A stretch of DNA of 49,348 nucleotides, taken from positions 1 through 49,348 of IMG/VR virus record IMGVR_UViG_3300046507_000289. One strand, given 5' to 3'. Made by a program: the position numbers and the translations under genes. Each line of letters starts with the position of its first letter. Positions within the stretch are counted from its first letter, which is position 1. Below are positions 1 through 49,348 of the stretch, piece after piece. Under the pieces are notes generated by a model. The model was given only the letters and a program-made list of their open reading frames with translations. It was not told the origin of the DNA and searched no databases. The stretch is from a virus.

Positions 1-1167
1 TTCACCGCAGAACTGGTGATCCCGGCCAGCATCAACGGCTTCACCATGCGTGAAATCGGTATCTTCGATGACGCGGGCGGCCTGTTCGCTGTCGGCAATC
101 TGCCCGCAACCTACAAGCCGATGCCGTCCGAAGGCGCGTTTGCAGATACCGTGGTGCGCATGCAGTTCCTGGTCACGAACGCCAACGTGGTCACGATCAT
201 CCTGGACCCGAACGTGGCTGTGGCAACCCAGGCATGGGTTCTGAATCAGCCGGACCCGTTCCCCGGCGGACTGACCGGCCAGGTGCTGACCAAGAACAGC
301 AACGCGGACGGGGACACCATCTGGAAGTCGCCTACCGACGTGAACGTGGTGGTTTCCACCATCGAAGAACAGCAGACCCTGGCCGCGAACCAGACCACCG
401 TGGACCTGGCGACCACCAACACCATCGGCCTGGCCATTTACATCGAAGGCGTGCGCTTGCCGCTGATCGCGGGCGTGGACGGCTGGCAGCCGCATGCCAC
501 GATCCCCACCAAGGCCATCTTGGGGAAATCCTATCCAGCAGGCACCAAGCTGATTGCCGTGCAGAACGAACCGGCCAGCCAACTGGAAGCCGTGCTGCAG
601 CAGGACCAGAACCTGGCCGACGTGCAGGACAAGGCCGTGGCCCGCACGAACCTGGGCGTGTACAGCAAGGAAGAGGCCGACCGCCTGATGTCGGCAGGCG
701 CTGTGGTCCACTTTGCGCGCACGAGCGCGCCGCAGGGCTGGCTGAAAGCGAACGGCGCAGCCATCAGCCGCACCGCCTACGCGGGCCTGTACGCAGCCAT
801 TGGCACCACCTACGGCGCGGGCGACGGCTTCAACACGTTCAACCTGCCGGACCTACGCGGCGAATTCCTGCGCGGCTTGGATGATGGCCGTGGCGTGGAT
901 GCTGGCCGCGTCCTGGGCAGTGGTCAGCTGGATCAAAACAAGGCGCACAGCCACAACGCATTCGATGCTGGCCACACCCACCAGTCCGCTTTCCCTGTCG
1001 GGGATAACCTGTCCGTTTCACCTGGCAGCGGGTACACCGTCCAGCAGGCTACCGTTTCGACCATCCGTGAAACCACTCCGTCCACCGCAGGCGTTTCCAT
1101 TGGATCGAGCGGCGGCACCGAAGCGCGTCCGCGCAACCTGGCAATGCTGGCCTGCATCAAGTTTTAA
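1..1167 (+). CDS. Distal tail fibre protein, 3' part (gene crosses the window ends)
   Basis: This is the C-terminal 388 residues of a 461-residue tail fibre; the gene starts at 48991 and runs through the terminal repeat. The first ~120 residues of the whole protein are the P2 gpH-type N-terminus that docks on the baseplate. The visible C-terminal half has a tail-collar type segment (GWLKANGAAISRTAYAGLYA, then GDGFNTFNLPDLRGEFLRG) followed by His/Ser-rich KAHSHNAFDAGHTHQ, typical of short-tail-fibre receptor tips that bind metal. It follows gpI and a beta-helical spike gene and precedes a small fibre-associated gene, the P2 H-G arrangement. Role: host receptor binding. The stop is TAA at 1165-1167. 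Confidence 0.9.
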   Translation, partial: FTAELVIPASINGFTMREIGIFDDAGGLFAVGNLPATYKPMPSEGAFADTVVRMQFLVTNANVVTIILDPNVAVATQAWVLNQPDPFPGGLTGQVLTKNSNADGDTIWKSPTDVNVVVSTIEEQQTLAANQTTVDLATTNTIGLAIYIEGVRLPLIAGVDGWQPHATIPTKAILGKSYPAGTKLIAVQNEPASQLEAVLQQDQNLADVQDKAVARTNLGVYSKEEADRLMSAGAVVHFARTSAPQGWLKANGAAISRTAYAGLYAAIGTTYGAGDGFNTFNLPDLRGEFLRGLDDGRGVDAGRVLGSGQLDQNKAHSHNAFDAGHTHQSAFPVGDNLSVSPGSGYTVQQATVSTIRETTPSTAGVSIGSSGGTEARPRNLAMLACIKF

Positions 1168-1170
1168 GGC

Positions 1171-1178
1171 GTTTAAAC
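1171..1178. repeat. GTTTAAAC palindrome, copy 1
   Basis: Intergenic copy lying between the fibre stop codon and the ATG at 1180, so it sits where a ribosome binding site would be expected. Confidence 0.8.
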
Positions 1179-1179
1179 A

Positions 1180-1485
1180 ATGAACACGAAAACGAAGACC
1201 GTATATCAGCTTGACGCCAGCGGCCTGTACGTCGGCACCACCCTGGCCGACGAAAGCCCGCTGGAAGAAGGCGTGTGGCTGATGCCTGCCAGGACGGTGG
1301 AATCCGCGCCGCCTGCCGAGTGGCCCAGCGATAAGTGGCCGCGCTGGAATGGCAGCGCCTGGACGCTGGCGAACAAGCCGGTTCCGGCTGCGGCAGCGAA
1401 CGACAACGACCCGGTGGCCAAGCTGCTGGCGTTCCTGGAAGACAACCCCGATGTGGCCGAAGTGCTGGCTGCGAAGAAAGGATGA
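1180..1485 (+). CDS. Small tail-fibre-associated protein (probable fibre chaperone or accessory)
   Basis: A 101-residue protein directly after the fibre gene, in the slot where P2-like phages keep the fibre assembly chaperone (gpG). The N-terminus (TKTKTVYQLDASGLYVGTTLADESPLE) and the Trp-rich centre (WPSDKWPRWNGSAWTLANKP) resemble the short proteins found after phage fibres. It contains the AANDND motif at residues 73-78, encoded by GCGAACGACAAC (1396-1407), a dispersed motif in this genome. The start is only two bases after GTTTAAAC and lacks a clear Shine-Dalgarno sequence, so translation may be coupled to the fibre. Function is inferred from position only. Confidence 0.6.
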   Translation: MNTKTKTVYQLDASGLYVGTTLADESPLEEGVWLMPARTVESAPPAEWPSDKWPRWNGSAWTLANKPVPAAAANDNDPVAKLLAFLEDNPDVAEVLAAKKG

Positions 1486-1486
1486 T

Positions 1487-2251
1487 GTGGGAAATCAAGT
1501 TCATGCGCTGATTAAGGCGCTGGTGGCGGACCCGGCCACGGACAACGTGACCGCGAAGAACACGCCAGCTGCCAGCGACCGCAGCAAGAAACTGGCAACG
1601 ACGGAGTTCGTAACGGGGCGACTGCTAAGTGTTCAGGTGTTCACCGCTTCAGGCACCTACAATGCGACGCCTGGCACTGGGTTTATCCGTGTGCGCATGG
1701 TGGGCGGTGGCGGATCTGGTGGCGGCGCGTCGGCCACGAACGCATCCCAGCTTTCGTTCGGCAGTGGCGGTGGCGCTGGCGCTTACGGGGAAGGCATCAT
1801 TTCTTCCGGCTTTACTGGCGGCATTGCCATCACGGTTGGCGCGGGTGGCGTTCCTGTGGTTGGCAATCAAGGCGGCAACGGCGGGAACAGTAGCTTTGGC
1901 GCTGTGATGGTAGCGCAGGGCGGTAATGGCGGCGTTAAATTCGGCCCTACCGGCACCCCTCTAACGGCGGGATGGGGCAATACAGCTGTTGCAACTGGTT
2001 TCAATATTCTGTCCCTGCCAGGACAGAATGGCGGCGATGGATTCATGACTTCGATTAACTTCGGATACGCTGGCGCTGGCGCAAGTAGTTTCCTTGGCAG
2101 GGGCACGTCCCAGCTGAACAATTCCGGCACTGGCCCAGCTGCTGGCGGGTATGGCGGCGGTGGTGGCGGCGCGATGGCGCAGGCAAGTTCTGCAGCAGCC
2201 GCTGGGGGCGTGGGCTTCGCAGGCATTGTCATCATCGAAGAGTATTTCTGA
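1487..2251 (+). CDS. Glycine-rich tail fibre / adhesin-like protein
   Basis: A 254-residue protein. The GTG at 1487 is chosen because AAAGGA lies about six bases upstream; an ATG at 1482 opens a different, short frame. Residues ~20-45 ([25 protein letters not shown]) match the linker found in phage fibres. From ~residue 60 on the protein is about one third glycine, with GGGGSGGG and GGYGGGGGG runs, ending GIVIIEEYF, the usual ending of glycine-rich phage fibre tips. Such domains can fold as polyglycine-II sandwiches and bind receptors. It likely adds a second adhesin to the tail. A terminator follows. Confidence 0.75.
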
Positions 2252-2272
2252 CACCTGCACCCTGCAGTCGCC

Positions 2273-2300
2273 AAGGCCGCCACACGCGGCCTTTTTCTTT
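2273..2300 (+). terminator. Intrinsic terminator after fibre genes
   Basis: GGCCGC (2275-2280), loop CACAC, GCGGCC (2286-2291), then TTTTTCTTT. It separates the fibre genes from the sheath operon. Confidence 0.85.
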
Positions 2301-2319
2301 GGAAAAACCACCAGAGGAA
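2301..2319 (+). repeat. 19-bp gene-boundary repeat, copy 1
   Basis: GGAAAAACCACCAGAGGAA immediately after the T-run of the terminator and 84 bases (start to start) ahead of the sheath ATG. Noncoding here. Confidence 0.85.
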
Positions 2320-2384
2320 CCAAGGCGCAGGCAGCCGCAGAATGCAGGCTACAAATTCATTTTCTTTGCCTGAAGGACTACCAC

Positions 2385-3806
2385 ATGGCTGTTGAACAGT
2401 TCCTGCACGGCGTCGAAGTCCTGGACATCGACACCGGCCCGCGCCCGATTCGCACGGCGTCGTCCAGCGTCATCGGCATCATCGGCACCGCGCCGGATGC
2501 CGATGCGGACGCCTTCCCCCTCAACACGCCTGTCCTGATCGCTGGCAGCCGCCGTGAAGCGGCCCTGCTGGATACGACCGGCAACGGCGAAGGCACCCTG
2601 CCAGCTGCCCTGGATTCCATTCTGGACCAGTCCGGCGCAGTCGTCGTGGTGGTTCGTGTGGACGAAGGCCAGACCGCAACCGAAACCCTGGCCAACGTGC
2701 TGGGCGGCGTCAACTCGAATACCGGCCAGTATCAGGGCGTGCATGCCTTCCTGGGCGCGAAGTCCGCTGTGAACGCCAAGCCGCGCATCCTGCTGGCCCC
2801 TGGCTTCACGAATACCCGCCGCGCCAACGCTGTCACCGCCATCAGCGTGACCGCGCAGGGCACCGGCTACACCAGCGCGCCTGCCGTTGCGCTGACTGGC
2901 GGCGGCGGCACTGGCGCAACCGCCGTGGCGACCGTCGAAGGCGGCAAGGTCACGAAGATCACCGTGACCAATCCCGGCACCGGCTACACCAGCGCGCCCG
3001 CAGTCGCACTGACTGGCGGCGCTGGCAACGGCGCAACCGCAACCGCATCGTTCGGCACCCTGGGCAATGCCGTGGTGGCCGAACTGGTCGGCATCGCGGA
3101 ACGCCTGCGCGCCGTCATCATCGCAGACGGCCCCGACACCAACGACGCTGCAGCCCTGGCCTACGCTGGCGATTTCGGCAGTAAGCGCGTGTACCTGGTG
3201 GACCCGAAGGCCATCAAGACCGGCACGGACGGCACGCCGTACACCGAGTTCGCCAGCCCGCTGGTGGCGGGCCTGATCGCCAAAAGCGACAACGAACGCG
3301 GCTTCTGGTGGTCGCCGTCGAACCAGGAAATCAACGGCATCGTCGGCACGTCGCGCGCCATCGACTTCAGCATGGGCGACGCATCGAGCCGCGCCAACCT
3401 GCTGAACGAAGGCAACGTGGCCACCATCATCCGTGAAGACGGATTCCGCCTGTGGGGCAACCGCACGCTGTCGTCCGACCCGAAGTGGCAGTACCTGTGC
3501 ATCGTCCGCACCAACGACATCATCGCGGACAGCCTGCAGGCTGCGCACCTGTGGGCCGTGGATCGCGGCATCACGAAGCAGTATTTCGAAGACGTGACCG
3601 AAGGCGTGAACGCTTTCCTGCGTCACCTGAAGGCGCAGGGCGCGATCCTGGGCGGCGAATGCTGGCCCGACCCCGACCTGAACACGGCGGACCAGATCAT
3701 GCTGGGCCATGCGTACTTCAATTACAAATGGACCGGCGTCTATCCGGCTGAACACATCACCTTCCGCAGCCACCTGGTTGGCGACTACATCAAGGAGCTT
3801 TTCTAA
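2385..3806 (+). CDS. FI: Contractile tail sheath protein (P2 FI-like)
   Basis: A 473-residue protein; the ATG at 2385 follows GAAGGA. N-terminus [21 protein letters not shown] and C-terminus [19 protein letters not shown] match the P2 FI sheath family. Sheath subunits polymerise around the tube and contract to drive it into the host envelope. Residues ~147-222 (2827-3057) carry an unusual insertion with two tandem copies of [15 protein letters not shown] followed by a glycine-rich turn, a beta-rich repeat not part of the core sheath fold; it sits where sheath proteins usually have surface-exposed insert domains. The tube gene begins directly after the TAA, as in P2. Confidence 0.93.
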
Positions 3807-4313
3807 ATGACCGCCCGCGACATTCGCACCAACTTTGCCCTGTTCGTGGATGGCCGCAGCTACGCGGGCGAAGCCAAGCAGGTGACGCCGCCGAAGCTGG
3901 CGCGCGTCACCGAAGACTTCCGCGCTGGCGGCATGAATGGCACGATCAAGCTGGACATGGGCCAGGAAGCCATGGACGCCGATTTCACGATGTCCAAGTA
4001 CGACCTGGCGCTGCTGGGCATGTACGGCCTGGCAGCTGGTCAGACCAAGGCCGTGACGCTGCGCGAAATCCTGGAATCTCAGGACGGCACCGTGAAGCCG
4101 GTCATCCACACCATGCGCGGCATCATCACCGAAATGGACCCTGGCACTTCCGAGCCTGGCAAGCCGGGTGAACTGAAGCTGACGTGGAACCTGCGTTACT
4201 ACAAGCTGCAACACGGCCAGACCGTCGTGCAGGAAATCGACCTGGAAAACATGGTCCACATCGTCAACGGCGTGGACATGCTGGCGCAGCAGCGCGCCGG
4301 TCTGGGCATCTAA
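3807..4313 (+). CDS. FII: Tail tube protein (P2 FII-like)
   Basis: A 168-residue protein whose ATG directly abuts the sheath stop codon. The family features are visible: N-terminal FALFVDGRSYAGEAKQVTPP, central GGMNGTIKLDMG, and a beta-rich C-terminal half ending in a helix. P2 FII is 172 residues, so length fits. It forms the rigid inner tube through which DNA passes. Followed by a hairpin without a strong T-run before gene E. Confidence 0.92.
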   Translation: MTARDIRTNFALFVDGRSYAGEAKQVTPPKLARVTEDFRAGGMNGTIKLDMGQEAMDADFTMSKYDLALLGMYGLAAGQTKAVTLREILESQDGTVKPVIHTMRGIITEMDPGTSEPGKPGELKLTWNLRYYKLQHGQTVVQEIDLENMVHIVNGVDMLAQQRAGLGI

Positions 4314-4323
4314 GCATCTGACC

Positions 4324-4350
4324 CTGGCCGCCATGTGCGGCCAGTTCTGA
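4324..4350 (+). terminator. Hairpin between tube and E genes, possible attenuator
   Basis: CTGGCCGC (4324-4331), loop CATGT, GCGGCCAG (4337-4344). Only a weak T-rich tail follows, so it may stabilise the upstream sheath-tube mRNA or terminate only partly, which would set a lower level for E and the tape measure. Confidence 0.5.
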
Positions 4351-4376
4351 ATCTATTTCACCGAAAAGGAAGAGAC

Positions 4377-4706
4377 ATGAACGACGCAGCAATTGCAGCA
4401 CAACTGGCAGCGCAGGAAAAGAAGATGGCGGAAATCCGCGCCAAGTTCGTCGTGTACGGCGACGAACACGCCGACATCACGCTGCACAAGGGCATCAACG
4501 TCGAAGGCACCCTGACCAAGACGCTGCGCATGCGCGAACCGACCGTGCTGGAAAACCGGGCTGCGGCCAAGATGAGTGGCGACGCCGCCGACGTGGAAGT
4601 GAACCTGTTCGCCACCCTGTGCGGCCTGGCACCGAATGACCTGAACGCCATGAGCCAGCGCGATTACACCCGCGTGCAGGCGGCCTATTCGGGTTTTACC
4701 GACTAA
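4377..4706 (+). CDS. E: Tail assembly chaperone gpE
   Basis: A 109-residue protein; the ATG at 4377 follows AAGGAAGAG. It occupies the E position between tube and tape measure and shows the family pattern of a charged N-terminal helix, a short beta segment (THKGINVEGTLTKTLRMREPTV) and a helical C-terminus. These chaperones coat the tape measure while the tube assembles. Near the 3' end lies the slippery heptamer G GGT TTT (4691-4697), which gives the longer E' product. Confidence 0.85.
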   Translation: MNDAAIAAQLAAQEKKMAEIRAKFVVYGDEHADITLHKGINVEGTLTKTLRMREPTVLENRAAAKMSGDAADVEVNLFATLCGLAPNDLNAMSQRDYTRVQAAYSGFTD

Positions 4707-4840
4707 GCGCGGACGACTGCCTGGACGGGACGTTGGCGCTTGCGTCCTACACTGGCTGGGCAGAGGCGGAAATCACGGCAATGCCAGCATCACGCTTTAC
4801 GGACTACCTGAAGCGCATCGCAAAACAGAATGGCAAATAG
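4377..4840 (+). CDS. gpE' : -1 frameshift extension of the tail assembly chaperone
   Basis: Frameshift product. Reading gpE to the slippery GGGTTTT (4691-4697) and slipping back one base gives 107 residues of E plus 47 more, starting YRLSADDCLDGTLALASYTG and ending KRIAKQNGK, stop TAG 4838-4840. XXXYYYZ is satisfied (GGG TTT T). The extension keeps the Trp-Ala-Glu-Ala-Glu-Ile..MPASRF pattern seen in gpE'-type C-terminal domains. It overlaps the tape measure start at 4830. P2 and most tailed phages make the same pair; the minor E' form binds the tape measure. Seen in sequence; usage inferred. Confidence 0.8.
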
Positions 4841-7157
4841 ACGTTTAAACGCAACGATCACCATAGGCGGCGCAGTCACTTCGGGGCTGCGTTCTGCCAT
4901 TGGTTCGACCGTTTCCAGCATCCGCCAAGTGGGCAGCACGGTCGAAGCGCTGACCCGCCGACAGCGCGAACTGAACAACGTGGTGCAGCAGCAGGAACGG
5001 CTGGGCAGCGCAGGTTCCGCCCTGCGCGTCCAGTACGCCCAGCAGGAACTGGCCCTGGTTGAACGGCAGATCGTGGCGCGCCGCCGTCTGCAATCCGCGC
5101 TGCAGGCAAACCACAACGCCGTCGTGGCGAACCGGGAAGCGCGCGCAGGCTACCGCAGCAAGATCGGTGAAACCATCGGCCTGGCTGTCGGTGCGGGCGC
5201 GCCCATCGTTGCCGCCGCCCAGTTCGAAAAAGCCATGCTGGGCGTGGCCAAGCAGGTCGATGGCGCGCGCAACGATGCCGGTCAGCTGACCACCGTGTAT
5301 TTCGACATGGCGAAGCAGATTCAGCAGCTGGGCCGCACGATCCCGATAGCGACGAACGACCTGGCCGACATGGTGACGGCTGGCGCGCGCATGGGCATTG
5401 CGAAGAATGAACTGATCGAGTTCACGCAGACCGCCGCCATGATGGCGTCCGCGTTCGAACTGCCTGCCGCCGAACTGGCGGACAACATGGGCAAGATTCG
5501 CACGCTGTTTGGGCTGAAGACCCAGGCGGAAGTGCGCGCCCTGGCCGACAGCATCAACTACCTGGATGACAACGCCATCAGCAAGGGCGGCGACATCATC
5601 GAATTCATGCAGCGCGTGGGCGGTGTCGCGGGCGCGGTGAAGATCACCGGCACGCAGATGGCGGCGCTGGGTTCCACGCTGCTGACCCTGGGCGAACGCA
5701 CCGAGTCGGCAAGCACGGCCACGAACGCGATTTTCCAGAAGTTCGCTGCAGCCGAAAAGGGCACCAAGAAGTTCAAGGCCGCCATGAAGGAAATCGGCCT
5801 GTCCACCGCCAAGGTGCAGAAGGGCATGCAGATTGATGCCCAAGGCACCATCCTGGAAGTGTTGGAAAAGGTCCGCAAGCTGCCGAAGGAAAAGCAGCTT
5901 GGCGTCATGGTCGAACTGGTGGGCCTGGAACATAGCGACACGCTGGCCAAGCTGGCGGGCGGTATCGAGGAATACCGCAAGCAGATTGCCCTGGCTGGGA
6001 ACGAGAAGGCCAAGGGCAGCATGTCGCGCGAATTCCAGGCGCAGCTGGCCACCACCACCGCGCAGTGGACCATCCTGAAAAACCGCGTGGTCGAAGTCGC
6101 GGTGAACCTGGGCAGCGTGCTGCTGCCGACCGTCAACCGCGTCATCGGCGTCATCGGCAGCGTGACCACCGGCCTGGCCGAGTGGGGCCGCGCGCACCCG
6201 CGCATCACGCAGGCCGTCGTCGGCACCGTCGTGGCCCTGACCAGCCTGAAGGTGGCGGCCTGGGCGGCTGGCTATGCGTTCACGTTCGTGAAGGGCGGCG
6301 CGCTGGCGGCGGCGGGCGCATACCACCGCGCAGCCGCTGGCGTCGCGCTGTACCGCAGCGGCATGCTGGGCGCGACCGCGACCACCGCGCTGGGGGCGTC
6401 GTCCATGGGCCGTGCGCTGCTGTCGGTGGTTCCGTCGATTACTGCCCTGGCCGCAGCCATCATGGCCACGCCTATTGGCTGGATCGTGGCAGGCGTCGCA
6501 GCCATCGCGGCGGGCGGCGTCATGATCTACAAATACTGGGAACCGCTGAAGGCGTTTTTCGTCGGGTTCGGCCAGGGTTTCGTTGCTGCCCTTGCGCCTG
6601 TCGGGCAGGCCATCAGCGAAGCCTTCGCGCCCATCTGGAACGTCGTCAAGCCGGTGGTCATGCCCGTTCTGGAAACCATCGGCGGCTGGGTCAAGTCGGC
6701 CATCGGCTGGTTTGGCGAACTGCTGACGCCGATTTCCGCGACATCGGACACCACCAAGGCGTTCGGGGAAGCGGGCAAGGTCTGCGGCGAAGCCATCGCG
6801 GCGGCGTTCACGTTCATGTTGAAACCGATTCAGCTGGTGGTCGATGCCATCGGCTGGGTCAACAACAACATCGGCGGCGTCATCGACAAGGCGGCCAAAG
6901 TCGGCAGCGCGATTGCTGGCGGCTGGCAGGCCACAAAAGACTTCGTAACCGGCGGCCCAGCTGGCGCGCCCACCATCCCGCCGATGCGCGGGGCGGCTGC
7001 GGGCACTGGCGCTGCGCCGGTTCAGCAAACCAATACTTTCCACATCACGCAGCAGCCTGGCGAGAACGCCGAACAGCTGGCCCGCCGCGTCGCTGAAATC
7101 CAGAAGCGACAGCAGGGCGTGCAGAAGCGTGGAGCACTGACGGACGGCGCGCAATGA
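4830..7157 (+). CDS. T: Tape measure protein (P2 gpT-like)
   Basis: A 775-residue protein, P2 gpT being 815. N-terminal ~130 residues are coiled coil (LTRRQRELNNVVQQQERLG, RQIVARRRLQSALQA). Next comes the TP901-type tape measure core (AQFEKAMLGVAKQVDGARND through TKKFKAAMKEIGLSTAKVQK). Residues ~430-620 hold several hydrophobic segments rich in Ala and Gly (VVGTVVALTSLKVAAWAAGYAF, ALAAAIMATPIGWIVAGVAAIAAGG) that could enter the inner membrane. The C-terminal 60 residues are flexible and end RRVAEIQKRQQGVQKRGALTD. It sets tail length and is ejected ahead of the DNA. Codons 5-7 carry GTTTAAAC, using the rare Leu codon TTA. Confidence 0.92.
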   Translation: MANRRLNATITIGGAVTSGLRSAIGSTVSSIRQVGSTVEALTRRQRELNNVVQQQERLGSAGSALRVQYAQQELALVERQIVARRRLQSALQANHNAVVANREARAGYRSKIGETIGLAVGAGAPIVAAAQFEKAMLGVAKQVDGARNDAGQLTTVYFDMAKQIQQLGRTIPIATNDLADMVTAGARMGIAKNELIEFTQTAAMMASAFELPAAELADNMGKIRTLFGLKTQAEVRALADSINYLDDNAISKGGDIIEFMQRVGGVAGAVKITGTQMAALGSTLLTLGERTESASTATNAIFQKFAAAEKGTKKFKAAMKEIGLSTAKVQKGMQIDAQGTILEVLEKVRKLPKEKQLGVMVELVGLEHSDTLAKLAGGIEEYRKQIALAGNEKAKGSMSREFQAQLATTTAQWTILKNRVVEVAVNLGSVLLPTVNRVIGVIGSVTTGLAEWGRAHPRITQAVVGTVVALTSLKVAAWAAGYAFTFVKGGALAAAGAYHRAAAGVALYRSGMLGATATTALGASSMGRALLSVVPSITALAAAIMATPIGWIVAGVAAIAAGGVMIYKYWEPLKAFFVGFGQGFVAALAPVGQAISEAFAPIWNVVKPVVMPVLETIGGWVKSAIGWFGELLTPISATSDTTKAFGEAGKVCGEAIAAAFTFMLKPIQLVVDAIGWVNNNIGGVIDKAAKVGSAIAGGWQATKDFVTGGPAGAPTIPPMRGAAAGTGAAPVQQTNTFHITQQPGENAEQLARRVAEIQKRQQGVQKRGALTDGAQ
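4843..4850. repeat. GTTTAAAC palindrome, copy 2
   Basis: Inside the tape measure gene, codons 5-7 (CGT TTA AAC, Arg-Leu-Asn). Confidence 0.8.
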
Positions 7158-8050
7158 GCGAACCAATGATGCGCCTGGGCGCGTATAACTTCAGCCTGGA
7201 CACGGCGGCATACCGGGACTTTCAGCGCACCGCTGAATGGGTATGGGCCGCCCTGCCGCGCTTCGGCCAGGACGACGAACTGCAGAGTACCGGCCCAGGG
7301 CCGGAAACCATCAAGCTGGCGGGCGTCATCTTCCCAGAATTCAAGGGCGGCACCGGCCAGCTGGATGCCCTGCGCAGCCTGGCGGACGAACGCCAGCCGC
7401 AGGCGCTGATTGATGGCCGTGGCCGCATGCTGGGCGATTGGGTCATCCTGCGCGTCGATGAGCGCGGCGGCATCTTCGGGCCTGCTGGCGTGGCGCTGCG
7501 TCAGGAATTCGACATCGACCTGCGGCGTGCACCACGCCAGGCTGGTGGTGGACTGTTCGGCTCCCTGGCTGCCGTGATTGCGGCCACGCCGCTGCCGGTG
7601 GCGGGCTTGCTGGCCAGTGCCAAGGAAGTCACGATGATCGCCGCCAAGGGGCCGGAAGGGCTGCTGGCTGGGCTGAACGGTTCCCTGTCCACGCTGACCG
7701 GCATGGCGTCCGTGCTGGGCGGCCAGGCCAGCAACGTGCTGGGCGCTGTCCGTACCGGCATCAATTCGGCCAGGACGCTGCAGAACGCGGGCCAGGATGC
7801 CGCCAGGCTGCTGGCCAGTGCCAAGAACCTGACCAACCTGCCAAGCGTCATGAATGGCCTGGTGACGGCTGGCGGTAACGTTTCGCGCGCCGCTGGTGCG
7901 GCTTCGGGCGTTCTCGACCTGGCTAGGTCCGGCATCACTGACATCACCGCGTCCAGGGCAGTGCAGGACGCCATGATTACTACCAACAAGCTGAACGTTA
8001 TGGCCGTCCAGGTGCGCACGGCAGCGGAAAGCGTGCGAGGGCGCGGATGA
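7154..8050 (+). CDS. U: Tail completion / baseplate protein U with long C-terminal extension
   Basis: A 298-residue protein overlapping the tape measure stop by four bases (ATGA). Residues 1-~130 (MRLGAYNFSLDTAAYRDFQRT..WVWAALPRFGQDDELQ..GPGPETIKLAGVIFPEFKGG) are a clear P2 gpU domain, which in P2 is 159 residues long. The remaining ~165 residues are an Ala/Leu/Gly-rich, low-complexity amphipathic region with three spaced copies of ASAKE/ASAKN-like helices. Extended gpU proteins exist in other P2-like phages. U terminates the tail or works with X and D at the baseplate. The function of the extension is not known. Confidence 0.85.
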   Translation: MSEPMMRLGAYNFSLDTAAYRDFQRTAEWVWAALPRFGQDDELQSTGPGPETIKLAGVIFPEFKGGTGQLDALRSLADERQPQALIDGRGRMLGDWVILRVDERGGIFGPAGVALRQEFDIDLRRAPRQAGGGLFGSLAAVIAATPLPVAGLLASAKEVTMIAAKGPEGLLAGLNGSLSTLTGMASVLGGQASNVLGAVRTGINSARTLQNAGQDAARLLASAKNLTNLPSVMNGLVTAGGNVSRAAGAASGVLDLARSGITDITASRAVQDAMITTNKLNVMAVQVRTAAESVRGRG

Positions 8051-8256
8051 CAACTTACGTGACGAAGGACGGCGATACCGTCGATTACATCGCCTGGAAG
8101 CACTACGGCTCCACCGAACAGCGGGCCGTCGAACAGGTGCTGGATGCGAACCCCGGCCTGGCTGATCGCGGCCCCATCCTGCCGCATAGCGTGCGCATCG
8201 AACTGCCGGAACTGACGCCGCAGCCTGTCCAGAAGGGGCCGCGCCTGTGGGACTGA
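8047..8256 (+). CDS. X: Tail protein X (LysM-like)
   Basis: A 69-residue protein; the ATG overlaps the U stop. The sequence TYVTKDGDTVDYIAWKHYG..EQRAVEQVLDANPGLAD..PILPHSVRIELPEL is the P2 gpX family, a small LysM-like fold acting at the baseplate hub with gpD. P2 gpX has 67 residues. Confidence 0.92.
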   Translation: MTTYVTKDGDTVDYIAWKHYGSTEQRAVEQVLDANPGLADRGPILPHSVRIELPELTPQPVQKGPRLWD

Positions 8257-9284
8257 AGCCGACGTTCCAGGTGCTGGCCAACAGCGCCGACATCACCGCC
8301 GTGGTCCTGGACCGCTTCATTTCGCTTTCGCTGACGGACGAAACCGGCATCACGTCCGACATGCTGGAAATCGTGCTGACCGACCACGACCCCGCCGCGC
8401 CCATTCAGAAGCCGCCGAAGGGCGCGGAACTGGAAGTGTTCCTGGGCTACGACGGCGCGAACGAGCGCATGGGCATGTTCGTCTGCGACGAAATCGAATA
8501 CAGCGGCTGGCCTGGTGAAATGATTATCAGGGCGCGCGGGGCCATCTTCGACAAGACGCCGAAGGGCAAAGCGAACCTGCAGAGCCAGAAGGAACGCAGC
8601 TGGCCAGCTGGCACGAAGCTGGGCGACATGGTGGCCAAGATCGCCAAGGAACACGGCATGGAACCCGCCGTGTCGGCGTCGCTGAAGTCCATCGTGCTGC
8701 CGCACATCGACCAGTCCAGCGAATCGGACCTGAACCTGCTGGTGCGCATCGGGAAGAAGTACGACGCCATCGTGAAGCCTGCGGACGGCAAGCTGGTCCT
8801 GGCCAAGCGCGGGGAATCCAAATCCGTCAGCGGCAAGAGCCTGGCGGCCATCGCCCTGACGCCTGCCAGCGGCATCACATCGTTCCGCGTCACCGAAACG
8901 GCGCGCGAGAGTTCCGGCACCGTCGTGGCCTACTACCACGCCACCAAGGCCAGCAAGCGGCACGAAGTGAAGGTGGGCGAAGGTGAGCCGGTGACGCGCC
9001 TGAAACAGTATTTCCCCGACCAGAAGATGGCGAAGGCGGCGGCCCAGGCCGAACTGGCAAAGCGCGACCGCCAGAAGTCAACGCTGTCCCTGGCCATGCC
9101 GGGGCGCAACGACCTGGCCGCCGAATGCCCGCTGACCCTGGCAGGCTTCCGTGACGGCGTGGACGGCAGCTACACCATCACCCGAGTGGCGCACACGGTC
9201 ACGAAGGACGGCGGCTACAGCTGCCAGTTGGAAGCGGAACTGCCGACCGAAGGCGGGGACAAAGTGCAGGATGAGCCGCAGTGA
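8247..9284 (+). CDS. D: Baseplate hub protein D
   Basis: A 345-residue protein starting at GTG 8247, overlapping X by 10 bases. It matches the P2 gpD / phage late control family: N-terminal beta domain (FQVLANSADITAVVLDRFISLSLTDETG), the EVFLGYDG and MGMFVCDEIEYSGWPGEMIIRARG strands, and C-terminal DGSYTITRVAHTVTKDGGYSCQLEAEL. It forms the central hub to which the gpV spike attaches and is the tail operon's last gene. Confidence 0.93.
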   Translation: MGLKPTFQVLANSADITAVVLDRFISLSLTDETGITSDMLEIVLTDHDPAAPIQKPPKGAELEVFLGYDGANERMGMFVCDEIEYSGWPGEMIIRARGAIFDKTPKGKANLQSQKERSWPAGTKLGDMVAKIAKEHGMEPAVSASLKSIVLPHIDQSSESDLNLLVRIGKKYDAIVKPADGKLVLAKRGESKSVSGKSLAAIALTPASGITSFRVTETARESSGTVVAYYHATKASKRHEVKVGEGEPVTRLKQYFPDQKMAKAAAQAELAKRDRQKSTLSLAMPGRNDLAAECPLTLAGFRDGVDGSYTITRVAHTVTKDGGYSCQLEAELPTEGGDKVQDEPQ

Positions 9285-9314
9285 TGAGGCGTTGCGCTGC
9301 GTGATGGATTTTCG

Positions 9315-9326
9315 AAACCGCTACCA
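9315..9326 (+). repeat. Arm-type repeat 1 (AAACCGCTACCA)
   Basis: Left member of a 13-bp inverted repeat (9315-9327 with 9351-9363). It differs by one base from two tandem copies of AAACCGCGACCA at 9609-9632 on the other side of the tRNA. Probable integrase arm site. Confidence 0.6.
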
Positions 9327-9351
9327 ATACCGATACCAAATCGGGGAAAGT

Positions 9352-9363
9352 TGGTAGCGGTTT
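9352..9363 (-). repeat. Arm-type repeat 2 (inverted copy)
   Basis: Reverse complement of AAACCGCTACCA, ending exactly at the 3' terminal base of the tRNA CCA. Between repeats 1 and 2 lies a small hairpin CCGAT-ACCAA-ATCGG (9330-9344). Confidence 0.6.
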
Positions 9364-9437
9364 GGTGGGCGGGGTGGGTATCGAACCCACGACCATTCGA
9401 TTAAAAGTCGAATGCTCTACCACTGAGCTACCCGCCC
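9363..9437 (-). tRNA. tRNA-Lys (anticodon UUU)
   Basis: Complete cloverleaf on the minus strand: acceptor GGGCGGG / CCCGCCC, D arm GCTCAGTGGTAGAGC, anticodon stem TTCGA / TCGAA around loop CTTTTAA, T arm GTGGG-TTCGATA-CCCAC, discriminator A and encoded CCA (9363-9365). It stands between D and the integrase gene, so it is probably both a functional tRNA and the attP core, the host target being a tRNA-Lys gene. A full copy, not just the 3' end, is present. Confidence 0.93.
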
Positions 9438-9608
9438 AAAGCCACCTGATAACCTAAGCAGAACAAAACTGTTTAAAAGTCAGTTCGGATGCGATAACGT
9501 GGGTTCACGACGCGTCACGCCGCATCATCGCAAGCCACTGAAAAACTTGCGCATTTTGGCTATTGCCGTCGTAAGTGCTGATGCCGTAATGGATAAAGCA
9601 CTTTCCGC

Positions 9609-9632
9609 AAACCGCGACCAAAACCGCGACCA
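9609..9632 (+). repeat. Arm-type repeats 3 and 4 (tandem AAACCGCGACCA)
   Basis: Perfect tandem duplication of a 12-bp unit, 18 bases upstream of the integrase ATG, so integrase binding here could also repress its own gene. Confidence 0.65.
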
Positions 9633-9650
9633 ACATGGGCTAGTACAGAC

Positions 9651-10892
9651 ATGCTGACCGACTCCCAAGTGAAGAAAGCCGTATCCAGCGCCCGCGCCGA
9701 TGCCGTCCTGAACGATGGCGCGCAAGGCAAGGGCGGCGGATCGCTGCGCCTGAAAATCCGCGTTGGCGCACGCGGCACGACGGCCACCTGGTTTGCCTGG
9801 TGGCAGGAAGGCGGGAAGCCGAAGACCGCGACGCTGGGCCGTTACCCTGACCTGTCGCTGGCCGACGCCCGCGTGGCGGCTGCCAAGGCTGTGGCCGATG
9901 CGAAGAACCCGGCACCGGCCCAGGTCGAAGAGTCGAACCGCACCGTGGCAAAGCTGTTCGCTGGGTACATCAACAGCATGCGCCAGGACGGCAAAAGCAG
10001 CGCCGATGAAGTCGAAGGCCGCCTGGCCCTGGCTTCCGCCGCGCTGGGGCCGGACAAGCCAGCGGGCGACGTGACGCCCGCCGACATTGCCGCCGTCCTG
10101 AAACCAATTCATGACCGTGGCGCGCGGGTCATGGCCGACCGCATGCGGGCCTACCTGTCGGCAGCCTTCAACTGGGGCATTGAGGCTACGCACGACTACC
10201 GGGCCAAGGTCCGCCAGGACTGGGGGATTAAGGTCAATCCGGCTGCCCAGGTGAAGCGCGACACGAAGGCGAACACGACCCGCGAACGGCACCTGTCGGC
10301 GGACGAACTGGCGACGCTGTGGGCGGCCATGGACGGCGCAGGATTCGCGGACGGCACCGGGGCGGCTATCCGGCTGATGATCTGCTGCGGCCAGCGCGTG
10401 CGGGAAACCATGCGACTGGAAGGCCGCGACATCGACCTGGAAGCTGGCCTGTGGACCATGCCCGCGAAGAAGACGAAGGGCGGCAAGTACCGCCACACGA
10501 TCCCGCTGCCAGCCCAGGCGCTTCCAATCCTGCGCCAGCTGATCGCCAAGCACGGCGACGGCTGGCTGTTCCCTGCCCGCCACGGCGAAAGCGACCTGCA
10601 GCTGGCGTCATCCATCGGCAAGGCCATCCGGCGCTGGCTGGTCGAGAATGGCGGCGAACGGTTCCAGGCCCGCGACCTGCGCCGTACCTGGAAGTCCCGC
10701 GCTGGCGACGCTGGCGTGGACAGGTTCGTGCGCGACCTGATCCAGCAGCACGCGAAGAACGACACCGGCAGCAAGCACTACGACCGCACCGACTACCTGC
10801 CGCAGATGCGCCAGGCGATGGCGACCTGGGAATCTTGGCTATCGGAAAACGTTACCGATAGGAAAAATCAATCACACGCGCTGGCGGCGTGA
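9651..10892 (+). CDS. int: Site-specific tyrosine integrase
   Basis: A 413-residue tyrosine recombinase. Residues 1-~90 are the DUF4102 arm-binding domain (MLTDSQVKKAVSSARADAVLNDG..LRLKIRVGARGTTATWFAWW, GRYPDLSLADARVAA). A core-binding helical domain follows, then the catalytic domain with GQRVRETMRLEGRDI (first Arg), RHTIPLPAQALPILRQL (Lys strand), FQARDLRRTWKSR (Arg box; the usual His of HDLRRT is Arg) and KHYDRTDYLPQMR (Tyr nucleophile). It should integrate the phage at a tRNA-Lys gene. ATG 9651 is used; no strong Shine-Dalgarno sequence is visible. No excisionase is recognisable nearby. Confidence 0.93.
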   Translation: MLTDSQVKKAVSSARADAVLNDGAQGKGGGSLRLKIRVGARGTTATWFAWWQEGGKPKTATLGRYPDLSLADARVAAAKAVADAKNPAPAQVEESNRTVAKLFAGYINSMRQDGKSSADEVEGRLALASAALGPDKPAGDVTPADIAAVLKPIHDRGARVMADRMRAYLSAAFNWGIEATHDYRAKVRQDWGIKVNPAAQVKRDTKANTTRERHLSADELATLWAAMDGAGFADGTGAAIRLMICCGQRVRETMRLEGRDIDLEAGLWTMPAKKTKGGKYRHTIPLPAQALPILRQLIAKHGDGWLFPARHGESDLQLASSIGKAIRRWLVENGGERFQARDLRRTWKSRAGDAGVDRFVRDLIQQHAKNDTGSKHYDRTDYLPQMRQAMATWESWLSENVTDRKNQSHALAA

Positions 10893-10895
10893 TGG

Positions 10896-11270
10896 CATAA
10901 TGCAACTTCACTGATGCGCAAGTACGTTGAAGCCAGTAGGGAACGCCTAGCAAGTACCGAAAACGACGGAACCGAACGCCCTATATGTGAGCCGAGGACG
11001 GAAGGCAGATGCCGTGACAGCCTGGAAAGACAGGCATTCCCGATAAGCGCATTGCGTGCAGTGCTTTTATCGGGTCTGGATGACGGTTGAGGGTACTCAA
11101 GACGGACCCCGTAAATGTCTAGCTGAACCCCAGGTTGGCGACCACAAAGCCTGACTGCTTGGAAAGACAGGCTCCAAACACCTTAAACGTGAATCGGCAA
11201 TGACGCAGGAAGCCTGCCGAGCCGCGCCGGAAACCGGCACAAGAACCCGCCTTCGTGGCGGGTTTTTCGT
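10896..11270 (+). ncRNA. Putative structured noncoding RNA with intrinsic terminator
   Basis: This stretch of ~375 bases between integrase and the next cassette has no credible gene. It begins near a -10-like CATAAT (10896-10901) and ends in a strong terminator. Between are many stable hairpins: GCCTG-GAAAGA-CAGGC (11020-11035); CCCGATAA..TTATCGGG (11039-11074) with inner GCATT/AGTGC; TTGAG-GGTA-CTCAA (11087-11100); GCAGG-AAG-CCTGC (11205-11217); GCCGG-AAA-CCGGC (11226-11238). GGAAAGACAGGC occurs twice (11024 and 11161). I see no match to tmRNA, RNase P, 6S or self-splicing intron cores. The class is unknown; a long leader of the following cassette is the alternative. Confidence 0.45.
11244..11270 (+). 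terminator. Intrinsic terminator ending the putative RNA
   Basis: ACCCGCC (11245-11251), loop TTCGT, GGCGGGT (11257-11263) followed by TTTTCGTTT. Confidence 0.88.
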
Positions 11271-11279
11271 TTGTGCTGC

Positions 11280-11297
11280 GGAAAAACCACCAGAGGA
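11280..11297 (+). repeat. 19-bp gene-boundary repeat, copy 2 (18 of 19 bases)
   Basis: GGAAAAACCACCAGAGGA then T, just after the terminator and 71 bases ahead of the ATG at 11351. Noncoding here. Confidence 0.85.
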
Positions 11298-11350
11298 TGC
11301 GGCGGGTCAAACGCGGCACCATGGCTGAATCAAATTCACTGTGGGCCATC

Positions 11351-11770
11351 ATGACCATTCAACTTTCTACCCTCGTCCGCAACGCGCGCCTGGATGCCGT
11401 CGAAGTCCAGGCTGGCGTATCCCCGAAGCTGCGCCTGTATTCCGGTGCGCAGCCAGCCAACTGCGCGGCAGCCCGCACCGGCACGCTGGTCGCTGAAATA
11501 ACCCTGCCCGCTGACTGGGCCGCAAACGCCGCCAACGGCAGCAAGACCCTGGCAGGCGCTTGGGCTGGCGTGGGCGCTGCCGCTGCAGGCACCGGCACAG
11601 TGGTGGGCCACTTCGCGCTGATGGATAACGCGGGCACCACCTGCCACATGCAGGGCAAGGTCGGCGCTACCGGCGACGGCACCGCAGACCTGACCCTGGA
11701 CAACGTGAACGTTGCCCAGAACCAGGCGGTGAACATCACCAGCTGGACCCTGACGGACGCGAACGCATGA
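11351..11770 (+). CDS. Small virion-like protein, first gene of the post-integrase cassette
   Basis: A 139-residue protein, mostly beta-strand, with the pattern TLVRNARLDAVEVQAGVSPKLRLYSGAQPANCAA, then LVAEITLPADW and a Thr/Gly-rich second half ending VAQNQAVNITSWTLTDANA. I know similar short proteins from other phage genomes, where they sit beside fibre or adhesin genes. In-frame upstream starts exist at 11297 and 11321; 11351 is preferred because the homologous pattern starts with MTIQLS. None has a clear ribosome binding site. The gene overlaps the next by four bases (ATGA). Probable structural role; no specific function assigned. Confidence 0.65.
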   Translation: MTIQLSTLVRNARLDAVEVQAGVSPKLRLYSGAQPANCAAARTGTLVAEITLPADWAANAANGSKTLAGAWAGVGAAAAGTGTVVGHFALMDNAGTTCHMQGKVGATGDGTADLTLDNVNVAQNQAVNITSWTLTDANA

Positions 11771-12066
11771 GCTACAGCGACACTTTCAACGCCGTCAACG
11801 ACCCTGCTTTCCAGGGGCGCTGCCTGGTGGCTATGTGGAGAGCGGCCCAGGACGTTGCGGCGGAAGCCGAAACCACGCCGAACCACCAGGCCCGCAAGGA
11901 CTGGGCTTCGCGTGTTCTGCAGGACAAGGCGAACATCACGCCGCGCCAGTTGGTCATGCAGGTCATGCGCAACCCGACTATTGCCGGTGCAGGCACCGCT
12001 GCGCCTGACGGCGATATTCAGTTCCAGGTCAATTCCGTCCTGGATTCCATCATCGCAATCGGCTGA
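11767..12066 (+). CDS. Hypothetical small structural-type protein
   Basis: A 99-residue, mainly alpha-helical protein (SYSDTFNAVNDPAFQGRCLVAMWRAAQDVAAEAE..NHQARKDWASRVLQDK) with a Gly-rich end. Its ATG overlaps the previous stop and the next gene starts two bases after its own stop, so the four small genes form a tight operon. No family is recognised with confidence; it resembles small proteins that travel with phage adhesin cassettes. Confidence 0.65.
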   Translation: MSYSDTFNAVNDPAFQGRCLVAMWRAAQDVAAEAETTPNHQARKDWASRVLQDKANITPRQLVMQVMRNPTIAGAGTAAPDGDIQFQVNSVLDSIIAIG

Positions 12067-12068
12067 AC

Positions 12069-12539
12069 ATGACCACTGCGAAAATCATTCAAGGCGCGCG
12101 CAATCAGCTGTCCGGCGCAGCTGCGGCGCTGAACAATCTGGCAAACGGTGCGTATGCCGTTATCGGGACCATCGCGCACAACAGCGGCGGCAAGGTCCCG
12201 CTGGACTGCATGGTGGAACTGTCCGCAACCCCTGGCACCGTCAGCGGCAACAAGCAGCTGGTTCTGTTCGCGCAGGTTTCGCTGGATGGATCGAATTTCA
12301 CCACCGGACCAACTTCCGGCACCACCACCACGGATGAAGCGAACCTGGTCCTGATCGGCTATCTGCCGCTGAACAGCAGCGCCGCACAGCAACGCCGCGT
12401 GTTTTCGCTCGCGCAGGCATTCCCTGGCTATGTTCTGCCGTTCGCATCCAAGCTGATCGTGAAGAACGACAGCGGCGCGGCGCTTGCAGCTTCTGGCCAC
12501 GATGTCTACACGCTTGACGACAGCGGCGACCTGACCTGA
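12069..12539 (+). CDS. Hypothetical beta-rich structural-type protein
   Basis: A 156-residue protein with alternating strands (YAVIGTIAHNSGGKVPLDCMVELSAT, NKQLVLFAQVSLDGSNFTTG, FPGYVLPFASKLIVKNDSG) and an Ala/Asn-rich start. This reads like a small virion decoration or adapter protein. It lies directly upstream of the large repeat protein. No enzyme motif is visible and function is unknown. Confidence 0.65.
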   Translation: MTTAKIIQGARNQLSGAAAALNNLANGAYAVIGTIAHNSGGKVPLDCMVELSATPGTVSGNKQLVLFAQVSLDGSNFTTGPTSGTTTTDEANLVLIGYLPLNSSAAQQRRVFSLAQAFPGYVLPFASKLIVKNDSGAALAASGHDVYTLDDSGDLT

Positions 12540-12548
12540 TAGGCCGCC

Positions 12549-14084
12549 GTGGCACTGATCCGACAGCTTAGAAACACCCAGCAGCCGCAGCAGGGCGCGC
12601 AGATCGACTGGGCGAACCCGCTGACGCGGGGGCTGGCGTTCGCCTATGTTCCAGGCGTGCCGTGGGACTTGGTTGGCAAGTTCGGTGGCGCGCAGATTTC
12701 AGGCGGCGCAACCCGCCAGGGCGGCTCACTGCTGGTATCTGGCGCGGCGAGCAACGGCCTGAACCTTGGTTCTGGCGCTGTGCTGGGTTCGCTCCAAAAT
12801 TCATCCGTCGTCGTCGTCGCTGGCGTAACCACAGCCAACGGCAAGGCGCTTTATTGCGAGCGCGCGGCCAGCGGAAATGACATCTACAAGCTGGAAATTG
12901 CCGGTGCGTTTGGCTCAGCGCAGTTCACATACCGCAATGACGGCGGAACGCTACTCCAAACAAATACCGCTGCCGCTGGTGCTGTCGATGGGGCGCAGCG
13001 CCTATTTGCGATTACCAAGAATGGGACGGCACACGCAGTCTATTGCGGGCCGATAGGCACCACATCAACGGCCCCCACGCTTTCGGCCACCGGAACGATT
13101 GGCAGCGGCAGCACGGCATTTTCTAATGCTGGAATCGTGCGCTCTGTTGGCTATGACGTGGCTGACTCAAGCGCGAACGCATCCGGCCACATGGACCTGG
13201 TTCTGGGCTATGCACGCACGCTGCAGCCGGACGAAATCGCATCGCTACGGGCCAATCCCTGGCAAATTTTCAAGGCACCGAACCGGCGACTGTGGACCGT
13301 TGCCGCTGCGACTGGCACACCCACCGGCGTCAATGGCAGCCTGAACGTGACCTTGGGGGCTATCAGCCTGGCGGCTACCGGCACCGCGCCTATCGGTGGG
13401 GCTGCGGCAATCACGTTGGGGACACTTGTCGATTCTGCCAGCGGCACCACTACCGCAGCAGGTTCAGTGGCCGCGATCTTGGGCCAGCTGACTGCTGGCG
13501 GGCTTGGTACTGTCACCGCGTTCGGCGCGCTGGAAGTCACGCTGGGCAGCCTGGCACTGACGGCGGCAGGCTCTGCGCCCGCTGCAGGCAATCTGTCAAG
13601 CACACTGGCCCCGCTGACGCTGGCCGCATCCGGTGGCGTACAGGCGTCGGCAGGATTGACGGCGGCGCTGGCCCCGCTGACGTTGGTTGCAACGGGCACG
13701 GCACCGAATCCGCAGGTGCAACAGCCATCAGAGGCCACAGGGCAGCTTTCCAGATCGCTGGGCAGCCTGACCCTGGCCGCCACCGGCACCGCGCCAGCTG
13801 GCGGGCAGGCATCCATCACGCTGGGCGTCCTGGCAGCATCGGCAGCCGGGGCCGCACCTGTCGCTGGCCAGGCTGGCATAACGCTGGGCGCGCTGTCCCT
13901 GCAGGCATACGGCGGCGTGCCGGTGACTGGCAGCGGGCAGGCGATGCTGGGCGAACTGGCGCTGACGGCCACGGCAGGCATGTTCGTGTTCACGCGCAGC
14001 GAAGCACGCACATACACCGTGCAGCCAGAGAACAGGCAATATGACATCGAACCGGAAGACCGGACGTATTGGATTGAACCATGA
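12549..14084 (+). CDS. LamG-like protein with Ala/Gly/Thr repeat stalk (putative adhesin or fibre)
   Basis: A 511-residue protein starting at GTG 12549. Residues ~15-250 look like a concanavalin/LamG-type jelly roll (NPLTRGLAFAYVPGVPWDL, then GHMDLVLGYARTLQPDEIASLRANPWQIFKAPNRRLW, a typical end of phage LamG modules). Residues ~262-475 consist of about eight imperfect repeats of ~25 residues with the pattern G-x-L-x-x-x-L-G-x-L-x-L-x-A-x-G-x-AP-x-x-G. The end (SEARTYTVQPENRQYDIEPEDRTYWIEP) is a tail found on many phage virion proteins. The likely role is a virion-displayed sugar-binding or fibre-attachment protein. It is separated from the main structural operon by the integrase. Confidence 0.75.
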   Translation: MALIRQLRNTQQPQQGAQIDWANPLTRGLAFAYVPGVPWDLVGKFGGAQISGGATRQGGSLLVSGAASNGLNLGSGAVLGSLQNSSVVVVAGVTTANGKALYCERAASGNDIYKLEIAGAFGSAQFTYRNDGGTLLQTNTAAAGAVDGAQRLFAITKNGTAHAVYCGPIGTTSTAPTLSATGTIGSGSTAFSNAGIVRSVGYDVADSSANASGHMDLVLGYARTLQPDEIASLRANPWQIFKAPNRRLWTVAAATGTPTGVNGSLNVTLGAISLAATGTAPIGGAAAITLGTLVDSASGTTTAAGSVAAILGQLTAGGLGTVTAFGALEVTLGSLALTAAGSAPAAGNLSSTLAPLTLAASGGVQASAGLTAALAPLTLVATGTAPNPQVQQPSEATGQLSRSLGSLTLAATGTAPAGGQASITLGVLAASAAGAAPVAGQAGITLGALSLQAYGGVPVTGSGQAMLGELALTATAGMFVFTRSEARTYTVQPENRQYDIEPEDRTYWIEP

Positions 14085-14386
14085 GCGAATACAAACTGAA
14101 CAAGCAGGGCATCCCTGTTATCGAGAAGCGGGCAGGATCGCAGCTTGATTACTGCTTCAACTGGTCCAGGTGGCTGGCCCCGATCAACGACACCATTGCC
14201 AGCTACACCGTCAACGTTCCGCCTGCGCTGACCAGGGCAGGCGTTATGCTGGATGACGGCAAGGTGGACGTTTGGCTGGACGGCGGCGTGGTGGGCTATG
14301 ACCACCAGGTGCGCTGCGACATCGTGACGAACAGCAGCCCACCGCGCAAGGAATCGCAGACGATCATCGTGCGCATCATCCCATGA
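14081..14386 (+). CDS. Putative fibre-tail adaptor-type protein
   Basis: A 101-residue protein with pattern KRAGSQLDYCFNWSRWLAPINDTIASYTVNV, then DVWLDGGVVGYDHQVRCDIVTN..RKESQTIIVRI. This is the layout of small phage proteins annotated as fibre-tail adaptors, an Ig-like beta fold with the DTI and GG-xx-Y signatures. It overlaps the LamG-like gene by four bases and closes the cassette before a terminator, suggesting the two proteins act together on the virion. Confidence 0.65.
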   Translation: MSEYKLNKQGIPVIEKRAGSQLDYCFNWSRWLAPINDTIASYTVNVPPALTRAGVMLDDGKVDVWLDGGVVGYDHQVRCDIVTNSSPPRKESQTIIVRIIP

Positions 14387-14417
14387 AAAAACCCGCCAGC
14401 TGGCGGGTTCTTCGTTT
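14384..14417. terminator. Bidirectional intrinsic terminator
   Basis: A perfect 20-bp palindrome AACCCGCCAGCTGGCGGGTT (14390-14409). The minus side has a run of six T (better terminator); the plus side has TCTTCGTTT. It separates the convergent plus cassette and the minus-strand protease gene. Confidence 0.85.
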
Positions 14418-15142
14418 CAGGCGTCTGCGTCGTCATCCCCGCCAGCATCGTCCGCACCTTCCACTTCCATGCCGCCATGCACAGGGCAGCATGCGCCGTA
14501 TTTCAGCGCCCACTTCTTCGACAGCCGCACCGTGTAGCCGCAGGGCTGGCCAGGTTCCGTGTCGCCGCTGCCGTCAGCTGGTGCGATGGCCTGGCAGGTG
14601 GCCTTCAGCATGCGGGTGGACTGCTTTTTCTTCTGGTTGCTGCTGCCGCGTTCCGGCACGTCGCCATCGACCTGCCCTTCCTCTTGGCCTGGCGCTGGCT
14701 GGCTGCCGTTGTAGCCACGCGATCCCGGCCAAGTCAGGCGGGCGTGCGGGATTGGCCCCAGCTGGTCAATCAGCGGCTTGGCGTATTCGATGAACTTCGG
14801 GCCTGGCGTGGTCGAGTTCAGCGGGCGGTTCAGGCCCAGGGCCAGCACCACCTTGGCAAAGTCGCCCTTGTGGCCAGCATCGAAACCGACAGCCGCATGG
14901 GTCAGTTCGTGCGCCAGGTCGCCCGCAATCATCATCGTGTCGTCCTGGTCAGGGCGGATGAAAATCTGGAATGCACCGTCTGCACTGCGCGACTTGTGCC
15001 AGCATTCGGCGCTTGCGTGGCCATCCTTGCCGCTGGATGGGAAGCCGATTGCAACATGGAATTTCGGCAGTGCGTGGCCCAGTTCTTCAAAGCGCGGGGC
15101 CATCAGTGAAGCAAGTTCATTCAACCAAGTTTCGCGGTTCAT
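14417..15142 (-). CDS. SprT-like zinc metalloprotease
   Basis: A 241-residue protein. Residues 1-95 are a SprT/zincin domain: HELTH (HExxH) at 78-82 and GH at 90-91 providing the third ligand in DAGHKGDF. The centre is a low-complexity linker (PAPGQEEGQVDGDVPERGSSNQKKK). Residues ~180-225 contain Cys residues (ATCQAI.., QPCGYTVRL, ACCPVHGGM) suggesting a zinc ribbon, as in SprT proteins. The C-terminus is very acidic. SprT/Spartan proteins can cleave DNA-crosslinked proteins; the target here is unknown. It has its own promoter upstream, with two GTTTAAAC sites. Its ribosome binding site GAAAGG is eight bases before ATG. Confidence 0.82.
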   Translation of the reverse strand: MNRETWLNELASLMAPRFEELGHALPKFHVAIGFPSSGKDGHASAECWHKSRSADGAFQIFIRPDQDDTMMIAGDLAHELTHAAVGFDAGHKGDFAKVVLALGLNRPLNSTTPGPKFIEYAKPLIDQLGPIPHARLTWPGSRGYNGSQPAPGQEEGQVDGDVPERGSSNQKKKQSTRMLKATCQAIAPADGSGDTEPGQPCGYTVRLSKKWALKYGACCPVHGGMEVEGADDAGGDDDADA

Positions 15143-15158
15143 AATTGCCTTTCAAAGT

Positions 15159-15166
15159 GTTTAAAC
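15159..15166. repeat. GTTTAAAC palindrome, copy 3
   Basis: Intergenic, in the 5' leader of the minus-strand protease gene, 16 bases upstream of its ATG. Confidence 0.8.
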
Positions 15167-15175
15167 AATGGAAGT

Positions 15176-15205
15176 ATTCTACGGTATAAAAACGTTTAAA
15201 CGCAA
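15176..15205 (-). promoter_or_regulatory. Predicted promoter of the SprT-like gene
   Basis: On the minus strand TTGCGT (15205-15200), an 18-base spacer and TAGAAT (15181-15176). A GTTTAAAC site overlaps the -35 edge and spacer (15194-15201), and another lies just downstream, so both are placed as operators would be. Confidence 0.6.
15194..15201. repeat. GTTTAAAC palindrome, copy 4
   Basis: Intergenic, inside the predicted minus-strand promoter, 35 bases (centre to centre) from copy 3. Confidence 0.8.
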
Positions 15206-15212
15206 TACATCC

Positions 15213-15238
15213 AAAGAAAAACCCGCCGTGGCGGGTTC
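15213..15238 (-). terminator. Intrinsic terminator of the minus-strand recombination operon
   Basis: ACCCGCC-GT-GGCGGGT (15221-15236) with a T-rich tail TTTTCTTT on the minus strand, placed directly after the last gene of the operon. Confidence 0.85.
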
Positions 15239-15242
15239 CTCA

Positions 15243-15458
15243 TTACTTCAGCTGGTTGTCGTTCGCGGCCTGATGGATGCGCAGCTGTCGCGCCGCCGTG
15301 GTCCTGGCCACCGTTTCGTCGGCGGCAATGCCGTGGCGCTGGTACTGCCTTGGCGTCGCCGCGTTCTTCGGCATTCGGAACGCTGGCGGCACGTCAAGCC
15401 GCCAGGACCATCGGCCCTTGTGCGGGCCGCGTGTGATGGGTGCTACTGTGGCGGACAT
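15243..15458 (-). CDS. Hypothetical basic 71-residue protein
   Basis: Last gene of the recombination operon; its ATG overlaps the SSB stop codon. The sequence is basic (TRGPHKGRWSWRLDVPPAFRMPKNAATPRQYQRHG) and ends in QAANDNQLK, one of the ANDN motifs (GCGAACGACAAC on the minus strand, 15255-15266). No family is recognised. Its place after SSB suggests a DNA-related accessory role, which is inference only. Confidence 0.65.
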   Translation of the reverse strand: MSATVAPITRGPHKGRWSWRLDVPPAFRMPKNAATPRQYQRHGIAADETVARTTAARQLRIHQAANDNQLK

Positions 15459-15886
15459 TAGAATGGAATGTCGTCGTCCATGTCGCTGAAGTTCGGCGCG
15501 GGCTTCGGCTGCGGGCGGGCGGCACCAGCTGGCGGGGCCTGGCGCGGTGCTGCGCCCTGCCCTTCGCCACCAGCACGCTGACCCAGTTCGACATCGACCA
15601 CGCGCGCAACCATCTTGACGCCTTCGCCGCCGCCGTTCTTCTGGTAGGTTTCAATGCGCATGTCTTCCAGCGTGAAGCAGTGGAAGCTGCCTTTCAGCAT
15701 GAAGGGCGCGAGTCGTTCGGCTTGCTTGCCCCACAGCGTGGCATCGACCCATTGCGTGGCACGGCCATTTTCCGCGTTCTTGTCGTAGTAGCTAACAGCC
15801 AGCGACAGGTTGCAGACAGCATCGCCGCTTGGCGTGTAGCGTATTTCTGCATCACGGCCCAGGCGGGCCATACCGATAGATTTCAT
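15458..15886 (-). CDS. ssb: Single-stranded DNA-binding protein
   Basis: A 142-residue SSB: OB-fold residues 1-~105 (MKSIGMARLGRDAEIRYTPSGDAVCNLSLAVSY, TQWVDATLWGKQAERLAPFMLKGS), a Pro/Gln/Ala-rich linker, and the acidic tip DMDDDIPF that recruits partner proteins. It coats single-stranded DNA during replication and works with the RecE-like nuclease and RecA-like ATPase encoded upstream. Confidence 0.95.
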   Translation of the reverse strand: MKSIGMARLGRDAEIRYTPSGDAVCNLSLAVSYYDKNAENGRATQWVDATLWGKQAERLAPFMLKGSFHCFTLEDMRIETYQKNGGGEGVKMVARVVDVELGQRAGGEGQGAAPRQAPPAGAARPQPKPAPNFSDMDDDIPF

Positions 15887-15913
15887 AATTCGTGGTTCTT
15901 TCGTGAGTTGAAA

Positions 15914-16120
15914 TTATTTGCTGCGGCGCGCATGTTCCTGCGCGCAGCTGGGTCCGCAAAACAAAGCCGCGCCCACAAGTGGTTCGCCGCATAGAGGGTT
16001 CCAGCATTCCCCGTTTGGCTTCAGCTTCGGTTCCTTCGCCGCGTTCTTCTGGTGGAGTGCCAGCGCACTTTCGGCCATCAGGCCGTCGATGCGCTGGGCT
16101 TGGTCGAACTGGTCAGCCAC
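15914..16120 (-). CDS. Small zinc-finger-like protein
   Basis: A 68-residue protein from GTG 16120, overlapping the upstream gene's stop. The N-terminal half is helical (ADQFDQAQRIDGLMAESALALHQKN). The C-terminal half has C-x4-C and C-x3-C (CWNPLCGEPL, FCGPSCAQEH), a likely zinc-binding fold like that of small phage DksA/zinc-ribbon proteins. The function is not known. Confidence 0.7.
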   Translation of the reverse strand: MADQFDQAQRIDGLMAESALALHQKNAAKEPKLKPNGECWNPLCGEPLVGAALFCGPSCAQEHARRSK

Positions 16121-16454
16121 GCGGCACCTTCAACGCATGGAAGGCCAGCGCCTTCATGTCCGCCAGATGGCGTTCCGTGGCTGCCAGGCTGCCCGCGCTG
16201 CCGGTTCCTTCAGTCGGACGCAGGCCGCAGTTCCAGAGTTCATCCATCAGCTGCTGGGCCAACGCCATCGGCAGCGTCACCATCGGGTCAAGGCGGCGCG
16301 CGTACGCTTCCTCTTCCGCCTTCATGACAACCGGCTGAGCCACGAACAACTGGCCCTGGTTGCCTTCGTCCATCAGGTGGATGGAAACGCCGCCACTGTA
16401 CAGTTCACGCTCCGCATGGATGCGCGCCTGGCGCGAAAGTCCCAGGCCCATCAT
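16113..16454 (-). CDS. Hypothetical 113-residue protein
   Basis: Mostly helical protein (LSRQARIHAERELYSGGVSIHL, LPMALAQQLMDELWNCGLRPTEGT, LAATERHLADMKALAFHALKVPRG). It overlaps both neighbours by a few bases and belongs to the minus operon. A similar layout of helices is common in small phage proteins, but I recognise no family. Confidence 0.65.
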   Translation of the reverse strand: MMGLGLSRQARIHAERELYSGGVSIHLMDEGNQGQLFVAQPVVMKAEEEAYARRLDPMVTLPMALAQQLMDELWNCGLRPTEGTGSAGSLAATERHLADMKALAFHALKVPRG

Positions 16455-16945
16455 GCTTGCACCATCGCGTCGTTCGCAGCATGCCGCTGCGATTCCAGGA
16501 AGATCACGACGCCCGCCAGGTAGTTGATTGCGCCCAGCAGTTCGTGCGTGTCGCGGCCTTCCGGCAGCCGCTGGCTTTCCTGGATTTTCTTGATGGCCTG
16601 GCCGGTGAGGAACCCCGGCCCGACCTGCCCCGCGATGACCTGCATGGGCTGTTTGTGGAACGGCAGCTGGTTCGCGTGACGGTCGTGACCCTTGCCGTTG
16701 CTGGCTTGGTCGAAGGCGCGACGCAGAACCTGTGCCAGCGATTCATAGCCGGGTTCGTTCAGCGCGACGCCTTGCGGCTGGTTGTCGTTTGCGGCCAGGC
16801 CCAGGTGGGCATACATGGCATCAGGCGACATCGTAAGGTCTGCAAATTGGCCTTTGAGCGTAACCAGCCCATCGGGGCGAATCTCAAACGATTCATTGCG
16901 TTTGGCGCAGCACTCTTGCAGCTGTTTCAGGGCATCAGTGTTCAT
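16451..16945 (-). CDS. Hypothetical 164-residue protein
   Basis: The start is taken at ATG 16945 (MNTDALKQLQECCAKR); an upstream extension would run through the neighbouring HTH gene in another frame. Residues 1-50 resemble a small domain with a strand pair (SFEIRPDGLVTLKGQFADLTM), followed by LAANDNQPQ (ANDN motif, minus-strand GCAAACGACAAC, 16781-16792) and a helical C-terminal half. No family recognised. It is co-transcribed with recombination genes. Confidence 0.65.
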   Translation of the reverse strand: MNTDALKQLQECCAKRNESFEIRPDGLVTLKGQFADLTMSPDAMYAHLGLAANDNQPQGVALNEPGYESLAQVLRRAFDQASNGKGHDRHANQLPFHKQPMQVIAGQVGPGFLTGQAIKKIQESQRLPEGRDTHELLGAINYLAGVVIFLESQRHAANDAMVQA

Positions 16946-16949
16946 GGTT

Positions 16950-17165
16950 TCACTGTTTTGGATTGTTGTCGTTATCGGGCACCAGGTGCATGTTCTTCGC
17001 TTCCCACTGTTCCAGCAGTTCCAGCGGGTAGAACACTTTCGCACCCAGCTTCTGGTATGGCGGACCCTTCTTCTTCGTCCGCCAGTTCGCCAGGGTTCCC
17101 GTTGTGCAGTTCCCGCCCCAGCGCGCGACGACTTGGCTGGGGCTTAACTTCAGGGCTTGTGTCAT
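16950..17165 (-). CDS. Small HTH DNA-binding protein (AlpA/excisionase-like)
   Basis: A 71-residue protein with a winged HTH of the MerR/AlpA/Nu1 type: LSPSQVVARWGGNCTTGTLANWRTKKKGPPYQKLGAKVFYPLELLEQWE. The pattern (choose helix, recognition helix with NWR, then GPPYxKLG.KVxY wing) is that of excisionases and small regulators. It ends PDNDNNPKQ, a variant ANDN motif. It may be the missing excisionase or an operon regulator; the two cannot be told apart from sequence. Confidence 0.75.
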   Translation of the reverse strand: MTQALKLSPSQVVARWGGNCTTGTLANWRTKKKGPPYQKLGAKVFYPLELLEQWEAKNMHLVPDNDNNPKQ

Positions 17166-17182
17166 CCGATAGTTGCGCTCCT

Positions 17183-18163
17183 TTACGCGGCTTGCTGGTT
17201 GCTGGTCAGGCCCAGGGTTTCGTTGAGGTTGTCCAGTTCCGGGTCGCCCGATGCCTTGCGCAGCCGGTCGAATTCTTCCGCAGCGCTCTTGTATTCATCG
17301 GGGCAGCCGTTCGGGTCGATGGCCTTGCGGGTCTTCGCGGGCAGCTTCTTCCAGGCTTCGACCAGTGCCGCCATGCCCTGTTCGCAGACCAGCTTCAGGT
17401 CGCTTTTCGCTTTCTCCACTTCGGGGTCCAGCTGCACAGCACCGTCCACCCAGTCCCGCAGCGCCTTGCCGTCCGCCGATGTGATGTAGCCCTGTTCGCG
17501 GCCAAGGATCGGGCGCAGTTCTTCGGGGCACTTCAGGACGATCTGCTGGCGGCCCTGGTCCATCATCTGAACACTGGCCGTCATTTCGTACAGGAAGTTC
17601 TTTTCCTGGATCGGCATGACGCCCAGCGGGGTGTACACCGTCTTGCCGCCTTCGTTTTTCACTTCCACTTTTTCGCGCGCCCGCACGCAGCAGATGACGT
17701 GCATGTTCGACTGCAGCAGCGTGTTCATGAACTTCTTGTGTTCGGCCTTCGCGTAGTTGTCGCGCTTGCCTTTCTGACCCGGCAGCGGTTCGCGCATTTC
17801 CAGCAGGCCGCCAGTTCCTTCGTATTCGTGCGTGGTGCTGTCGATCACCAGCACTTCCACGCCCGCTTCCTGGAACTCCTTGATGGCGTCGCTGTAGCGC
17901 TGCGGCGTGAACGGCGGTTCCAGGTCGCCAATCAGGAACGGTTCGCTGGTTGGATGCGTCGGATGTTTTTGGAGAGCATCGGCATACAGCGAGCCGCGCT
18001 TGTTCTCCGTGTCGATGAAGCCGATTTTCGACGCATCGTAGTTGGCCAGGCCGTAGGCCAGGTAAAGCGCAGTAAGGGTTTTGCCGTCACCCGACTGCCC
18101 TGCCAATGCCACCACCAGACGCGCCCCTGCGCGCTGGGCCTTACGTATTTTCAATACGCCCAT
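17183..18163 (-). CDS. RecA-like P-loop ATPase, Sak4-type annealing/recombination protein
   Basis: A 326-residue protein with Walker A GQSGDGKT (residues 22-29) and a Walker B strand VEVLVIDSTTHEYEG. The fold order (short N-terminal basic strand, P-loop, IGFIDTENKRGS, then KFMNTLLQSNMHVICCVRAREKVEV) matches the phage AAA_24 / Sak4 family of RecA-core proteins that promote single-strand annealing. The C-terminal 100 residues are helical and may bind SSB. It lies between the RecE-like nuclease and SSB, a classic phage recombination trio. Confidence 0.82.
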   Translation of the reverse strand: MGVLKIRKAQRAGARLVVALAGQSGDGKTLTALYLAYGLANYDASKIGFIDTENKRGSLYADALQKHPTHPTSEPFLIGDLEPPFTPQRYSDAIKEFQEAGVEVLVIDSTTHEYEGTGGLLEMREPLPGQKGKRDNYAKAEHKKFMNTLLQSNMHVICCVRAREKVEVKNEGGKTVYTPLGVMPIQEKNFLYEMTASVQMMDQGRQQIVLKCPEELRPILGREQGYITSADGKALRDWVDGAVQLDPEVEKAKSDLKLVCEQGMAALVEAWKKLPAKTRKAIDPNGCPDEYKSAAEEFDRLRKASGDPELDNLNETLGLTSNQQAA

Positions 18164-18196
18164 GTTTGTCTGCCCCTTAGTGAAATGATTTCTTGA

Positions 18197-19354
18197 TTAA
18201 GCGACCTGTTCGAACAGGTGCGCGTTCTGTGCGTACTGCCAATTCGGCAGGTCGATTTCCTGGATGACGCCAGTTCCATAGCCAGGCCAGTGGCCGGTTT
18301 CTTCGCACTTCGCATACACCGCCAGGTCGGCGCGGTACTTGGCGCGACCCAGCTGGCGCGCTTCGTCCTTCAGGCGGTACACCGCAACGCCCTTGGCCTG
18401 GCCTTCGACCACGCACGCAGTCTTTTCCACGGCCAGGAACACGAACGCTTTCAGCGGCTTGCCTGTGGCTTCCTGGATGCCGTCGTTATACATGGCGTCC
18501 TGCGTGTCGTAGCCGTAGCGGCCAATCGAATTCTTGAAGGCGTCTTCGCTGGCGTCTTCGGTGGTCTTCACGTCCACCACGATGGCGGCTTCCTGCGCCC
18601 AGAAGTCGGGGCGGCAGCGGCACAGAACGCCGGTCTGCTGGTCGATCCAGTACACGGACTGTTCGGCCTTGCCAGGCAGGGCCAGCAGTCGGCTGGCGGC
18701 TGGGTGCGCCATGACGGCGGCGCGCATGTTGTGCAGCTGGTCCCACTCTTCCGGCGTCAGCACGTTGCGGTGGCCGTTGTTCGCCATCCATTCGGCTTTG
18801 ATTTCATCCCACAGCTGGAACTTCAAGCCTTCGGCGCGCAGCATGGCGGCCAGCTGCGGGATGGTCCCGCTGACGGACAGCAGGCCCTGGCGCGCCTTGT
18901 TCAGTTCTTCGATGTTCGCCTTCAGTTCCGTGGCCTTCATAGCTTGGAATTCCGCGATCACTTCCGGCGTCCGGCTTCGCTCGTCCAGCGCGTCGAGGAT
19001 GCGCGCCACCAGGTCGTCTTTCGTGCCGGTCGTGGACAGCTTCGGCAGCCGCGTCTTGTTCAGTTCTTCGACCATCGCCACCAGTTTGTCGCGGCTGTCG
19101 ATGGCTTCGGGGAAGTCGGACTGGCGCAGGCCCAGCGTGTAGGTCTTCACGAATTCCTGCGGTTCCAGCAGCAGCATGTGGAACGCCGTGCCGATGGCCT
19201 GGGCCGCAGTAGATTCGTGGTTGTCGTTCGCCGCCAGCTTGCGGGCGCGGTAATGCAGGGGGCTGCGGCGGATCAAGGACAGGCCGCTGTTACTAACGCC
19301 TTCGCCGCCGTGGTATTCGGCGTTTGTTACATCGGAGTAAATGCCCGGTTTCAC
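18197..19354 (-). CDS. RecE / exonuclease VIII-type PD-(D/E)xK nuclease
   Basis: A 385-residue nuclease starting at GTG 19354, with GGAG nine bases upstream. The N-terminus MKPGIYSDVTNAEYHGGEGVSNSGLSLIRRSPLHYR is the classic start of exonuclease VIII-like proteins. The catalytic core shows CRCRPDFW..AAIVVDVKTTEDAS (PD..D-x-K) and later YGYDTQDAMYNDG and FVFLAVEKTACVV. Between residues ~95 and ~190 there is an extra segment with two similar SAP-like stretches (EELNKTRLPKLSTTGTKDDL and EELNKARQGLLSVSGTIPQL). It makes 3' single strands for the annealing ATPase. AANDNH occurs at residues ~42-47 (19220-19231). Confidence 0.88.
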   Translation of the reverse strand: MKPGIYSDVTNAEYHGGEGVSNSGLSLIRRSPLHYRARKLAANDNHESTAAQAIGTAFHMLLLEPQEFVKTYTLGLRQSDFPEAIDSRDKLVAMVEELNKTRLPKLSTTGTKDDLVARILDALDERSRTPEVIAEFQAMKATELKANIEELNKARQGLLSVSGTIPQLAAMLRAEGLKFQLWDEIKAEWMANNGHRNVLTPEEWDQLHNMRAAVMAHPAASRLLALPGKAEQSVYWIDQQTGVLCRCRPDFWAQEAAIVVDVKTTEDASEDAFKNSIGRYGYDTQDAMYNDGIQEATGKPLKAFVFLAVEKTACVVEGQAKGVAVYRLKDEARQLGRAKYRADLAVYAKCEETGHWPGYGTGVIQEIDLPNWQYAQNAHLFEQVA

Positions 19355-19379
19355 AATTATTTCTCCAAAGGAAAGTTTT

Positions 19380-19419
19380 ATTGTAGCACCGCAAAGTATC
19401 CACGGTGAAATATATTTAC
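19380..19419 (-). promoter_or_regulatory. Possible promoter and operator of the minus recombination operon
   Basis: On the minus strand TACAAT (19385-19380) lies 26 bases upstream of the nuclease start, without a good -35. A near-perfect inverted repeat GTGAAATATATTTAC (19405-19419) sits at the -35 region and shares half-sites with operators seen at other promoters here. The rest of the 179-base gap before the regulator gene shows nothing else. Confidence 0.45.
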
Positions 19420-19533
19420 TTGTGGTGATGTTGGATGATGCGCAATGAACACAGGTTGCTTTCAGTTCATGGTGCGTTCGTTCGCGTCACCTTGCCCGCT
19501 TCTTACTCACTGCCGTTCATGCGCCGCAATGGG

Positions 19534-19989
19534 CTACCCGTCCAATTTGGACAGTTCCGTGGCCGATCTGTGAATGGACCTTGCTGCCGCCTCAATTCCC
19601 GCCACCATTCTGGCTTCGTTCAGCTTGTCTATGGGAAGCGTGGCCGTTCCATCGCCGCTCACTTCAATGAGTCCAGCGGTCTGCATTTCTCGCAGCTTCC
19701 TGACGACCGTTGCGCGAGGCATCCCGACAAATGACGCCAGCTTGTTTGCAGTCATGGGCCGCCGTTCCGCCTGGCCGATGTAGGCAGCGACCAGCAGCAG
19801 AACGTCCGCCGATGCCGACCCGTACAGTTCGGTTCCGATGTATTCGATGGCGACAACGCGCACCATTTCCATGACCATTCGCGCCATCAGCAGGCGCTGC
19901 TTCGACAGCTTGATGCGTGCAGGCATTGGCGCACTTCCGTTCTCGTTTTGTGCTGATTCAACTGTGGGATTGGTTGCTTGTTCCTGCAT
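19534..19989 (-). CDS. Winged-helix (MarR-like) transcription regulator
   Basis: A 151-residue protein from ATG 19989; an in-frame TTG at 20019 could add ten residues. No clear ribosome binding site precedes either. Residues ~65-135 form a winged helix: LLLVAAYIGQAERRPMTANKLASFVGMPRATVVRKLREMQTAGLIEVSGDGTATL. It is divergent from the helicase gene, with an inverted repeat between them, so it probably controls the early region. No LexA-type repressor is found anywhere in the genome, making this one candidate for the lysogeny regulator. Confidence 0.8.
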   Translation of the reverse strand: MQEQATNPTVESAQNENGSAPMPARIKLSKQRLLMARMVMEMVRVVAIEYIGTELYGSASADVLLLVAAYIGQAERRPMTANKLASFVGMPRATVVRKLREMQTAGLIEVSGDGTATLPIDKLNEARMVAGIEAAARSIHRSATELSKLDG

Positions 19990-20028
19990 GGGCGTGCAAT
20001 TACTTTTTCTGACTGACAACTGTAGCGA

Positions 20029-20057
20029 TATAATCCGTTACTCACAGTGAACAGTAA
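20029..20057 (+). promoter_or_regulatory. Early promoter with operator between regulator and helicase
   Basis: A perfect -10 TATAAT (20029-20034) lies 26 bases ahead of the helicase ATG; the -35 is weak, as for an activated or regulated promoter. Downstream an inverted repeat TTACT-N10-AGTAA (20038-20057) with inner TCAC-A-GTGA (20042-20050) covers the start site and leader, a fitting operator for the divergent MarR-like protein. The mRNA leader would be ~19 bases with no Shine-Dalgarno sequence. Confidence 0.6.
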
Positions 20058-20059
20058 TT

Positions 20060-21481
20060 ATGCCGATACAACTTCGTGACTATCAGGAAGAACTACGACG
20101 CGGGGCAGGCCAGGCGCTTCGCCGCGTCCGGCGCGTCATGGTCCAGAGCGCACCAGGCAGCGGGAAGACCGGCCTTGCAACAGACATGGCCGACAAATGC
20201 GCAAACGCTGGTCGCACCGTCTGGTTCATCTGCCACCGCGAAGAATTGGTGGAGCAAACCAGCCTGACGTTCACCAGGTACGGCGTGCACCACAGCTTCA
20301 TCGCTTCGGGCCGCGACTATGACGCCAACGCGCTGGTGTATGTCTGCAGCATCGACACTTTGAAGTTGCGCCTGGCCACCCTGCCCGCGCCTTACCTGGC
20401 GATGATTGATGAGGCGCACCACAGCGGGGCTGCAGGCTGGGCGCTGACCATCGAATGGCTGATGGCGAAAGGCGCGCTGATCGTCGGGCTATCCGGCACG
20501 CCGCAGCGGCACGACGGCCTGGGCCTGGACAAGCAGTACGATGAATTGATCCTGGGGCCGACCGTGCCCTGGCTGATGGATGAAGGCTACCTGTCGCAAT
20601 ACGCACTGTACGCGCCCGACAAACCAAGCCGGAAGGGACTGCGCAGCCTGACCACCGCGCCAGCTGCCAAGCGCATGAGCGAACCGAAGCTGACCGGCAA
20701 CATCATCAGCCACTGGAAGGACCATGCACGCGGCCTGCTGTCCATCGGCTTCGGCGTGAACGTCCTGCACTCGCAGCACCTGGCCGAACAGTTCCAGGCC
20801 AAGGGCATCAACGCCATCCACCTGGACGGCACGACGAAGAAGGCCGAGCGCCGCGCCATGCTGGCCGACTTCGGCCCTGGCGGCATTGAAGTTATTTTCA
20901 ACGTGGGATTGTTCGGGGAAGGTTTCGACCTATCCGCCCTGTTGCAGCGGGACGACATCACGATTGACGCCGTGATTGACGCCGCGCCGACTGAATCGCT
21001 GTCCTGGTATCTGCAGAAGATCATGCGATGCATGCGCCCAGGCCGCACGCCTGGCAAGGTGGGCATCATCCTGGACCACGCCAACAACAGCGACATGCAC
21101 GGCTTCCCCGACGACCTGCGCGAATGGAAGCTGCAGGGTGGACTGGGTGGCGGCAAGGCGGCAAACGACAACGGCCCGCCACCGCCCATCACCTGTGAAG
21201 GATGCTTCAGGCAGATACGCCGCCCAGCGCCGGACTACTGCCCGACGTGCGGGAAGTTGATTGCGCCGGAATACGTGCCGCCAGAGGTCGCGGAAGGCCA
21301 GCTGCGCAAGCAAGAGGAAGCCGACAAGAAGGCCAAGCGCGCCGCGATCAAGATGGAACAGGCCGCGTGCAAAGACCTGTCCAGCCTGGTGGCGTTCTTC
21401 CAGAAGCAGGGCAGCAAGAACCCGATGCATCAGGCGCGGCAAGTAATGGCGGGGCGAGTTGGGAAACGAATGCGTGCGTGA
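20060..21481 (+). CDS. SF2 DEAD/DEAH-type DNA helicase
   Basis: A 473-residue helicase. N-terminal Q-like segment IQLRDYQEELRRGAGQAL, Walker A APGSGKT (~residues 32-38), motif Ia FICHREELVEQT, Walker B DEAHH, motif III VGLSGTPQRHDG, then the second RecA domain with GEGFDLSALLQRDDITIDA and motif VI QKIMRCMRPGR. A zinc ribbon follows (CEGCFRQIRRPAPDYCPTCG) and then a charged helical tail. KAANDNGPPPP (21161-21172) lies in the linker before the zinc ribbon. It begins the rightward replication operon and probably acts on forks or origin DNA. Confidence 0.92.
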   Translation: MPIQLRDYQEELRRGAGQALRRVRRVMVQSAPGSGKTGLATDMADKCANAGRTVWFICHREELVEQTSLTFTRYGVHHSFIASGRDYDANALVYVCSIDTLKLRLATLPAPYLAMIDEAHHSGAAGWALTIEWLMAKGALIVGLSGTPQRHDGLGLDKQYDELILGPTVPWLMDEGYLSQYALYAPDKPSRKGLRSLTTAPAAKRMSEPKLTGNIISHWKDHARGLLSIGFGVNVLHSQHLAEQFQAKGINAIHLDGTTKKAERRAMLADFGPGGIEVIFNVGLFGEGFDLSALLQRDDITIDAVIDAAPTESLSWYLQKIMRCMRPGRTPGKVGIILDHANNSDMHGFPDDLREWKLQGGLGGGKAANDNGPPPPITCEGCFRQIRRPAPDYCPTCGKLIAPEYVPPEVAEGQLRKQEEADKKAKRAAIKMEQAACKDLSSLVAFFQKQGSKNPMHQARQVMAGRVGKRMRA

Positions 21482-21510
21482 TGCAGAAACAACACAAAAA
21501 TAATGTTTGT

Positions 21511-21545
21511 TTTACTTGCGTAAATCTTTCTGCCCGGTCTATAAT
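21511..21545 (+). promoter_or_regulatory. Promoter with TTTAC/GTAAA operator
   Basis: TTGCGT (21516-21521), 18-base spacer, TATAAT (21540-21545). The inverted repeat TTTAC-TTGC-GTAAA (21511-21524) covers the -35. The same operator stands at 25091 and, less perfect, at 29697, so one regulator probably controls three transcription units. Confidence 0.65.
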
Positions 21546-21600
21546 TTCTTCACTGCATTGCCGAACCGGGCGGAACCCGGTAAGTTCAGACTGGGAAATC

Positions 21601-21780
21601 ATGAAGACAATCAAAGAACACCTGCAGCAAGAGGCGGACCAGCAAAAGCGGAAGGCCAATCACGCCGAAGAGAATGGGCGCGCATACGCGAAGGAAGCAG
21701 CGGAAAGCTTCGCATCCGCCGAAGTGCACCGGAAGCAGGCCGCCGAGTTCCAGCGCCTGGCAGACGCGCAACCGGAGTAA
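21601..21780 (+). CDS. Small helical hypothetical protein
   Basis: A 59-residue, strongly charged, probably single-helix coiled-coil protein (TIKEHLQQEADQQKRKANHAEENGRAYAKEAAESFASAEVHRKQAAEFQRLADAQPE). The ATG follows GGGAAA. First gene after the TTTAC/GTAAA promoter. Function unknown. Confidence 0.7.
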   Translation: MKTIKEHLQQEADQQKRKANHAEENGRAYAKEAAESFASAEVHRKQAAEFQRLADAQPE

Positions 21781-21786
21781 GCCGCC

Positions 21787-21882
21787 ATGCTGAAGCAATT
21801 TGCGCAAGGACTGGCAGCTGGCGCGGTGATGTTCGTTCCGCCGCTGCTGGCCGTCATGTGGAAAGCCGGGGTGTTCGCGTGA
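21787..21882 (+). CDS. 31-residue membrane peptide
   Basis: Short gene with one predicted membrane helix (FAQGLAAGAVMFVPPLLAVMW). Starts six bases after the preceding stop and is translationally coupled with the next gene (GTGA overlap). Function unknown; too small to place in a family. Confidence 0.55.
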   Translation: MLKQFAQGLAAGAVMFVPPLLAVMWKAGVFA

Positions 21883-22007
21883 CGCCCGGTACAGTCCTAG
21901 CCGTGCTGCTGGTAGTGGCTGTCCTGGCGGCCATCTTCGCCATTGAAATCTACTTCGGCAAGCAAGAGCGCGAATGGAAGCGCATTGCGGACGATCTGGA
22001 AGAATAA
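21879..22007 (+). CDS. 42-residue membrane protein
   Basis: From GTG 21879 overlapping the previous TGA. One N-terminal membrane helix (TVLAVLLVVAVLAAIFAIEIYF) followed by a charged tail GKQEREWKRIADDLEE. The tight coupling of two tiny membrane proteins suggests they act together. Function unknown. Confidence 0.6.
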   Translation: MTPGTVLAVLLVVAVLAAIFAIEIYFGKQEREWKRIADDLEE

Positions 22008-22008
22008 A

Positions 22009-22395
22009 ATGGCCCGCTGCCACGTCCGCTGCAGGAAGTGCCAGGCACGCCGCGTGCTGAAGCGCCACCCCGAAACGTATTTCAAGTGGAGCGCGAAGGA
22101 ACTTGCGCACGTCAACCGCGCGCCCGCCTGCAACAACTGCGGCGCGCAGGACTATCGCGTGGACACATGGATGAACCAGCGCAATACCCGCGCGATGTCC
22201 TGCAGCTGCAATGGCTACGTGGTGCTGACGCACAAAGCGCCCTGGCCGCATCGCATCGGCAGCCCGTATTGCAGCTACCGAAAGGACGGCACGCAGCGGA
22301 TGCCAGGCGATAACGATTTCAAAGACCTGCTGTTTGAGCAGATGTCACCGGAAGAACAACAACTGATTTTCAACGATGAAAGGATTGCAGCATGA
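22009..22395 (+). CDS. Zinc-ribbon hypothetical protein
   Basis: A 128-residue protein from ATG 22009. It has three Cys clusters (CHVRCRKCQARR, PACNNCGAQDY, SCSCNG), then HRIGSPYCSYRKDGTQRMPGDNDF. This is a likely multi-zinc fold as in small phage nucleic-acid-binding proteins. It overlaps the ParB-like gene by four bases and precedes it, so may work with it. No named family. Confidence 0.7.
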   Translation: MARCHVRCRKCQARRVLKRHPETYFKWSAKELAHVNRAPACNNCGAQDYRVDTWMNQRNTRAMSCSCNGYVVLTHKAPWPHRIGSPYCSYRKDGTQRMPGDNDFKDLLFEQMSPEEQQLIFNDERIAA

Positions 22396-23324
22396 ATACG
22401 TTTAAACAGATGATTAAGGAAGGCGTGATTAAGCGCGCCGACCGTGGCCAGCACATCCGCTGGGAAGACATCCACATTGAACCCGGCTTCAACCCGGCTG
22501 GCCGCCACGACGCGGAAGACGAAGACGACATCAGCCTGCGCGGACACATCAAGGCAGGCGGCACCATCCCGCCGCTGGAAGTCCGCCCGCGCGCCGAAGG
22601 TGGCGTGTGGCTGGTGGACGGCCACCGCCGCTATGTCCAGCTGGGCAAGGCGCTGGAAGAAGGCTGCACCACCCTGCTGAACAAGGACGGCGAACTGCGC
22701 GTGGACATCGTGCAGTTCGAAGGCAGCGACATCGACCGCGTGGCCCGCATCGCCACCAGCAACAGCAACAAGAAGCTGACGCCACTGCAGCTGGGCCAGG
22801 TGTATAAGCGCCTGCGCGGCATGAAGAAGACGCCGGACGAAATCGCGGCCATCGTGAGCAAGACCCGCCAGCATGTGGACCAGATGCTGATTCTGGCGGA
22901 CGCGAACCACGACGTACAGGAAGCCGTGGCCGCTGGCGACATTTCGGCCACCGAAGCGGTGAAGCTGCAACGCCAGCATGGCGACAATACCGGGGAAGTC
23001 ATCCGCAAGGCCAAGGATGCGGCCCAGGGTAAGCGGGTGACGGCGAAGCTGGTGAAGCCGTGGACGCCGCCCGCCAAGGTGCTGACGCCCGCGATGAACG
23101 CGCTGGAATCGTTCCTGTGCAGCGTGCCGAAGGAAGTGCGTGCGATCATCGAGAAGGCCGACGAATACCCCGAACGCGCCGTGAGCGTGAACGCCAAGGA
23201 ACTGCTGGACCTGTTCAAAGCGCACAACGACATCGAAGACGCCCGCAAGGCTGCGGACGAGAAGCAGCGCGCTAAGGATGCGCAGGCAGCCCAGGGTGAA
23301 CTGGCTGGAACGGATGGTGCGTGA
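22392..23324 (+). CDS. ParB/KorB-like DNA-binding protein
   Basis: A 310-residue protein. Residues ~35-125 are a ParB/Srx N-terminal domain with IPPLEVRPRAEGGVWLVDGHRRYVQLG (GHRR box). Residues ~128-210 carry the ParB-type HTH and linker: LTPLQLGQVYKRLRGMKKTPDEIAAIVSKTRQHVDQMLILAD..VQEAVAAGDISATEAVKL. A short acidic tail follows. No ParA lies beside it. Codons 3-6 are ACG TTT AAA CAG and contain GTTTAAAC, so the gene starts inside a member of the dispersed palindrome. Such phage ParB-like proteins regulate transcription or, with a functional N-domain, use CTP; which applies here is open. Confidence 0.85.
   Translation: MNTFKQMIKEGVIKRADRGQHIRWEDIHIEPGFNPAGRHDAEDEDDISLRGHIKAGGTIPPLEVRPRAEGGVWLVDGHRRYVQLGKALEEGCTTLLNKDGELRVDIVQFEGSDIDRVARIATSNSNKKLTPLQLGQVYKRLRGMKKTPDEIAAIVSKTRQHVDQMLILADANHDVQEAVAAGDISATEAVKLQRQHGDNTGEVIRKAKDAAQGKRVTAKLVKPWTPPAKVLTPAMNALESFLCSVPKEVRAIIEKADEYPERAVSVNAKELLDLFKAHNDIEDARKAADEKQRAKDAQAAQGELAGTDGA
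22400..22407. repeat. GTTTAAAC palindrome, copy 5
   Basis: Codons 3-6 of the ParB-like gene (Thr-Phe-Lys-Gln). Confidence 0.8.
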
Positions 23325-23617
23325 TGGATGACGTTTTCTCAGACACCACTTACGGCAAGCTGGCCCTTCATAACCTGGCCCCGGTCGGCCCGAACTTCCG
23401 TCTTTATGAAGCGGGATGGCTGGGCAAAGGCAACGAACGCAACTGCATGGAAGTGAAGGGCGCAGACTTCCGTGAAGCACTTCGTGGTCCGCGCAAGGGC
23501 CAGCTGTGCATCCTGGTGAAAGGCACCGAGCGCACCGCCTACATCACGGCCAGAGACATTGCGGCCTATGATGTGGCGCACAGCGCTCTGTCCAAGATCG
23601 GAAAGGATGGTGCGTGA
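23324..23617 (+). CDS. Hypothetical 97-residue protein
   Basis: ATG overlaps the ParB-like stop (TGATG). Mixed alpha/beta sequence (DDVFSDTTYGKLALHNLAPVGPNFRLYEAGWLGKGNERNCMEVKGADFREALRGPRKGQLCILVKGTERTAYIT) ordered like a small single-domain protein. It starts a run of genes joined by an identical junction. No family recognised. Confidence 0.65.
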   Translation: MDDVFSDTTYGKLALHNLAPVGPNFRLYEAGWLGKGNERNCMEVKGADFREALRGPRKGQLCILVKGTERTAYITARDIAAYDVAHSALSKIGKDGA

Positions 23618-24057
23618 TGGTTCCCACTGTATCCTATGAAAATGGCGTGGCGACTATCACGACCAAGACCAGGCAAAGCATGGTTCATGTGGCCGTGGTT
23701 GCTGACCTTGCCATGCAAGGGATGATCGAACGCACCAGCCGCACCGAAGTCCTGGCGTTGTCCGCAGGGTTCCTGGCGATGAAGGCACAGCGCGACCAGC
23801 TGCAGGCTGAACTAGACGCTGCCCGCGCTGGCCAGGTCGGCAAGGGACAGGCCCAAGACATGCAGGACGCCCGCAAGGTCATCGCGGACCTGCGCCGGGC
23901 TGGCGATTCGTTCTTCGAAGTGTACGACCAGGGCGACGCGCCGGACAGCGGGCTAGATAATGCGCTGCGCGACACGTTGCGCGAAGCGGAAAACTGGCTG
24001 GTCCGCGACGTGCATGCCGCATCGGTGCGCGCCCAGGTACTGAAAGGCGGTGCGTGA
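23617..24057 (+). CDS. Hypothetical 146-residue protein with coiled coil
   Basis: ATG overlaps the previous stop. The N-terminal third is beta/alpha; residues ~50-75 (MKAQRDQLQAELDAARAGQ) form a coiled coil and the rest is helical. Similar central helices occur in many small phage early proteins. Function unknown. Confidence 0.65.
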   Translation: MVPTVSYENGVATITTKTRQSMVHVAVVADLAMQGMIERTSRTEVLALSAGFLAMKAQRDQLQAELDAARAGQVGKGQAQDMQDARKVIADLRRAGDSFFEVYDQGDAPDSGLDNALRDTLREAENWLVRDVHAASVRAQVLKGGA

Positions 24058-24248
24058 TGGCCTTCATTGCAGTGATCGTGCGCAATGAACACCGCATCCC
24101 TATTCTGAAGGGCGGCGACGGCCCTGACGCGGAATGCATGATGGTGTGGGAAGACTACGACGCGGCAATAAAAGGCATCCATACCGTTCCATTGGCGTGC
24201 GCCTTCCCTGTGGAACTGATCGACCTGGATGACGCTGCAGTGTTCTAG
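24057..24248 (+). CDS. Hypothetical 63-residue protein
   Basis: ATG overlaps the previous stop. Short alpha/beta protein (MAFIAVIVRNEHRIPILKGGDG, then WEDYDAAIKGIHTVPLACAFPVELIDLDDA). The spacing of the strands resembles small phage ferredoxin-like folds, but no family is recognised. Confidence 0.65.
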   Translation: MAFIAVIVRNEHRIPILKGGDGPDAECMMVWEDYDAAIKGIHTVPLACAFPVELIDLDDAAVF

Positions 24249-24252
24249 CGCC

Positions 24253-24271
24253 TGAAAAACCACCAGAGGAA
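24253..24271 (+). repeat. 19-bp gene-boundary repeat, copy 3
   Basis: TGAAAAACCACCAGAGGAA (one mismatch), four bases after a stop codon, just upstream of a terminator and 69 bases (start to start) ahead of the nuclease ATG at 24322. Confidence 0.8.
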
Positions 24272-24274
24272 CCG

Positions 24275-24310
24275 AAGGCCAAGCAGCTTCATGCTTGGCC
24301 TTTATTTTTC
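24275..24310 (+). terminator. Intrinsic terminator before the VRR-NUC gene
   Basis: Perfect stem AAGGCCAAGC / GCTTGGCCTT (24275-24284 and 24293-24302) with an 8-base loop and TTATTTTTC tail. Confidence 0.88.
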
Positions 24311-24321
24311 CTGGGGTGGCT

Positions 24322-24729
24322 ATGGGCAAGGAGCACGGAATTCAGAATGCGGGCCGCAACGCGCTGGCAATGCCTGGCGTGTTCTGCACCCGCACCAACG
24401 TGGGCAAGGGCTGGACCGGCAGCAAGGTCGTGCGCATCCCCGGCACCAAGAACATCATCATCGAGAACGCCCGCCCCTTCGACACCGGCCTGCCCACCGG
24501 CTTTTCCGACACGTTCGGCGTGGACAGCGTGACCATCACGCAGGACATGGTGGGCAAGCCCATCGGCGTCGCCTTCTTCGTGGAATACAAAGCCGACGAC
24601 GGCACCCTGTCCGCGATCCAGCGCGCGTTCCTGAAGGCCATGCGCCAGCTGGGTGCGCGTGCCGGTGTCGCCAGGTCCGCAGATGAAGCAGTTTCCATTG
24701 CGAAGGGCCACGCCCATGACGCCCTTTGA
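24322..24729 (+). CDS. VRR-NUC domain nuclease
   Basis: A 135-residue protein; ATG 24322 has GGGGTGG upstream. Residues ~5-125 match the VRR-NUC fold of the PD-(D/E)xK superfamily: TGLPTGFSDTFGV (catalytic Asp), AFFVEYKADDGTLSAIQRAFLKAMRQLGARAGVA (E-x-K, then Q-x-x-F). Stand-alone VRR-NUC phage proteins are structure-specific endonucleases, thought to resolve branched DNA in phage replication. It overlaps the next gene by 14 bases. Confidence 0.85.
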   Translation: MGKEHGIQNAGRNALAMPGVFCTRTNVGKGWTGSKVVRIPGTKNIIIENARPFDTGLPTGFSDTFGVDSVTITQDMVGKPIGVAFFVEYKADDGTLSAIQRAFLKAMRQLGARAGVARSADEAVSIAKGHAHDAL

Positions 24730-25048
24730 ATACCGCCGCAAGCGCGACCTGATCGAACGCGAGTGCATCCACCGCGCCGCCAGCTGGCGCAAGCGGGACA
24801 TCAAGCGTTTAAACAAGGAAGCGCAGGCAACGCCGGTTCAGTTCGGGCGCAAGGTCATCGGCCAGCGCCTTCCCAGCGGACGTGTTGTATGCGTGAAACA
24901 ACGGTTCAAGACCGAAGACGCGGCCCTGGGAATCATCGCGCAGATTGCCAGGGAACCAGCCAACCGTCTGAAGCCGATTCGGGCGTTTCCCTGCTATGTC
25001 TGCGGCGGCTGGCACCTGACGAAGCAACCGAGGAATACGCACAGTTAA
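24716..25048 (+). CDS. Hypothetical basic protein with C-terminal zinc motif
   Basis: A 110-residue basic protein. Residues 1-35 are a charged helix (TPFEYRRKRDLIERECIHRAASWRKRDIKRLNKEAQ) with GTTTAAAC at codons 31-33. The end FPCYVCGGWHLTKQPR has a C-x2-C-..-H pattern like small phage zinc proteins that follow nucleases. Function unknown. Confidence 0.65.
   Translation: MTPFEYRRKRDLIERECIHRAASWRKRDIKRLNKEAQATPVQFGRKVIGQRLPSGRVVCVKQRFKTEDAALGIIAQIAREPANRLKPIRAFPCYVCGGWHLTKQPRNTHS
24807..24814. repeat. GTTTAAAC palindrome, copy 6
   Basis: Coding, CGT TTA AAC (Arg-Leu-Asn) in the basic zinc-motif protein. Confidence 0.8.
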
Positions 25049-25090
25049 GCGCGATGATGTCGCGTGACGTGCAAGTATTATAAAAGTTGT

Positions 25091-25123
25091 TTTACGTCTG
25101 TAAATTGCCTGTGCTAAAATAAT
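25091..25123 (+). promoter_or_regulatory. Promoter with TTTAC/GTAAA operator
   Basis: Inverted repeat TTTAC-GTCT-GTAAA (25091-25104) followed by TAAAAT (25115-25120) or AATAAT (25118-25123). Same architecture as the promoter at 21511. It drives the HTH protein and the primase-helicase. Confidence 0.6.
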
Positions 25124-25153
25124 CTCCATCAACATTTCTCCAGTTCATTCCAT

Positions 25154-25399
25154 ATGTCCAATAAGAACCCAGCCACCAGCCCGAACGCTGAGCAGAAAAT
25201 GCGCACCAAGCGCCTGCGCAGCCTGATGGCCGTCAATGAACTGAGCGCCGCCGACGTGGCGGCAATCATCGGCGTCAAGACCAGCACCGTGTACGTGTAC
25301 CGCTGCCTGACTTCCGGCACCGTGATTAACGACCGTGAACTGCGCCTGATCGAACTGGAACTGGCCAGCCGCAAACTGACTGCAGAGGCAGCAGAGTGA
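25154..25399 (+). CDS. Small HTH regulator
   Basis: An 81-residue protein. Basic N-terminus, then an HTH: KMRTKRLRSLMAVNELSAADVAAIIGVKTSTVYVYRCLTSGTVINDRELRLIELELA. The pattern is like phage Cro-type or XRE-type helix-turn-helix proteins. It is the first gene after an operator promoter and may repress that promoter. It overlaps the primase-helicase start. Confidence 0.75.
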   Translation: MSNKNPATSPNAEQKMRTKRLRSLMAVNELSAADVAAIIGVKTSTVYVYRCLTSGTVINDRELRLIELELASRKLTAEAAE

Positions 25400-27714
25400 A
25401 CATGCCAGCGCAACACCACGGCTACCGCGATCTGAGCGAAAGCGAGATCGAAGACGCCCTGGGCTACCTGGACCCGAACATGGTGCGCGCCGAGTGGGCA
25501 GTTATCGGCATGGCCATCAAGTCGGAACTGGGCGAAGGCGGCCTGGCGATGTTCGACCGTTGGAGCCGTCGCGGCGACAACTACGAAGAAGCTGCTGTGA
25601 AGGACACCTGGCGTTCCATCAGTGCCAGCGGCGGCATCACGATTGCCACCCTGATTGCCAAGGCGATCCAGGAAGGCTTCGCATTCGATGAGGCGAACCG
25701 CACGCCCATCAGCCAGGCCGACATCGAGCGCCGCGAACGTGAGCGCCGCGAGCGCGAAGAAGCCGAAGCCAAGGTGAAGGCCGCCAAGCGCGAAGCCGCC
25801 GCCGTGAAGGCGAACGCGATCTGGAACGCTGCCGAAGACATCGAAGGCGACGAACACCCGTACCTGAAGCGCAAGGGCGTTCTGGCGCATGGCGTACGTG
25901 TCGGCACCTGGAAGAACATTCCAGGCTACTTACTGATTCCGATGCGCACGCCAGCTGGCGACATCGTGAGCCTGCAAGCGATTTCATCGAACCCCGACCC
26001 GACCGTGGGCCGCGCCAAGGACTTCCTGTACGAAGGCCAGAAGCACGGCACCATGCACTGGATTGGCGACGTGCCGAACGACGCCACCGTGATTATCGTG
26101 GTAACGGAAGGCTATGCGACTGGCGGCAGCATCCACCTGGCCACCGGCTACAGCGTGGCCGTCGCTTGGGACGCGGGGAACCTGCCCACCGTCGCCATGA
26201 TCCTGCGCAAGCTGCACCCGCGCGCTACCATCATCGTCGCGGCGGAAAACGACAAGTACGGGAAGGCGAACGCGGGTCTGAAGGGCGCACAGCAAGCATG
26301 CACGTCAGCGCGCGCACTGATGGCCCTGCCGAAGTTCCGCGACGAATCGAGCCAGCCCACCGACTTCAACGACCTGGCCCTGCTGGAAGGTCTGGACGCC
26401 GTGCGCGGGCAAATCAATTCCGTGCTGCCGAAGGCCGACAACGACAACGAACTGGAAGACCCGACCATTGACCTGGACGGCCAGGCCGACCCGTTCGGCT
26501 ATCCGCACAAGACGGAGAAGCACCAGCCGCTGAACACCTGGGAAAACCTGGGCTGGCTGCTGAAGCAGTACGGCATCACGGCGAAATACAACCAGGTGCG
26601 CAAGCAGGTCGAAGTCGTGCTGCCTGGCCGCGACTACAGCGCCGACAACCGCGCGAACTGCAGTCTGGCTGAACTGACCAGCATCTGCGTGCGCAACCGC
26701 ATGCCGCAGTCCCACCTTCAGGACTACGTGAAGCTGATCGCGGAAGGCAACAGGTACAACCCTGTGGCGGACTGGATCACCGGCAAGCCCTGGGATGGCG
26801 TCACCCGCATCCAGCAGCTGCTGGACACGGTGCAGACCACTGGCGACACGAAGCTGAAAGACGCGCTGATTTACCGCTGGCTGCTGTCCTGCGTCGCCGC
26901 CGCGTTCATGCCGCACGGTTTCGAAGGCCACGGCTGCCTAGTGTTCACTGGCGCGCAGGGTGTCGGTAAAACCACCTGGTTTCGCCGCTTGGCACCGTCC
27001 GACATGGGCCTGGTCCTGGTGGGCGCGATGCTGGACCCGAACAACAAGGACACCGTGACCAATGCGGTTTCCCACTGGATCGTGGAACTTGGCGAACTGG
27101 ATGCGACGTTCCGCAAGGCCGACATTGCCCGCCTGAAATCGTTCATCCCGCTGCCGGTGGACAAACTGCGCCGCCCATATGACCGCGTGGAATCGGAATA
27201 CCAGCGCAGGACCGTGTTCTGCGCATCGGTGAACGAAACCCACTACTTGGTGGACGATACCGGCAACCGTCGCTGGTGGACCGTCAACGTGTCCGGCATC
27301 GACTACCAGCACAGCATCGACATGCAGCAGCTGTGGGCCGAAATCCTGGTGCGCTTCCAGGCTGGCGAACAGCACTACCTGACGCGCGAGGAAAACGAAG
27401 CGCTGGGCCAGCTGAACGAACAGCACGAACTGATTGACCCGGTGGAAGAACAGATCGTTGCGGCGTTCGACTGGGACAAGCCATCGGTGCGGCCTGTGGA
27501 AATGACGGCCAGCGAAGTGCTGGTGGCCATCGGCTACGACAAGCCGACCAGGGCGCAGGCCACCCAGGCCAGCAACTACCTGCGCAAGCTGACCGGCAAG
27601 GAGCCACGCCGTTCCGGCAAGGGCAGGTTTTTCAGCATGCCGAGCGCGCCGAAGATGCGCAGCTGGGGCAAGCCGCAGCAGCAACAGCAAGACGACGATA
27701 GGAGTCCTTTCTAA
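25396..27714 (+). CDS. Primase-helicase (PriCT-2, Toprim-like, VirE/VapE ATPase)
   Basis: A 772-residue replication protein; GTG 25396 is used, since AGAGG lies seven bases upstream, with ATG 25402 as alternative. Residues ~8-95 are a PriCT-2 domain (YRDLSESEIEDALGYLDP..MFDRWSRRGDNY). Residues ~120-160 are a charged helix. Residues ~165-340 look like a Toprim-type primase (VIIVVTEGYATGGSIHLATG, TIIVAAENDKYG). Residues ~375-770 are a VirE-family SF3-like helicase with Walker A GAQGVGKTT (~residues 517-525), SHWIVELGELDA and VDDTGNRRWWTV. It likely primes and unwinds DNA for phage replication. ADNDNE (26437-26448) is in the linker. Confidence 0.9.
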   Translation: MNMPAQHHGYRDLSESEIEDALGYLDPNMVRAEWAVIGMAIKSELGEGGLAMFDRWSRRGDNYEEAAVKDTWRSISASGGITIATLIAKAIQEGFAFDEANRTPISQADIERRERERREREEAEAKVKAAKREAAAVKANAIWNAAEDIEGDEHPYLKRKGVLAHGVRVGTWKNIPGYLLIPMRTPAGDIVSLQAISSNPDPTVGRAKDFLYEGQKHGTMHWIGDVPNDATVIIVVTEGYATGGSIHLATGYSVAVAWDAGNLPTVAMILRKLHPRATIIVAAENDKYGKANAGLKGAQQACTSARALMALPKFRDESSQPTDFNDLALLEGLDAVRGQINSVLPKADNDNELEDPTIDLDGQADPFGYPHKTEKHQPLNTWENLGWLLKQYGITAKYNQVRKQVEVVLPGRDYSADNRANCSLAELTSICVRNRMPQSHLQDYVKLIAEGNRYNPVADWITGKPWDGVTRIQQLLDTVQTTGDTKLKDALIYRWLLSCVAAAFMPHGFEGHGCLVFTGAQGVGKTTWFRRLAPSDMGLVLVGAMLDPNNKDTVTNAVSHWIVELGELDATFRKADIARLKSFIPLPVDKLRRPYDRVESEYQRRTVFCASVNETHYLVDDTGNRRWWTVNVSGIDYQHSIDMQQLWAEILVRFQAGEQHYLTREENEALGQLNEQHELIDPVEEQIVAAFDWDKPSVRPVEMTASEVLVAIGYDKPTRAQATQASNYLRKLTGKEPRRSGKGRFFSMPSAPKMRSWGKPQQQQQDDDRSPF

Positions 27715-28646
27715 TGGCGATGGCAGTACGAATGACGCAGGTGGAGCGGTTCACGCTTGGTCTTATTGACGAAGACCAACTGACCGACTTCACGCCGCCA
27801 ACGGTCCTGTCCCTGGGCATGGGCATCAACAGCGTCGCCATCATCTGCGGCATGATCGAACGCCGAGAACGCGCACCGGATGCCATCCTGTTTGCGGACA
27901 CTGGCGGCGAGAAGAAGCGCACCTATGCGTACATCGCCATCCTGAACGCCTTCCTGCGCAAGCATGGCTGGCCGGAAGTCACCATCGTTCGCAAGGGTGG
28001 GAACGGCGAAACCCTGGAAGAAAACTGCCGCCGCAAGAACATGCTTCCGTCGCTGGCTTATGGTCGGAAGGGGTGCAGCCAGAAATTCAAAGTCGGGCCG
28101 CAGGAAGTGTGGGGCAATAAGCGATACCGCCGCTATTTCAAGGCTGGCGGCATGGTGGACAAGCTGCTTGGCTACGACTTCAAGGAAACCCGCCGCTGGA
28201 TGAAGGCCAAGCTGGAAGACGGTAAATACTTCTACCGCTTCCCGCTGGTCGAATGGGAATGGGATCGTGCGGCCTGCATCGCCGCCATCCTGCGCGCCGG
28301 TCTTCCGCTGCCGGGCAAGTCCGCGTGCTTCTTCTGCCCAGCAAGTACGCTGGATGACATCGAACATCTGCGCGTGAACGATCCCGACCAGTTCAAACGG
28401 GCCATTCGCATGGAATTCGATTCAAGGATGAACCTGAAGACGATTTATGGCCTTGGTCGTCGCTTTAGCTGGATCGAACACATTCTGAAATCCAGCATCA
28501 GCCGTGAAGAAGCGCTGAAGACGCTGGGCCTGACTGAAGCCGAAGTGGTGGCATTCGTGGGCCGCAGAGTGATCCCTATCAAAGCTGCGAACGACGACAA
28601 CATTGAAGCGTGTTCGTACTGCGTGGATTTTGAGGACGCAGCATGA
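27714..28646 (+). CDS. PAPS-reductase-like adenine nucleotide alpha-hydrolase protein
   Basis: A 310-residue protein whose ATG overlaps the primase-helicase stop. Residues ~28-70 hold a modified PP-loop (TVLSLGMGINSVAIICGMI) and PDAILFADTGGEKKRTYAYIAILNAFL. Three Cys patches follow: KGCSQKFKVGPQ, GKSACFFCPAS and ACSYCVDFE, likely metal or Fe-S ligands. Phage members of this family occur with DNA-modification or nucleotide-handling genes; the substrate is unknown here. KAANDDNIEA (28587-28601) is an expanded ANDN motif near the C-terminus. Confidence 0.82.
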   Translation: MAMAVRMTQVERFTLGLIDEDQLTDFTPPTVLSLGMGINSVAIICGMIERRERAPDAILFADTGGEKKRTYAYIAILNAFLRKHGWPEVTIVRKGGNGETLEENCRRKNMLPSLAYGRKGCSQKFKVGPQEVWGNKRYRRYFKAGGMVDKLLGYDFKETRRWMKAKLEDGKYFYRFPLVEWEWDRAACIAAILRAGLPLPGKSACFFCPASTLDDIEHLRVNDPDQFKRAIRMEFDSRMNLKTIYGLGRRFSWIEHILKSSISREEALKTLGLTEAEVVAFVGRRVIPIKAANDDNIEACSYCVDFEDAA

Positions 28647-29008
28647 ACATGAAAACCCTATACGATGGCCGCCAGGTGGACAGCAGCAGCGAGGAATGGC
28701 GCGCGCATTGCGAAGCCACCACCATGCTGGCCATGCCGATGAACGAACGGCATGCGCACCTGAATGCGGTGGGCACCAGACGCGGCGACCAGGCCAAGCG
28801 TGCGCTGTCCGACCTGGTGCGGCGCATCTGGATCGACCGCCAGGCGCGTGCGCTGAACGCCGAGGATAACTGGGAAGAAGTGGCGCTGCGGCTGCACGCC
28901 ATCGGCAAGAAAGATGCGCAGGGGGCGCGACTGCGGGCAGACATCGAAGTGCGCATGCAGGAATTGATTTCAAACCACAACAACGACACTGAAAGGACTG
29001 CAGCATGA
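28643..29008 (+). CDS. Hypothetical 121-residue helical protein
   Basis: ATG overlaps the preceding stop. Helical protein (SSEEWRAHCEATTMLAMPMNERHAHLNAVGTRRGDQAKRALSDLVRRIWI). I have seen this pattern in other phage early regions, without a function. It ends SNHNNDTERTAA. Confidence 0.68.
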   Translation: MNMKTLYDGRQVDSSSEEWRAHCEATTMLAMPMNERHAHLNAVGTRRGDQAKRALSDLVRRIWIDRQARALNAEDNWEEVALRLHAIGKKDAQGARLRADIEVRMQELISNHNNDTERTAA

Positions 29009-29214
29009 CCATCAACGAAATCATCAGCCGCGTGGACCAGCAGCTGGCCGAGGAACAGGCCCGCGCCAGTAGGCCCGCTGACCGCCGCCAGCAGAAGCTG
29101 CCGGTGGCTGAGGAACGCCGCAGGGGCATGGACCGCAGGCTGGCACCGCGCAACGCCCAGGTGCGCAGCGGGGATATGGACCAGGTGGTGAGTGCATGCG
29201 CGTCGAACAGCTGA
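29005..29214 (+). CDS. Hypothetical basic 69-residue protein
   Basis: ATG 29005 overlaps the previous stop and the leader GAAAGGACTGCAGC is shared with several neighbouring genes. Charged helical sequence (TINEIISRVDQQLAEEQARASRPADRRQQKL). Function unknown; it overlaps the next small gene by 19 bases. Confidence 0.65.
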   Translation: MTINEIISRVDQQLAEEQARASRPADRRQQKLPVAEERRRGMDRRLAPRNAQVRSGDMDQVVSACASNS

Positions 29215-29288
29215 AGCAGTGCGCCAGGTGCAGGCTGTGGATTGAGTTCTGGTGCAGGGAGTGTCCGGTATGCGGCGCAAACCAGTAG
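29196..29288 (+). CDS. 30-residue zinc-ribbon-like peptide
   Basis: ATG 29196, length 30 residues. It contains C9-x2-C12 and C20-x2-C23-x2-C26, with Trp and Phe between. Five cysteines in 30 residues and the placement overlapping both neighbours argue for a real gene. It could be a minimal metal-binding peptide or a separated zinc finger of the following HNH nuclease, whose ATG at 29270 lies inside it. Confidence 0.55.
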   Translation: MRVEQLKQCARCRLWIEFWCRECPVCGANQ

Positions 29289-29644
29289 AACGCGAACTGC
29301 AGCTGGATGGCGGCTTCCATGTGGGGCCGCTGTTTGTGCCGCAGATCGTGCGCCCAGCCCGCGACAGGTCATCAGGCGGGAAGGAAGTTTGGGTCAAGTA
29401 CAAGCGGGCCAAACCGCGCTGGGTGACGTGGGCGGAATGCAATGCGTTTTGGGATGAGTCCATGCGCATGACAGCATCTACCGGCATCCAGCACAGCGTG
29501 GACCACGTTGTGCCCCTGATTCACCCGCTGGTCTGCGGACTGCACGCACCTGCGAACCTGGAAGTGAAACCGCTGACGGAAAACATCAGGAAGTCAAACA
29601 ACTGGTGGCCAGATATGTGGGGCGAGCAAATACCGCTTCTGTAG
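29270..29644 (+). CDS. HNH endonuclease
   Basis: A 124-residue protein. N-terminal basic segment and strand, then the HNH core HSVDHVVPLIHPLVCGLHAPANLEVKPLTENIRKSNNWWPDMW with DH, the NL-x-x-K motif and the final N-x2-K-N. It is a stand-alone nuclease as found in many phages, either for packaging help or mobility. Its distance from terminase makes a homing or DNA-metabolism role as likely as packaging. Confidence 0.85.
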   Translation: MRRKPVERELQLDGGFHVGPLFVPQIVRPARDRSSGGKEVWVKYKRAKPRWVTWAECNAFWDESMRMTASTGIQHSVDHVVPLIHPLVCGLHAPANLEVKPLTENIRKSNNWWPDMWGEQIPLL

Positions 29645-29645
29645 T

Positions 29646-29653
29646 GTTTAAAC
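29646..29653. repeat. GTTTAAAC palindrome, copy 7
   Basis: Intergenic, two bases after the HNH stop and just upstream of a terminator stem. Confidence 0.8.
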
Positions 29654-29657
29654 AACT

Positions 29658-29685
29658 AAGCCAGCCTCTGCGCTGGCTTTTCTTT
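29658..29685 (+). terminator. Intrinsic terminator after the HNH gene
   Basis: AAGCCAGC-CTCTGC-GCTGGCTT (29658-29679) followed by TTCTTT. Confidence 0.87.
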
Positions 29686-29695
29686 AGTGAAATAG

Positions 29696-29726
29696 CTTTA
29701 CGCAAATAAAGACTTTGCTGTATTAT
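29696..29726 (+). promoter_or_regulatory. Promoter with TTTAC/GTAAA-type operator
   Basis: Inverted repeat CTTTA-CGCAAA-TAAAG (29696-29711) followed by TATTAT (29721-29726). Third member of the operator family, drives the accessory genes to 32698. Confidence 0.6.
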
Positions 29727-29776
29727 TCAGTTCATGGGCGCGGCGCACTGGGCGCGGCGAAGAACGAAAGGATTGT

Positions 29777-30223
29777 ATGGATTTCCTACCAATGCAGGCG
29801 CGTGAAGGGCGCGTGTATTTCCCCAACAACATCGGCGGGTTCGACCTGTACCAGATTGTCGCGCGACGTGTCCGACCGTCTGAAGCGATTGATAAAGTTG
29901 TTCTGATGGATCGCGCGCAAGAGGCCGCCGAATTCTTCGCGACAGCCTGCAACGAGCATGCGGAACTGACGGCGCAGAACCAGCTGCTGCGCGAAAAGCT
30001 GGGCGATGTCGAAGCGCTGCTGGAAGTGGCAAACGACAACATCGAAGCCGAAGCGAAGGTGCAGACGCAGCTGGTGGCGGCGTTGCAGGCAGCGCGCGTG
30101 TACGTCATGGAAGCGCCGACCCACTACAAGGCGCACATCAATGGCGGCCTTCTGACTACTGCGGCGAATGGCGCGCTACAGATGGTTGACGCCGCCCTGA
30201 CCGCAGCAGGCGTGAGGCCGTGA
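29777..30223 (+). CDS. Hypothetical coiled-coil protein
   Basis: A 148-residue protein with ribosome site GAAAGGATT. Residues ~55-100 are a coiled coil (FATACNEHAELTAQNQLLREKLGDVEALLEVANDNIEAEAKVQTQLVAALQ) containing VANDN (GCAAACGACAAC, 30029-30040). Related to Ead/Ea22-like phage early proteins in appearance only. Confidence 0.68.
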   Translation: MDFLPMQAREGRVYFPNNIGGFDLYQIVARRVRPSEAIDKVVLMDRAQEAAEFFATACNEHAELTAQNQLLREKLGDVEALLEVANDNIEAEAKVQTQLVAALQAARVYVMEAPTHYKAHINGGLLTTAANGALQMVDAALTAAGVRP

Positions 30224-30312
30224 CCGGCTTCGACTACGTGGCCAGCATCGGGCTGGTCGTCACTGTGGTGGTGGCAGGGTGGTTGCAGTGGCGGCTGACC
30301 CGGCTGAACTGA
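30220..30312 (+). CDS. 30-residue membrane peptide
   Basis: GTG 30220 overlaps the previous TGA. One membrane helix (YVASIGLVVTVVVAGWLQW) with a basic end RLTRLN. Function unknown. Confidence 0.5.
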   Translation: MTGFDYVASIGLVVTVVVAGWLQWRLTRLN

Positions 30313-30338
30313 AATAATTTCAACAACGAAAGGATGGT

Positions 30339-31703
30339 ATGGAACTGAAAGAGATTGTGCGCGCACTGATCGAGGTGGCGCGCCACGCACACAACGCGCT
30401 GGATGATGGCGAAGCAATGCCGGACGGTACGCACCGCATCGGGCCGACTGATACGGAAAACCTGATTGCGGCCCTGGACGTGCTGGAACAGCTGCCGGAT
30501 GACAAGCCGGGGTACACGCTGGAAGGGCATGGACCAGCGAAGGCGGAATGGGCTCTGCGTGGCCTGCTGGATGGGCACCTGCTGGTGATTGATCCTGATG
30601 CGCCTAGGGCGCGTGCTGTGCCGGAATTTCTGATGGCCAGCAGCAGCCAGGTGCATCCTTACATGGGGCTGCCTTCCATGCAGGCACAGCTGGCGGACTT
30701 GTTCCAGGTGGCCGTGGATGCAGAATTCCCGATGCCGGACAGCCCGCATGCTTCCGTGGTTCAGCGTGCGGTGGACAACAGGGCCGCGATGTGGCGCGGG
30801 ATTAATGCGGCGCGGCGGATTTTGGCCCCGGTATCCGCCCAGCAGGGCGCAGCCGTGGATGCTTTACGCGAAATGGTGCGCTGGTTCGGGAAATACCCCG
30901 AGTTCGTGCCAGCAGTCGATTGCTTCGACAAGTACAAGGCCGCCATCAGGAACGCGGAAGCCATTCTCGGCGCAGCCAAAGCACCGGCAGCGCAGGCTGT
31001 AGATGCGCGAGAACTGCTGGCGGACATCAAGCGCTTGGTAAAGCTGGCCGATGATGTCGGGCGCAGCCGTCAATCGAACAGCTACGCAATGAACTCCGGC
31101 GCGGTCGAAAAGCTGGTGGACTTGCAGGCATCTGTCGGCGCGCGCATCGGCGCTCTCGCCGCATCCCCTGCCAGCACTCCCGAGGCAGGGCAGGCTGTGC
31201 CGGTGGTATTCATGGGCATCGACCCGCTGAACATCACCAAGGGCGCTGCGCTGCCGATGACCCCTGAAAGCTGGCGCATGGGGTTCTACAAGAGCGGCGA
31301 CGAACTGCGCTTCGGCTTCCTGGATAAAGGCGCACTGGTGGCATGGAATGCGGTAGCGCCTGAACAGCATCAGGACGCCGACACCGGCAAAACCCTGATG
31401 GGCTTGCGCATGGTCATTGACGACAGCCTGCCGCATGGCGTGGCTGAGTTCCGCAGCGGGCGCAGGGTGGTGCGGGTGGAGAATATCGGGAACATGCCGC
31501 AGGGCGTGCTGATGCGGGCGGATGGTGGCGGTGAGCTTCGGCCCGCTGGCTATAAGCCGTGCAGCTGTGGTGGCTGGGAATCGGAAGGCAATGCGTTCCA
31601 TGAATTGGGCTGTGCGGCGGTGCGCCAGGACCCGGTGGCGGACACGATGGACCACGCGCAGCTGCAGGCGCTGGGGAAGCAGCAGGAAGGCGGTGCAGCA
31701 TGA
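30339..31703 (+). CDS. Hypothetical 454-residue accessory protein
   Basis: The ribosome site GAAAGGA is well placed before ATG 30339. The protein begins with a ~65-residue helical module (ELKEIVRALIEVARHAHNALDDG), has an Ala-rich helical middle with repeated linkers, and a compact C-terminal part with a Cys/His cluster (YKPCSCGGWESEGNAFHELGCAAVRQD) that looks zinc-binding. The mosaic suggests an assembly of modules found in many small phage proteins. I recognise no enzyme motif and no function. Confidence 0.7.
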   Translation: MELKEIVRALIEVARHAHNALDDGEAMPDGTHRIGPTDTENLIAALDVLEQLPDDKPGYTLEGHGPAKAEWALRGLLDGHLLVIDPDAPRARAVPEFLMASSSQVHPYMGLPSMQAQLADLFQVAVDAEFPMPDSPHASVVQRAVDNRAAMWRGINAARRILAPVSAQQGAAVDALREMVRWFGKYPEFVPAVDCFDKYKAAIRNAEAILGAAKAPAAQAVDARELLADIKRLVKLADDVGRSRQSNSYAMNSGAVEKLVDLQASVGARIGALAASPASTPEAGQAVPVVFMGIDPLNITKGAALPMTPESWRMGFYKSGDELRFGFLDKGALVAWNAVAPEQHQDADTGKTLMGLRMVIDDSLPHGVAEFRSGRRVVRVENIGNMPQGVLMRADGGGELRPAGYKPCSCGGWESEGNAFHELGCAAVRQDPVADTMDHAQLQALGKQQEGGAA

Positions 31704-32041
31704 AAGTCAGCGAACTGACCGGCGCGCTGCTGGATTACTGGGTGGCGCGGGCTGAAGGATGGGTGTTCGACCAGGATGACGATATGTGGCGCACCGCTGA
31801 CGGTCGCGCGCAGCAGCTGAAGGGCCACTGGACGCCATCCACCTACTGGGCGCAGGGCGGGCCGATTATTGAGCGCGAGCGCATGTCACTAGATGGCGAA
31901 ACCAGGCATGCAGCCATCCGCGTTGGCAACGGCGCGCAATGGCAGTCCGCATATGGCGAAACTCTGCTGGTGGCCGCCATGCGCGCGTATGTGGCCAGCC
32001 GGTTCGGGGATGATGTGGCGGATCATGGGATTCCATCATGA
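31700..32041 (+). CDS. DUF2591-family phage protein
   Basis: A 113-residue protein. MKVSELTGALLDYWVARAEGW, then WTPSTYWAQGGPIIERERMS and YGETLLVAAMRAYVASRFGD are the DUF2591 signature, common in enterobacterial and Burkholderia phages. The family's function is unknown. ATG overlaps the upstream stop. Confidence 0.85.
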   Translation: MKVSELTGALLDYWVARAEGWVFDQDDDMWRTADGRAQQLKGHWTPSTYWAQGGPIIERERMSLDGETRHAAIRVGNGAQWQSAYGETLLVAAMRAYVASRFGDDVADHGIPS

Positions 32042-32247
32042 CTCCAGAAGAAAAACGCGCGCTGTTCGAACGTGGCTTGGAATCGCTGAAGCGCAAAGGC
32101 ATAGCCTGCTTCCCGCTGGCCATTATGGAAATCAACGGCAAGTTCCACCACTACATGGACAGCGACACCGACAGCGCTTGGATCGGGTTCCAGCTTGCGT
32201 GCAATGCTATGGAAAACATGGCCAAGGCGAAAGGCGATGCATCGTGA
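32038..32247 (+). CDS. Hypothetical 69-residue protein
   Basis: ATG overlaps the DUF2591 stop. Alpha/beta sequence (EEKRALFERGLESLKRKGIACFPLAIMEINGKFHHYMDSDTDSAWIGFQLACNAM). No family recognised. Its GTGA junction joins it to the next gene. Confidence 0.65.
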   Translation: MTPEEKRALFERGLESLKRKGIACFPLAIMEINGKFHHYMDSDTDSAWIGFQLACNAMENMAKAKGDAS

Positions 32248-32513
32248 TTGGCTGGCTGAAAACCCTGCTGGGCATGGGTCCAGCCAGCGACGTGCGCGCC
32301 GAAGTCCTGGCGCGGCCTGTTATCCACCGCGCACCACCGCCACCGCTTCCGCGCATCCTGGGCATCGAAAAGCCGCACCTGGTTCGCCGGTATGACGTGA
32401 TGACGGACAGGCGTGTGTGGTACGCAAGCAATGGCCTGTTCGCCTGCTATGGCACCACGCCCACGAAAGCCTATGAAAACTTGATGGACCGCATTAACGG
32501 GCCGACACCATGA
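32244..32513 (+). CDS. Hypothetical 89-residue protein
   Basis: From GTG 32244. Pro-rich middle (RAPPPPLPRILGIEKPHLVRRYDVMTDRRVWYASNGLFACYG) and a short helical end. It resembles small phage proteins with a YDV..RVWYAxN strand pair. Function unknown. Confidence 0.6.
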   Translation: MIGWLKTLLGMGPASDVRAEVLARPVIHRAPPPPLPRILGIEKPHLVRRYDVMTDRRVWYASNGLFACYGTTPTKAYENLMDRINGPTP

Positions 32514-32698
32514 GGCGGCGGCGGCGGGCGAAGTACCAGGCGCTGGGGCGGTGGGCACAGCAGCATCCCCATGCCTATCCGTGGGCCAGCCCAAGCCGCG
32601 CCATTGAAATGGTGGCTCAAGTGCAGCGCATGCGCCGCCATTGGGCAGCCAGAAAGTGGACACTGCCGCCGCTGCCGGATGACGATTTCCCATTCTGA
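32510..32698 (+). CDS. Hypothetical very basic 62-residue protein
   Basis: ATG overlaps the previous stop. Arg-rich (MRRRRRAKYQALGRWAQQHP, VQRMRRHWAARKW) with an acidic-aromatic tip DDDFPF that resembles the SSB tail end. It may bind nucleic acid; that is inference. Confidence 0.6.
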   Translation: MRRRRRAKYQALGRWAQQHPHAYPWASPSRAIEMVAQVQRMRRHWAARKWTLPPLPDDDFPF

Positions 32699-32713
32699 CG
32701 ACCGTGCTACTTG

Positions 32714-32721
32714 GTTTAAAC
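32714..32721. repeat. GTTTAAAC palindrome, copy 8
   Basis: Intergenic, one base before a terminator stem, like copy 7. Confidence 0.8.
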
Positions 32722-32748
32722 AACCCGCTTCGGCGGGTTTTTTGTTTC
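32722..32748 (+). terminator. Intrinsic terminator of the accessory operon
   Basis: AACCCGC-TTCG-GCGGGTT (32722-32739) and a run of T. Confidence 0.9.
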
Positions 32749-32812
32749 TGCACGCACACAAGTGCTGATGACCATGTTAAACTGTGCTCACTTTCAACTA
32801 GTCATTCATATC

Positions 32813-33118
32813 ATGGACACTCAAGAACGTATTGCAGCAGCATTAGAGCGCATCGCTGACGCGCTCGAACACAAGAACCAGAGCCGCATCAATCACCAGG
32901 AAAGCCGCAAAGCCGAACCGCCCTTCAACCAGCTGGAAGCCAGGCTACTGGAAGTCCTGCCATCGCTTCGTGGGCGCTATCTGACCATGCCGGAAATTCT
33001 GGCGGCGTGCGGCGTGAAGCCAGGCGGCGAAGAATACAGGTCCATGGGCTTCATCCTGGCCAGGCACGGGTTCCGACAACGCAGGACAGCGCGAGCGCGC
33101 TACTACATCGCTGAGTGA
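32813..33118 (+). CDS. Small helical protein with winged-helix-like C-terminus
   Basis: A 101-residue protein from ATG 32813. Residues 1-25 are an amphipathic helix (DTQERIAAALERIADALEHKN), of a type often used for oligomerisation. Residues ~45-100 look like a winged helix (LEARLLEVLPSLRGRYLTMPEILAACGVKPGGEEYRSMGFILARHGFRQRRTARARYY). It ends in a DNA-binding-like basic wing and is followed by a terminator, so it is transcribed alone. Probable regulator. Confidence 0.7.
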   Translation: MDTQERIAAALERIADALEHKNQSRINHQESRKAEPPFNQLEARLLEVLPSLRGRYLTMPEILAACGVKPGGEEYRSMGFILARHGFRQRRTARARYYIAE

Positions 33119-33124
33119 CAGGAC

Positions 33125-33150
33125 AAACCGCCTTCGGGCGGTTTTTTCTT
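33125..33150 (+). terminator. Intrinsic terminator
   Basis: AACCGCC-TTCG-GGCGGTT (33126-33143) with TTTTCTT. Confidence 0.9.
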
Positions 33151-33509
33151 GCCCGCCCACCGACGCCAAGCGGGAAGCAGCGTGCTTTTTAGGCAATTAT
33201 AGCCAGCAGTGACGAACTTCAGTCACTCAAGTGACAGCGGAAATGGTTTGTTGGTCACTCACTAAGTCTTTGTTTTATATATCCTTTCTTCTATATATAG
33301 TCTTTAGTGACTAACTCGACAAAGAATAGAAAGAAAAAGGCGACCTATCAGAACCACTACAGCGGATAGGTAGGGGTATCTTTGGGAACCCGCGTCACCC
33401 AGTCACTTGGTCGAGGCGCGATGTTCCCACAGTAAATATTCCTTTACGCAACAACCTTATTGCCCGCCCGACATATTAGAATATGGTCTGCAATTATTCG
33501 GGCGGACAT
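33151..33509. promoter_or_regulatory. AT-rich regulatory stretch with AGTGAC/GTCACT sites
   Basis: No gene. It contains six AGTGAC or GTCACT hexamers (33208, 33222, 33230, 33254, 33306, 33402), two of which form the perfect palindrome GTCACT-CA-AGTGAC (33222-33235). The middle (33260-33345) is AT-rich with TTGTTT (33270) and TATATA (33292), a possible promoter. Near the end is GTAAA-N6-TTTAC (33432-33447) and TAGAAT (33477-33482), a likely promoter for the Mor-like activator. Could be control region or replication origin. Confidence 0.55.
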
Positions 33510-33995
33510 ATGCAACTACCTAAAAGCGCGCAGGAAATAGCCGACGTTATTGGCCGTGAACAGGCGTTACTTCTGATTAACAGTCTGCCCAGGGCGTACA
33601 CGCTGAAGAAGTCCGGCAGCGCAGGCAGTTCGACCAGGGGCAGCGGCAAGCGGACACCGCAGGCCACCGTCATCATGTATGTGCCGACTGTTTCCCGTTT
33701 AAACGCAAACCACGAATTCATCCGCATCCTTGGATGGAACGACGCCATCAAGCTCTGCAAAGCGTTCGGCGGGGAAATCATGTACCCGGCCATGTGTGCC
33801 GATGTGCAGCGTGATGCCAGGAACCGGAGAATCCACCAGCTGGCCGGTGAAGGGATGGCGCACAGGGCCATTGCCGAAGCTGTGAAAGTTTCGGAACGCA
33901 CCGTGAAAAATGTGCTGCGGGAAAAACCACCAGAGGAAGAACGCGCCGCTGCAAACGACAATGCAGCAGATCAAATCAGGGCGCGCGCCGAATGA
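33510..33995 (+). CDS. Mor-like transcription activator (probable late-gene activator)
   Basis: A 161-residue protein. ATG 33510 is preferred over 33483, which overlaps the predicted -10; GGGCGG precedes it. Residues ~5-25 (LPKSAQEIADVIGREQALLLINSLP) are the dimerisation-type helix pair seen in Mor/C proteins; FGGEIMYPAM resembles their FGG-x-x-x-Y-I-P strand; NRRIHQLAGEGMAHRAIAEAVKVSERTVKNVLR is the HTH. It precedes lysis, packaging and head genes, as expected for a late activator. The C-terminus carries REKPPEEERAAANDNAAD, containing both the 19-bp repeat and an ANDN motif. Confidence 0.75.
   Translation: MQLPKSAQEIADVIGREQALLLINSLPRAYTLKKSGSAGSSTRGSGKRTPQATVIMYVPTVSRLNANHEFIRILGWNDAIKLCKAFGGEIMYPAMCADVQRDARNRRIHQLAGEGMAHRAIAEAVKVSERTVKNVLREKPPEEERAAANDNAADQIRARAE
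33707..33714. repeat. GTTTAAAC palindrome, copy 9
   Basis: Coding, CGT TTA AAC in the Mor-like gene. Confidence 0.8.
33920..33938 (+). repeat. 19-bp gene-boundary repeat, copy 4
   Basis: Coding copy (GAA AAA CCA CCA GAG GAA, EKPPEE) near the 3' end of the Mor-like gene, 72 bases (start to start) ahead of the holin ATG. Confidence 0.85.
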
Positions 33996-34204
33996 ACCAA
34001 CACGAAATTCAAAACCAGGCTTTCAAGGTCGGCAGTGCATGGGCACTGATCGGTATCACATCATGGGCCGAACTTGGCGCATTTCTCGGCGCGATCTATT
34101 CGGCGCTTCTGATCTGCGAATGGCTGTGGAAAAAGGCCGTGAAGCCAATGCTGATTGCGCGCGGCTACATCGCAGCAACGGCACAGGTGGCCGTCGATGA
34201 GTAA
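33992..34204 (+). CDS. Holin
   Basis: A 70-residue protein with ATG overlapping the activator stop. Two hydrophobic segments (SAWALIGITSWAELGAFLGAIYSALLICEWL, with one turn) then a basic tail WKKAVKPMLIARGYIAATAQ. Length, charge pattern and the place directly before the endolysin identify a small phage holin. With a SAR endolysin it is expected to act as a pinholin, depolarising the membrane. Confidence 0.82.
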   Translation: MNQHEIQNQAFKVGSAWALIGITSWAELGAFLGAIYSALLICEWLWKKAVKPMLIARGYIAATAQVAVDE

Positions 34205-34721
34205 CAAGGCCCGCATCAGCATCGCGGCCCTTGCACTGAGCGCCGCAACGTTCGTGGGCATCCTGACCCGCGAAGGCTATACCGACCAGGCTGTGATTCC
34301 GACCAAGGGCGATGTGCCTACTGTTGGCTTCGGGACCACTGGCGGCGTGAAGATGGGCGACAGGACCACGCCTGTGAAGGCGGTTCAGCGGGCCATGGCT
34401 GATGTCAGCAAGTACGAAGGCGCGGTGAAGCAGTGCATTCATGTGCCGCTGTCCCAGAACGAGTATGACGCCTACGTGGACCTGTCGTACAACATCGGGC
34501 CAACCAACTTCTGCTATTCCCGCGACAAGTCGGGCAAGATCATCGGCCCTTCGACGCTCGCGAAGCGCGTCAATGCCGAGGACTATGCAGGCGGCTGCGA
34601 AGCGATCCTGCTGTACAAGTATGCTGCGGGCTATGACTGCAGCACGCCAGGCAATAAGCGCTGCTATGGCCTGTGGGTGGATCGGCAGCGGACGCACAAA
34701 CTTTGCATGGGGGTACAATGA
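34197..34721 (+). CDS. SAR endolysin (GH24 lysozyme)
   Basis: A 174-residue lysozyme overlapping the holin end. Residues ~6-24 (ISIAALALSAATFVGILT) form a weakly hydrophobic signal-arrest-release segment rich in Ala, Ser and Gly. The catalytic site follows: REGY (Glu), then DVPTVGFGTT as the E-8-D-5-T-like lysozyme signature. Cys residues (KQCIHVP, NFCYS, GGCEAI, YDCSTP, RCYGL, LCMG) may change partners on release. It cuts peptidoglycan. Confidence 0.9.
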   Translation: MSNKARISIAALALSAATFVGILTREGYTDQAVIPTKGDVPTVGFGTTGGVKMGDRTTPVKAVQRAMADVSKYEGAVKQCIHVPLSQNEYDAYVDLSYNIGPTNFCYSRDKSGKIIGPSTLAKRVNAEDYAGGCEAILLYKYAAGYDCSTPGNKRCYGLWVDRQRTHKLCMGVQ

Positions 34722-34777
34722 AAAAGAACGAAGGCATTGGCGTCGCAATCAGCCGCGAAGGCATCGGCGGCGCATGA
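34718..34777 (+). CDS. 19-residue coupling peptide (possible)
   Basis: ATG 34718 overlaps the endolysin stop (ATGA) and its own stop overlaps the Rz ATG (ATGA), giving MKKNEGIGVAISREGIGGA. It may exist only to couple translation of Rz to the endolysin; its sequence has no other feature. Confidence 0.35.
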   Translation: MKKNEGIGVAISREGIGGA

Positions 34778-35127
34778 ACCAGCTGCTGAAGTACGGCGCT
34801 GCTGTCGCCGCCATCATGGGCGCGCTGTACGGCGCATATTGCCATGGCATCAGCGTTCAGGAAGGCCGCCAGGCATCGGCTGAACTGGCCCGCCAAGAAA
34901 CCCGCGAAGCCGCCCAGCAAGGTGCGGCTGAAGCTATTTCAAAGATCAAGATCACCAACACCACCGTTCGCGGCGAGGTCCAGCGTGAAATCCAAACGAA
35001 TACTGTGTACCGCGATTGCAAGCTGCCTGCTGACGGCCTGCGCATCGCCAATGAGGCTATCACCGGCAAGCGGACCAAGCCCGCTGGTGAAGGCCAGCTG
35101 TCCAGAACTGACGCCGCTGGGAAGTGA
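34774..35127 (+). CDS. Rz: Rz-like i-spanin
   Basis: A 117-residue protein. Residues ~5-25 are a membrane helix (KYGAAVAAIMGALYGAYCHG), followed by a periplasmic coiled coil (EGRQASAELARQETREAAQQGAAEAISKIK..VRGEVQREIQT) and the PLPADGLRI-like (CKLPADGLRIANEAI) segment typical of Rz/LysB. It is the inner-membrane spanin, and Rz1 is encoded within it. Confidence 0.88.
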   Translation: MNQLLKYGAAVAAIMGALYGAYCHGISVQEGRQASAELARQETREAAQQGAAEAISKIKITNTTVRGEVQREIQTNTVYRDCKLPADGLRIANEAITGKRTKPAGEGQLSRTDAAGK

Positions 35128-35215
35128 CACCATGGGCGCGCTTCTGGACAAGCTGGTGGAAGTGTCGGGGACTTACAACGAATGCCGTGCTGCGGCGCTG
35201 GGTGGGCAACGATGA
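34985..35215 (+). CDS. Rz1: Rz1-like outer-membrane spanin lipoprotein
   Basis: A 76-residue protein in another frame, from GTG 34985 inside Rz. The signal ILCTAIASCLLTACAS has a lipobox with lipid-attachment Cys (LTAC). After that PMRLSPASGPSPLVKASCPELTPLGSDTMGALLDKLVEVSGTYNEC matches P2 LysC-type Rz1. It joins Rz across the periplasm to fuse the membranes at lysis. Confidence 0.88.
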   Translation: MKSKRILCTAIASCLLTACASPMRLSPASGPSPLVKASCPELTPLGSDTMGALLDKLVEVSGTYNECRAAALGGQR

Positions 35216-35451
35216 CCCCGCTGCAGATCGGCATCGCCTTCGCCGTCTTCTGGATCGCCGTCAATGTGCTGTTCGTGTGGCTGATGTGGAAGCGTGGCGT
35301 GAACCGTGAACGCGCAAGGGCCAGGCAATACCACGGCATCGAGTTCGGCCACATTGATGGCCCGCGCTTCGTTCGGTGCATGACGTGTGGCGTGGTGGAT
35401 GCGCCGCATGAGTGCTTCCATGTGCAGCCAACCAAGCCGTGGCCGAGGTAG
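35212..35451 (+). CDS. Small membrane protein of the lysis region
   Basis: A 79-residue protein, ATG overlapping the Rz1 stop. One membrane helix (IGIAFAVFWIAVNVLFVWLMW), then a basic stretch, then a Cys/His part (RCMTCGVVDAPHECFH) likely to bind metal on the cytosolic side. Function unknown. Confidence 0.65.
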   Translation: MTPLQIGIAFAVFWIAVNVLFVWLMWKRGVNRERARARQYHGIEFGHIDGPRFVRCMTCGVVDAPHECFHVQPTKPWPR

Positions 35452-35454
35452 ATC

Positions 35455-35721
35455 ATGGCCCATGTCGAGTACGTGATTCCGCAGCTGCATGTCCGTGACA
35501 ACAGCAAGCACAAGGGCAAGCGCTATCCAAGGCAGGCAGGCAAATGCGCCATCCCTGATGCTGACGTGCTGGCAATGCGCCGCCTGCATCAGGTCGAGCG
35601 CAAGACCGCGATGCAGGTGACGCGGGCGTTCCCCCAGTACAGCCCTGACTATGTGAAGGCCATCCTGCAGTACACGGCACGACCACAGAAGCATCTGTGG
35701 GTCAATGGCGGGGTGCTGTGA
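35455..35721 (+). CDS. Hypothetical 88-residue protein
   Basis: Basic protein with an HTH-like helical part: KCAIPDADVLAMRRLHQVERKTAMQVTRAFPQYSPDYVKAILQYTARPQKHLW. The Q-V-T-R-A-F..S-x-x-Y-V pattern could be a recognition unit for DNA. It lies just before packaging repeats and terminase. Confidence 0.65.
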   Translation: MAHVEYVIPQLHVRDNSKHKGKRYPRQAGKCAIPDADVLAMRRLHQVERKTAMQVTRAFPQYSPDYVKAILQYTARPQKHLWVNGGVL

Positions 35722-35812
35722 TGTTGCGCAATAACAACGTTGATGTAATGCAACGCACCACGATGGTGCAATGTGTTGCTTCCATGCAACAAAGTGTTGC
35801 ATCCACGCAACG
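35722..35812. repeat. Cluster of GTTGC / GCAAC repeats, candidate packaging site
   Basis: Two near-identical 21-bp units in tandem, each an inverted repeat GTTGC-N6-GCAAC (35775-35790 and 35796-35811), plus TTGCGCAA at 35724-35731, ATGCAACG at 35748 and GTGCAATG at 35766. The 21-bp period equals two helical turns. The cluster ends 113 bases before the small terminase ATG, where lambda-like phages hold cosB sites. A 49-residue frame (35721-35870) covers it and is not believed to be a gene. Confidence 0.55.
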
Positions 35813-35924
35813 TTTTGGGTCCTTCCGACCGCCCCTACCCTGCGGGGACATTGCCCCCGCGCCGTTGTGATTGTGCGTGGCCCTGAAAACCCGACTTTAT
35901 ATTGATTTCAAGTAACAATTTTCG

Positions 35925-36428
35925 ATGATCCGACTGAACCGCACGCAGCTGGCTGAACACATGGGCGTTTCCACTGTCGCCATAGACAACTGGCGCAGGG
36001 AAGGCATGCCCGTTTTGCAGCGCGGAAGCAGGGGTGTTGAATGGGTCTTCGACCTGACCGCAGTTATAAAGTGGTGGGGCGACAGGAAGGTGCAACAGGC
36101 GTCCGGCGACGCGCCCAGCGACCTGTCCGAAATCGAGAAGCGGACGGCCAGCGCGAAGATGCAGCAGGCCGAACTGGACCTGGCGAAAGCCAAGGGTCTG
36201 GTGGCACCGCTGGACCAGATCGAACGCAACCTGGCGCGCGTCTTTGCCGAGGTCCGCGCCAACATGCGGAACCTTCCCAGCGTCGTCATCAGCCAGTTGA
36301 TTGGCGAAACGGACGAACGCAAGTTCAAGCAGGTCATGCTGCGGGAAATCGACCAGGTGCTGGAAGTCCTGGCTGACGCCGACCTGACCGCCGAGCCAGA
36401 CGACGGCGACGATGGCGACGAAGAATGA
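35925..36428 (+). CDS. Small terminase subunit (Nu1-like)
   Basis: A 167-residue protein. Residues 1-~50 are a winged HTH (IRLNRTQLAEHMGVSTVAIDNWRREGMPVLQRGSRGVEWVFDLTAVIKWW), as in lambda Nu1, binding the packaging site. Then a helical oligomerisation part (LSEIEKRTASAKMQQAELDLAKAKGLVAPLDQIERNLARVFAEVRANMR) and an acidic tail that should contact the large subunit. Confidence 0.9.
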   Translation: MIRLNRTQLAEHMGVSTVAIDNWRREGMPVLQRGSRGVEWVFDLTAVIKWWGDRKVQQASGDAPSDLSEIEKRTASAKMQQAELDLAKAKGLVAPLDQIERNLARVFAEVRANMRNLPSVVISQLIGETDERKFKQVMLREIDQVLEVLADADLTAEPDDGDDGDEE

Positions 36429-38527
36429 CCGCAGCGCTGGACCTGAAACAATTTGAAAACGATGCAGGCGTGCGCCAGTCCATCCGGCGCGCGCAGAACC
36501 TGCTGCGCCCACCGCCCGACATCAAGCCGTCCGAATGGGCGGAACGGAATGTGCGCATCCCCGAAGGCAACGCCAAGCCAGGCCGCCTTCGGTTCGCTAA
36601 TGCTCCGTACCAGGTGGAACCCGTTGACCAGCTGGTGAACCCCGACTGCTACCGCGTGTCGCTGATGTGGGGCGCACAGGTTGGCAAGACGCTGGCCGCG
36701 CTGATTATGCAGGGCTTTTCCATCGAACTGCAGCCACGCAGCCAGATGATGATGCAGCCCAGCCGCGACGACTTGCTGACCTGGCTGGAAACGAAGTTCA
36801 ACCCGCTGGTGGATTCGACGCCCGAACTGAAGCGGCGCATAGCGAAGCCACGCGGGCGCGACGGCGTGAACAACCAGAAAATGAAGTCCTACCCTGGCGG
36901 GTTCCTGATGTTCGCCTGGTCCGGCAGCCCGAAGACCATGCGCGGACGTTCCGCGCCGCTGATCGTCTGTGATGAAGTGGACGGCTACGACGCCACTGCC
37001 GAAGGCCACCCGGTGGGCCTGCTGTGGCAGCGCGCCGCCACCTTCGGGGACGACCGCATGCTGGTGGAAATCAGCACGCCGACCGTCAAGGACGAAAGCT
37101 ACATTGAAAAGGCGTTCGAAGCTGGCGACCAGCGGCGGTTCCATGTCTGCTGCCCTGAGTGCGGGCACCTGCAGACCTTCAAGTGGGAGAACGTCAACTG
37201 GAAAGGCCGTGTGTCCACCGGCATTGACGACGCCGAAAAGGACATGGCCGACATGGACGCGCACGAACCGGCATCGGCGCTGTACGCCTGCGAGGGCTGC
37301 GGCGTGCTGCTGGACGACGGCCAGCGCGTGGCCGCGATCCGCAACGCGGTGCGTGACGGCGGCGGCTGGATCGCTGCCAAGCCGTTCAAGGGCCATGCGT
37401 CCTACCACCTGAACGAAATGTACAGCACGTTCCGCCGCCTGCGGGACATCGTGCAGTCCTACCTGGACAAGCTGGCTACCGACGACCTGCAGACCTTCGT
37501 GAACGTGTCGCTGTCGCGGACCTGGGAAGAGAAAGGCGAGAAGGCCGACCCGGCAAGTATGCAAGAGCGCGCGAAGCTGGAAGTGTGGCGCGCGCAGGTC
37601 CCAGCTGGCGGCGTGTACCTGACCGCTGGCGTGGACATGCAGATGGACCGCCTGGAAATCGAAGTGGTGGCCTGGGGTGAGGCGGAAGAATCCTGGTCCG
37701 TGGCCTATATCGTGCTGTGGGGCGACACGACCCAGCCAGACGTATGGGAAGACCTAGACACCCTGTGGGACGAAACCTACCTGCACGAATCCGGCGCGCA
37801 GCTGGAAGTCAAGGCCGCCGTGCTGGATACTGGCGGCACAAACGGCATGACCCAGGCGGCCTACAACTACCTGAAGGGCAAGACAGGGCGCAGGCTGTTC
37901 GCTGGTAAGGGCGTGCCAGGCTGGGACGTGCCGGTGGTTCAGGCACCCATGCGCAAGCAGTCGGGCCGCGTGAAGCGGAAAGTGGACCTGTTCAACGTCG
38001 GCGTGGACGGCGCAAAGGCCGTTGTGATGCGCCGCTGGGCGCGTGTCGAGCCGGGGCCAGGTTACTGCCACATTCCGCACGACCGTGAAGAAGAGTGGTT
38101 TAAACAGGCTACGGCGGAAAAGCTGGTGACGCGGTACGTGAAAGGCCAGCCGGTGCGCGAGTGGCACAAGCCGGACAAGGCGCGAAACGAAGCGCTGGAC
38201 TGCCGCGTGTATGCCTACGCGGCCCTGAAGATCATGAACCCGCCGCTGAAGCGCCTGTCCGAACGCATGCGCGCGCAGATGCCGGAAAAAGTACCGTTTA
38301 AACAGATTGAGCCAAAGGCGGCGCAGTCCCGCGAAGAGTGGGCGAAGGAAACCGCCAACAAGGCAATTCGTCTGCGCGACGCACTGGAAACGCTGCGCGA
38401 AACCAGGGCGGAAAAACCACCAGAGGAACCAAAACCCCAACCCAAGGAAACTGCGAAGGTGGAGCGACCCAGCAAGCCCGCAAAGCGGACTGCTGCGAAG
38501 CGCAAGAATTTCGCAACTACATGGTAG
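36425..38527 (+). CDS. Large terminase subunit (GpA-like ATPase/nuclease)
   Basis: A 700-residue protein of the lambda GpA family. RPPPDIKPSEWAERNVRIPEG is the characteristic N-terminal segment; Walker A-like WGAQVGKT (~residues 82-89), Walker B LIVCDEVDGY (~179-188), then zinc-like Cys motifs CCPECG and CEGCG, then the nuclease domain (TAGVDMQMDRLEIEVVAWGE.. and DCRVYAYAA). It cuts concatemers and drives DNA into heads. It carries two GTTTAAAC sites and ends with a Pro/Lys/Glu-rich tail that includes EKPPEEPKPQ. Confidence 0.95.
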   Translation: MTAALDLKQFENDAGVRQSIRRAQNLLRPPPDIKPSEWAERNVRIPEGNAKPGRLRFANAPYQVEPVDQLVNPDCYRVSLMWGAQVGKTLAALIMQGFSIELQPRSQMMMQPSRDDLLTWLETKFNPLVDSTPELKRRIAKPRGRDGVNNQKMKSYPGGFLMFAWSGSPKTMRGRSAPLIVCDEVDGYDATAEGHPVGLLWQRAATFGDDRMLVEISTPTVKDESYIEKAFEAGDQRRFHVCCPECGHLQTFKWENVNWKGRVSTGIDDAEKDMADMDAHEPASALYACEGCGVLLDDGQRVAAIRNAVRDGGGWIAAKPFKGHASYHLNEMYSTFRRLRDIVQSYLDKLATDDLQTFVNVSLSRTWEEKGEKADPASMQERAKLEVWRAQVPAGGVYLTAGVDMQMDRLEIEVVAWGEAEESWSVAYIVLWGDTTQPDVWEDLDTLWDETYLHESGAQLEVKAAVLDTGGTNGMTQAAYNYLKGKTGRRLFAGKGVPGWDVPVVQAPMRKQSGRVKRKVDLFNVGVDGAKAVVMRRWARVEPGPGYCHIPHDREEEWFKQATAEKLVTRYVKGQPVREWHKPDKARNEALDCRVYAYAALKIMNPPLKRLSERMRAQMPEKVPFKQIEPKAAQSREEWAKETANKAIRLRDALETLRETRAEKPPEEPKPQPKETAKVERPSKPAKRTAAKRKNFATTW
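38098..38105. repeat. GTTTAAAC palindrome, copy 10
   Basis: Coding, TGG TTT AAA CAG in the terminase. Confidence 0.8.
38296..38303. repeat. GTTTAAAC palindrome, copy 11
   Basis: Coding, CCG TTT AAA CAG in the terminase, 198 bases from copy 10. Confidence 0.8.
38410..38428 (+). repeat. 19-bp gene-boundary repeat, copy 5
   Basis: Coding copy (EKPPEE) in the terminase tail, 100 bases before its stop. Confidence 0.85.
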
Positions 38528-38534
38528 GGACATT

Positions 38535-39068
38535 TTGGACGGCATCGTTCCGGCACAGATCAAAGCAGGAATCAATTTCAGCAACCTGGTCACGCTGACG
38601 GCATACCCGGCACCGGACTGGTTGCTGACTGTTGCCCTGCGCGGCCCTGGCGTCATCGACCTGGCTGCAACGGCTGACGGCAGCCAGCATCGGCTGGCAG
38701 TCAGTGCCGTTGGCACCGCGACGTTTGCCCCTGGCCTGTACGCCTACAGCGCCCGCGTCACGCGCGGCGACGACGTGGTGGAGGTCGAGAACGGCACCAC
38801 CACCATCCTGCCCGACCTGGCGCAGTCCGGTGGCGGCGATGTCCGCAGCCACAATCGCATCGTCCTGGACAATATCCGCGCCGTCATCGCCAAGCGATCC
38901 ACGCTGGACCAGGACCGTTACCGAATCAACAACCGCGAACTGTACCGCACGCCACTGGCTGAGCTTCAGAAGCTGGAAACCACCTATGCGGCTCGCGTGG
39001 CAGCGGAAGAAGCTGCGGCGCGTGGCAAAAGCGTGCTGGGCCGCGTCATCAAAATGAGGCTCAATTGA
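38535..39068 (+). CDS. Head-tail adapter / gpW-position protein
   Basis: A 177-residue protein. TTG 38535 is chosen: TAGGGA lies six bases upstream and no ATG is available. The N-terminal two thirds are beta-rich (NLVTLTAYPAPDWLLTVALRGPG, LYAYSARVTRGDDVVEVENGTTTILPDLA). The end SHNRIVLDNIRAVIAKR..DRYRINNRELYRTPLAELQKLETTY resembles the gpW-like adapter pattern with strands and a helix. Its place between terminase and portal matches lambda W. Family assignment moderate. Confidence 0.65.
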   Translation: MDGIVPAQIKAGINFSNLVTLTAYPAPDWLLTVALRGPGVIDLAATADGSQHRLAVSAVGTATFAPGLYAYSARVTRGDDVVEVENGTTTILPDLAQSGGGDVRSHNRIVLDNIRAVIAKRSTLDQDRYRINNRELYRTPLAELQKLETTYAARVAAEEAAARGKSVLGRVIKMRLN

Positions 39069-40675
39069 CGCCAGAAGATTACATCAGGGAAGCGCGGCGC
39101 AGCGGCAGCGGCGTTCCGATTGTCCGGCAGCGCGAAGCAGTCGGCGCTGGCGTGTCCCTGCCCGCCCACTTGCCCACCCGCGCCGCCGCCCGCAACGTGG
39201 CCCGCACTGTCACCCGCATGTTCAAGGCTGGCGAGAACGACCGCCTGGTGGCTGGCTGGACTGGCACGCCGCTGACCGCAGACACCATCGTGCAACGTCA
39301 CCAGCACACGCTGGTGGCGCGTTCGCGCGAGCGCTACGCCAACGACGACCACGCAAAGGCGTTCGTCCGCATGGCCCGACAGAACATCGTTGGGCCGAAC
39401 GGCGTGCTGATGCAGGCCCAGGTGAAGACCGCACGCGGCAAGTCGGACAAGGAAGCGAACACGGCGCTGGAACTGGCCTGGGAACAGTGGGGCCACCGCA
39501 AGAACTGCGACGTTACCGGCACCGAATCCTGGCGTTCGCTGCAGACCAGCGCTGTGGTCAGCGCGGCCAAGGATGGGGAATTCCTGTTCCGCATGGTGTA
39601 CGGCGCTGACGCTGGGCCGTGGGGCTTCGCGCTGCAGATCATCGACCCGGTGCGCCTGCCCGTTGACTACGACGTGCAGAACCTGAGCGGCGGAAGCAAT
39701 TTCATCCGCCATGGCATCGAGTTCACCCGGTATGGCCGCCCAATCGCCTACCACCTGACCACGACCGACGAAAACGGCTATGACTACCAGTACGGCGGGC
39801 GCAACTATGTGCGCATCCCGGCTTCGGAAATCATCCACGGCTTCCGCAAAGACATGGTGGGTCAGAAGCGCGGCCTGCCCTGGATGGCGACGACGCTGTA
39901 CAGCATGCGCCACCTGGGCGGGTTCGAAGAAGCGGCCATCATCAATGCCCGCATCGGCGCGTCCAAGATGGCGTTCATGGCGTTCAAGGACGGCAGTGGC
40001 GGCGAAGAATACGACGAAGACAACCCGCCTGAAATCGAAATCGAGCCTGGCACCATGGGCATCCTGCCCAGCGGCGCGAGCATCGAAAAGTTCGATCCGC
40101 AATTTCCGTCCGCCGAGTTCGCGCCGTTCACGAAGTACATGCTGCGCAAGATGGCCGCTGGCCTGGGCGTGCCGTACAACGAATTCGCCGCCGACCTGGA
40201 AGGCGTCAACTTCAGCAGCATCCGCCAGGGAACGCTGGACAGCCGCGAACACTGGAAGGAACTGCAGGAATGGCTGATTGAACAGCTGGTGCAGCCTGTG
40301 TTCGAAGCCTGGCTGACCTACTCGCTGCTGGCGGGCCGCATCAACGGCCTGAACCCGGCGAATCTGGCCCGATATAGCGCCGTCACCTGGCAGCCGCGCC
40401 GCTGGGACTGGATCGACCCGCGCGCCGACAACGACGCGAACGTGAGCGCGAAAAACAATTTCCTGAAGTCGCCCAGCACGATCATCCGCGAAGGCGGGCG
40501 CGATCCTGGAGCCGTGTACGCCGAAACCGCCGCCGACGTGCGCGCGCAGATCGACGCACTGGTGGCCGAAGGCATCCCGAAGGAAGACGCCGTTGAAATG
40601 GTCAAGATGAGTTTTGGCATTCAGCCGAAGCCGCCAGCGCCCGCAAAACCACCACCGAAAGCATCCGATGAATAA
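39065..40675 (+). CDS. Portal protein (lambda family)
   Basis: A 536-residue portal starting at TTG 39065 (ATGAGG upstream), overlapping its neighbour's stop. Family hallmarks are PLTADTIVQRHQHTLVARSRERYANDDHAKAFVRMARQNIVGPNG, ALELAWEQWGHRKNCDVTG, EIIHGFRKDMVGQKRGLPWMATTLYSMRHLGGFEEAAIINARIGASKM and PYNEFAADLEGVNFSSIRQG. It forms the ring through which DNA enters. The end QPKPPAPAKPPPKASDE holds a decayed copy of the 19-bp repeat (40643-40661). Confidence 0.95.
   Translation: MTPEDYIREARRSGSGVPIVRQREAVGAGVSLPAHLPTRAAARNVARTVTRMFKAGENDRLVAGWTGTPLTADTIVQRHQHTLVARSRERYANDDHAKAFVRMARQNIVGPNGVLMQAQVKTARGKSDKEANTALELAWEQWGHRKNCDVTGTESWRSLQTSAVVSAAKDGEFLFRMVYGADAGPWGFALQIIDPVRLPVDYDVQNLSGGSNFIRHGIEFTRYGRPIAYHLTTTDENGYDYQYGGRNYVRIPASEIIHGFRKDMVGQKRGLPWMATTLYSMRHLGGFEEAAIINARIGASKMAFMAFKDGSGGEEYDEDNPPEIEIEPGTMGILPSGASIEKFDPQFPSAEFAPFTKYMLRKMAAGLGVPYNEFAADLEGVNFSSIRQGTLDSREHWKELQEWLIEQLVQPVFEAWLTYSLLAGRINGLNPANLARYSAVTWQPRRWDWIDPRADNDANVSAKNNFLKSPSTIIREGGRDPGAVYAETAADVRAQIDALVAEGIPKEDAVEMVKMSFGIQPKPPAPAKPPPKASDE
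40643..40661 (+). repeat. Decayed copy of the 19-bp gene-boundary repeat
   Basis: CGCAAAACCACCACCGAAA, 14 of 19 identical, at the 3' end of the portal gene and 25 bases before the next ATG. Low similarity; position supports it. Confidence 0.35.
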
Positions 40676-42656
40676 GAAACTGCAGCAGCATTTGCGCGAG
40701 ATTCAGCAGCGCGGCGTCCAGTACCGGGCCGCCATCGTTGATTCGAAGACCATCGACGTTGAAGCGCGCACCGTCGAACTGGCGTTCGCCAGCGAAACCG
40801 AAAAGGTGGAGCGCTGGTACGGCATCGAAGTGCTGGGCCTGAATGCCGATGAAATCGACATGTCCCGCATGAACAACAGCGCGCCGGTCGTCTGGATGCA
40901 CGACCTGAAGGACCAGCGCGGCGTGGTTGTCCCTGGCACCGCCCGCGTGGACTCCGACCGTATCGCGCGCTGCACGGCGCGGTTCAGCCGCAGCGCTGAA
41001 GGTGAAAAGCTGTTCCAGGACATCATCGACGGCATCACCACGAAGGTTTCGGTGGGCTACACCGTCCGCAGCATGAAGCTGGTGGAAGAACGCGACGGCA
41101 TAGACGTGTACCGCATCGACGGCTGGCAACCCTACGAAGTCAGCATGTGCAGCGCGTCCGCCGACGACGAAAAAACCGGCGTGGGCCGTTCGCTGAATCC
41201 TGCGGAAAAACCACCAGAGGAAACACCGCCTGAACAGGTGGAAACTCCGTCCAGCATCGACATTTCCGCTGCAACGCGGGCACATACCAAGGAACCAAAA
41301 CACATGGAAAAGCAATACCGCTACTTCCGCGACGCGCGGGGATTCTGCAAGGTCGAGAAAGACCAGGAAGGCAACGACATCGGCCAGGTCGTCGTCCTGG
41401 AACCGGCAGGCGCTGAACGCAGCGCAGGCACCAGCGCCGAGCGCGCCCGCACCGACGGCATCCTGGCCCTGGCAGACAGCTATTCTGGCCAGCTGCCGCA
41501 GGCGCGCGACCTGGCCGCCAAGTTCATCAAAGAAGGCAAGACCGGCGAAGAGTTCCAGCGCGAACTGCTGGCCGAGTTCGGCAAGCGCAGCAGCACGCCG
41601 CTGTCCGAACAGTCGCAGAACCACGGCGGCGAAACCGGGATGTCGGAAGCCGATGTGCGCCGCTACTCGCTGGCCAACGTCATCCGCGCCCTGGCGAACC
41701 CGAACGACCAGAACGCGCAGAAAGCCGCCGCCTTCGAAATCGAATGCAGCGTGAACGCGCAGCGCACCCTGGGCAAAACTGCGCAGGGCATTCTGGTTCC
41801 GCCCGATGTCCTGTCGCGTGCGATGAGCACGACCCAGCAGGGCGCTGGCGCAACCATGGTGGACGTGTCGAAGATGTCCATGCTGGACCTGCTGCGCAAC
41901 CGCACCGTGATGATGCAAATGGCAACCGTCATCGGCGGCCTGGTCGGCAACGTGGACATTCCGAAGCAGGTTTCGGACGGCCAGGCTTACTGGCTGGGTG
42001 AAGGCCAGGACGCGACCGAAACCGGCTTCACCGTGGGCCAGATTTCCTTCGCGCCGAAGACCGTGGGCGCGTTCACCGACATCACCCGCCGTCTGCTGCA
42101 GCAGTCGAACCAGGCCGTGGACAGCCTGGTGCGCGCCGACCTGATGCGCGCCCTTGGCACGGCCATCGACCGCGCCGCGCTGTACGGCACCGGCAGCGAT
42201 TACCAGCCGCTGGGCCTGAAGGGCCAGAAGGGCATCAACGCCGTGGACTTCGCAACCGCGCAGAAGCCGACCTTCGCGGAACTGGTTCAGATGGAAACCG
42301 AAATTTCGGCGGACAACGCCGATGCGGGCAGCCTGGCGTACCTGATCCACTCGCGAATCCGTGGCCACGCCAAGACCGCACCGAAGTTCGGCGCGGGCAC
42401 CGAAGCAACCATCTGGGAACCGGGCAACACCATCAACGGCTACCGCACCGAAGTGACCAACCAGCTGGTGGCCAACGACGTGTTCTTCGGCAACTTCGCG
42501 GACTTCCTGATTCTGCTGTGGGGTGGCCTGGACCTGACCGTGGACCCTTACAGTCTGTCGAAGTCGGGCAGCATCCGCATCGTCGCGTTCCAGGACGTGG
42601 ACATGGGCCTGCGCCGCGCCGAGTCGATGTGCTGGGGTTCCGACCAGGTGGCGTAA
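40668..42656 (+). CDS. Prohead protease fused to HK97-type major capsid protein
   Basis: A 662-residue fusion; the ATG at 40668 overlaps the portal stop. Residues ~20-170 are an S78-type protease (VELAFASETEKVERWYGIEVLG, WMHD with His78, KVSVGY with Ser128). Residues ~175-190 contain EKPPEETPPEQ. Residues ~213-662 are the HK97-like capsid domain with a scaffold-like helical delta region (SGQLPQARDLAAKFIKEGKTGEEFQRELLAEF), then TLGKTAQGILVPPDVLSRAM, WLGEGQDATETGFTVGQISFAPKTVGAFTDITRRLLQQS and a strand-rich end. An internal ATG at 41304, with AAGGAA nine bases upstream, may give capsid protein alone. Confidence 0.93.
   Translation: MNKKLQQHLREIQQRGVQYRAAIVDSKTIDVEARTVELAFASETEKVERWYGIEVLGLNADEIDMSRMNNSAPVVWMHDLKDQRGVVVPGTARVDSDRIARCTARFSRSAEGEKLFQDIIDGITTKVSVGYTVRSMKLVEERDGIDVYRIDGWQPYEVSMCSASADDEKTGVGRSLNPAEKPPEETPPEQVETPSSIDISAATRAHTKEPKHMEKQYRYFRDARGFCKVEKDQEGNDIGQVVVLEPAGAERSAGTSAERARTDGILALADSYSGQLPQARDLAAKFIKEGKTGEEFQRELLAEFGKRSSTPLSEQSQNHGGETGMSEADVRRYSLANVIRALANPNDQNAQKAAAFEIECSVNAQRTLGKTAQGILVPPDVLSRAMSTTQQGAGATMVDVSKMSMLDLLRNRTVMMQMATVIGGLVGNVDIPKQVSDGQAYWLGEGQDATETGFTVGQISFAPKTVGAFTDITRRLLQQSNQAVDSLVRADLMRALGTAIDRAALYGTGSDYQPLGLKGQKGINAVDFATAQKPTFAELVQMETEISADNADAGSLAYLIHSRIRGHAKTAPKFGAGTEATIWEPGNTINGYRTEVTNQLVANDVFFGNFADFLILLWGGLDLTVDPYSLSKSGSIRIVAFQDVDMGLRRAESMCWGSDQVA
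41204..41222 (+). repeat. 19-bp gene-boundary repeat, copy 6
   Basis: Coding copy (EKPPEE) exactly at the junction of protease and capsid domains, 100 bases (start to start) ahead of the internal ATG 41304. Confidence 0.85.
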
Positions 42657-42679
42657 CCCGCCGCTGAACCGGCGACCAG

Positions 42680-42705
42680 AGGGCGGCCAAGCGCCGCCCT
42701 TTTTC
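42680..42705 (+). terminator. Intrinsic terminator after the capsid gene
   Basis: AGGGCGGC-CAAGC-GCCGCCCT (42680-42700) with TTTTC. Confidence 0.88.
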
Positions 42706-42728
42706 AAACCAACGGGGGATTCCTCAAC

Positions 42729-43055
42729 ATGAAACAAGTTGCAATCAAACTGACTTCGGCCATTGGCATCGGTGGCATCCTGTACCGCGCTGGCAGCGTC
42801 ATCGAAGTGTCGGACGAAGCCGCGAAGGACCTGCTGCGCCGTGGCAAGGGCGAACTGGCGACCGCCGCCGACGAAGAAGAGTACGAGGAAGGCGGCGACG
42901 ACTTCCCCGACCTGTCGAAGATGAGCAAGGCCAAGCTGCTGGAAATCGCGGCTTCCGGTGGCCTGACCGACATCACCGACGCCAACACCAAGGCCGAAAT
43001 CATCGCAGCCATCGAAGCTGCTGTGCAGGAGCGGGCGAAGGCCCAGGCCGAGTAA
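42729..43055 (+). CDS. Small acidic head-region protein with helical C-terminus
   Basis: A 108-residue protein. An N-terminal strand segment (KQVAIKLTSAIGIGGILYRAGSVIEVSDEAAKDLLRRGKGEL) like the HI1506-type phage head protein, a very acidic linker (DEEEYEEGGDDFPDLSKM), then a SAP/HeH-like helix pair (SKAKLLEIAASGG..ITDANTKAEIIAAIEAA). Such proteins sit between capsid and head-tail genes in lambda-type clusters and often follow a similar plan. Role probably in head completion. Confidence 0.7.
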   Translation: MKQVAIKLTSAIGIGGILYRAGSVIEVSDEAAKDLLRRGKGELATAADEEEYEEGGDDFPDLSKMSKAKLLEIAASGGLTDITDANTKAEIIAAIEAAVQERAKAQAE

Positions 43056-43087
43056 TTCAAACCATCATCCACTGAGGGCATAAACCC

Positions 43088-43459
43088 ATGTATCAACTGA
43101 CTTCCCTGGCCCTGACGGCCATTGCGATTGCGGCCCGCATCACCGCAAACACCAACGGCGCTGCCGTGGACGTGTCCGACTACACCGGCAACGCCCTGTT
43201 CACGCTGAACGCTTCGGCACCGGAAGGCGCTGCGCAGACCCTGGACGTGAAGCTGCAGACCAGCGCGGACGGCTCCACCGGCTGGGTGGACACCGGCATT
43301 TCGTTCGCCCAGGTTACGACCGCTGGCGGCGCGTCCTTCCAGACCGTCATGGCCAGCACGGACGGCTTCAAGCGCTACGTGCGCGCTGTCGGCACCGTGG
43401 GCGGTTCGTCGCCTGCCGTCACCTTCGGCATCACCATCACCGGCAAGAAAGCACGCTGA
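43088..43459 (+). CDS. Head decoration-like protein (Ig/beta-sandwich)
   Basis: A 123-residue, beta-strand rich protein (AAVDVSDYTGNALFTLNASAPEGAAQTLDVKLQTSADGSTGWVDTGISFAQVTTAGGASFQTVMASTDGFKRYVRAVGTVGG). The sandwich pattern and position after capsid genes suggest a decoration or stabilisation protein on the capsid. Sequence family not named. Confidence 0.68.
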   Translation: MYQLTSLALTAIAIAARITANTNGAAVDVSDYTGNALFTLNASAPEGAAQTLDVKLQTSADGSTGWVDTGISFAQVTTAGGASFQTVMASTDGFKRYVRAVGTVGGSSPAVTFGITITGKKAR

Positions 43460-43773
43460 TGCCTGCGCCAGCCTGGGAAGACCTGTCCGACTTCTTCGAT
43501 GCGGGCGAGTTCGCCACGGAAGCCGTGGTGCATTTCCAGGCTGGCGGTTCGCGTACTGTCACCGGCAACTACGAAGACCCCTACCTGGACGCCAAGGCTG
43601 GGGAATACGTCATGGACACCACGGAACCGCGATTCATGGCACCTGCCAGCGCACTGGTGGGCATCCGTCGTGGCGACACCATCCAGATACCCGGTGAAGG
43701 GGTCTTCGATATTCTTACCGGCCCGCAGCCAGACGGCACCGGCCTGGCCCAGCTGAAGCTGGCGAAGCAGTAA
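43459..43773 (+). CDS. Head-tail joining protein (FII / head-closure-like)
   Basis: A 104-residue protein overlapping the preceding stop. DLSDFFDAGEFATEAVVHFQAGGSRTVTGNYEDPYLD, then MAPASALVGIRRGDTIQIPGEGVFDILTGPQPDGTGLAQLKL follows the lambda gpFII (Phage_attach) plan with strand order and the RRGD-I-x-I turn. It caps the portal and accepts the tail. Confidence 0.8.
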   Translation: MPAPAWEDLSDFFDAGEFATEAVVHFQAGGSRTVTGNYEDPYLDAKAGEYVMDTTEPRFMAPASALVGIRRGDTIQIPGEGVFDILTGPQPDGTGLAQLKLAKQ

Positions 43774-44327
43774 TGTCCCTGCTGCACTTCGAAATCGACG
43801 CCCAGGGGCTGGAAGGCATCATCCTGGACCTGGGCGCGACCGAAAAGCAGGTGAAGTTCGCCATACATCGCGCCGTGGCCCGCACGGCCACCGCGCTGCG
43901 CACCATGGCGGCCCGCAGGCTGAAGGACGAACTGCAGCTGCGTACCATCCAGCTGCTGCGGCAGCGTCTGAAGTCCCTGCGCCTGCGCGTCACGGACGGC
44001 GACGGCATGACCCTGTGGTTTGGCCTGAACGACATGCCTGTGTCCTGGTTTAAGGGCACCCCGAAGCAGGACGCTAGTGGCGCGCGCTTCCGTGGCCAGG
44101 AATTCGCGGGCGCGTTCGTGGCAAAAAGCCGGTTCAAGGGCCGCAAGACTGTGTTTAAACGAAATGGCGACCAGCGCCTGCACATCACAGAGCAGCTGCT
44201 GCCCATCACCGACAAAGCCCAGGTGGTCATCGAAGATGAAATCTTCGTCCAGACTGAAACGATTTTTTGGCGGATATTCGAACGTGAGCTACGCGCCCGC
44301 GTGCGTTACCGCATTGGTGAGGCATGA
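43773..44327 (+). CDS. Minor tail protein Z-like
   Basis: A 184-residue protein beginning MSLLHFEIDAQGLEGIILDLGATEKQVKFAIHRAVARTATALRTMAARRLKDELQLR. The GpZ/prophage minor tail family pattern (helix, then LWFGLNDMPVSWFKGTPKQDASGARFRGQEFAGAFVA..FKGRKTVFKRNG) is clear. It completes the head-tail interface. GTTTAAAC at 44153 encodes the VFK of KTVFKRN. Confidence 0.83.
   Translation: MSLLHFEIDAQGLEGIILDLGATEKQVKFAIHRAVARTATALRTMAARRLKDELQLRTIQLLRQRLKSLRLRVTDGDGMTLWFGLNDMPVSWFKGTPKQDASGARFRGQEFAGAFVAKSRFKGRKTVFKRNGDQRLHITEQLLPITDKAQVVIEDEIFVQTETIFWRIFERELRARVRYRIGEA
44153..44160. repeat. GTTTAAAC palindrome, copy 12
   Basis: Coding, GTG TTT AAA CGA in the minor tail Z-like gene. Confidence 0.8.
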
Positions 44328-44887
44328 CGACTGAAACCAACCTGACGCAGCTGCACGACATCATCGTGGCCACGCTGCGCGCCCAGTTCCCCGCAATGAA
44401 GGCGGTGGAGTTCTACCGAGAAGGTCAGGATGGCCGCGAACCGCTGCGCGCCGAAGACCTGCCCGCCTGCATTCTGGATCTGACGGAACTGGAAGAGGAC
44501 CCCGAAGAGGAACCCGGCACCGGCCAGCTGGCCGCCCGCTTCCGTTTCGAAGCTGATCTGGTGCTGCCGTTCCGCGCCCTGCGCAGCAAGCTGGCAATAC
44601 GGCTGCAGGCGGCTTCGTTCGCGTCCTACCTGCGCAAGCAGTCCCGCTGGCCTGGCATCAATCAGGCTGGCCGCATCGAAGCCATCAACGCCTACAGAAG
44701 CGACTTCCAGCCGGAACTGGACCAATACGAGGTCTGGCGGGTCGAATGGCGGCAGCTGCTGCACATCGGCACCGACGTGTGGGCCGACCTGCCGGGTAGC
44801 CCTGGCACGCCGTCCACCGTGTTCCTGGGTGAGTTCCCGGAAATCGGCCCTGGTAACGAACCCAACTATGACCAGGTGGCACCGTGA
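44324..44887 (+). CDS. Tail completion-type protein, family uncertain
   Basis: A 187-residue protein overlapping the Z-like stop. It begins with a helical segment (TQLHDIIVATLRAQFPAMKAVEFYREGQDG), an acidic loop (EDPEEEPGTGQLAARF), then FRFEADLVLPFRALRSKLAIRLQAASFASYLRKQSRWPG, resembling tail terminator folds of the lambda gpU kind. It lies between Z and the spike gene V, so a role at the tail's head-proximal end is likely. Confidence 0.68.
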   Translation: MTTETNLTQLHDIIVATLRAQFPAMKAVEFYREGQDGREPLRAEDLPACILDLTELEEDPEEEPGTGQLAARFRFEADLVLPFRALRSKLAIRLQAASFASYLRKQSRWPGINQAGRIEAINAYRSDFQPELDQYEVWRVEWRQLLHIGTDVWADLPGSPGTPSTVFLGEFPEIGPGNEPNYDQVAP

Positions 44888-45549
44888 GCGCTGAACTGGA
44901 ACGCATGCTGGCCAACCTGGTCCGCATCGGGCGCGTGGCGGAAGTGGACACCGCGAACGCCCGCGTGAAGCTGCAGATTGGCGGACTGACCACCGACTGG
45001 CTGCCCTGGGGAGTCGGGCGCGCTGGTACGACCCGCACCTGGTCAGCGCCGACCGTTGGCGAACAGCGCGTGATTCTGTCGCCCTACGGGGACATGACGC
45101 AGGCCGTGGTAGGCGCTGCGATCTATCAGGACGACCACGCCGCACCCGCGTCCAGCGGCGACCAGGAGCACGTCGTTTTCCCTGACGGCAGCAGCGTGGA
45201 CTTCAACAGCGCGACGAATACGCTGACCGTCAACGTGGCGGGCGCTGGAAACGTGATCGTGAATTGCAAGCACGCCACCGTGAACGCGACCGAAGACGCG
45301 ACAACAAACACCAAGACTGCCACAGTGAACGCCAGCACGAAGGTGGAACTGGCCACGCCGCTGGTCCACTGCACCCAGGCTCTGACCGTGGAAGGCGTCC
45401 TGACGTACAAGGGCGGCTTGGTGGGTTCTGGCGGCGGCACCACCGCAACCATCAACGGCAACATGAACGTGAACGGCAACATCGGCCTGAACGGCAACAT
45501 GACGGCCAGCGGCGCTGTCACGGACGGCAACGGCGACGGCGGCGCGTAG
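44884..45549 (+). CDS. V: Baseplate spike protein (gpV-like)
   Basis: A 221-residue protein from GTG 44884. Residues 1-~90 are the OB-fold of gpV/gp45 (ELERMLANLVRIGRVAEVDTANARVKLQIGGLTTDWLPWGVGRAGTTRTWSAPTVGEQRVILSP). The rest is a repetitive beta-helix (FNSATNTLTVNVAGAGNVIVNCKHATVNA.., TINGNMNVNGNIGLNGNMTASG) that forms the membrane-piercing needle. P2 gpV has 211 residues. Confidence 0.93.
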   Translation: MSAELERMLANLVRIGRVAEVDTANARVKLQIGGLTTDWLPWGVGRAGTTRTWSAPTVGEQRVILSPYGDMTQAVVGAAIYQDDHAAPASSGDQEHVVFPDGSSVDFNSATNTLTVNVAGAGNVIVNCKHATVNATEDATTNTKTATVNASTKVELATPLVHCTQALTVEGVLTYKGGLVGSGGGTTATINGNMNVNGNIGLNGNMTASGAVTDGNGDGGA

Positions 45550-45551
45550 CC

Positions 45552-45570
45552 GGAAAAACCACCAGAGGAA
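45552..45570 (+). repeat. 19-bp gene-boundary repeat, copy 7
   Basis: GGAAAAACCACCAGAGGAA, two bases after the gpV stop, 49 bases (start to start) ahead of the gpW ATG. Confidence 0.85.
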
Positions 45571-45578
45571 AGAAACCA

Positions 45579-45604
45579 GCATGCCGCCGAGAATGGCGGC
45601 ATGC
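45579..45604 (+). promoter_or_regulatory. Hairpin enclosing the gpW start codon
   Basis: Perfect 10-bp stem GCATGCCGCC / GGCGGCATGC with loop GAGAAT. The gpW ATG (45601-45603) lies in the 3' arm, so folding would hide it from ribosomes. AGAGG of the 19-bp repeat lies well upstream. Confidence 0.65.
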
Positions 45605-45939
45605 AAGGAATCGACGCGACCAACGGCAAACCACTGGAAGGCATTGCGCACCTGCGCCAGTCCATCCGCAACATTCTCACGACGCCCATTGGCAGCCGTG
45701 TGATGCGCCGCGACTATGGCAGCGACCTGTTCAAGCTGATCGACGCGCCTGTGAACCGCAGCACGCTGATGGACATCTATGCCGCGACGGCGAAAGCCAT
45801 CAGCCGGTGGGAACCGCGCTTCAATCTGGAAAGCTGCAAGATCGTCAGCGCCGAACCTGGCCGCGTGGAACTGGACCTGGTGGGCGAATACCTGCCGGAC
45901 GGCAAGAAAATCACCCTGGATGGGATCGAGGTTAAGTAA
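45601..45939 (+). CDS. W: Baseplate wedge protein W (gp25-like)
   Basis: A 112-residue protein: GIDATNGKPLEGIAHLRQSIRNILTTPIGSRVMRRDYGSDLFKLIDAPVN matches P2 gpW and T4 gp25 family, with the RRDYGS signature. It holds the sheath onto the baseplate. No good ribosome site lies next to the ATG; the hairpin suggests regulated translation. Overlaps the J start by one base (TAATG). Confidence 0.93.
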   Translation: MQGIDATNGKPLEGIAHLRQSIRNILTTPIGSRVMRRDYGSDLFKLIDAPVNRSTLMDIYAATAKAISRWEPRFNLESCKIVSAEPGRVELDLVGEYLPDGKKITLDGIEVK

Positions 45940-46838
45940 TGGCCGGTTCATTCACCGCTGTGGACCTGTCGCAGCTTCCCTTCCCTGACGCCGTTGAACA
46001 GCTGGATTTTGAAACGATCCTGGCGCAGATTCTGGCCGTGTTCAGCGCGCGCTATCCGCAATTCAGTGCGTTCGTAGAATCTGACCCGGCACTGGCGTTG
46101 CTGGAAGTCGTCGCCCTGCGCGAAGTGTACCTGCGGCAGCGGAACAACGAATCCATCAAGGCCGTCAGCCTGGCGTACGCCATCGGCAGCGACCTGGACA
46201 ACATCGCGGCCCGCTACAACGTGCAGCGCCTGCTGCTGGATGCTGGCGATGCTGATGCAATCCCGCCTGTGCCGCCGACTTATGAAGACGACGCCAGCCT
46301 GCGCCGCCGCGTCCAGCTGGCCTTCGAAGGCTTCAGCACGGCGGGGCCGGAAGGCGCTTACATCTTCCATTCCCTGACCGCGCACCCCGATGTCCGCGAC
46401 GTTGCCGTGTCCAGTCCAACCCCTGGCGCAGTGGAAGTGGCTTTGCTGTCCCGCGACGGCAACGGCATCGCGTCCGATGAAATGATTTCTGCGGTGGACG
46501 CAGCGCTGAGCGCCGACGACACCAGGCCGCTGACGGACGTGGTAACGGTGCAGTCCGCCGTCATCACGAATTACACCGTGGTGGCCACAATTATGACGGA
46601 CAGCGGGCCGGACAGCGACGTGGTCATGGCGTCCTGCCAGGCAGCCATCGAAGCGTTCGTGCAGGACAACCACCGCATGGGCCGCGACATCACGCTGTCC
46701 GGCATCTACGCAGCCCTGCAGCAGACCGGCGTTCAGGAAGTGCTGCTGTCCCAGCCTGCTGCGAAGATCGTCTGCGAATGGAACCAAGCCGCCTACTGCA
46801 CCACGATTGCACTGACCAATGGGGGCGAAGGTGGCTGA
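45939..46838 (+). CDS. J: Baseplate wedge protein J
   Basis: A 299-residue protein of the P2 gpJ / Mu gp47 family: FTAVDLSQLPFPDAVEQLDFETILAQILAVFSARYP, ALLEVVALREVYLRQRNNESIKAVSLAYAIGSDLDNIAARYNVQR, then EDDASLRRRVQLAFEGFSTAGPEGAYIFHSLTAHPDVRDVAVSSPTPGAVEV. P2 gpJ has 302 residues. It forms the wedge with W and I. Confidence 0.94.
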   Translation: MAGSFTAVDLSQLPFPDAVEQLDFETILAQILAVFSARYPQFSAFVESDPALALLEVVALREVYLRQRNNESIKAVSLAYAIGSDLDNIAARYNVQRLLLDAGDADAIPPVPPTYEDDASLRRRVQLAFEGFSTAGPEGAYIFHSLTAHPDVRDVAVSSPTPGAVEVALLSRDGNGIASDEMISAVDAALSADDTRPLTDVVTVQSAVITNYTVVATIMTDSGPDSDVVMASCQAAIEAFVQDNHRMGRDITLSGIYAALQQTGVQEVLLSQPAAKIVCEWNQAAYCTTIALTNGGEGG

Positions 46839-47436
46839 AACCCTTCTGCCGCCGAATGCGACTGAGCATGAACGCGCGCTGGAAGACGTGGCGGCGCGGA
46901 TTTCGGACGTGCCTGTGCTGGTGCGCGAGTCGTGGAGTCCAGACGACTGTCCTGCGGAACTGCTGCCGTGGCTGGCCTATGCGTTTTCCGTTGACACCTG
47001 GGAGTCGTCCTGGACCGACGAACAGAAGCGCAAGACGATCAAGGATTCCGTCCTGATCCATCAGAAAAAGGGGACCATCGGCGCGGTGAAGCGCGCCCTG
47101 TCCGCCCTTGGCTTCGATGTGCGCGTGCAGGAGTGGTTCAACCAGATGCCGCTGGGCGAGCCGTTCACGTTCCGCCTGCTGCTGACCGCCGACCAGGTTG
47201 GCTTCGAACAGGCCGCCGTCCAACGCATCATGGGCGTGGTGCAGGCCACCAAGAACCTGCGTTCCCACCTGTCGGAAATCGTACCGCAGGTGGTGACGAC
47301 TGCAGGGCCGGTGGTGGCTGGCGTGACCGGCATGGGCACTGAAATCACCACGACCGGATTTGAGTACAGCCTGGTGGCCGACGGTTCGCGCGATGCGGAC
47401 GGACAGAATAACGCCAACGGCTTCAAGCTGAAATAA
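46831..47436 (+). CDS. I: Baseplate protein I
   Basis: A 201-residue protein. GTG 46831 is preferred (GGGGGCGAAG just upstream, and the family starts here with VAETLLPPNAT); an ATG at 46819 is also in frame. Family hallmark: SWSPDDCPAELLPWLAYAFSVDTWESSWTDEQKRKTIKDSVLIHQKKGTIGAVKRALSALGF. It connects the baseplate wedge to the fibres. Confidence 0.93.
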   Translation: MAETLLPPNATEHERALEDVAARISDVPVLVRESWSPDDCPAELLPWLAYAFSVDTWESSWTDEQKRKTIKDSVLIHQKKGTIGAVKRALSALGFDVRVQEWFNQMPLGEPFTFRLLLTADQVGFEQAAVQRIMGVVQATKNLRSHLSEIVPQVVTTAGPVVAGVTGMGTEITTTGFEYSLVADGSRDADGQNNANGFKLK

Positions 47437-47451
47437 TTTCAAGGACTACGA

Positions 47452-48975
47452 ATGACGAACCCCACAAAGATGCCGAACAACCTGGCCGCGATGGCGGCCT
47501 GGGGCGCTGTTCCGCAATTCGAAACGGACACCCCGCTGAAGGGTGGCCCTGGTGGTCAGATGAACGCGCAGGCCCAGGCGATCATCAATAGCATTGCCAT
47601 GCTGAAAGCGGCGCAGGGCGTATTCCTGACCGAGTTTATGACTGCGGCGCAGATTGCTGACGCAAAAAGCGGTGCACCAACGCTGATGCACACGGAAGCA
47701 TTTCTGGCAGCGCGGACGGCAGCTGGCACTGGCGGCAAGGTCATCGTGGACAACCCCGGTGGCAACTGCGTGTTCAAATGTGACCAGCAGATCGTGCTGG
47801 GGCAAAGTGGCGGCGCGGCGTTCCTTGAACTGCGCGGCAACCCCACCATCAAATTCAGTGGCCTGGGCGCGACCACGGACGCAATCGTTTTGAACAGCGC
47901 TGGCCCAGCATACGCTTCTGCTGGCGTTCTTGGACTTGGCACCATCGACTGTAACCGCACTGGACGCCGAGGAGTACGCGCAATCTGTGGAAAGCGGCTG
48001 ATCGTTGATGACGGAATCCTGGTCATTAACAGTGTCGAAGATGCCGTTGCCCTGCGTCCTGTGGGCGCATACGCATGGATCGAAAAGGCGTACATCGGCG
48101 GGCGCACGCGCGCAGCTGGGCGGCACGGATACAGCATGGTGCTGGGCGGCCTGAACGATGACGGCACTGTGACAGCGGCGGTGGGCCAGTACATCACCGA
48201 GGTGGTATTCGGACAGATTGAAACGCGCGGTGTTTCGCAGGCGCAGAACGGCGGCTACTCGATTTATACGCGTAGTTACAATTCTGACCCTGGAGCGCAG
48301 ATTAGCAGCAACCGCTTCTACGGTCTGAACCTTGATGTGGATTGGCAGACCGCCAGCGACCTTGGTTTCACGCCTGGCCTGGCCATCATTCGTGGCGAGG
48401 CAAGCCCTGGCGCGAGCAACATCATGCACGGATGGGTCATCGACGGCGGCGGCTGCGAAAGCACGACCGGGACCGTGACCCCTGGCGCGAAGTTCATCAA
48501 CGTGGATGCGTCTGTGGCCACGAAAGGCTGGTTTATCGGCCCCGCCATCCTGTACCAGTTCGCTGGCGTTTCCGGCATTGACAGCGGCCTGTTCATCGAC
48601 ACCTTGAACGACCAGGTGGTGCATTTCGGGCTGTCGAATTTTCCATCCCTGGTTCTTGGTGGCGTTGCACTTCCAGACTTCCACGCACTTGCGTCAAATG
48701 GCATTGCCACGCGCGGCAGCAACGCGGGCCTGACCATCTTCCGCCGCGACAATGACACGGCGGTGTTTTCGCTGTTTTCGCCGGATGGCAAGCTGAAGCT
48801 GTACAACACCGCGTCCGGCAATTTCCCGATTCAGGTGATGGCGAACGACCACATTGCCCTAAGCCCACTGCAGGCCATGCCGAGTTATGCGAACGATGCA
48901 GCGGCGTCGGCTGGTGGCGTGGCCGTGGGTGAACTGTACCGCAACGGCAGCACTGTCTGCATCCGCGTGGCCTAA
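47452..48975 (+). CDS. Tail spike-like beta-helix protein
   Basis: A 507-residue protein between baseplate I and the fibre. N-terminal ~65 residues are a virion-anchor type segment (FETDTPLKGGPGGQMNAQAQAIINSIAMLKAAQGVFLTEF). Residues ~90-420 have the repeating strand/turn pattern of a right-handed beta-helix (GKVIVDNPGGNCVFKCDQQIVLGQSGGAAFLELRGNPTIKFSG, DGILVINSVEDAVALRPVGAYAWIEKAYIGG). The end NGSTVCIRVA is a typical spike ending. It may degrade or bind a host surface sugar; active site not identified. Confidence 0.82.
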   Translation: MTNPTKMPNNLAAMAAWGAVPQFETDTPLKGGPGGQMNAQAQAIINSIAMLKAAQGVFLTEFMTAAQIADAKSGAPTLMHTEAFLAARTAAGTGGKVIVDNPGGNCVFKCDQQIVLGQSGGAAFLELRGNPTIKFSGLGATTDAIVLNSAGPAYASAGVLGLGTIDCNRTGRRGVRAICGKRLIVDDGILVINSVEDAVALRPVGAYAWIEKAYIGGRTRAAGRHGYSMVLGGLNDDGTVTAAVGQYITEVVFGQIETRGVSQAQNGGYSIYTRSYNSDPGAQISSNRFYGLNLDVDWQTASDLGFTPGLAIIRGEASPGASNIMHGWVIDGGGCESTTGTVTPGAKFINVDASVATKGWFIGPAILYQFAGVSGIDSGLFIDTLNDQVVHFGLSNFPSLVLGGVALPDFHALASNGIATRGSNAGLTIFRRDNDTAVFSLFSPDGKLKLYNTASGNFPIQVMANDHIALSPLQAMPSYANDAAASAGGVAVGELYRNGSTVCIRVA

Positions 48976-48990
48976 TTACTGGAACGACGA

Positions 48991-49348
48991 ATGGCAACCT
49001 TCAGAACAATCCATACCACCTACGGCCTGCAGCGCATGGCCCAGGCCGAAGCCACCGGCACGCCCATCAACCTGGTGGCTATGGCCGTGGGCGACGGCAA
49101 CGGCAACCCTGTCAGCCCGAACGAAGGCCAGACGCAGCTGGTGCGCGAAATCGCGGCCAGCCGACATGCGCCGAACCGCGTTTTCCAGGACCCGGCGAAC
49201 CCCACAATGTTCACCGCAGAACTGGTGATCCCGGCCAGCATCAACGGCTTCACCATGCGTGAAATCGGTATCTTCGATGACGCGGGCGGCCTGTTCGCTG
49301 TCGGCAATCTGCCCGCAACCTACAAGCCGATGCCGACAGCGAACAGGC
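48991..49348 (+). CDS. Distal tail fibre protein, 5' part
   Basis: Start of the fibre gene that continues at base 1. MATFRTIHTTYGLQRMAQAEATGTPINLVAMAVGDGNGNPVSP is the gpH-type N-terminus that binds the baseplate. Coding sequence is valid to 49335; the last 13 bases are a fold-back artefact and should not be translated. The ribosome site GGAACGACG is weak. Confidence 0.92.
   Translation, partial: MATFRTIHTTYGLQRMAQAEATGTPINLVAMAVGDGNGNPVSPNEGQTQLVREIAASRHAPNRVFQDPANPTMFTAELVIPASINGFTMREIGIFDDAGGLFAVGNLPATYKPMPTANR
49210..49335 (+). repeat. Terminal direct repeat of window start
   Basis: Identical to 1-126, so the assembly is circular or circularly permuted, with unique length 49,209 bp. Confidence 0.97.
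49331..49348. other. Fold-back end artefact
   Basis: These 18 bases are the exact reverse complement of 49289-49306 (and 80-97). The switch occurs at TGCCG/CGGCA microhomology. This looks like template switching during amplification or an assembly end error. Confidence 0.8.

Follow-up and report, generated by a model that had tools for sequence, protein, structure and literature searches.

The stretch of DNA analysed here, referred to below as the window, is a virus record of 49,348 bp in which positions 1-126 recur exactly at 49210-49335, and this 126-bp terminal repeat implies that the window represents a circular unit of 49,209 bp. The gene order is terminase, portal, protease-capsid fusion, gpV, gpW, gpJ, tail fibres, sheath, tube, tape measure, gpX, gpD and integrase; replication genes come next, and then a gene for a predicted late activator, which sits directly before the lysis genes. 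A ParB-like protein is also encoded. Gene content and gene order thus place the window among the small myophages and, judged by sequence, it is a 49-kb myophage, kin of Jilinvirus, Micavirus, Manovirus and Foxunavirus.

A 19-bp sequence occurs seven times in the window, in each case on the plus strand, as the first-pass annotation had reported with correct coordinates. Five copies are exact and two carry a single terminal mismatch (T as the last base at 11280, T as the first base at 24253), so that a 17-bp core, GAAAAACCACCAGAGGA, is identical in all seven. The minus strand of the window has no copy of the 19-mer, and 100 dinucleotide shuffles gave no match to the repeat with up to three mismatches allowed, a chance expectation of 0. 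A further, decayed copy that had been proposed at 40643 does not hold up: it has five mismatches, 0.9 such matches are expected by chance, and it obtains no promoter score. Three copies are coding and, as had also been claimed, share one frame in which they read EKPPEE. The codons common to them include rare ones (CCA, 16% of proline codons, and AAA, 18% of lysine codons, in the eight genes counted), and the four noncoding copies have the same bases, so conservation goes beyond the peptide; the constraint therefore acts on the DNA. The sites and the parts next to them are as follows.

33483..33995, plus strand: late transcriptional activator gene, Mor/C type (phrog_836), proposed binder of all seven sites
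33894..33920, plus strand: codons of the predicted recognition helix (residues 138-146, ERTVKNVLR)
33920..33938, plus strand: site 1, 19-mer at the 3' end of the activator gene, coding for EKPPEE; -10 GACAAT at 33957-33962, predicted +1 at about 33969
38410..38428, plus strand: site 2, 19-mer inside the 3' end of the terminase large subunit gene; -10 GAAACT at 38447-38452
41204..41222, plus strand: site 3, 19-mer at the protease/capsid boundary; -10 GAAACT at 41241-41246
45552..45570, plus strand: site 4, 19-mer in the gpV-gpW gap; -10 GAGAAT at 45589-45594
45579..45604, plus strand: 10-bp perfect inverted repeat whose loop is the site 4 -10 and whose 3' arm holds the gpW ATG
2273..2293, plus strand: intrinsic terminator closing the preceding late operon, 8 bp ahead of site 5
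2301..2319, plus strand: site 5, 19-mer past that terminator and before the tail sheath gene; -10 CAGAAT at 2338-2343
11241..11267, plus strand: intrinsic terminator, 13 bp ahead of site 6
11280..11298, plus strand: site 6, 19-mer with one mismatch, past that terminator and before a virion structural gene (phrog_3758); -10 CACCAT at 11317-11322
24253..24271, plus strand: site 7, 19-mer with one mismatch, before a resolvase/endonuclease gene (24322-24729); -10 CATGCT at 24290-24295, overlapping an intrinsic terminator
24274..24303, plus strand: that hairpin, of terminator-like form, which overlaps both the site 7 -10 and the predicted start point (dG -36.0, z -6.8)

At a fixed spacing 3' of the repeat, 18 bp beyond the 19-mer, lies a degenerate sigma-70-like -10 hexamer, broadly of the form (G/C)ANA(A/C)T; every one of the seven copies has A at +20 and T at +24. 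In the sigma-70 -10 hexamer the second-base A and the last-base T are the most important bases, and it is these two, A(-11) and T(-7), that are kept here. Among 45 nonredundant copies from the window and eight relatives, 42 have this A and T in register, and any other offset gives at most 6. With the T of the hexamer set as -7, the 19-mer spans about -49 to -31. A -35 hexamer, searched for at spacings of 16-18 bp, is matched at best at 3/6 positions at the seven sites, and no extended -10 (TGn) was found at any of them. Because there is no -35, a sigma-70 consensus scan of the window misses these putative promoters, and the same absence implies that host RNA polymerase would depend on an activator. 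The fixed element at +20/+24 had been overlooked in the first-pass annotation.

The candidate activator matches the phrog_836 profile at 5e-26 and phrog_532 at 2e-4; the Mor and C proteins of phage Mu match phrog_836 at 1e-10 and 2e-11, respectively. Pfam Mor scores 23.9 bits on the window protein, against a cut-off of 24.9, and is matched by the activators of 3/10 relatives, at best with 6e-8. In a direct hhalign comparison with Mor/C, the LGG region and the HTH region pair up in order, but the scores are weak (E 0.004 and 0.05). The weak alignment, together with a Pfam score just under the cut-off, places the protein on a remote branch of the Mor/C family. Its structure model, a confident one (pLDDT 86.6), assigns the recognition helix to residues 138-146 in a reading frame of 170 residues. 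The 50 matches listed in a fold search with this model against the PDB are all HTH domains, with Mor (1RR7) not among them, and a search of solved structures by sequence gave only generic HTH domains.

A -10 without a -35, and a repeat just upstream of it, are among the features expected of a Mor/C-activated promoter. We conclude that the repeat very probably marks late promoters that carry sites for the phage's own Mor/C-type activator. In the mechanism that we infer, which covers activator binding, activation, start points and timing, the activator would bind the 19-mer and host RNA polymerase would then start at the -10. Once made, the activator would switch on seven transcription units, namely those for lysis and packaging, for the portal, for the capsid, for baseplate plus tail fibres, for the stretch from tail sheath to tape measure, for an additional structural module and for the resolvase. 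Site 1 would drive holin and endolysin and probably terminase too, and site 2 the head-tail joining and portal genes.

The first-pass annotation had suggested a search for the 19-mer in other phage genomes. For the window's own sequence this is uninformative, as the exact 17-mer occurs in 19 other viral contig stretches but is single in each and never found twice, which makes it, as a repeat, private to the window phage. A repeat that serves as the activator's site should be represented in relatives by a different sequence, specific to each of them. Repeated words were counted, without prior alignment, in 12 isolated relatives retrieved by way of the activator, and in most of them a single late-strand repeat dominates: GGAAATCCCACAAGAGGAA in Persinger, GGAAATCCCACGGGAGGAA in Mica, TGACACCCCGCACGAAGAA in Arya, TGACAAGCCGCACGAAGAA in KA2-1, GACAAACCCAAAGAAG in MQ-4, GGAAATTCCGGACATGG in FoX3, AAAAAGCGCAGGATGAA in Alexa and, common to ECOO78, HeidiAbel and ep3, TGACAAACCCCAAGAAGAA. 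The repeat of Mano varies slightly among its copies (GGAAAA.CCGCAAGAGGAA), and that of PPpW-3, GGCAAACCCACAAGAGGAA, is masked by another repeat in the word count and was located by its position. All 12 have a lineage-specific 19-mer that differs from that of the window, and none has a copy of it on the strand opposite the late genes. Hits scattered without relation to gene ends, the pattern that would have spoken against an ordered element, are not what is seen; the relatives' sites lie at the same loci as those of the window. The homologous loci are five: the 3' end of the terminase large subunit gene (occupied in 12/12 relatives), the protease/capsid boundary, the gpV-gpW gap, the position before the tail sheath, and the 3' end of the activator gene before holin, where site 1 has its counterparts. 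Alexa has three sites only, the gpW and lysis copies being missing, and in Arya and KA2-1 the lysis copy is degenerate. The sites of the Jilinvirus HeidiAbel (Bas97 of the BASEL collection) are at 2425, 5164, 9466, 13922 and 39192. The window has two sites beyond these five, at 11280, before the structural module, and at 24253.

With a 45-column leave-one-genus-out matrix, trained on genera other than that of the window, the window copies take ranks 1-7 with 18-36 bits, and the next match scores 7.6. An independent set was provided by 69 further activator-encoding loci, in which sites were picked by the 19-mer part alone. Here 104 sites fall on the activator's strand and 2 on the opposite strand, and the A and T of the -10 are in register in 93 of the 104. 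At least one site passes the strict threshold in 49 of the 69 loci; the other 20, at which no site does so, are mostly short or distant.

Does the site follow the protein that is proposed to read it? In a set of 51 nonredundant pairs of activator and site, the latter always drawn from outside the activator gene, residue 139 corresponds to site base 2 (Arg with G in 37/37, Glu with C in 4/4, Gln with A in 2/2) and residue 143 to site base 4 (Asn with A in 25/25, Arg with C in 5/6). In the model these two residues are separated by one turn of the predicted recognition helix, and the pairings Arg-G, Gln-A and Asn-A are well known from protein-DNA contacts. Distance in the HTH region tracks site distance beyond what the N-terminal domain accounts for, with a modest partial Mantel r of 0.26 (8/5000 permutations). 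On the best tree, residue 139 changes about 5 times and base 2 about 6 times. The activator tree is, however, poorly resolved: tests of independent pairs on it have low power, with 1 to 3 supported pairs, and over well-supported branches the co-variation rests on one such pair. The residue-base code is for this reason a strong lead, short of proof. Residues 147-150 also scored in mutual information and were dropped as circular, since they lie within the copy embedded in the activator gene.

Oriented repeats scattered over a phage genome could also be sites for a phage repressor or a ParB-like protein, as are the L5 stoperators and dispersed centromere sites, and the window does encode a ParB-like protein. 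We regard this as very unlikely, given that the -10 stands at a fixed spacing, that nearly all copies precede late units, and that the bases of the site follow the recognition helix of the late activator. There is still less to be said for a recombination boundary, that is, a conserved sequence at module ends where phages swap modules, which the first-pass annotation had considered. The copies do stand at operon and domain ends, and identical repeats within one genome are able to recombine, but a boundary sequence of the lambdoid kind would be common to phages with differing modules, whereas here each lineage has its own 19-mer at corresponding loci and the relatives do not share that of the window. 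A sequence that is not common to relatives is of no use for exchange between lineages, and a boundary would need neither a fixed -10 spacing nor orientation on one strand; this reading is not needed and its probability is minimal. Equally slight is the probability of an element acting in the transcript (an mRNA processing site, a put/nut-like antitermination site or a translational leader): some copies adjoin terminators or hairpins and AGAGGAA looks like a Shine-Dalgarno sequence, but we found no RNA structure common to all seven copies, start codons lie from about 30 to more than 80 nt beyond the repeat, and the AN3T downstream supplies the -10 bases at promoter spacing. Among the earlier suggestions of boundary, processing site and leader element, the leader came closest, in that the copies stand at operon ends and upstream of genes, with a promoter now taking its place.

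Late promoters activated by the Mor/C family are, as a kind, already known from Mu. There C activates the late promoters Plys, PI, PP and Pmom and Mor the middle promoter Pm (PMC4287176, PMC4461284), and at Pm a -10 stands without a -35, with the Mor dyad lying at -51 to -36 (PMC4287176). The window phage resembles Mu in that it encodes an activator from this family itself, has multiple late promoters (here putative) spread over the genome, and carries the activator site, predicted in its case, either over the -35 region or immediately upstream of it (PMC4287176, PMC4461284). The position of the activator gene directly before the lysis genes is likewise that of the C gene in Mu. Unlike Mu, the window phage is not transposable, and its site is a near-perfect repeat (17/17 in seven copies) with no clear dyad; the weak dyad that can be drawn in the 19-mer (CC.C..G.GG, centre 12.5, z 3.1, one of 18 centres tried) is centred at about -37.5, compared with -43.5 for Mor at Pm. 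Phages of the present group have 5-7 sites, three within coding sequence, and the site varies by lineage. The window phage is also like P2, a small contractile-tailed phage with dispersed late promoters (here predicted to depend on the activator), and its tail genes are P2-like. The P2 late promoters are, however, served by Ogr/Delta, with Ogr a zinc-finger protein and a TGT-N12-ACA dyad near -55, whereas the activator of the window phage is of the helix-turn-helix type and has a different site. Promoters of the T7 type, a sequence read by the phage RNA polymerase, share with the present ones a near-identical sequence of about 20 bp repeated on one strand and specific to the lineage, in their case along with the polymerase; the sigma-70-type -10 found here points instead to host polymerase and an activator.

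The lineage-specific repeats suggest, and on balance we favour the idea, that lineages re-address the whole late regulon, the recognition helix and all five to seven promoters changing together to give each lineage a private system. As part of this somewhat favoured reading, the re-addressed promoters would include the copies within the terminase, the capsid and the activator gene itself. If so, the site could be predicted from the protein by a simple code (Arg139-G, Glu139-C, Gln139-A; Asn143-A, Arg143-C), and some 50 lineages would offer a natural series of a rare kind, with a single transcription factor and its 5-7 dispersed targets changing in step. Retargeting of a regulon, and the function of the intermediate steps, would become directly testable, and the mutually insulated activator-promoter pairs may serve as tools. 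A little-studied group of myophages would gain a late-gene control system and an operon map. We found no earlier description in these phage genera, in a literature search that covered mostly non-subscription journals; as far as that search shows, the proposed regulon of this group, its retargeting lineage by lineage and putative promoters embedded in coding sequence are new. Conserved peptides such as EKPPEE can, we caution, be shadows of a promoter and not features of the protein. The C-terminal NDN motif of the activator is a second case: it is encoded by AAC GAC AAT, which contains the -10 of site 1.

Finally, the surroundings of individual sites add some detail. Sites 5 and 6 directly follow intrinsic terminators, so that terminator and promoter together would form a joint between late operons; a counterpart of site 6 was sought among the sites of the 12 relatives and none was found. 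The arrangement at site 7 recurs before the same resolvase-like nuclease gene in L039, L041, L045 and L070. Downstream of site 3, an in-frame ATG at 41304 is the start of the shell part of the capsid protein, and such an ATG lies 79-100 nt 3' of the capsid-boundary copy in 10/10 phages checked, which suggests that the shell protein is made also on its own, apart from the protease-capsid fusion. At site 4 the predicted +1 falls at or near the gpW ATG (45601), and, given the inverted repeat there, the gpW start codon may be buried in read-through RNA and free in RNA from the promoter.

In the activator family, to which the predicted Mor/C-type late activator gene of the window (33483-33995, plus strand) belongs, a C-terminal NDN peptide is conserved, and its codons, AAC GAC AAT, are the -10 element of the predicted late promoter embedded near the 3' end of the gene. 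Conservation in this C-terminal part of the protein probably reflects the promoter.

An in-frame ATG lies 79-100 nt 3' of the repeat copy at the protease/capsid boundary (41204-41304 in the window) and is conserved in ten phages, which suggests that, within the protease-capsid fusion, the shell part has a second start of its own. At gpW, a perfect 10-bp inverted repeat (45579-45604) carries the -10 hexamer in its loop and the gpW start codon within its 3' arm, and similar hairpins are found in the relatives ECOO78, HeidiAbel, ep3, MQ-4, Mano and PPpW-3. The hairpin may sequester the start codon in read-through RNA; alternatively, the late mRNA may be leaderless. In the predicted promoter before the resolvase-like gene, both the -10 and the start are overlapped by a terminator-like hairpin (24274-24303), an arrangement shared by three further activator-encoding loci (L039, L041 and L045).

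The early region includes a phosphoadenosine phosphosulfate reductase, an auxiliary metabolic gene (27714-28646). Two ORFs, 12549-14084 (511 aa, with internal repeats) and 30339-31703 (454 aa), match no PHROG family. The final 13 bases (49336-49348) do not continue the 126-bp terminal repeat and resemble the reverse complement of sequence ∼50 bases upstream; they are probably an assembly end artefact.

What the first reader, a model, noticed from the sequence alone, without database searches (positions are those of the whole stretch)
10896..11270. Possible new structured RNA after the integrase gene
A gene-free ~375-base stretch with at least five stable hairpins, a twice-occurring GGAAAGACAGGC and a strong terminator. 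Large structured RNAs of phages (for example GOLLD and ROOL) also occur near tRNA and integration genes, but I cannot match this one to any known class.
Basis: partly seen in the sequence, partly recalled or inferred. Interest (0 to 1): 0.66.

Follow-up and report, generated by a model that had tools for sequence, protein, structure and literature searches.

The report
New phage RNA families beside integrase
A gene-free stretch behind a phage integrase gene holds two widespread, previously uncatalogued structured RNAs, one a knotted RNA kept nearly letter for letter in its loops in phages of many bacteria, which points to an unknown RNA-based function in viruses of bacteria.

Summary
Window 10893-11270 has no gene on its own strand, contains GGAAAGACAGGC twice and ends in a strong terminator. 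The single-sequence fold is only mildly better than shuffles (3 of 100), so comparison decides. The stretch is a string of at least four RNA modules. Two belong to families that no Rfam 15 model matches.

'E2' (11072-11130) is a pseudoknot. 79 aligned sequences give 237 cells with changes on both sides of a pair, against 75 in shuffles (0 of 500), including a helix on which rows were not selected. Its loop words stay fixed even when the search leaves them free (41 of 42; 29 of 29). At least 119 viral contigs match its pattern, once in each of 22 phage records re-searched whole. It often starts at a promoter's +1, or directly behind a tRNA.

'Core1' (10988-11037) is a smaller candidate pseudoknot plus hairpin, also single-copy, rarely in the same phage as E2.

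Behind integrases the next predicted gene is usually convergent (8 of 11 loci), so a leader or antiterminator role is unlikely there. Most likely these are autonomous small phage RNAs acting in trans; the target is unknown.

The parts
9651..10892 (+). tyrosine integrase gene directly upstream
   Evidence: ORF; PHROG phrog_1 integrase, E 1.9e-59
10896..10901 (+). possible -10 box CATAAT at the end of the integrase gene (inferred start of the noncoding transcript)
   Evidence: Read in the sequence; ATAAT-like words sit at the same place behind the integrase in relatives such as L009, L014, L221, L264, L267, L305 and L317 (seen by eye). The consensus scan finds no promoter here. Inference.
10893..10987 (+). 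5' module, shared with the near relative L014
   Evidence: Sequence similarity seen by eye; not modelled
10988..11037 (+). core1 RNA: candidate pseudoknot (GCC 10991-10993 with GGC 11004-11006; ACGG 10998-11001 with CCGT 11012-11015) plus hairpin GCCTG-GAAAGA-CAGGC (11020-11035)
   Evidence: Model R2, 71.3 bits, which matches by construction; alignment A2 and pair counts; 39 viral contigs
11039..11074 (+). P0 hairpin CCCGATAAGCGC...GCTTTTATCGGG; its 3' strand shares bases with E2 stem A, so the two compete
   Evidence: Inverted repeat; such a hairpin in 31 of 111 E2 loci against 84 of 2260 control places
11072..11130 (+). E2 RNA: pseudoknot. Stem A GGGTC 11072-11076 with GACCC 11105-11109; stem C GGGT 11091-11094 with ACCC 11127-11130; possible loop pairing TGGA 11077-11080 with TCTA 11118-11121
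   Evidence: Alignment A1, 79 rows; pair counts; model R1, 52.5 bits, the only match in the window's record
11152..11173 (+). second copy of the hairpin, TGACTGCTTG-GAAAGA-CAGGCT
   Evidence: Direct repeat; hairpin scan; partial match to R2
11180..11240 (+). 3' module before the terminator, shared with L014, L150 and, in part, L264
   Evidence: Sequence similarity seen by eye; not modelled
11241..11267 (+). intrinsic terminator
   Evidence: 11-pair stem with T tail

Best explanation
The stretch is a short noncoding transcription unit of a temperate phage. It starts at or just behind the end of the integrase gene (inferred), is about 360 nt long and ends at the terminator at 11267. It is a string of RNA modules joined by a recurring hairpin. 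Two modules are members of phage RNA families new to Rfam. E2 folds as a pseudoknot in which stem A and stem C cross (shown by covariation) and which holds invariant loop words. Core1 is a smaller candidate pseudoknot with a 3' hairpin (hairpin shown, knot likely). E2 is single-copy in a phage and has a preferred 5' end at the first bases of stem A: transcription start, or tRNA 3' end (shown as a tendency). I take E2 and core1 to be small RNAs that act in trans once released, with E2 gripping a conserved host component such as RNA polymerase or the ribosome through its fixed loops (inferred; no target identified). Sub-confidences: real RNA family 0.95; autonomous noncoding unit 0.75; trans action on a conserved host machine 0.4.
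For: Covariation of E2: 89.5% of cells paired, 237 cells with both sides changed against 74.8 in shuffles, 0 of 500; slid controls 25-66. Stem C was not used to choose rows. G-U pairs occur in stem C, which fits RNA rather than a DNA site. Loop words are fixed also when left free: CTGGATG in 41 of 42 places, CAAGACGG in 29 of 29; stem A of 4 or more pairs in 28 of 29 distinct places not chosen for it. At least 119 viral contigs match the pattern. One E2 in each of 22 virus or phage records searched whole. Own promoters: score 8 or more in 12 of 92 upstream sequences against 1.8% of 1840 controls, and in 9 of those 12 the -10 box ends 10-11 nt before CTGG, which puts +1 at stem A. E2 starts 0-8 nt behind a same-strand tRNA in 6 of 111 loci against 5 of 3330 controls. 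92 of 98 loci show no overlapping coding ORF. Next gene convergent in 8 of 11 loci with an integrase-like ORF upstream. L177: E2 right behind an ORF with a good -10 box, a terminator-like hairpin right behind it, then a convergent gene.
Against: No transcript has been seen; everything is from sequence. The window's own promoter is weak. No target, ligand or phenotype is known; comparison with E. coli rRNAs, RNase P RNA and 6S RNA gave nothing significant. Most E2 loci have a co-directional gene downstream (81 of 97), where a cis role remains possible. In the window stem C has mismatches inside it.
Confidence: 0.55

Rival explanations
1. E2 is a cis antitermination RNA that works like HK022 put: made at the start of a transcript, it modifies RNA polymerase so that it passes terminators in long untranslated arrays and early operons.
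For: E2 sits at +1 behind promoters. In an E. coli prophage it lies in a ~900-nt noncoding stretch between a repressor gene and the ParB-excisionase-integrase operon, a place like that of putL. Terminator-like hairpins follow directly in some loci, e.g. RcZahn L002, L214, L243 (the first two seen by eye). put is likewise ~70 nt and near the promoter (PMC9378689, passages).
Against: 8 of 11 integrase-linked loci have a convergent next gene, and in L177 the unit ends after E2. put has two stem-loops; the word pseudoknot does not occur in that paper. In 6 of 111 loci E2 sits behind a tRNA, not at a start.
Confidence: 0.2
2. E2 is a small self-cleaving ribozyme that trims phage RNA arrays, as theta ribozymes do behind phage tRNAs.
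For: Compact pseudoknot with fixed loop bases; sits 0-8 nt behind tRNA 3' ends in 6 of 111 loci; theta ribozymes were described at +/-5 nt of phage tRNAs (PMC10879173, passages).
Against: A ribozyme that cuts at its 5' side has nothing to cut when it starts at +1. One copy per phage is odd for a trimming element. No Rfam ribozyme model matches, and the strand order A-C-A'-C' differs from the HDV fold (recalled).
Confidence: 0.12
3. E2 is a 5' cap structure: a knot at the very 5' end that shields phage RNAs from 5'-dependent decay.
For: 5' end placed at stem A by promoters or tRNA ends.
Against: A mere block would not need three invariant loop words; many E2 have no promoter or tRNA end directly upstream.
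Confidence: 0.13
4. The stretch is a DNA-level element, such as integrase arm sites or a recombination hot spot, not an RNA.
For: Inverted repeats next to an integrase gene.
Against: Covariation with G-U pairs in a pseudoknot; only 11 of 111 E2 loci had an integrase-like ORF upstream by phmmer, a lower bound; promoters in register.
Confidence: 0.03

Closest known systems
GOLLD and ROOL RNAs
   Same: Phage-borne structured RNAs without known function, often near tRNA islands (PMC12286853, passages)
   Different: Those are large cage-forming RNAs; E2 and core1 are about 60 and 50 nt, with no Rfam match to either
HK022 put antiterminator RNA
   Same: About 70 nt, at the start of an early phage transcript
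   Different: put is two stem-loops; E2 is a pseudoknot, also found behind tRNAs and before convergent genes
HDV-like theta ribozymes
   Same: Compact phage RNAs directly behind tRNAs
   Different: E2 strand order differs from the HDV fold (recalled); it often starts at +1; no Rfam match
STnc100 (RF02076) and YrlA (RF02553)
   Same: Occur in the same phage arrays as core1
   Different: Matches lie beside core1, not over its 50-nt core; the YrlA scores are below the gathering cut-off

Membership tests
GOLLD / ROOL | match to the Rfam covariance model | tested here: not met
   Window: only a tRNA at gathering scores; no GOLLD or ROOL match at E up to 5 in 10860-11400
GOLLD / ROOL | length of several hundred nt for one RNA | tested here: not met
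   E2 about 60 nt, core1 about 50 nt, whole unit about 360 nt
HDV-like (theta) ribozyme | nested double pseudoknot with P3 inside P1 (recalled) | tested here: not met
   Supported E2 helices have order A-C-A'-C'; no hairpin nested in A is supported
HDV-like (theta) ribozyme | self-cleavage | not testable with these tools
   needs in vitro assay
HK022 put | two stem-loops | tested here: not met
   E2 covariation supports crossing stems; put described in PMC9378689
HK022 put | close downstream of an early promoter | tested here: inconclusive
   Promoter in register in 9 of 92 upstream sequences; E. coli prophage position similar; not general
HK022 put | terminator read-through | not testable with these tools
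   needs reporter assay
any Rfam 15 family | match over E2 or core1 | tested here: not met
   Window region at E up to 5; six E2 loci at E up to 5: no match over E2; 20 core1-side loci: no match over the 50-nt core

The most novel reading that the evidence does not exclude
E2 is a phage-wide RNA inhibitor or reprogrammer of a universal host machine (RNA polymerase or ribosome), working without a protein. Core1 is a second, convergent solution to the same task that different phages use instead of E2, which would explain why each is single-copy and why they rarely share a phage.
Probability: 0.25. Interest if true: 0.93.

Novelty: categorically new. Interest (0 to 1): 0.8.

Why it matters
Two compact RNA families, one with an invariant knotted core, occur in many phages (N4-like lytic phages, temperate phages, plasmid-borne and prophage loci) of Proteobacteria, and E2 also in contigs of other phyla such as Acidobacteriota. 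None of the phage records read here annotates them as RNA. Invariant loops across such hosts imply a conserved partner. E2 is short enough to be probed, mutated and pulled down directly, so an unknown phage-host RNA interaction becomes testable. 'Categorically new' is meant at the level of the RNA family and its fold; phage structured RNAs of unknown function as a kind are known.

Tried and rejected
Single-sequence folding was not decisive. Mimicry of E. coli 16S, 23S and 5S rRNA, RNase P RNA and 6S RNA: best was 11 of 14 bases of TAAATGTCCACGAA in rnpB, about what 45 segment-target pairs would give by chance (my estimate of about 0.5 expected); the stretch I fetched for tmRNA held no annotated tmRNA, so tmRNA was not tested. 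Idea that E2 punctuates arrays: rejected, one copy per locus (89 of 89). Core1 as a degenerate copy of E2: not supported; R1 finds no E2 at E up to 0.1 in the 47 core1-side loci other than the window. Paper searches found no description of E2 or core1; one search covered the sequence words themselves, and its 20 listed titles of 38 papers are unrelated. These cover open-access PMC only.

Rows dropped: 163 E2 pattern places; a first filter on both stems used too strict a register for stem C and was discarded. Distinct places with stem A of at least 4 pairs: 113; L301 and L329 dropped by eye as chance matches, leaving 111; 78 after removal of near-identical ones, plus RcZahn, gives the 79 rows of A1. 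Stem A counts are therefore conditioned; one search gives an unconditioned check. Core1 rows were chosen by pattern, so its C stem (ACGG/CCGT) is invariant by construction; 33 of 37 listed non-redundant core1 places went into A2. In one search, 98 of 111 E2 loci had enough flank to be scored.

Full report
WHAT IS THERE. The + strand has no ORF of 60 aa or more inside 10893-11270. GGAAAGACAGGC occurs twice, inside two copies of a 21-nt hairpin element. Folding the single sequence gives z -1.76, 3 of 100 shuffles as good, which alone would not justify a claim.

HOW THE FAMILIES WERE FOUND. blastn of 10860-11400 gave short weak hits in unannotated parts of phages: Caulobacter phage CcrPW, Rhodobacter phage RcZahn, then Leclercia and Acetobacter plasmids and more with a looser limit. 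They fell into two groups, so I treated two parts of the stretch apart: core1 (10988-11037) and E2 (11072-11130). A scan of bacterial genome contigs with the E2 pattern gave 42, some of them chance matches in genes.

E2 IS A PSEUDOKNOT. Alignment A1 has 79 distinct rows, with the window first. Stem A (5 pairs) and stem C (7 pairs) cross. Over these plus a possible loop-loop helix, 89.5% of cells form standard pairs. 237 cells have both sides changed, against 74.8 in shuffles (0 of 500), and 25-66 when partners are slid; without the loop helix the covariation score is 0.581 against 0.158 in shuffles. Stem A has double changes at 4 of 5 pairs, stem C at 6 of 7. Rows had been required to have stem A of at least 4 pairs, so stem A is conditioned; stem C is not. 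The loop helix UGGA/UCCA is 98.4% paired but has no double change, so it is only possible. The words CTGGATG, CAAGACGG and AATGTC were fixed by the search pattern. Two further scans freed the first two in turn: among all loci held, CTGGATG is present in 41 of 42 places and CAAGACGG in 29 of 29; stem A reaches 4 pairs in 28 of 29 distinct places and stem C 5 in 25 of 29. In the window, stem C is GGGT with ACCC with mismatches inside; RcZahn has a perfect GGGTTC/GAACCC in the same place.

CORE1 AND THE HAIRPIN. Alignment A2 has 33 rows. The 3' hairpin, a stem around GARAGA, has double changes at 5 of 5 pairs; the whole structure has 29 double-change cells against 8.6 in shuffles (0 of 500). The short stem GCC/GGC has little covariation (one GUC/GAC row), and its crossing partner ACGG/CCGT is invariant because the pattern fixed it. 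So the hairpin is shown and the knot is likely. The same hairpin follows E2 and other modules in many loci, and the two GGAAAGACAGGC copies in the window are two of these.

CONTEXT. In 92 of 98 E2 loci no coding ORF overlaps E2; the median gap to the next gene is 241 nt upstream and 358 nt downstream (own crude gene caller). Of 92 non-redundant upstream sequences, 12 score 8 or more for a sigma-70 promoter against 1.8% of 1840 control windows; in 9 of these 12 the -10 box ends 10-11 nt before CTGG, so that +1 falls on the first bases of stem A. In 6 of 111 loci E2 starts 0-8 nt behind a same-strand tRNA, against 5 of 3330 control places; 31 of 111 have a tRNA within 1 kb against 14% of controls. 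In 31 of 111 loci, the window included, a hairpin P0 ends on stem A's 5' strand and competes with it (84 of 2260 controls). In N4-like phages RiverRider and Pokken, E2 lies in a tRNA cluster; in E. coli strain 21AR0133 it lies in a ~900-nt noncoding stretch between a repressor gene and the ParB-excisionase-integrase operon. That strain is the only one of 5426 complete E. coli genomes hit by one E2 query.

COPY NUMBER. R1 finds one E2 in each of 89 loci, and one in each of the 22 virus or phage records searched whole; of 4 bacterial genomes in the same search one had two. R2 finds one full-length core1 in each of 18 core1 records, CcrPW included. In 20 core1-carrying records, E2 is clear in two (L176 and L208, included because they were already known to carry both), and one weak match at E 0.007 is probably chance; the window carries both. 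In bacterial genomes E2 is rare: 2 of 294 in the family of a Herbaspirillum seed and 2 of 199 in the phylum of an Acidobacteria seed, each count including the seed (stricter filters).

WHAT IT DOES. Shown: two conserved RNA families, single-copy, in phage noncoding regions. Shown as tendencies: a defined 5' end at stem A, and closeness to tRNAs. Inferred: release as a small RNA and action in trans. A leader or antiterminator role needs a downstream gene; in 8 of 11 loci with an integrase-like ORF upstream the next predicted gene is convergent, and in L177 a hairpin followed by a T run comes directly after E2, with the convergent gene next. Single copy argues against array punctuation, and a +1 start against 5' self-cleavage. 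What remains is a free RNA with fixed loops and a conserved partner. I could not find the partner.

COMPARISON. GOLLD and ROOL share habitat, not size or model. put shares size and, at times, position, not fold. Theta ribozymes share the place behind tRNAs. Of the papers I saw passages of PMC10879173, PMC9378689 and PMC12286853, and search listings of the rest. Eight searches of open-access PMC showed no description of E2 or core1; a paper outside that library, or a supplementary motif list, could hold them.

Noticed in passing
L003 1718-2012 (Caulobacter phage CcrPW): A permuted tmRNA (RF04321, 90.4 bits) lies in the phage's tRNA cluster next to core1; the record shows no annotation for it there.
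   Followed up: no
L011 341-1400: A phage array with tRNA-like RNAs that resemble YrlA below the gathering score, with recurring words TTTGCGTGGCG and GTTCCCGCA at their borders.
   Followed up: no
L012 4660-5560, L018 8700-9800, L030 5900-7100, L333 3800-4720: Enterobacterial phages carry 0.9-1.2 kb noncoding arrays of further modules closed by GTTGTGG...CCACAAC stems, some matching STnc100.
   Followed up: partly
E2 alignment A1, columns 15 and 57-58: In E2, GATGA goes with CACGA-like letters and GATGG with CACCA, a further covariation that the pseudoknot does not explain (seen by eye).
   Followed up: no
window 11039-11109: P0 and stem A use the same bases and exclude each other, so the RNA could switch or be cut at P0.
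   Followed up: partly
window 9363-9437: tRNA-Lys on the - strand between a tail gene and the integrase; a possible attachment site, not tested.
   Followed up: no
L005 (Acetobacter persici plasmid): core1 lies among tRNAs near a type I-E cas6e gene.
   Followed up: no
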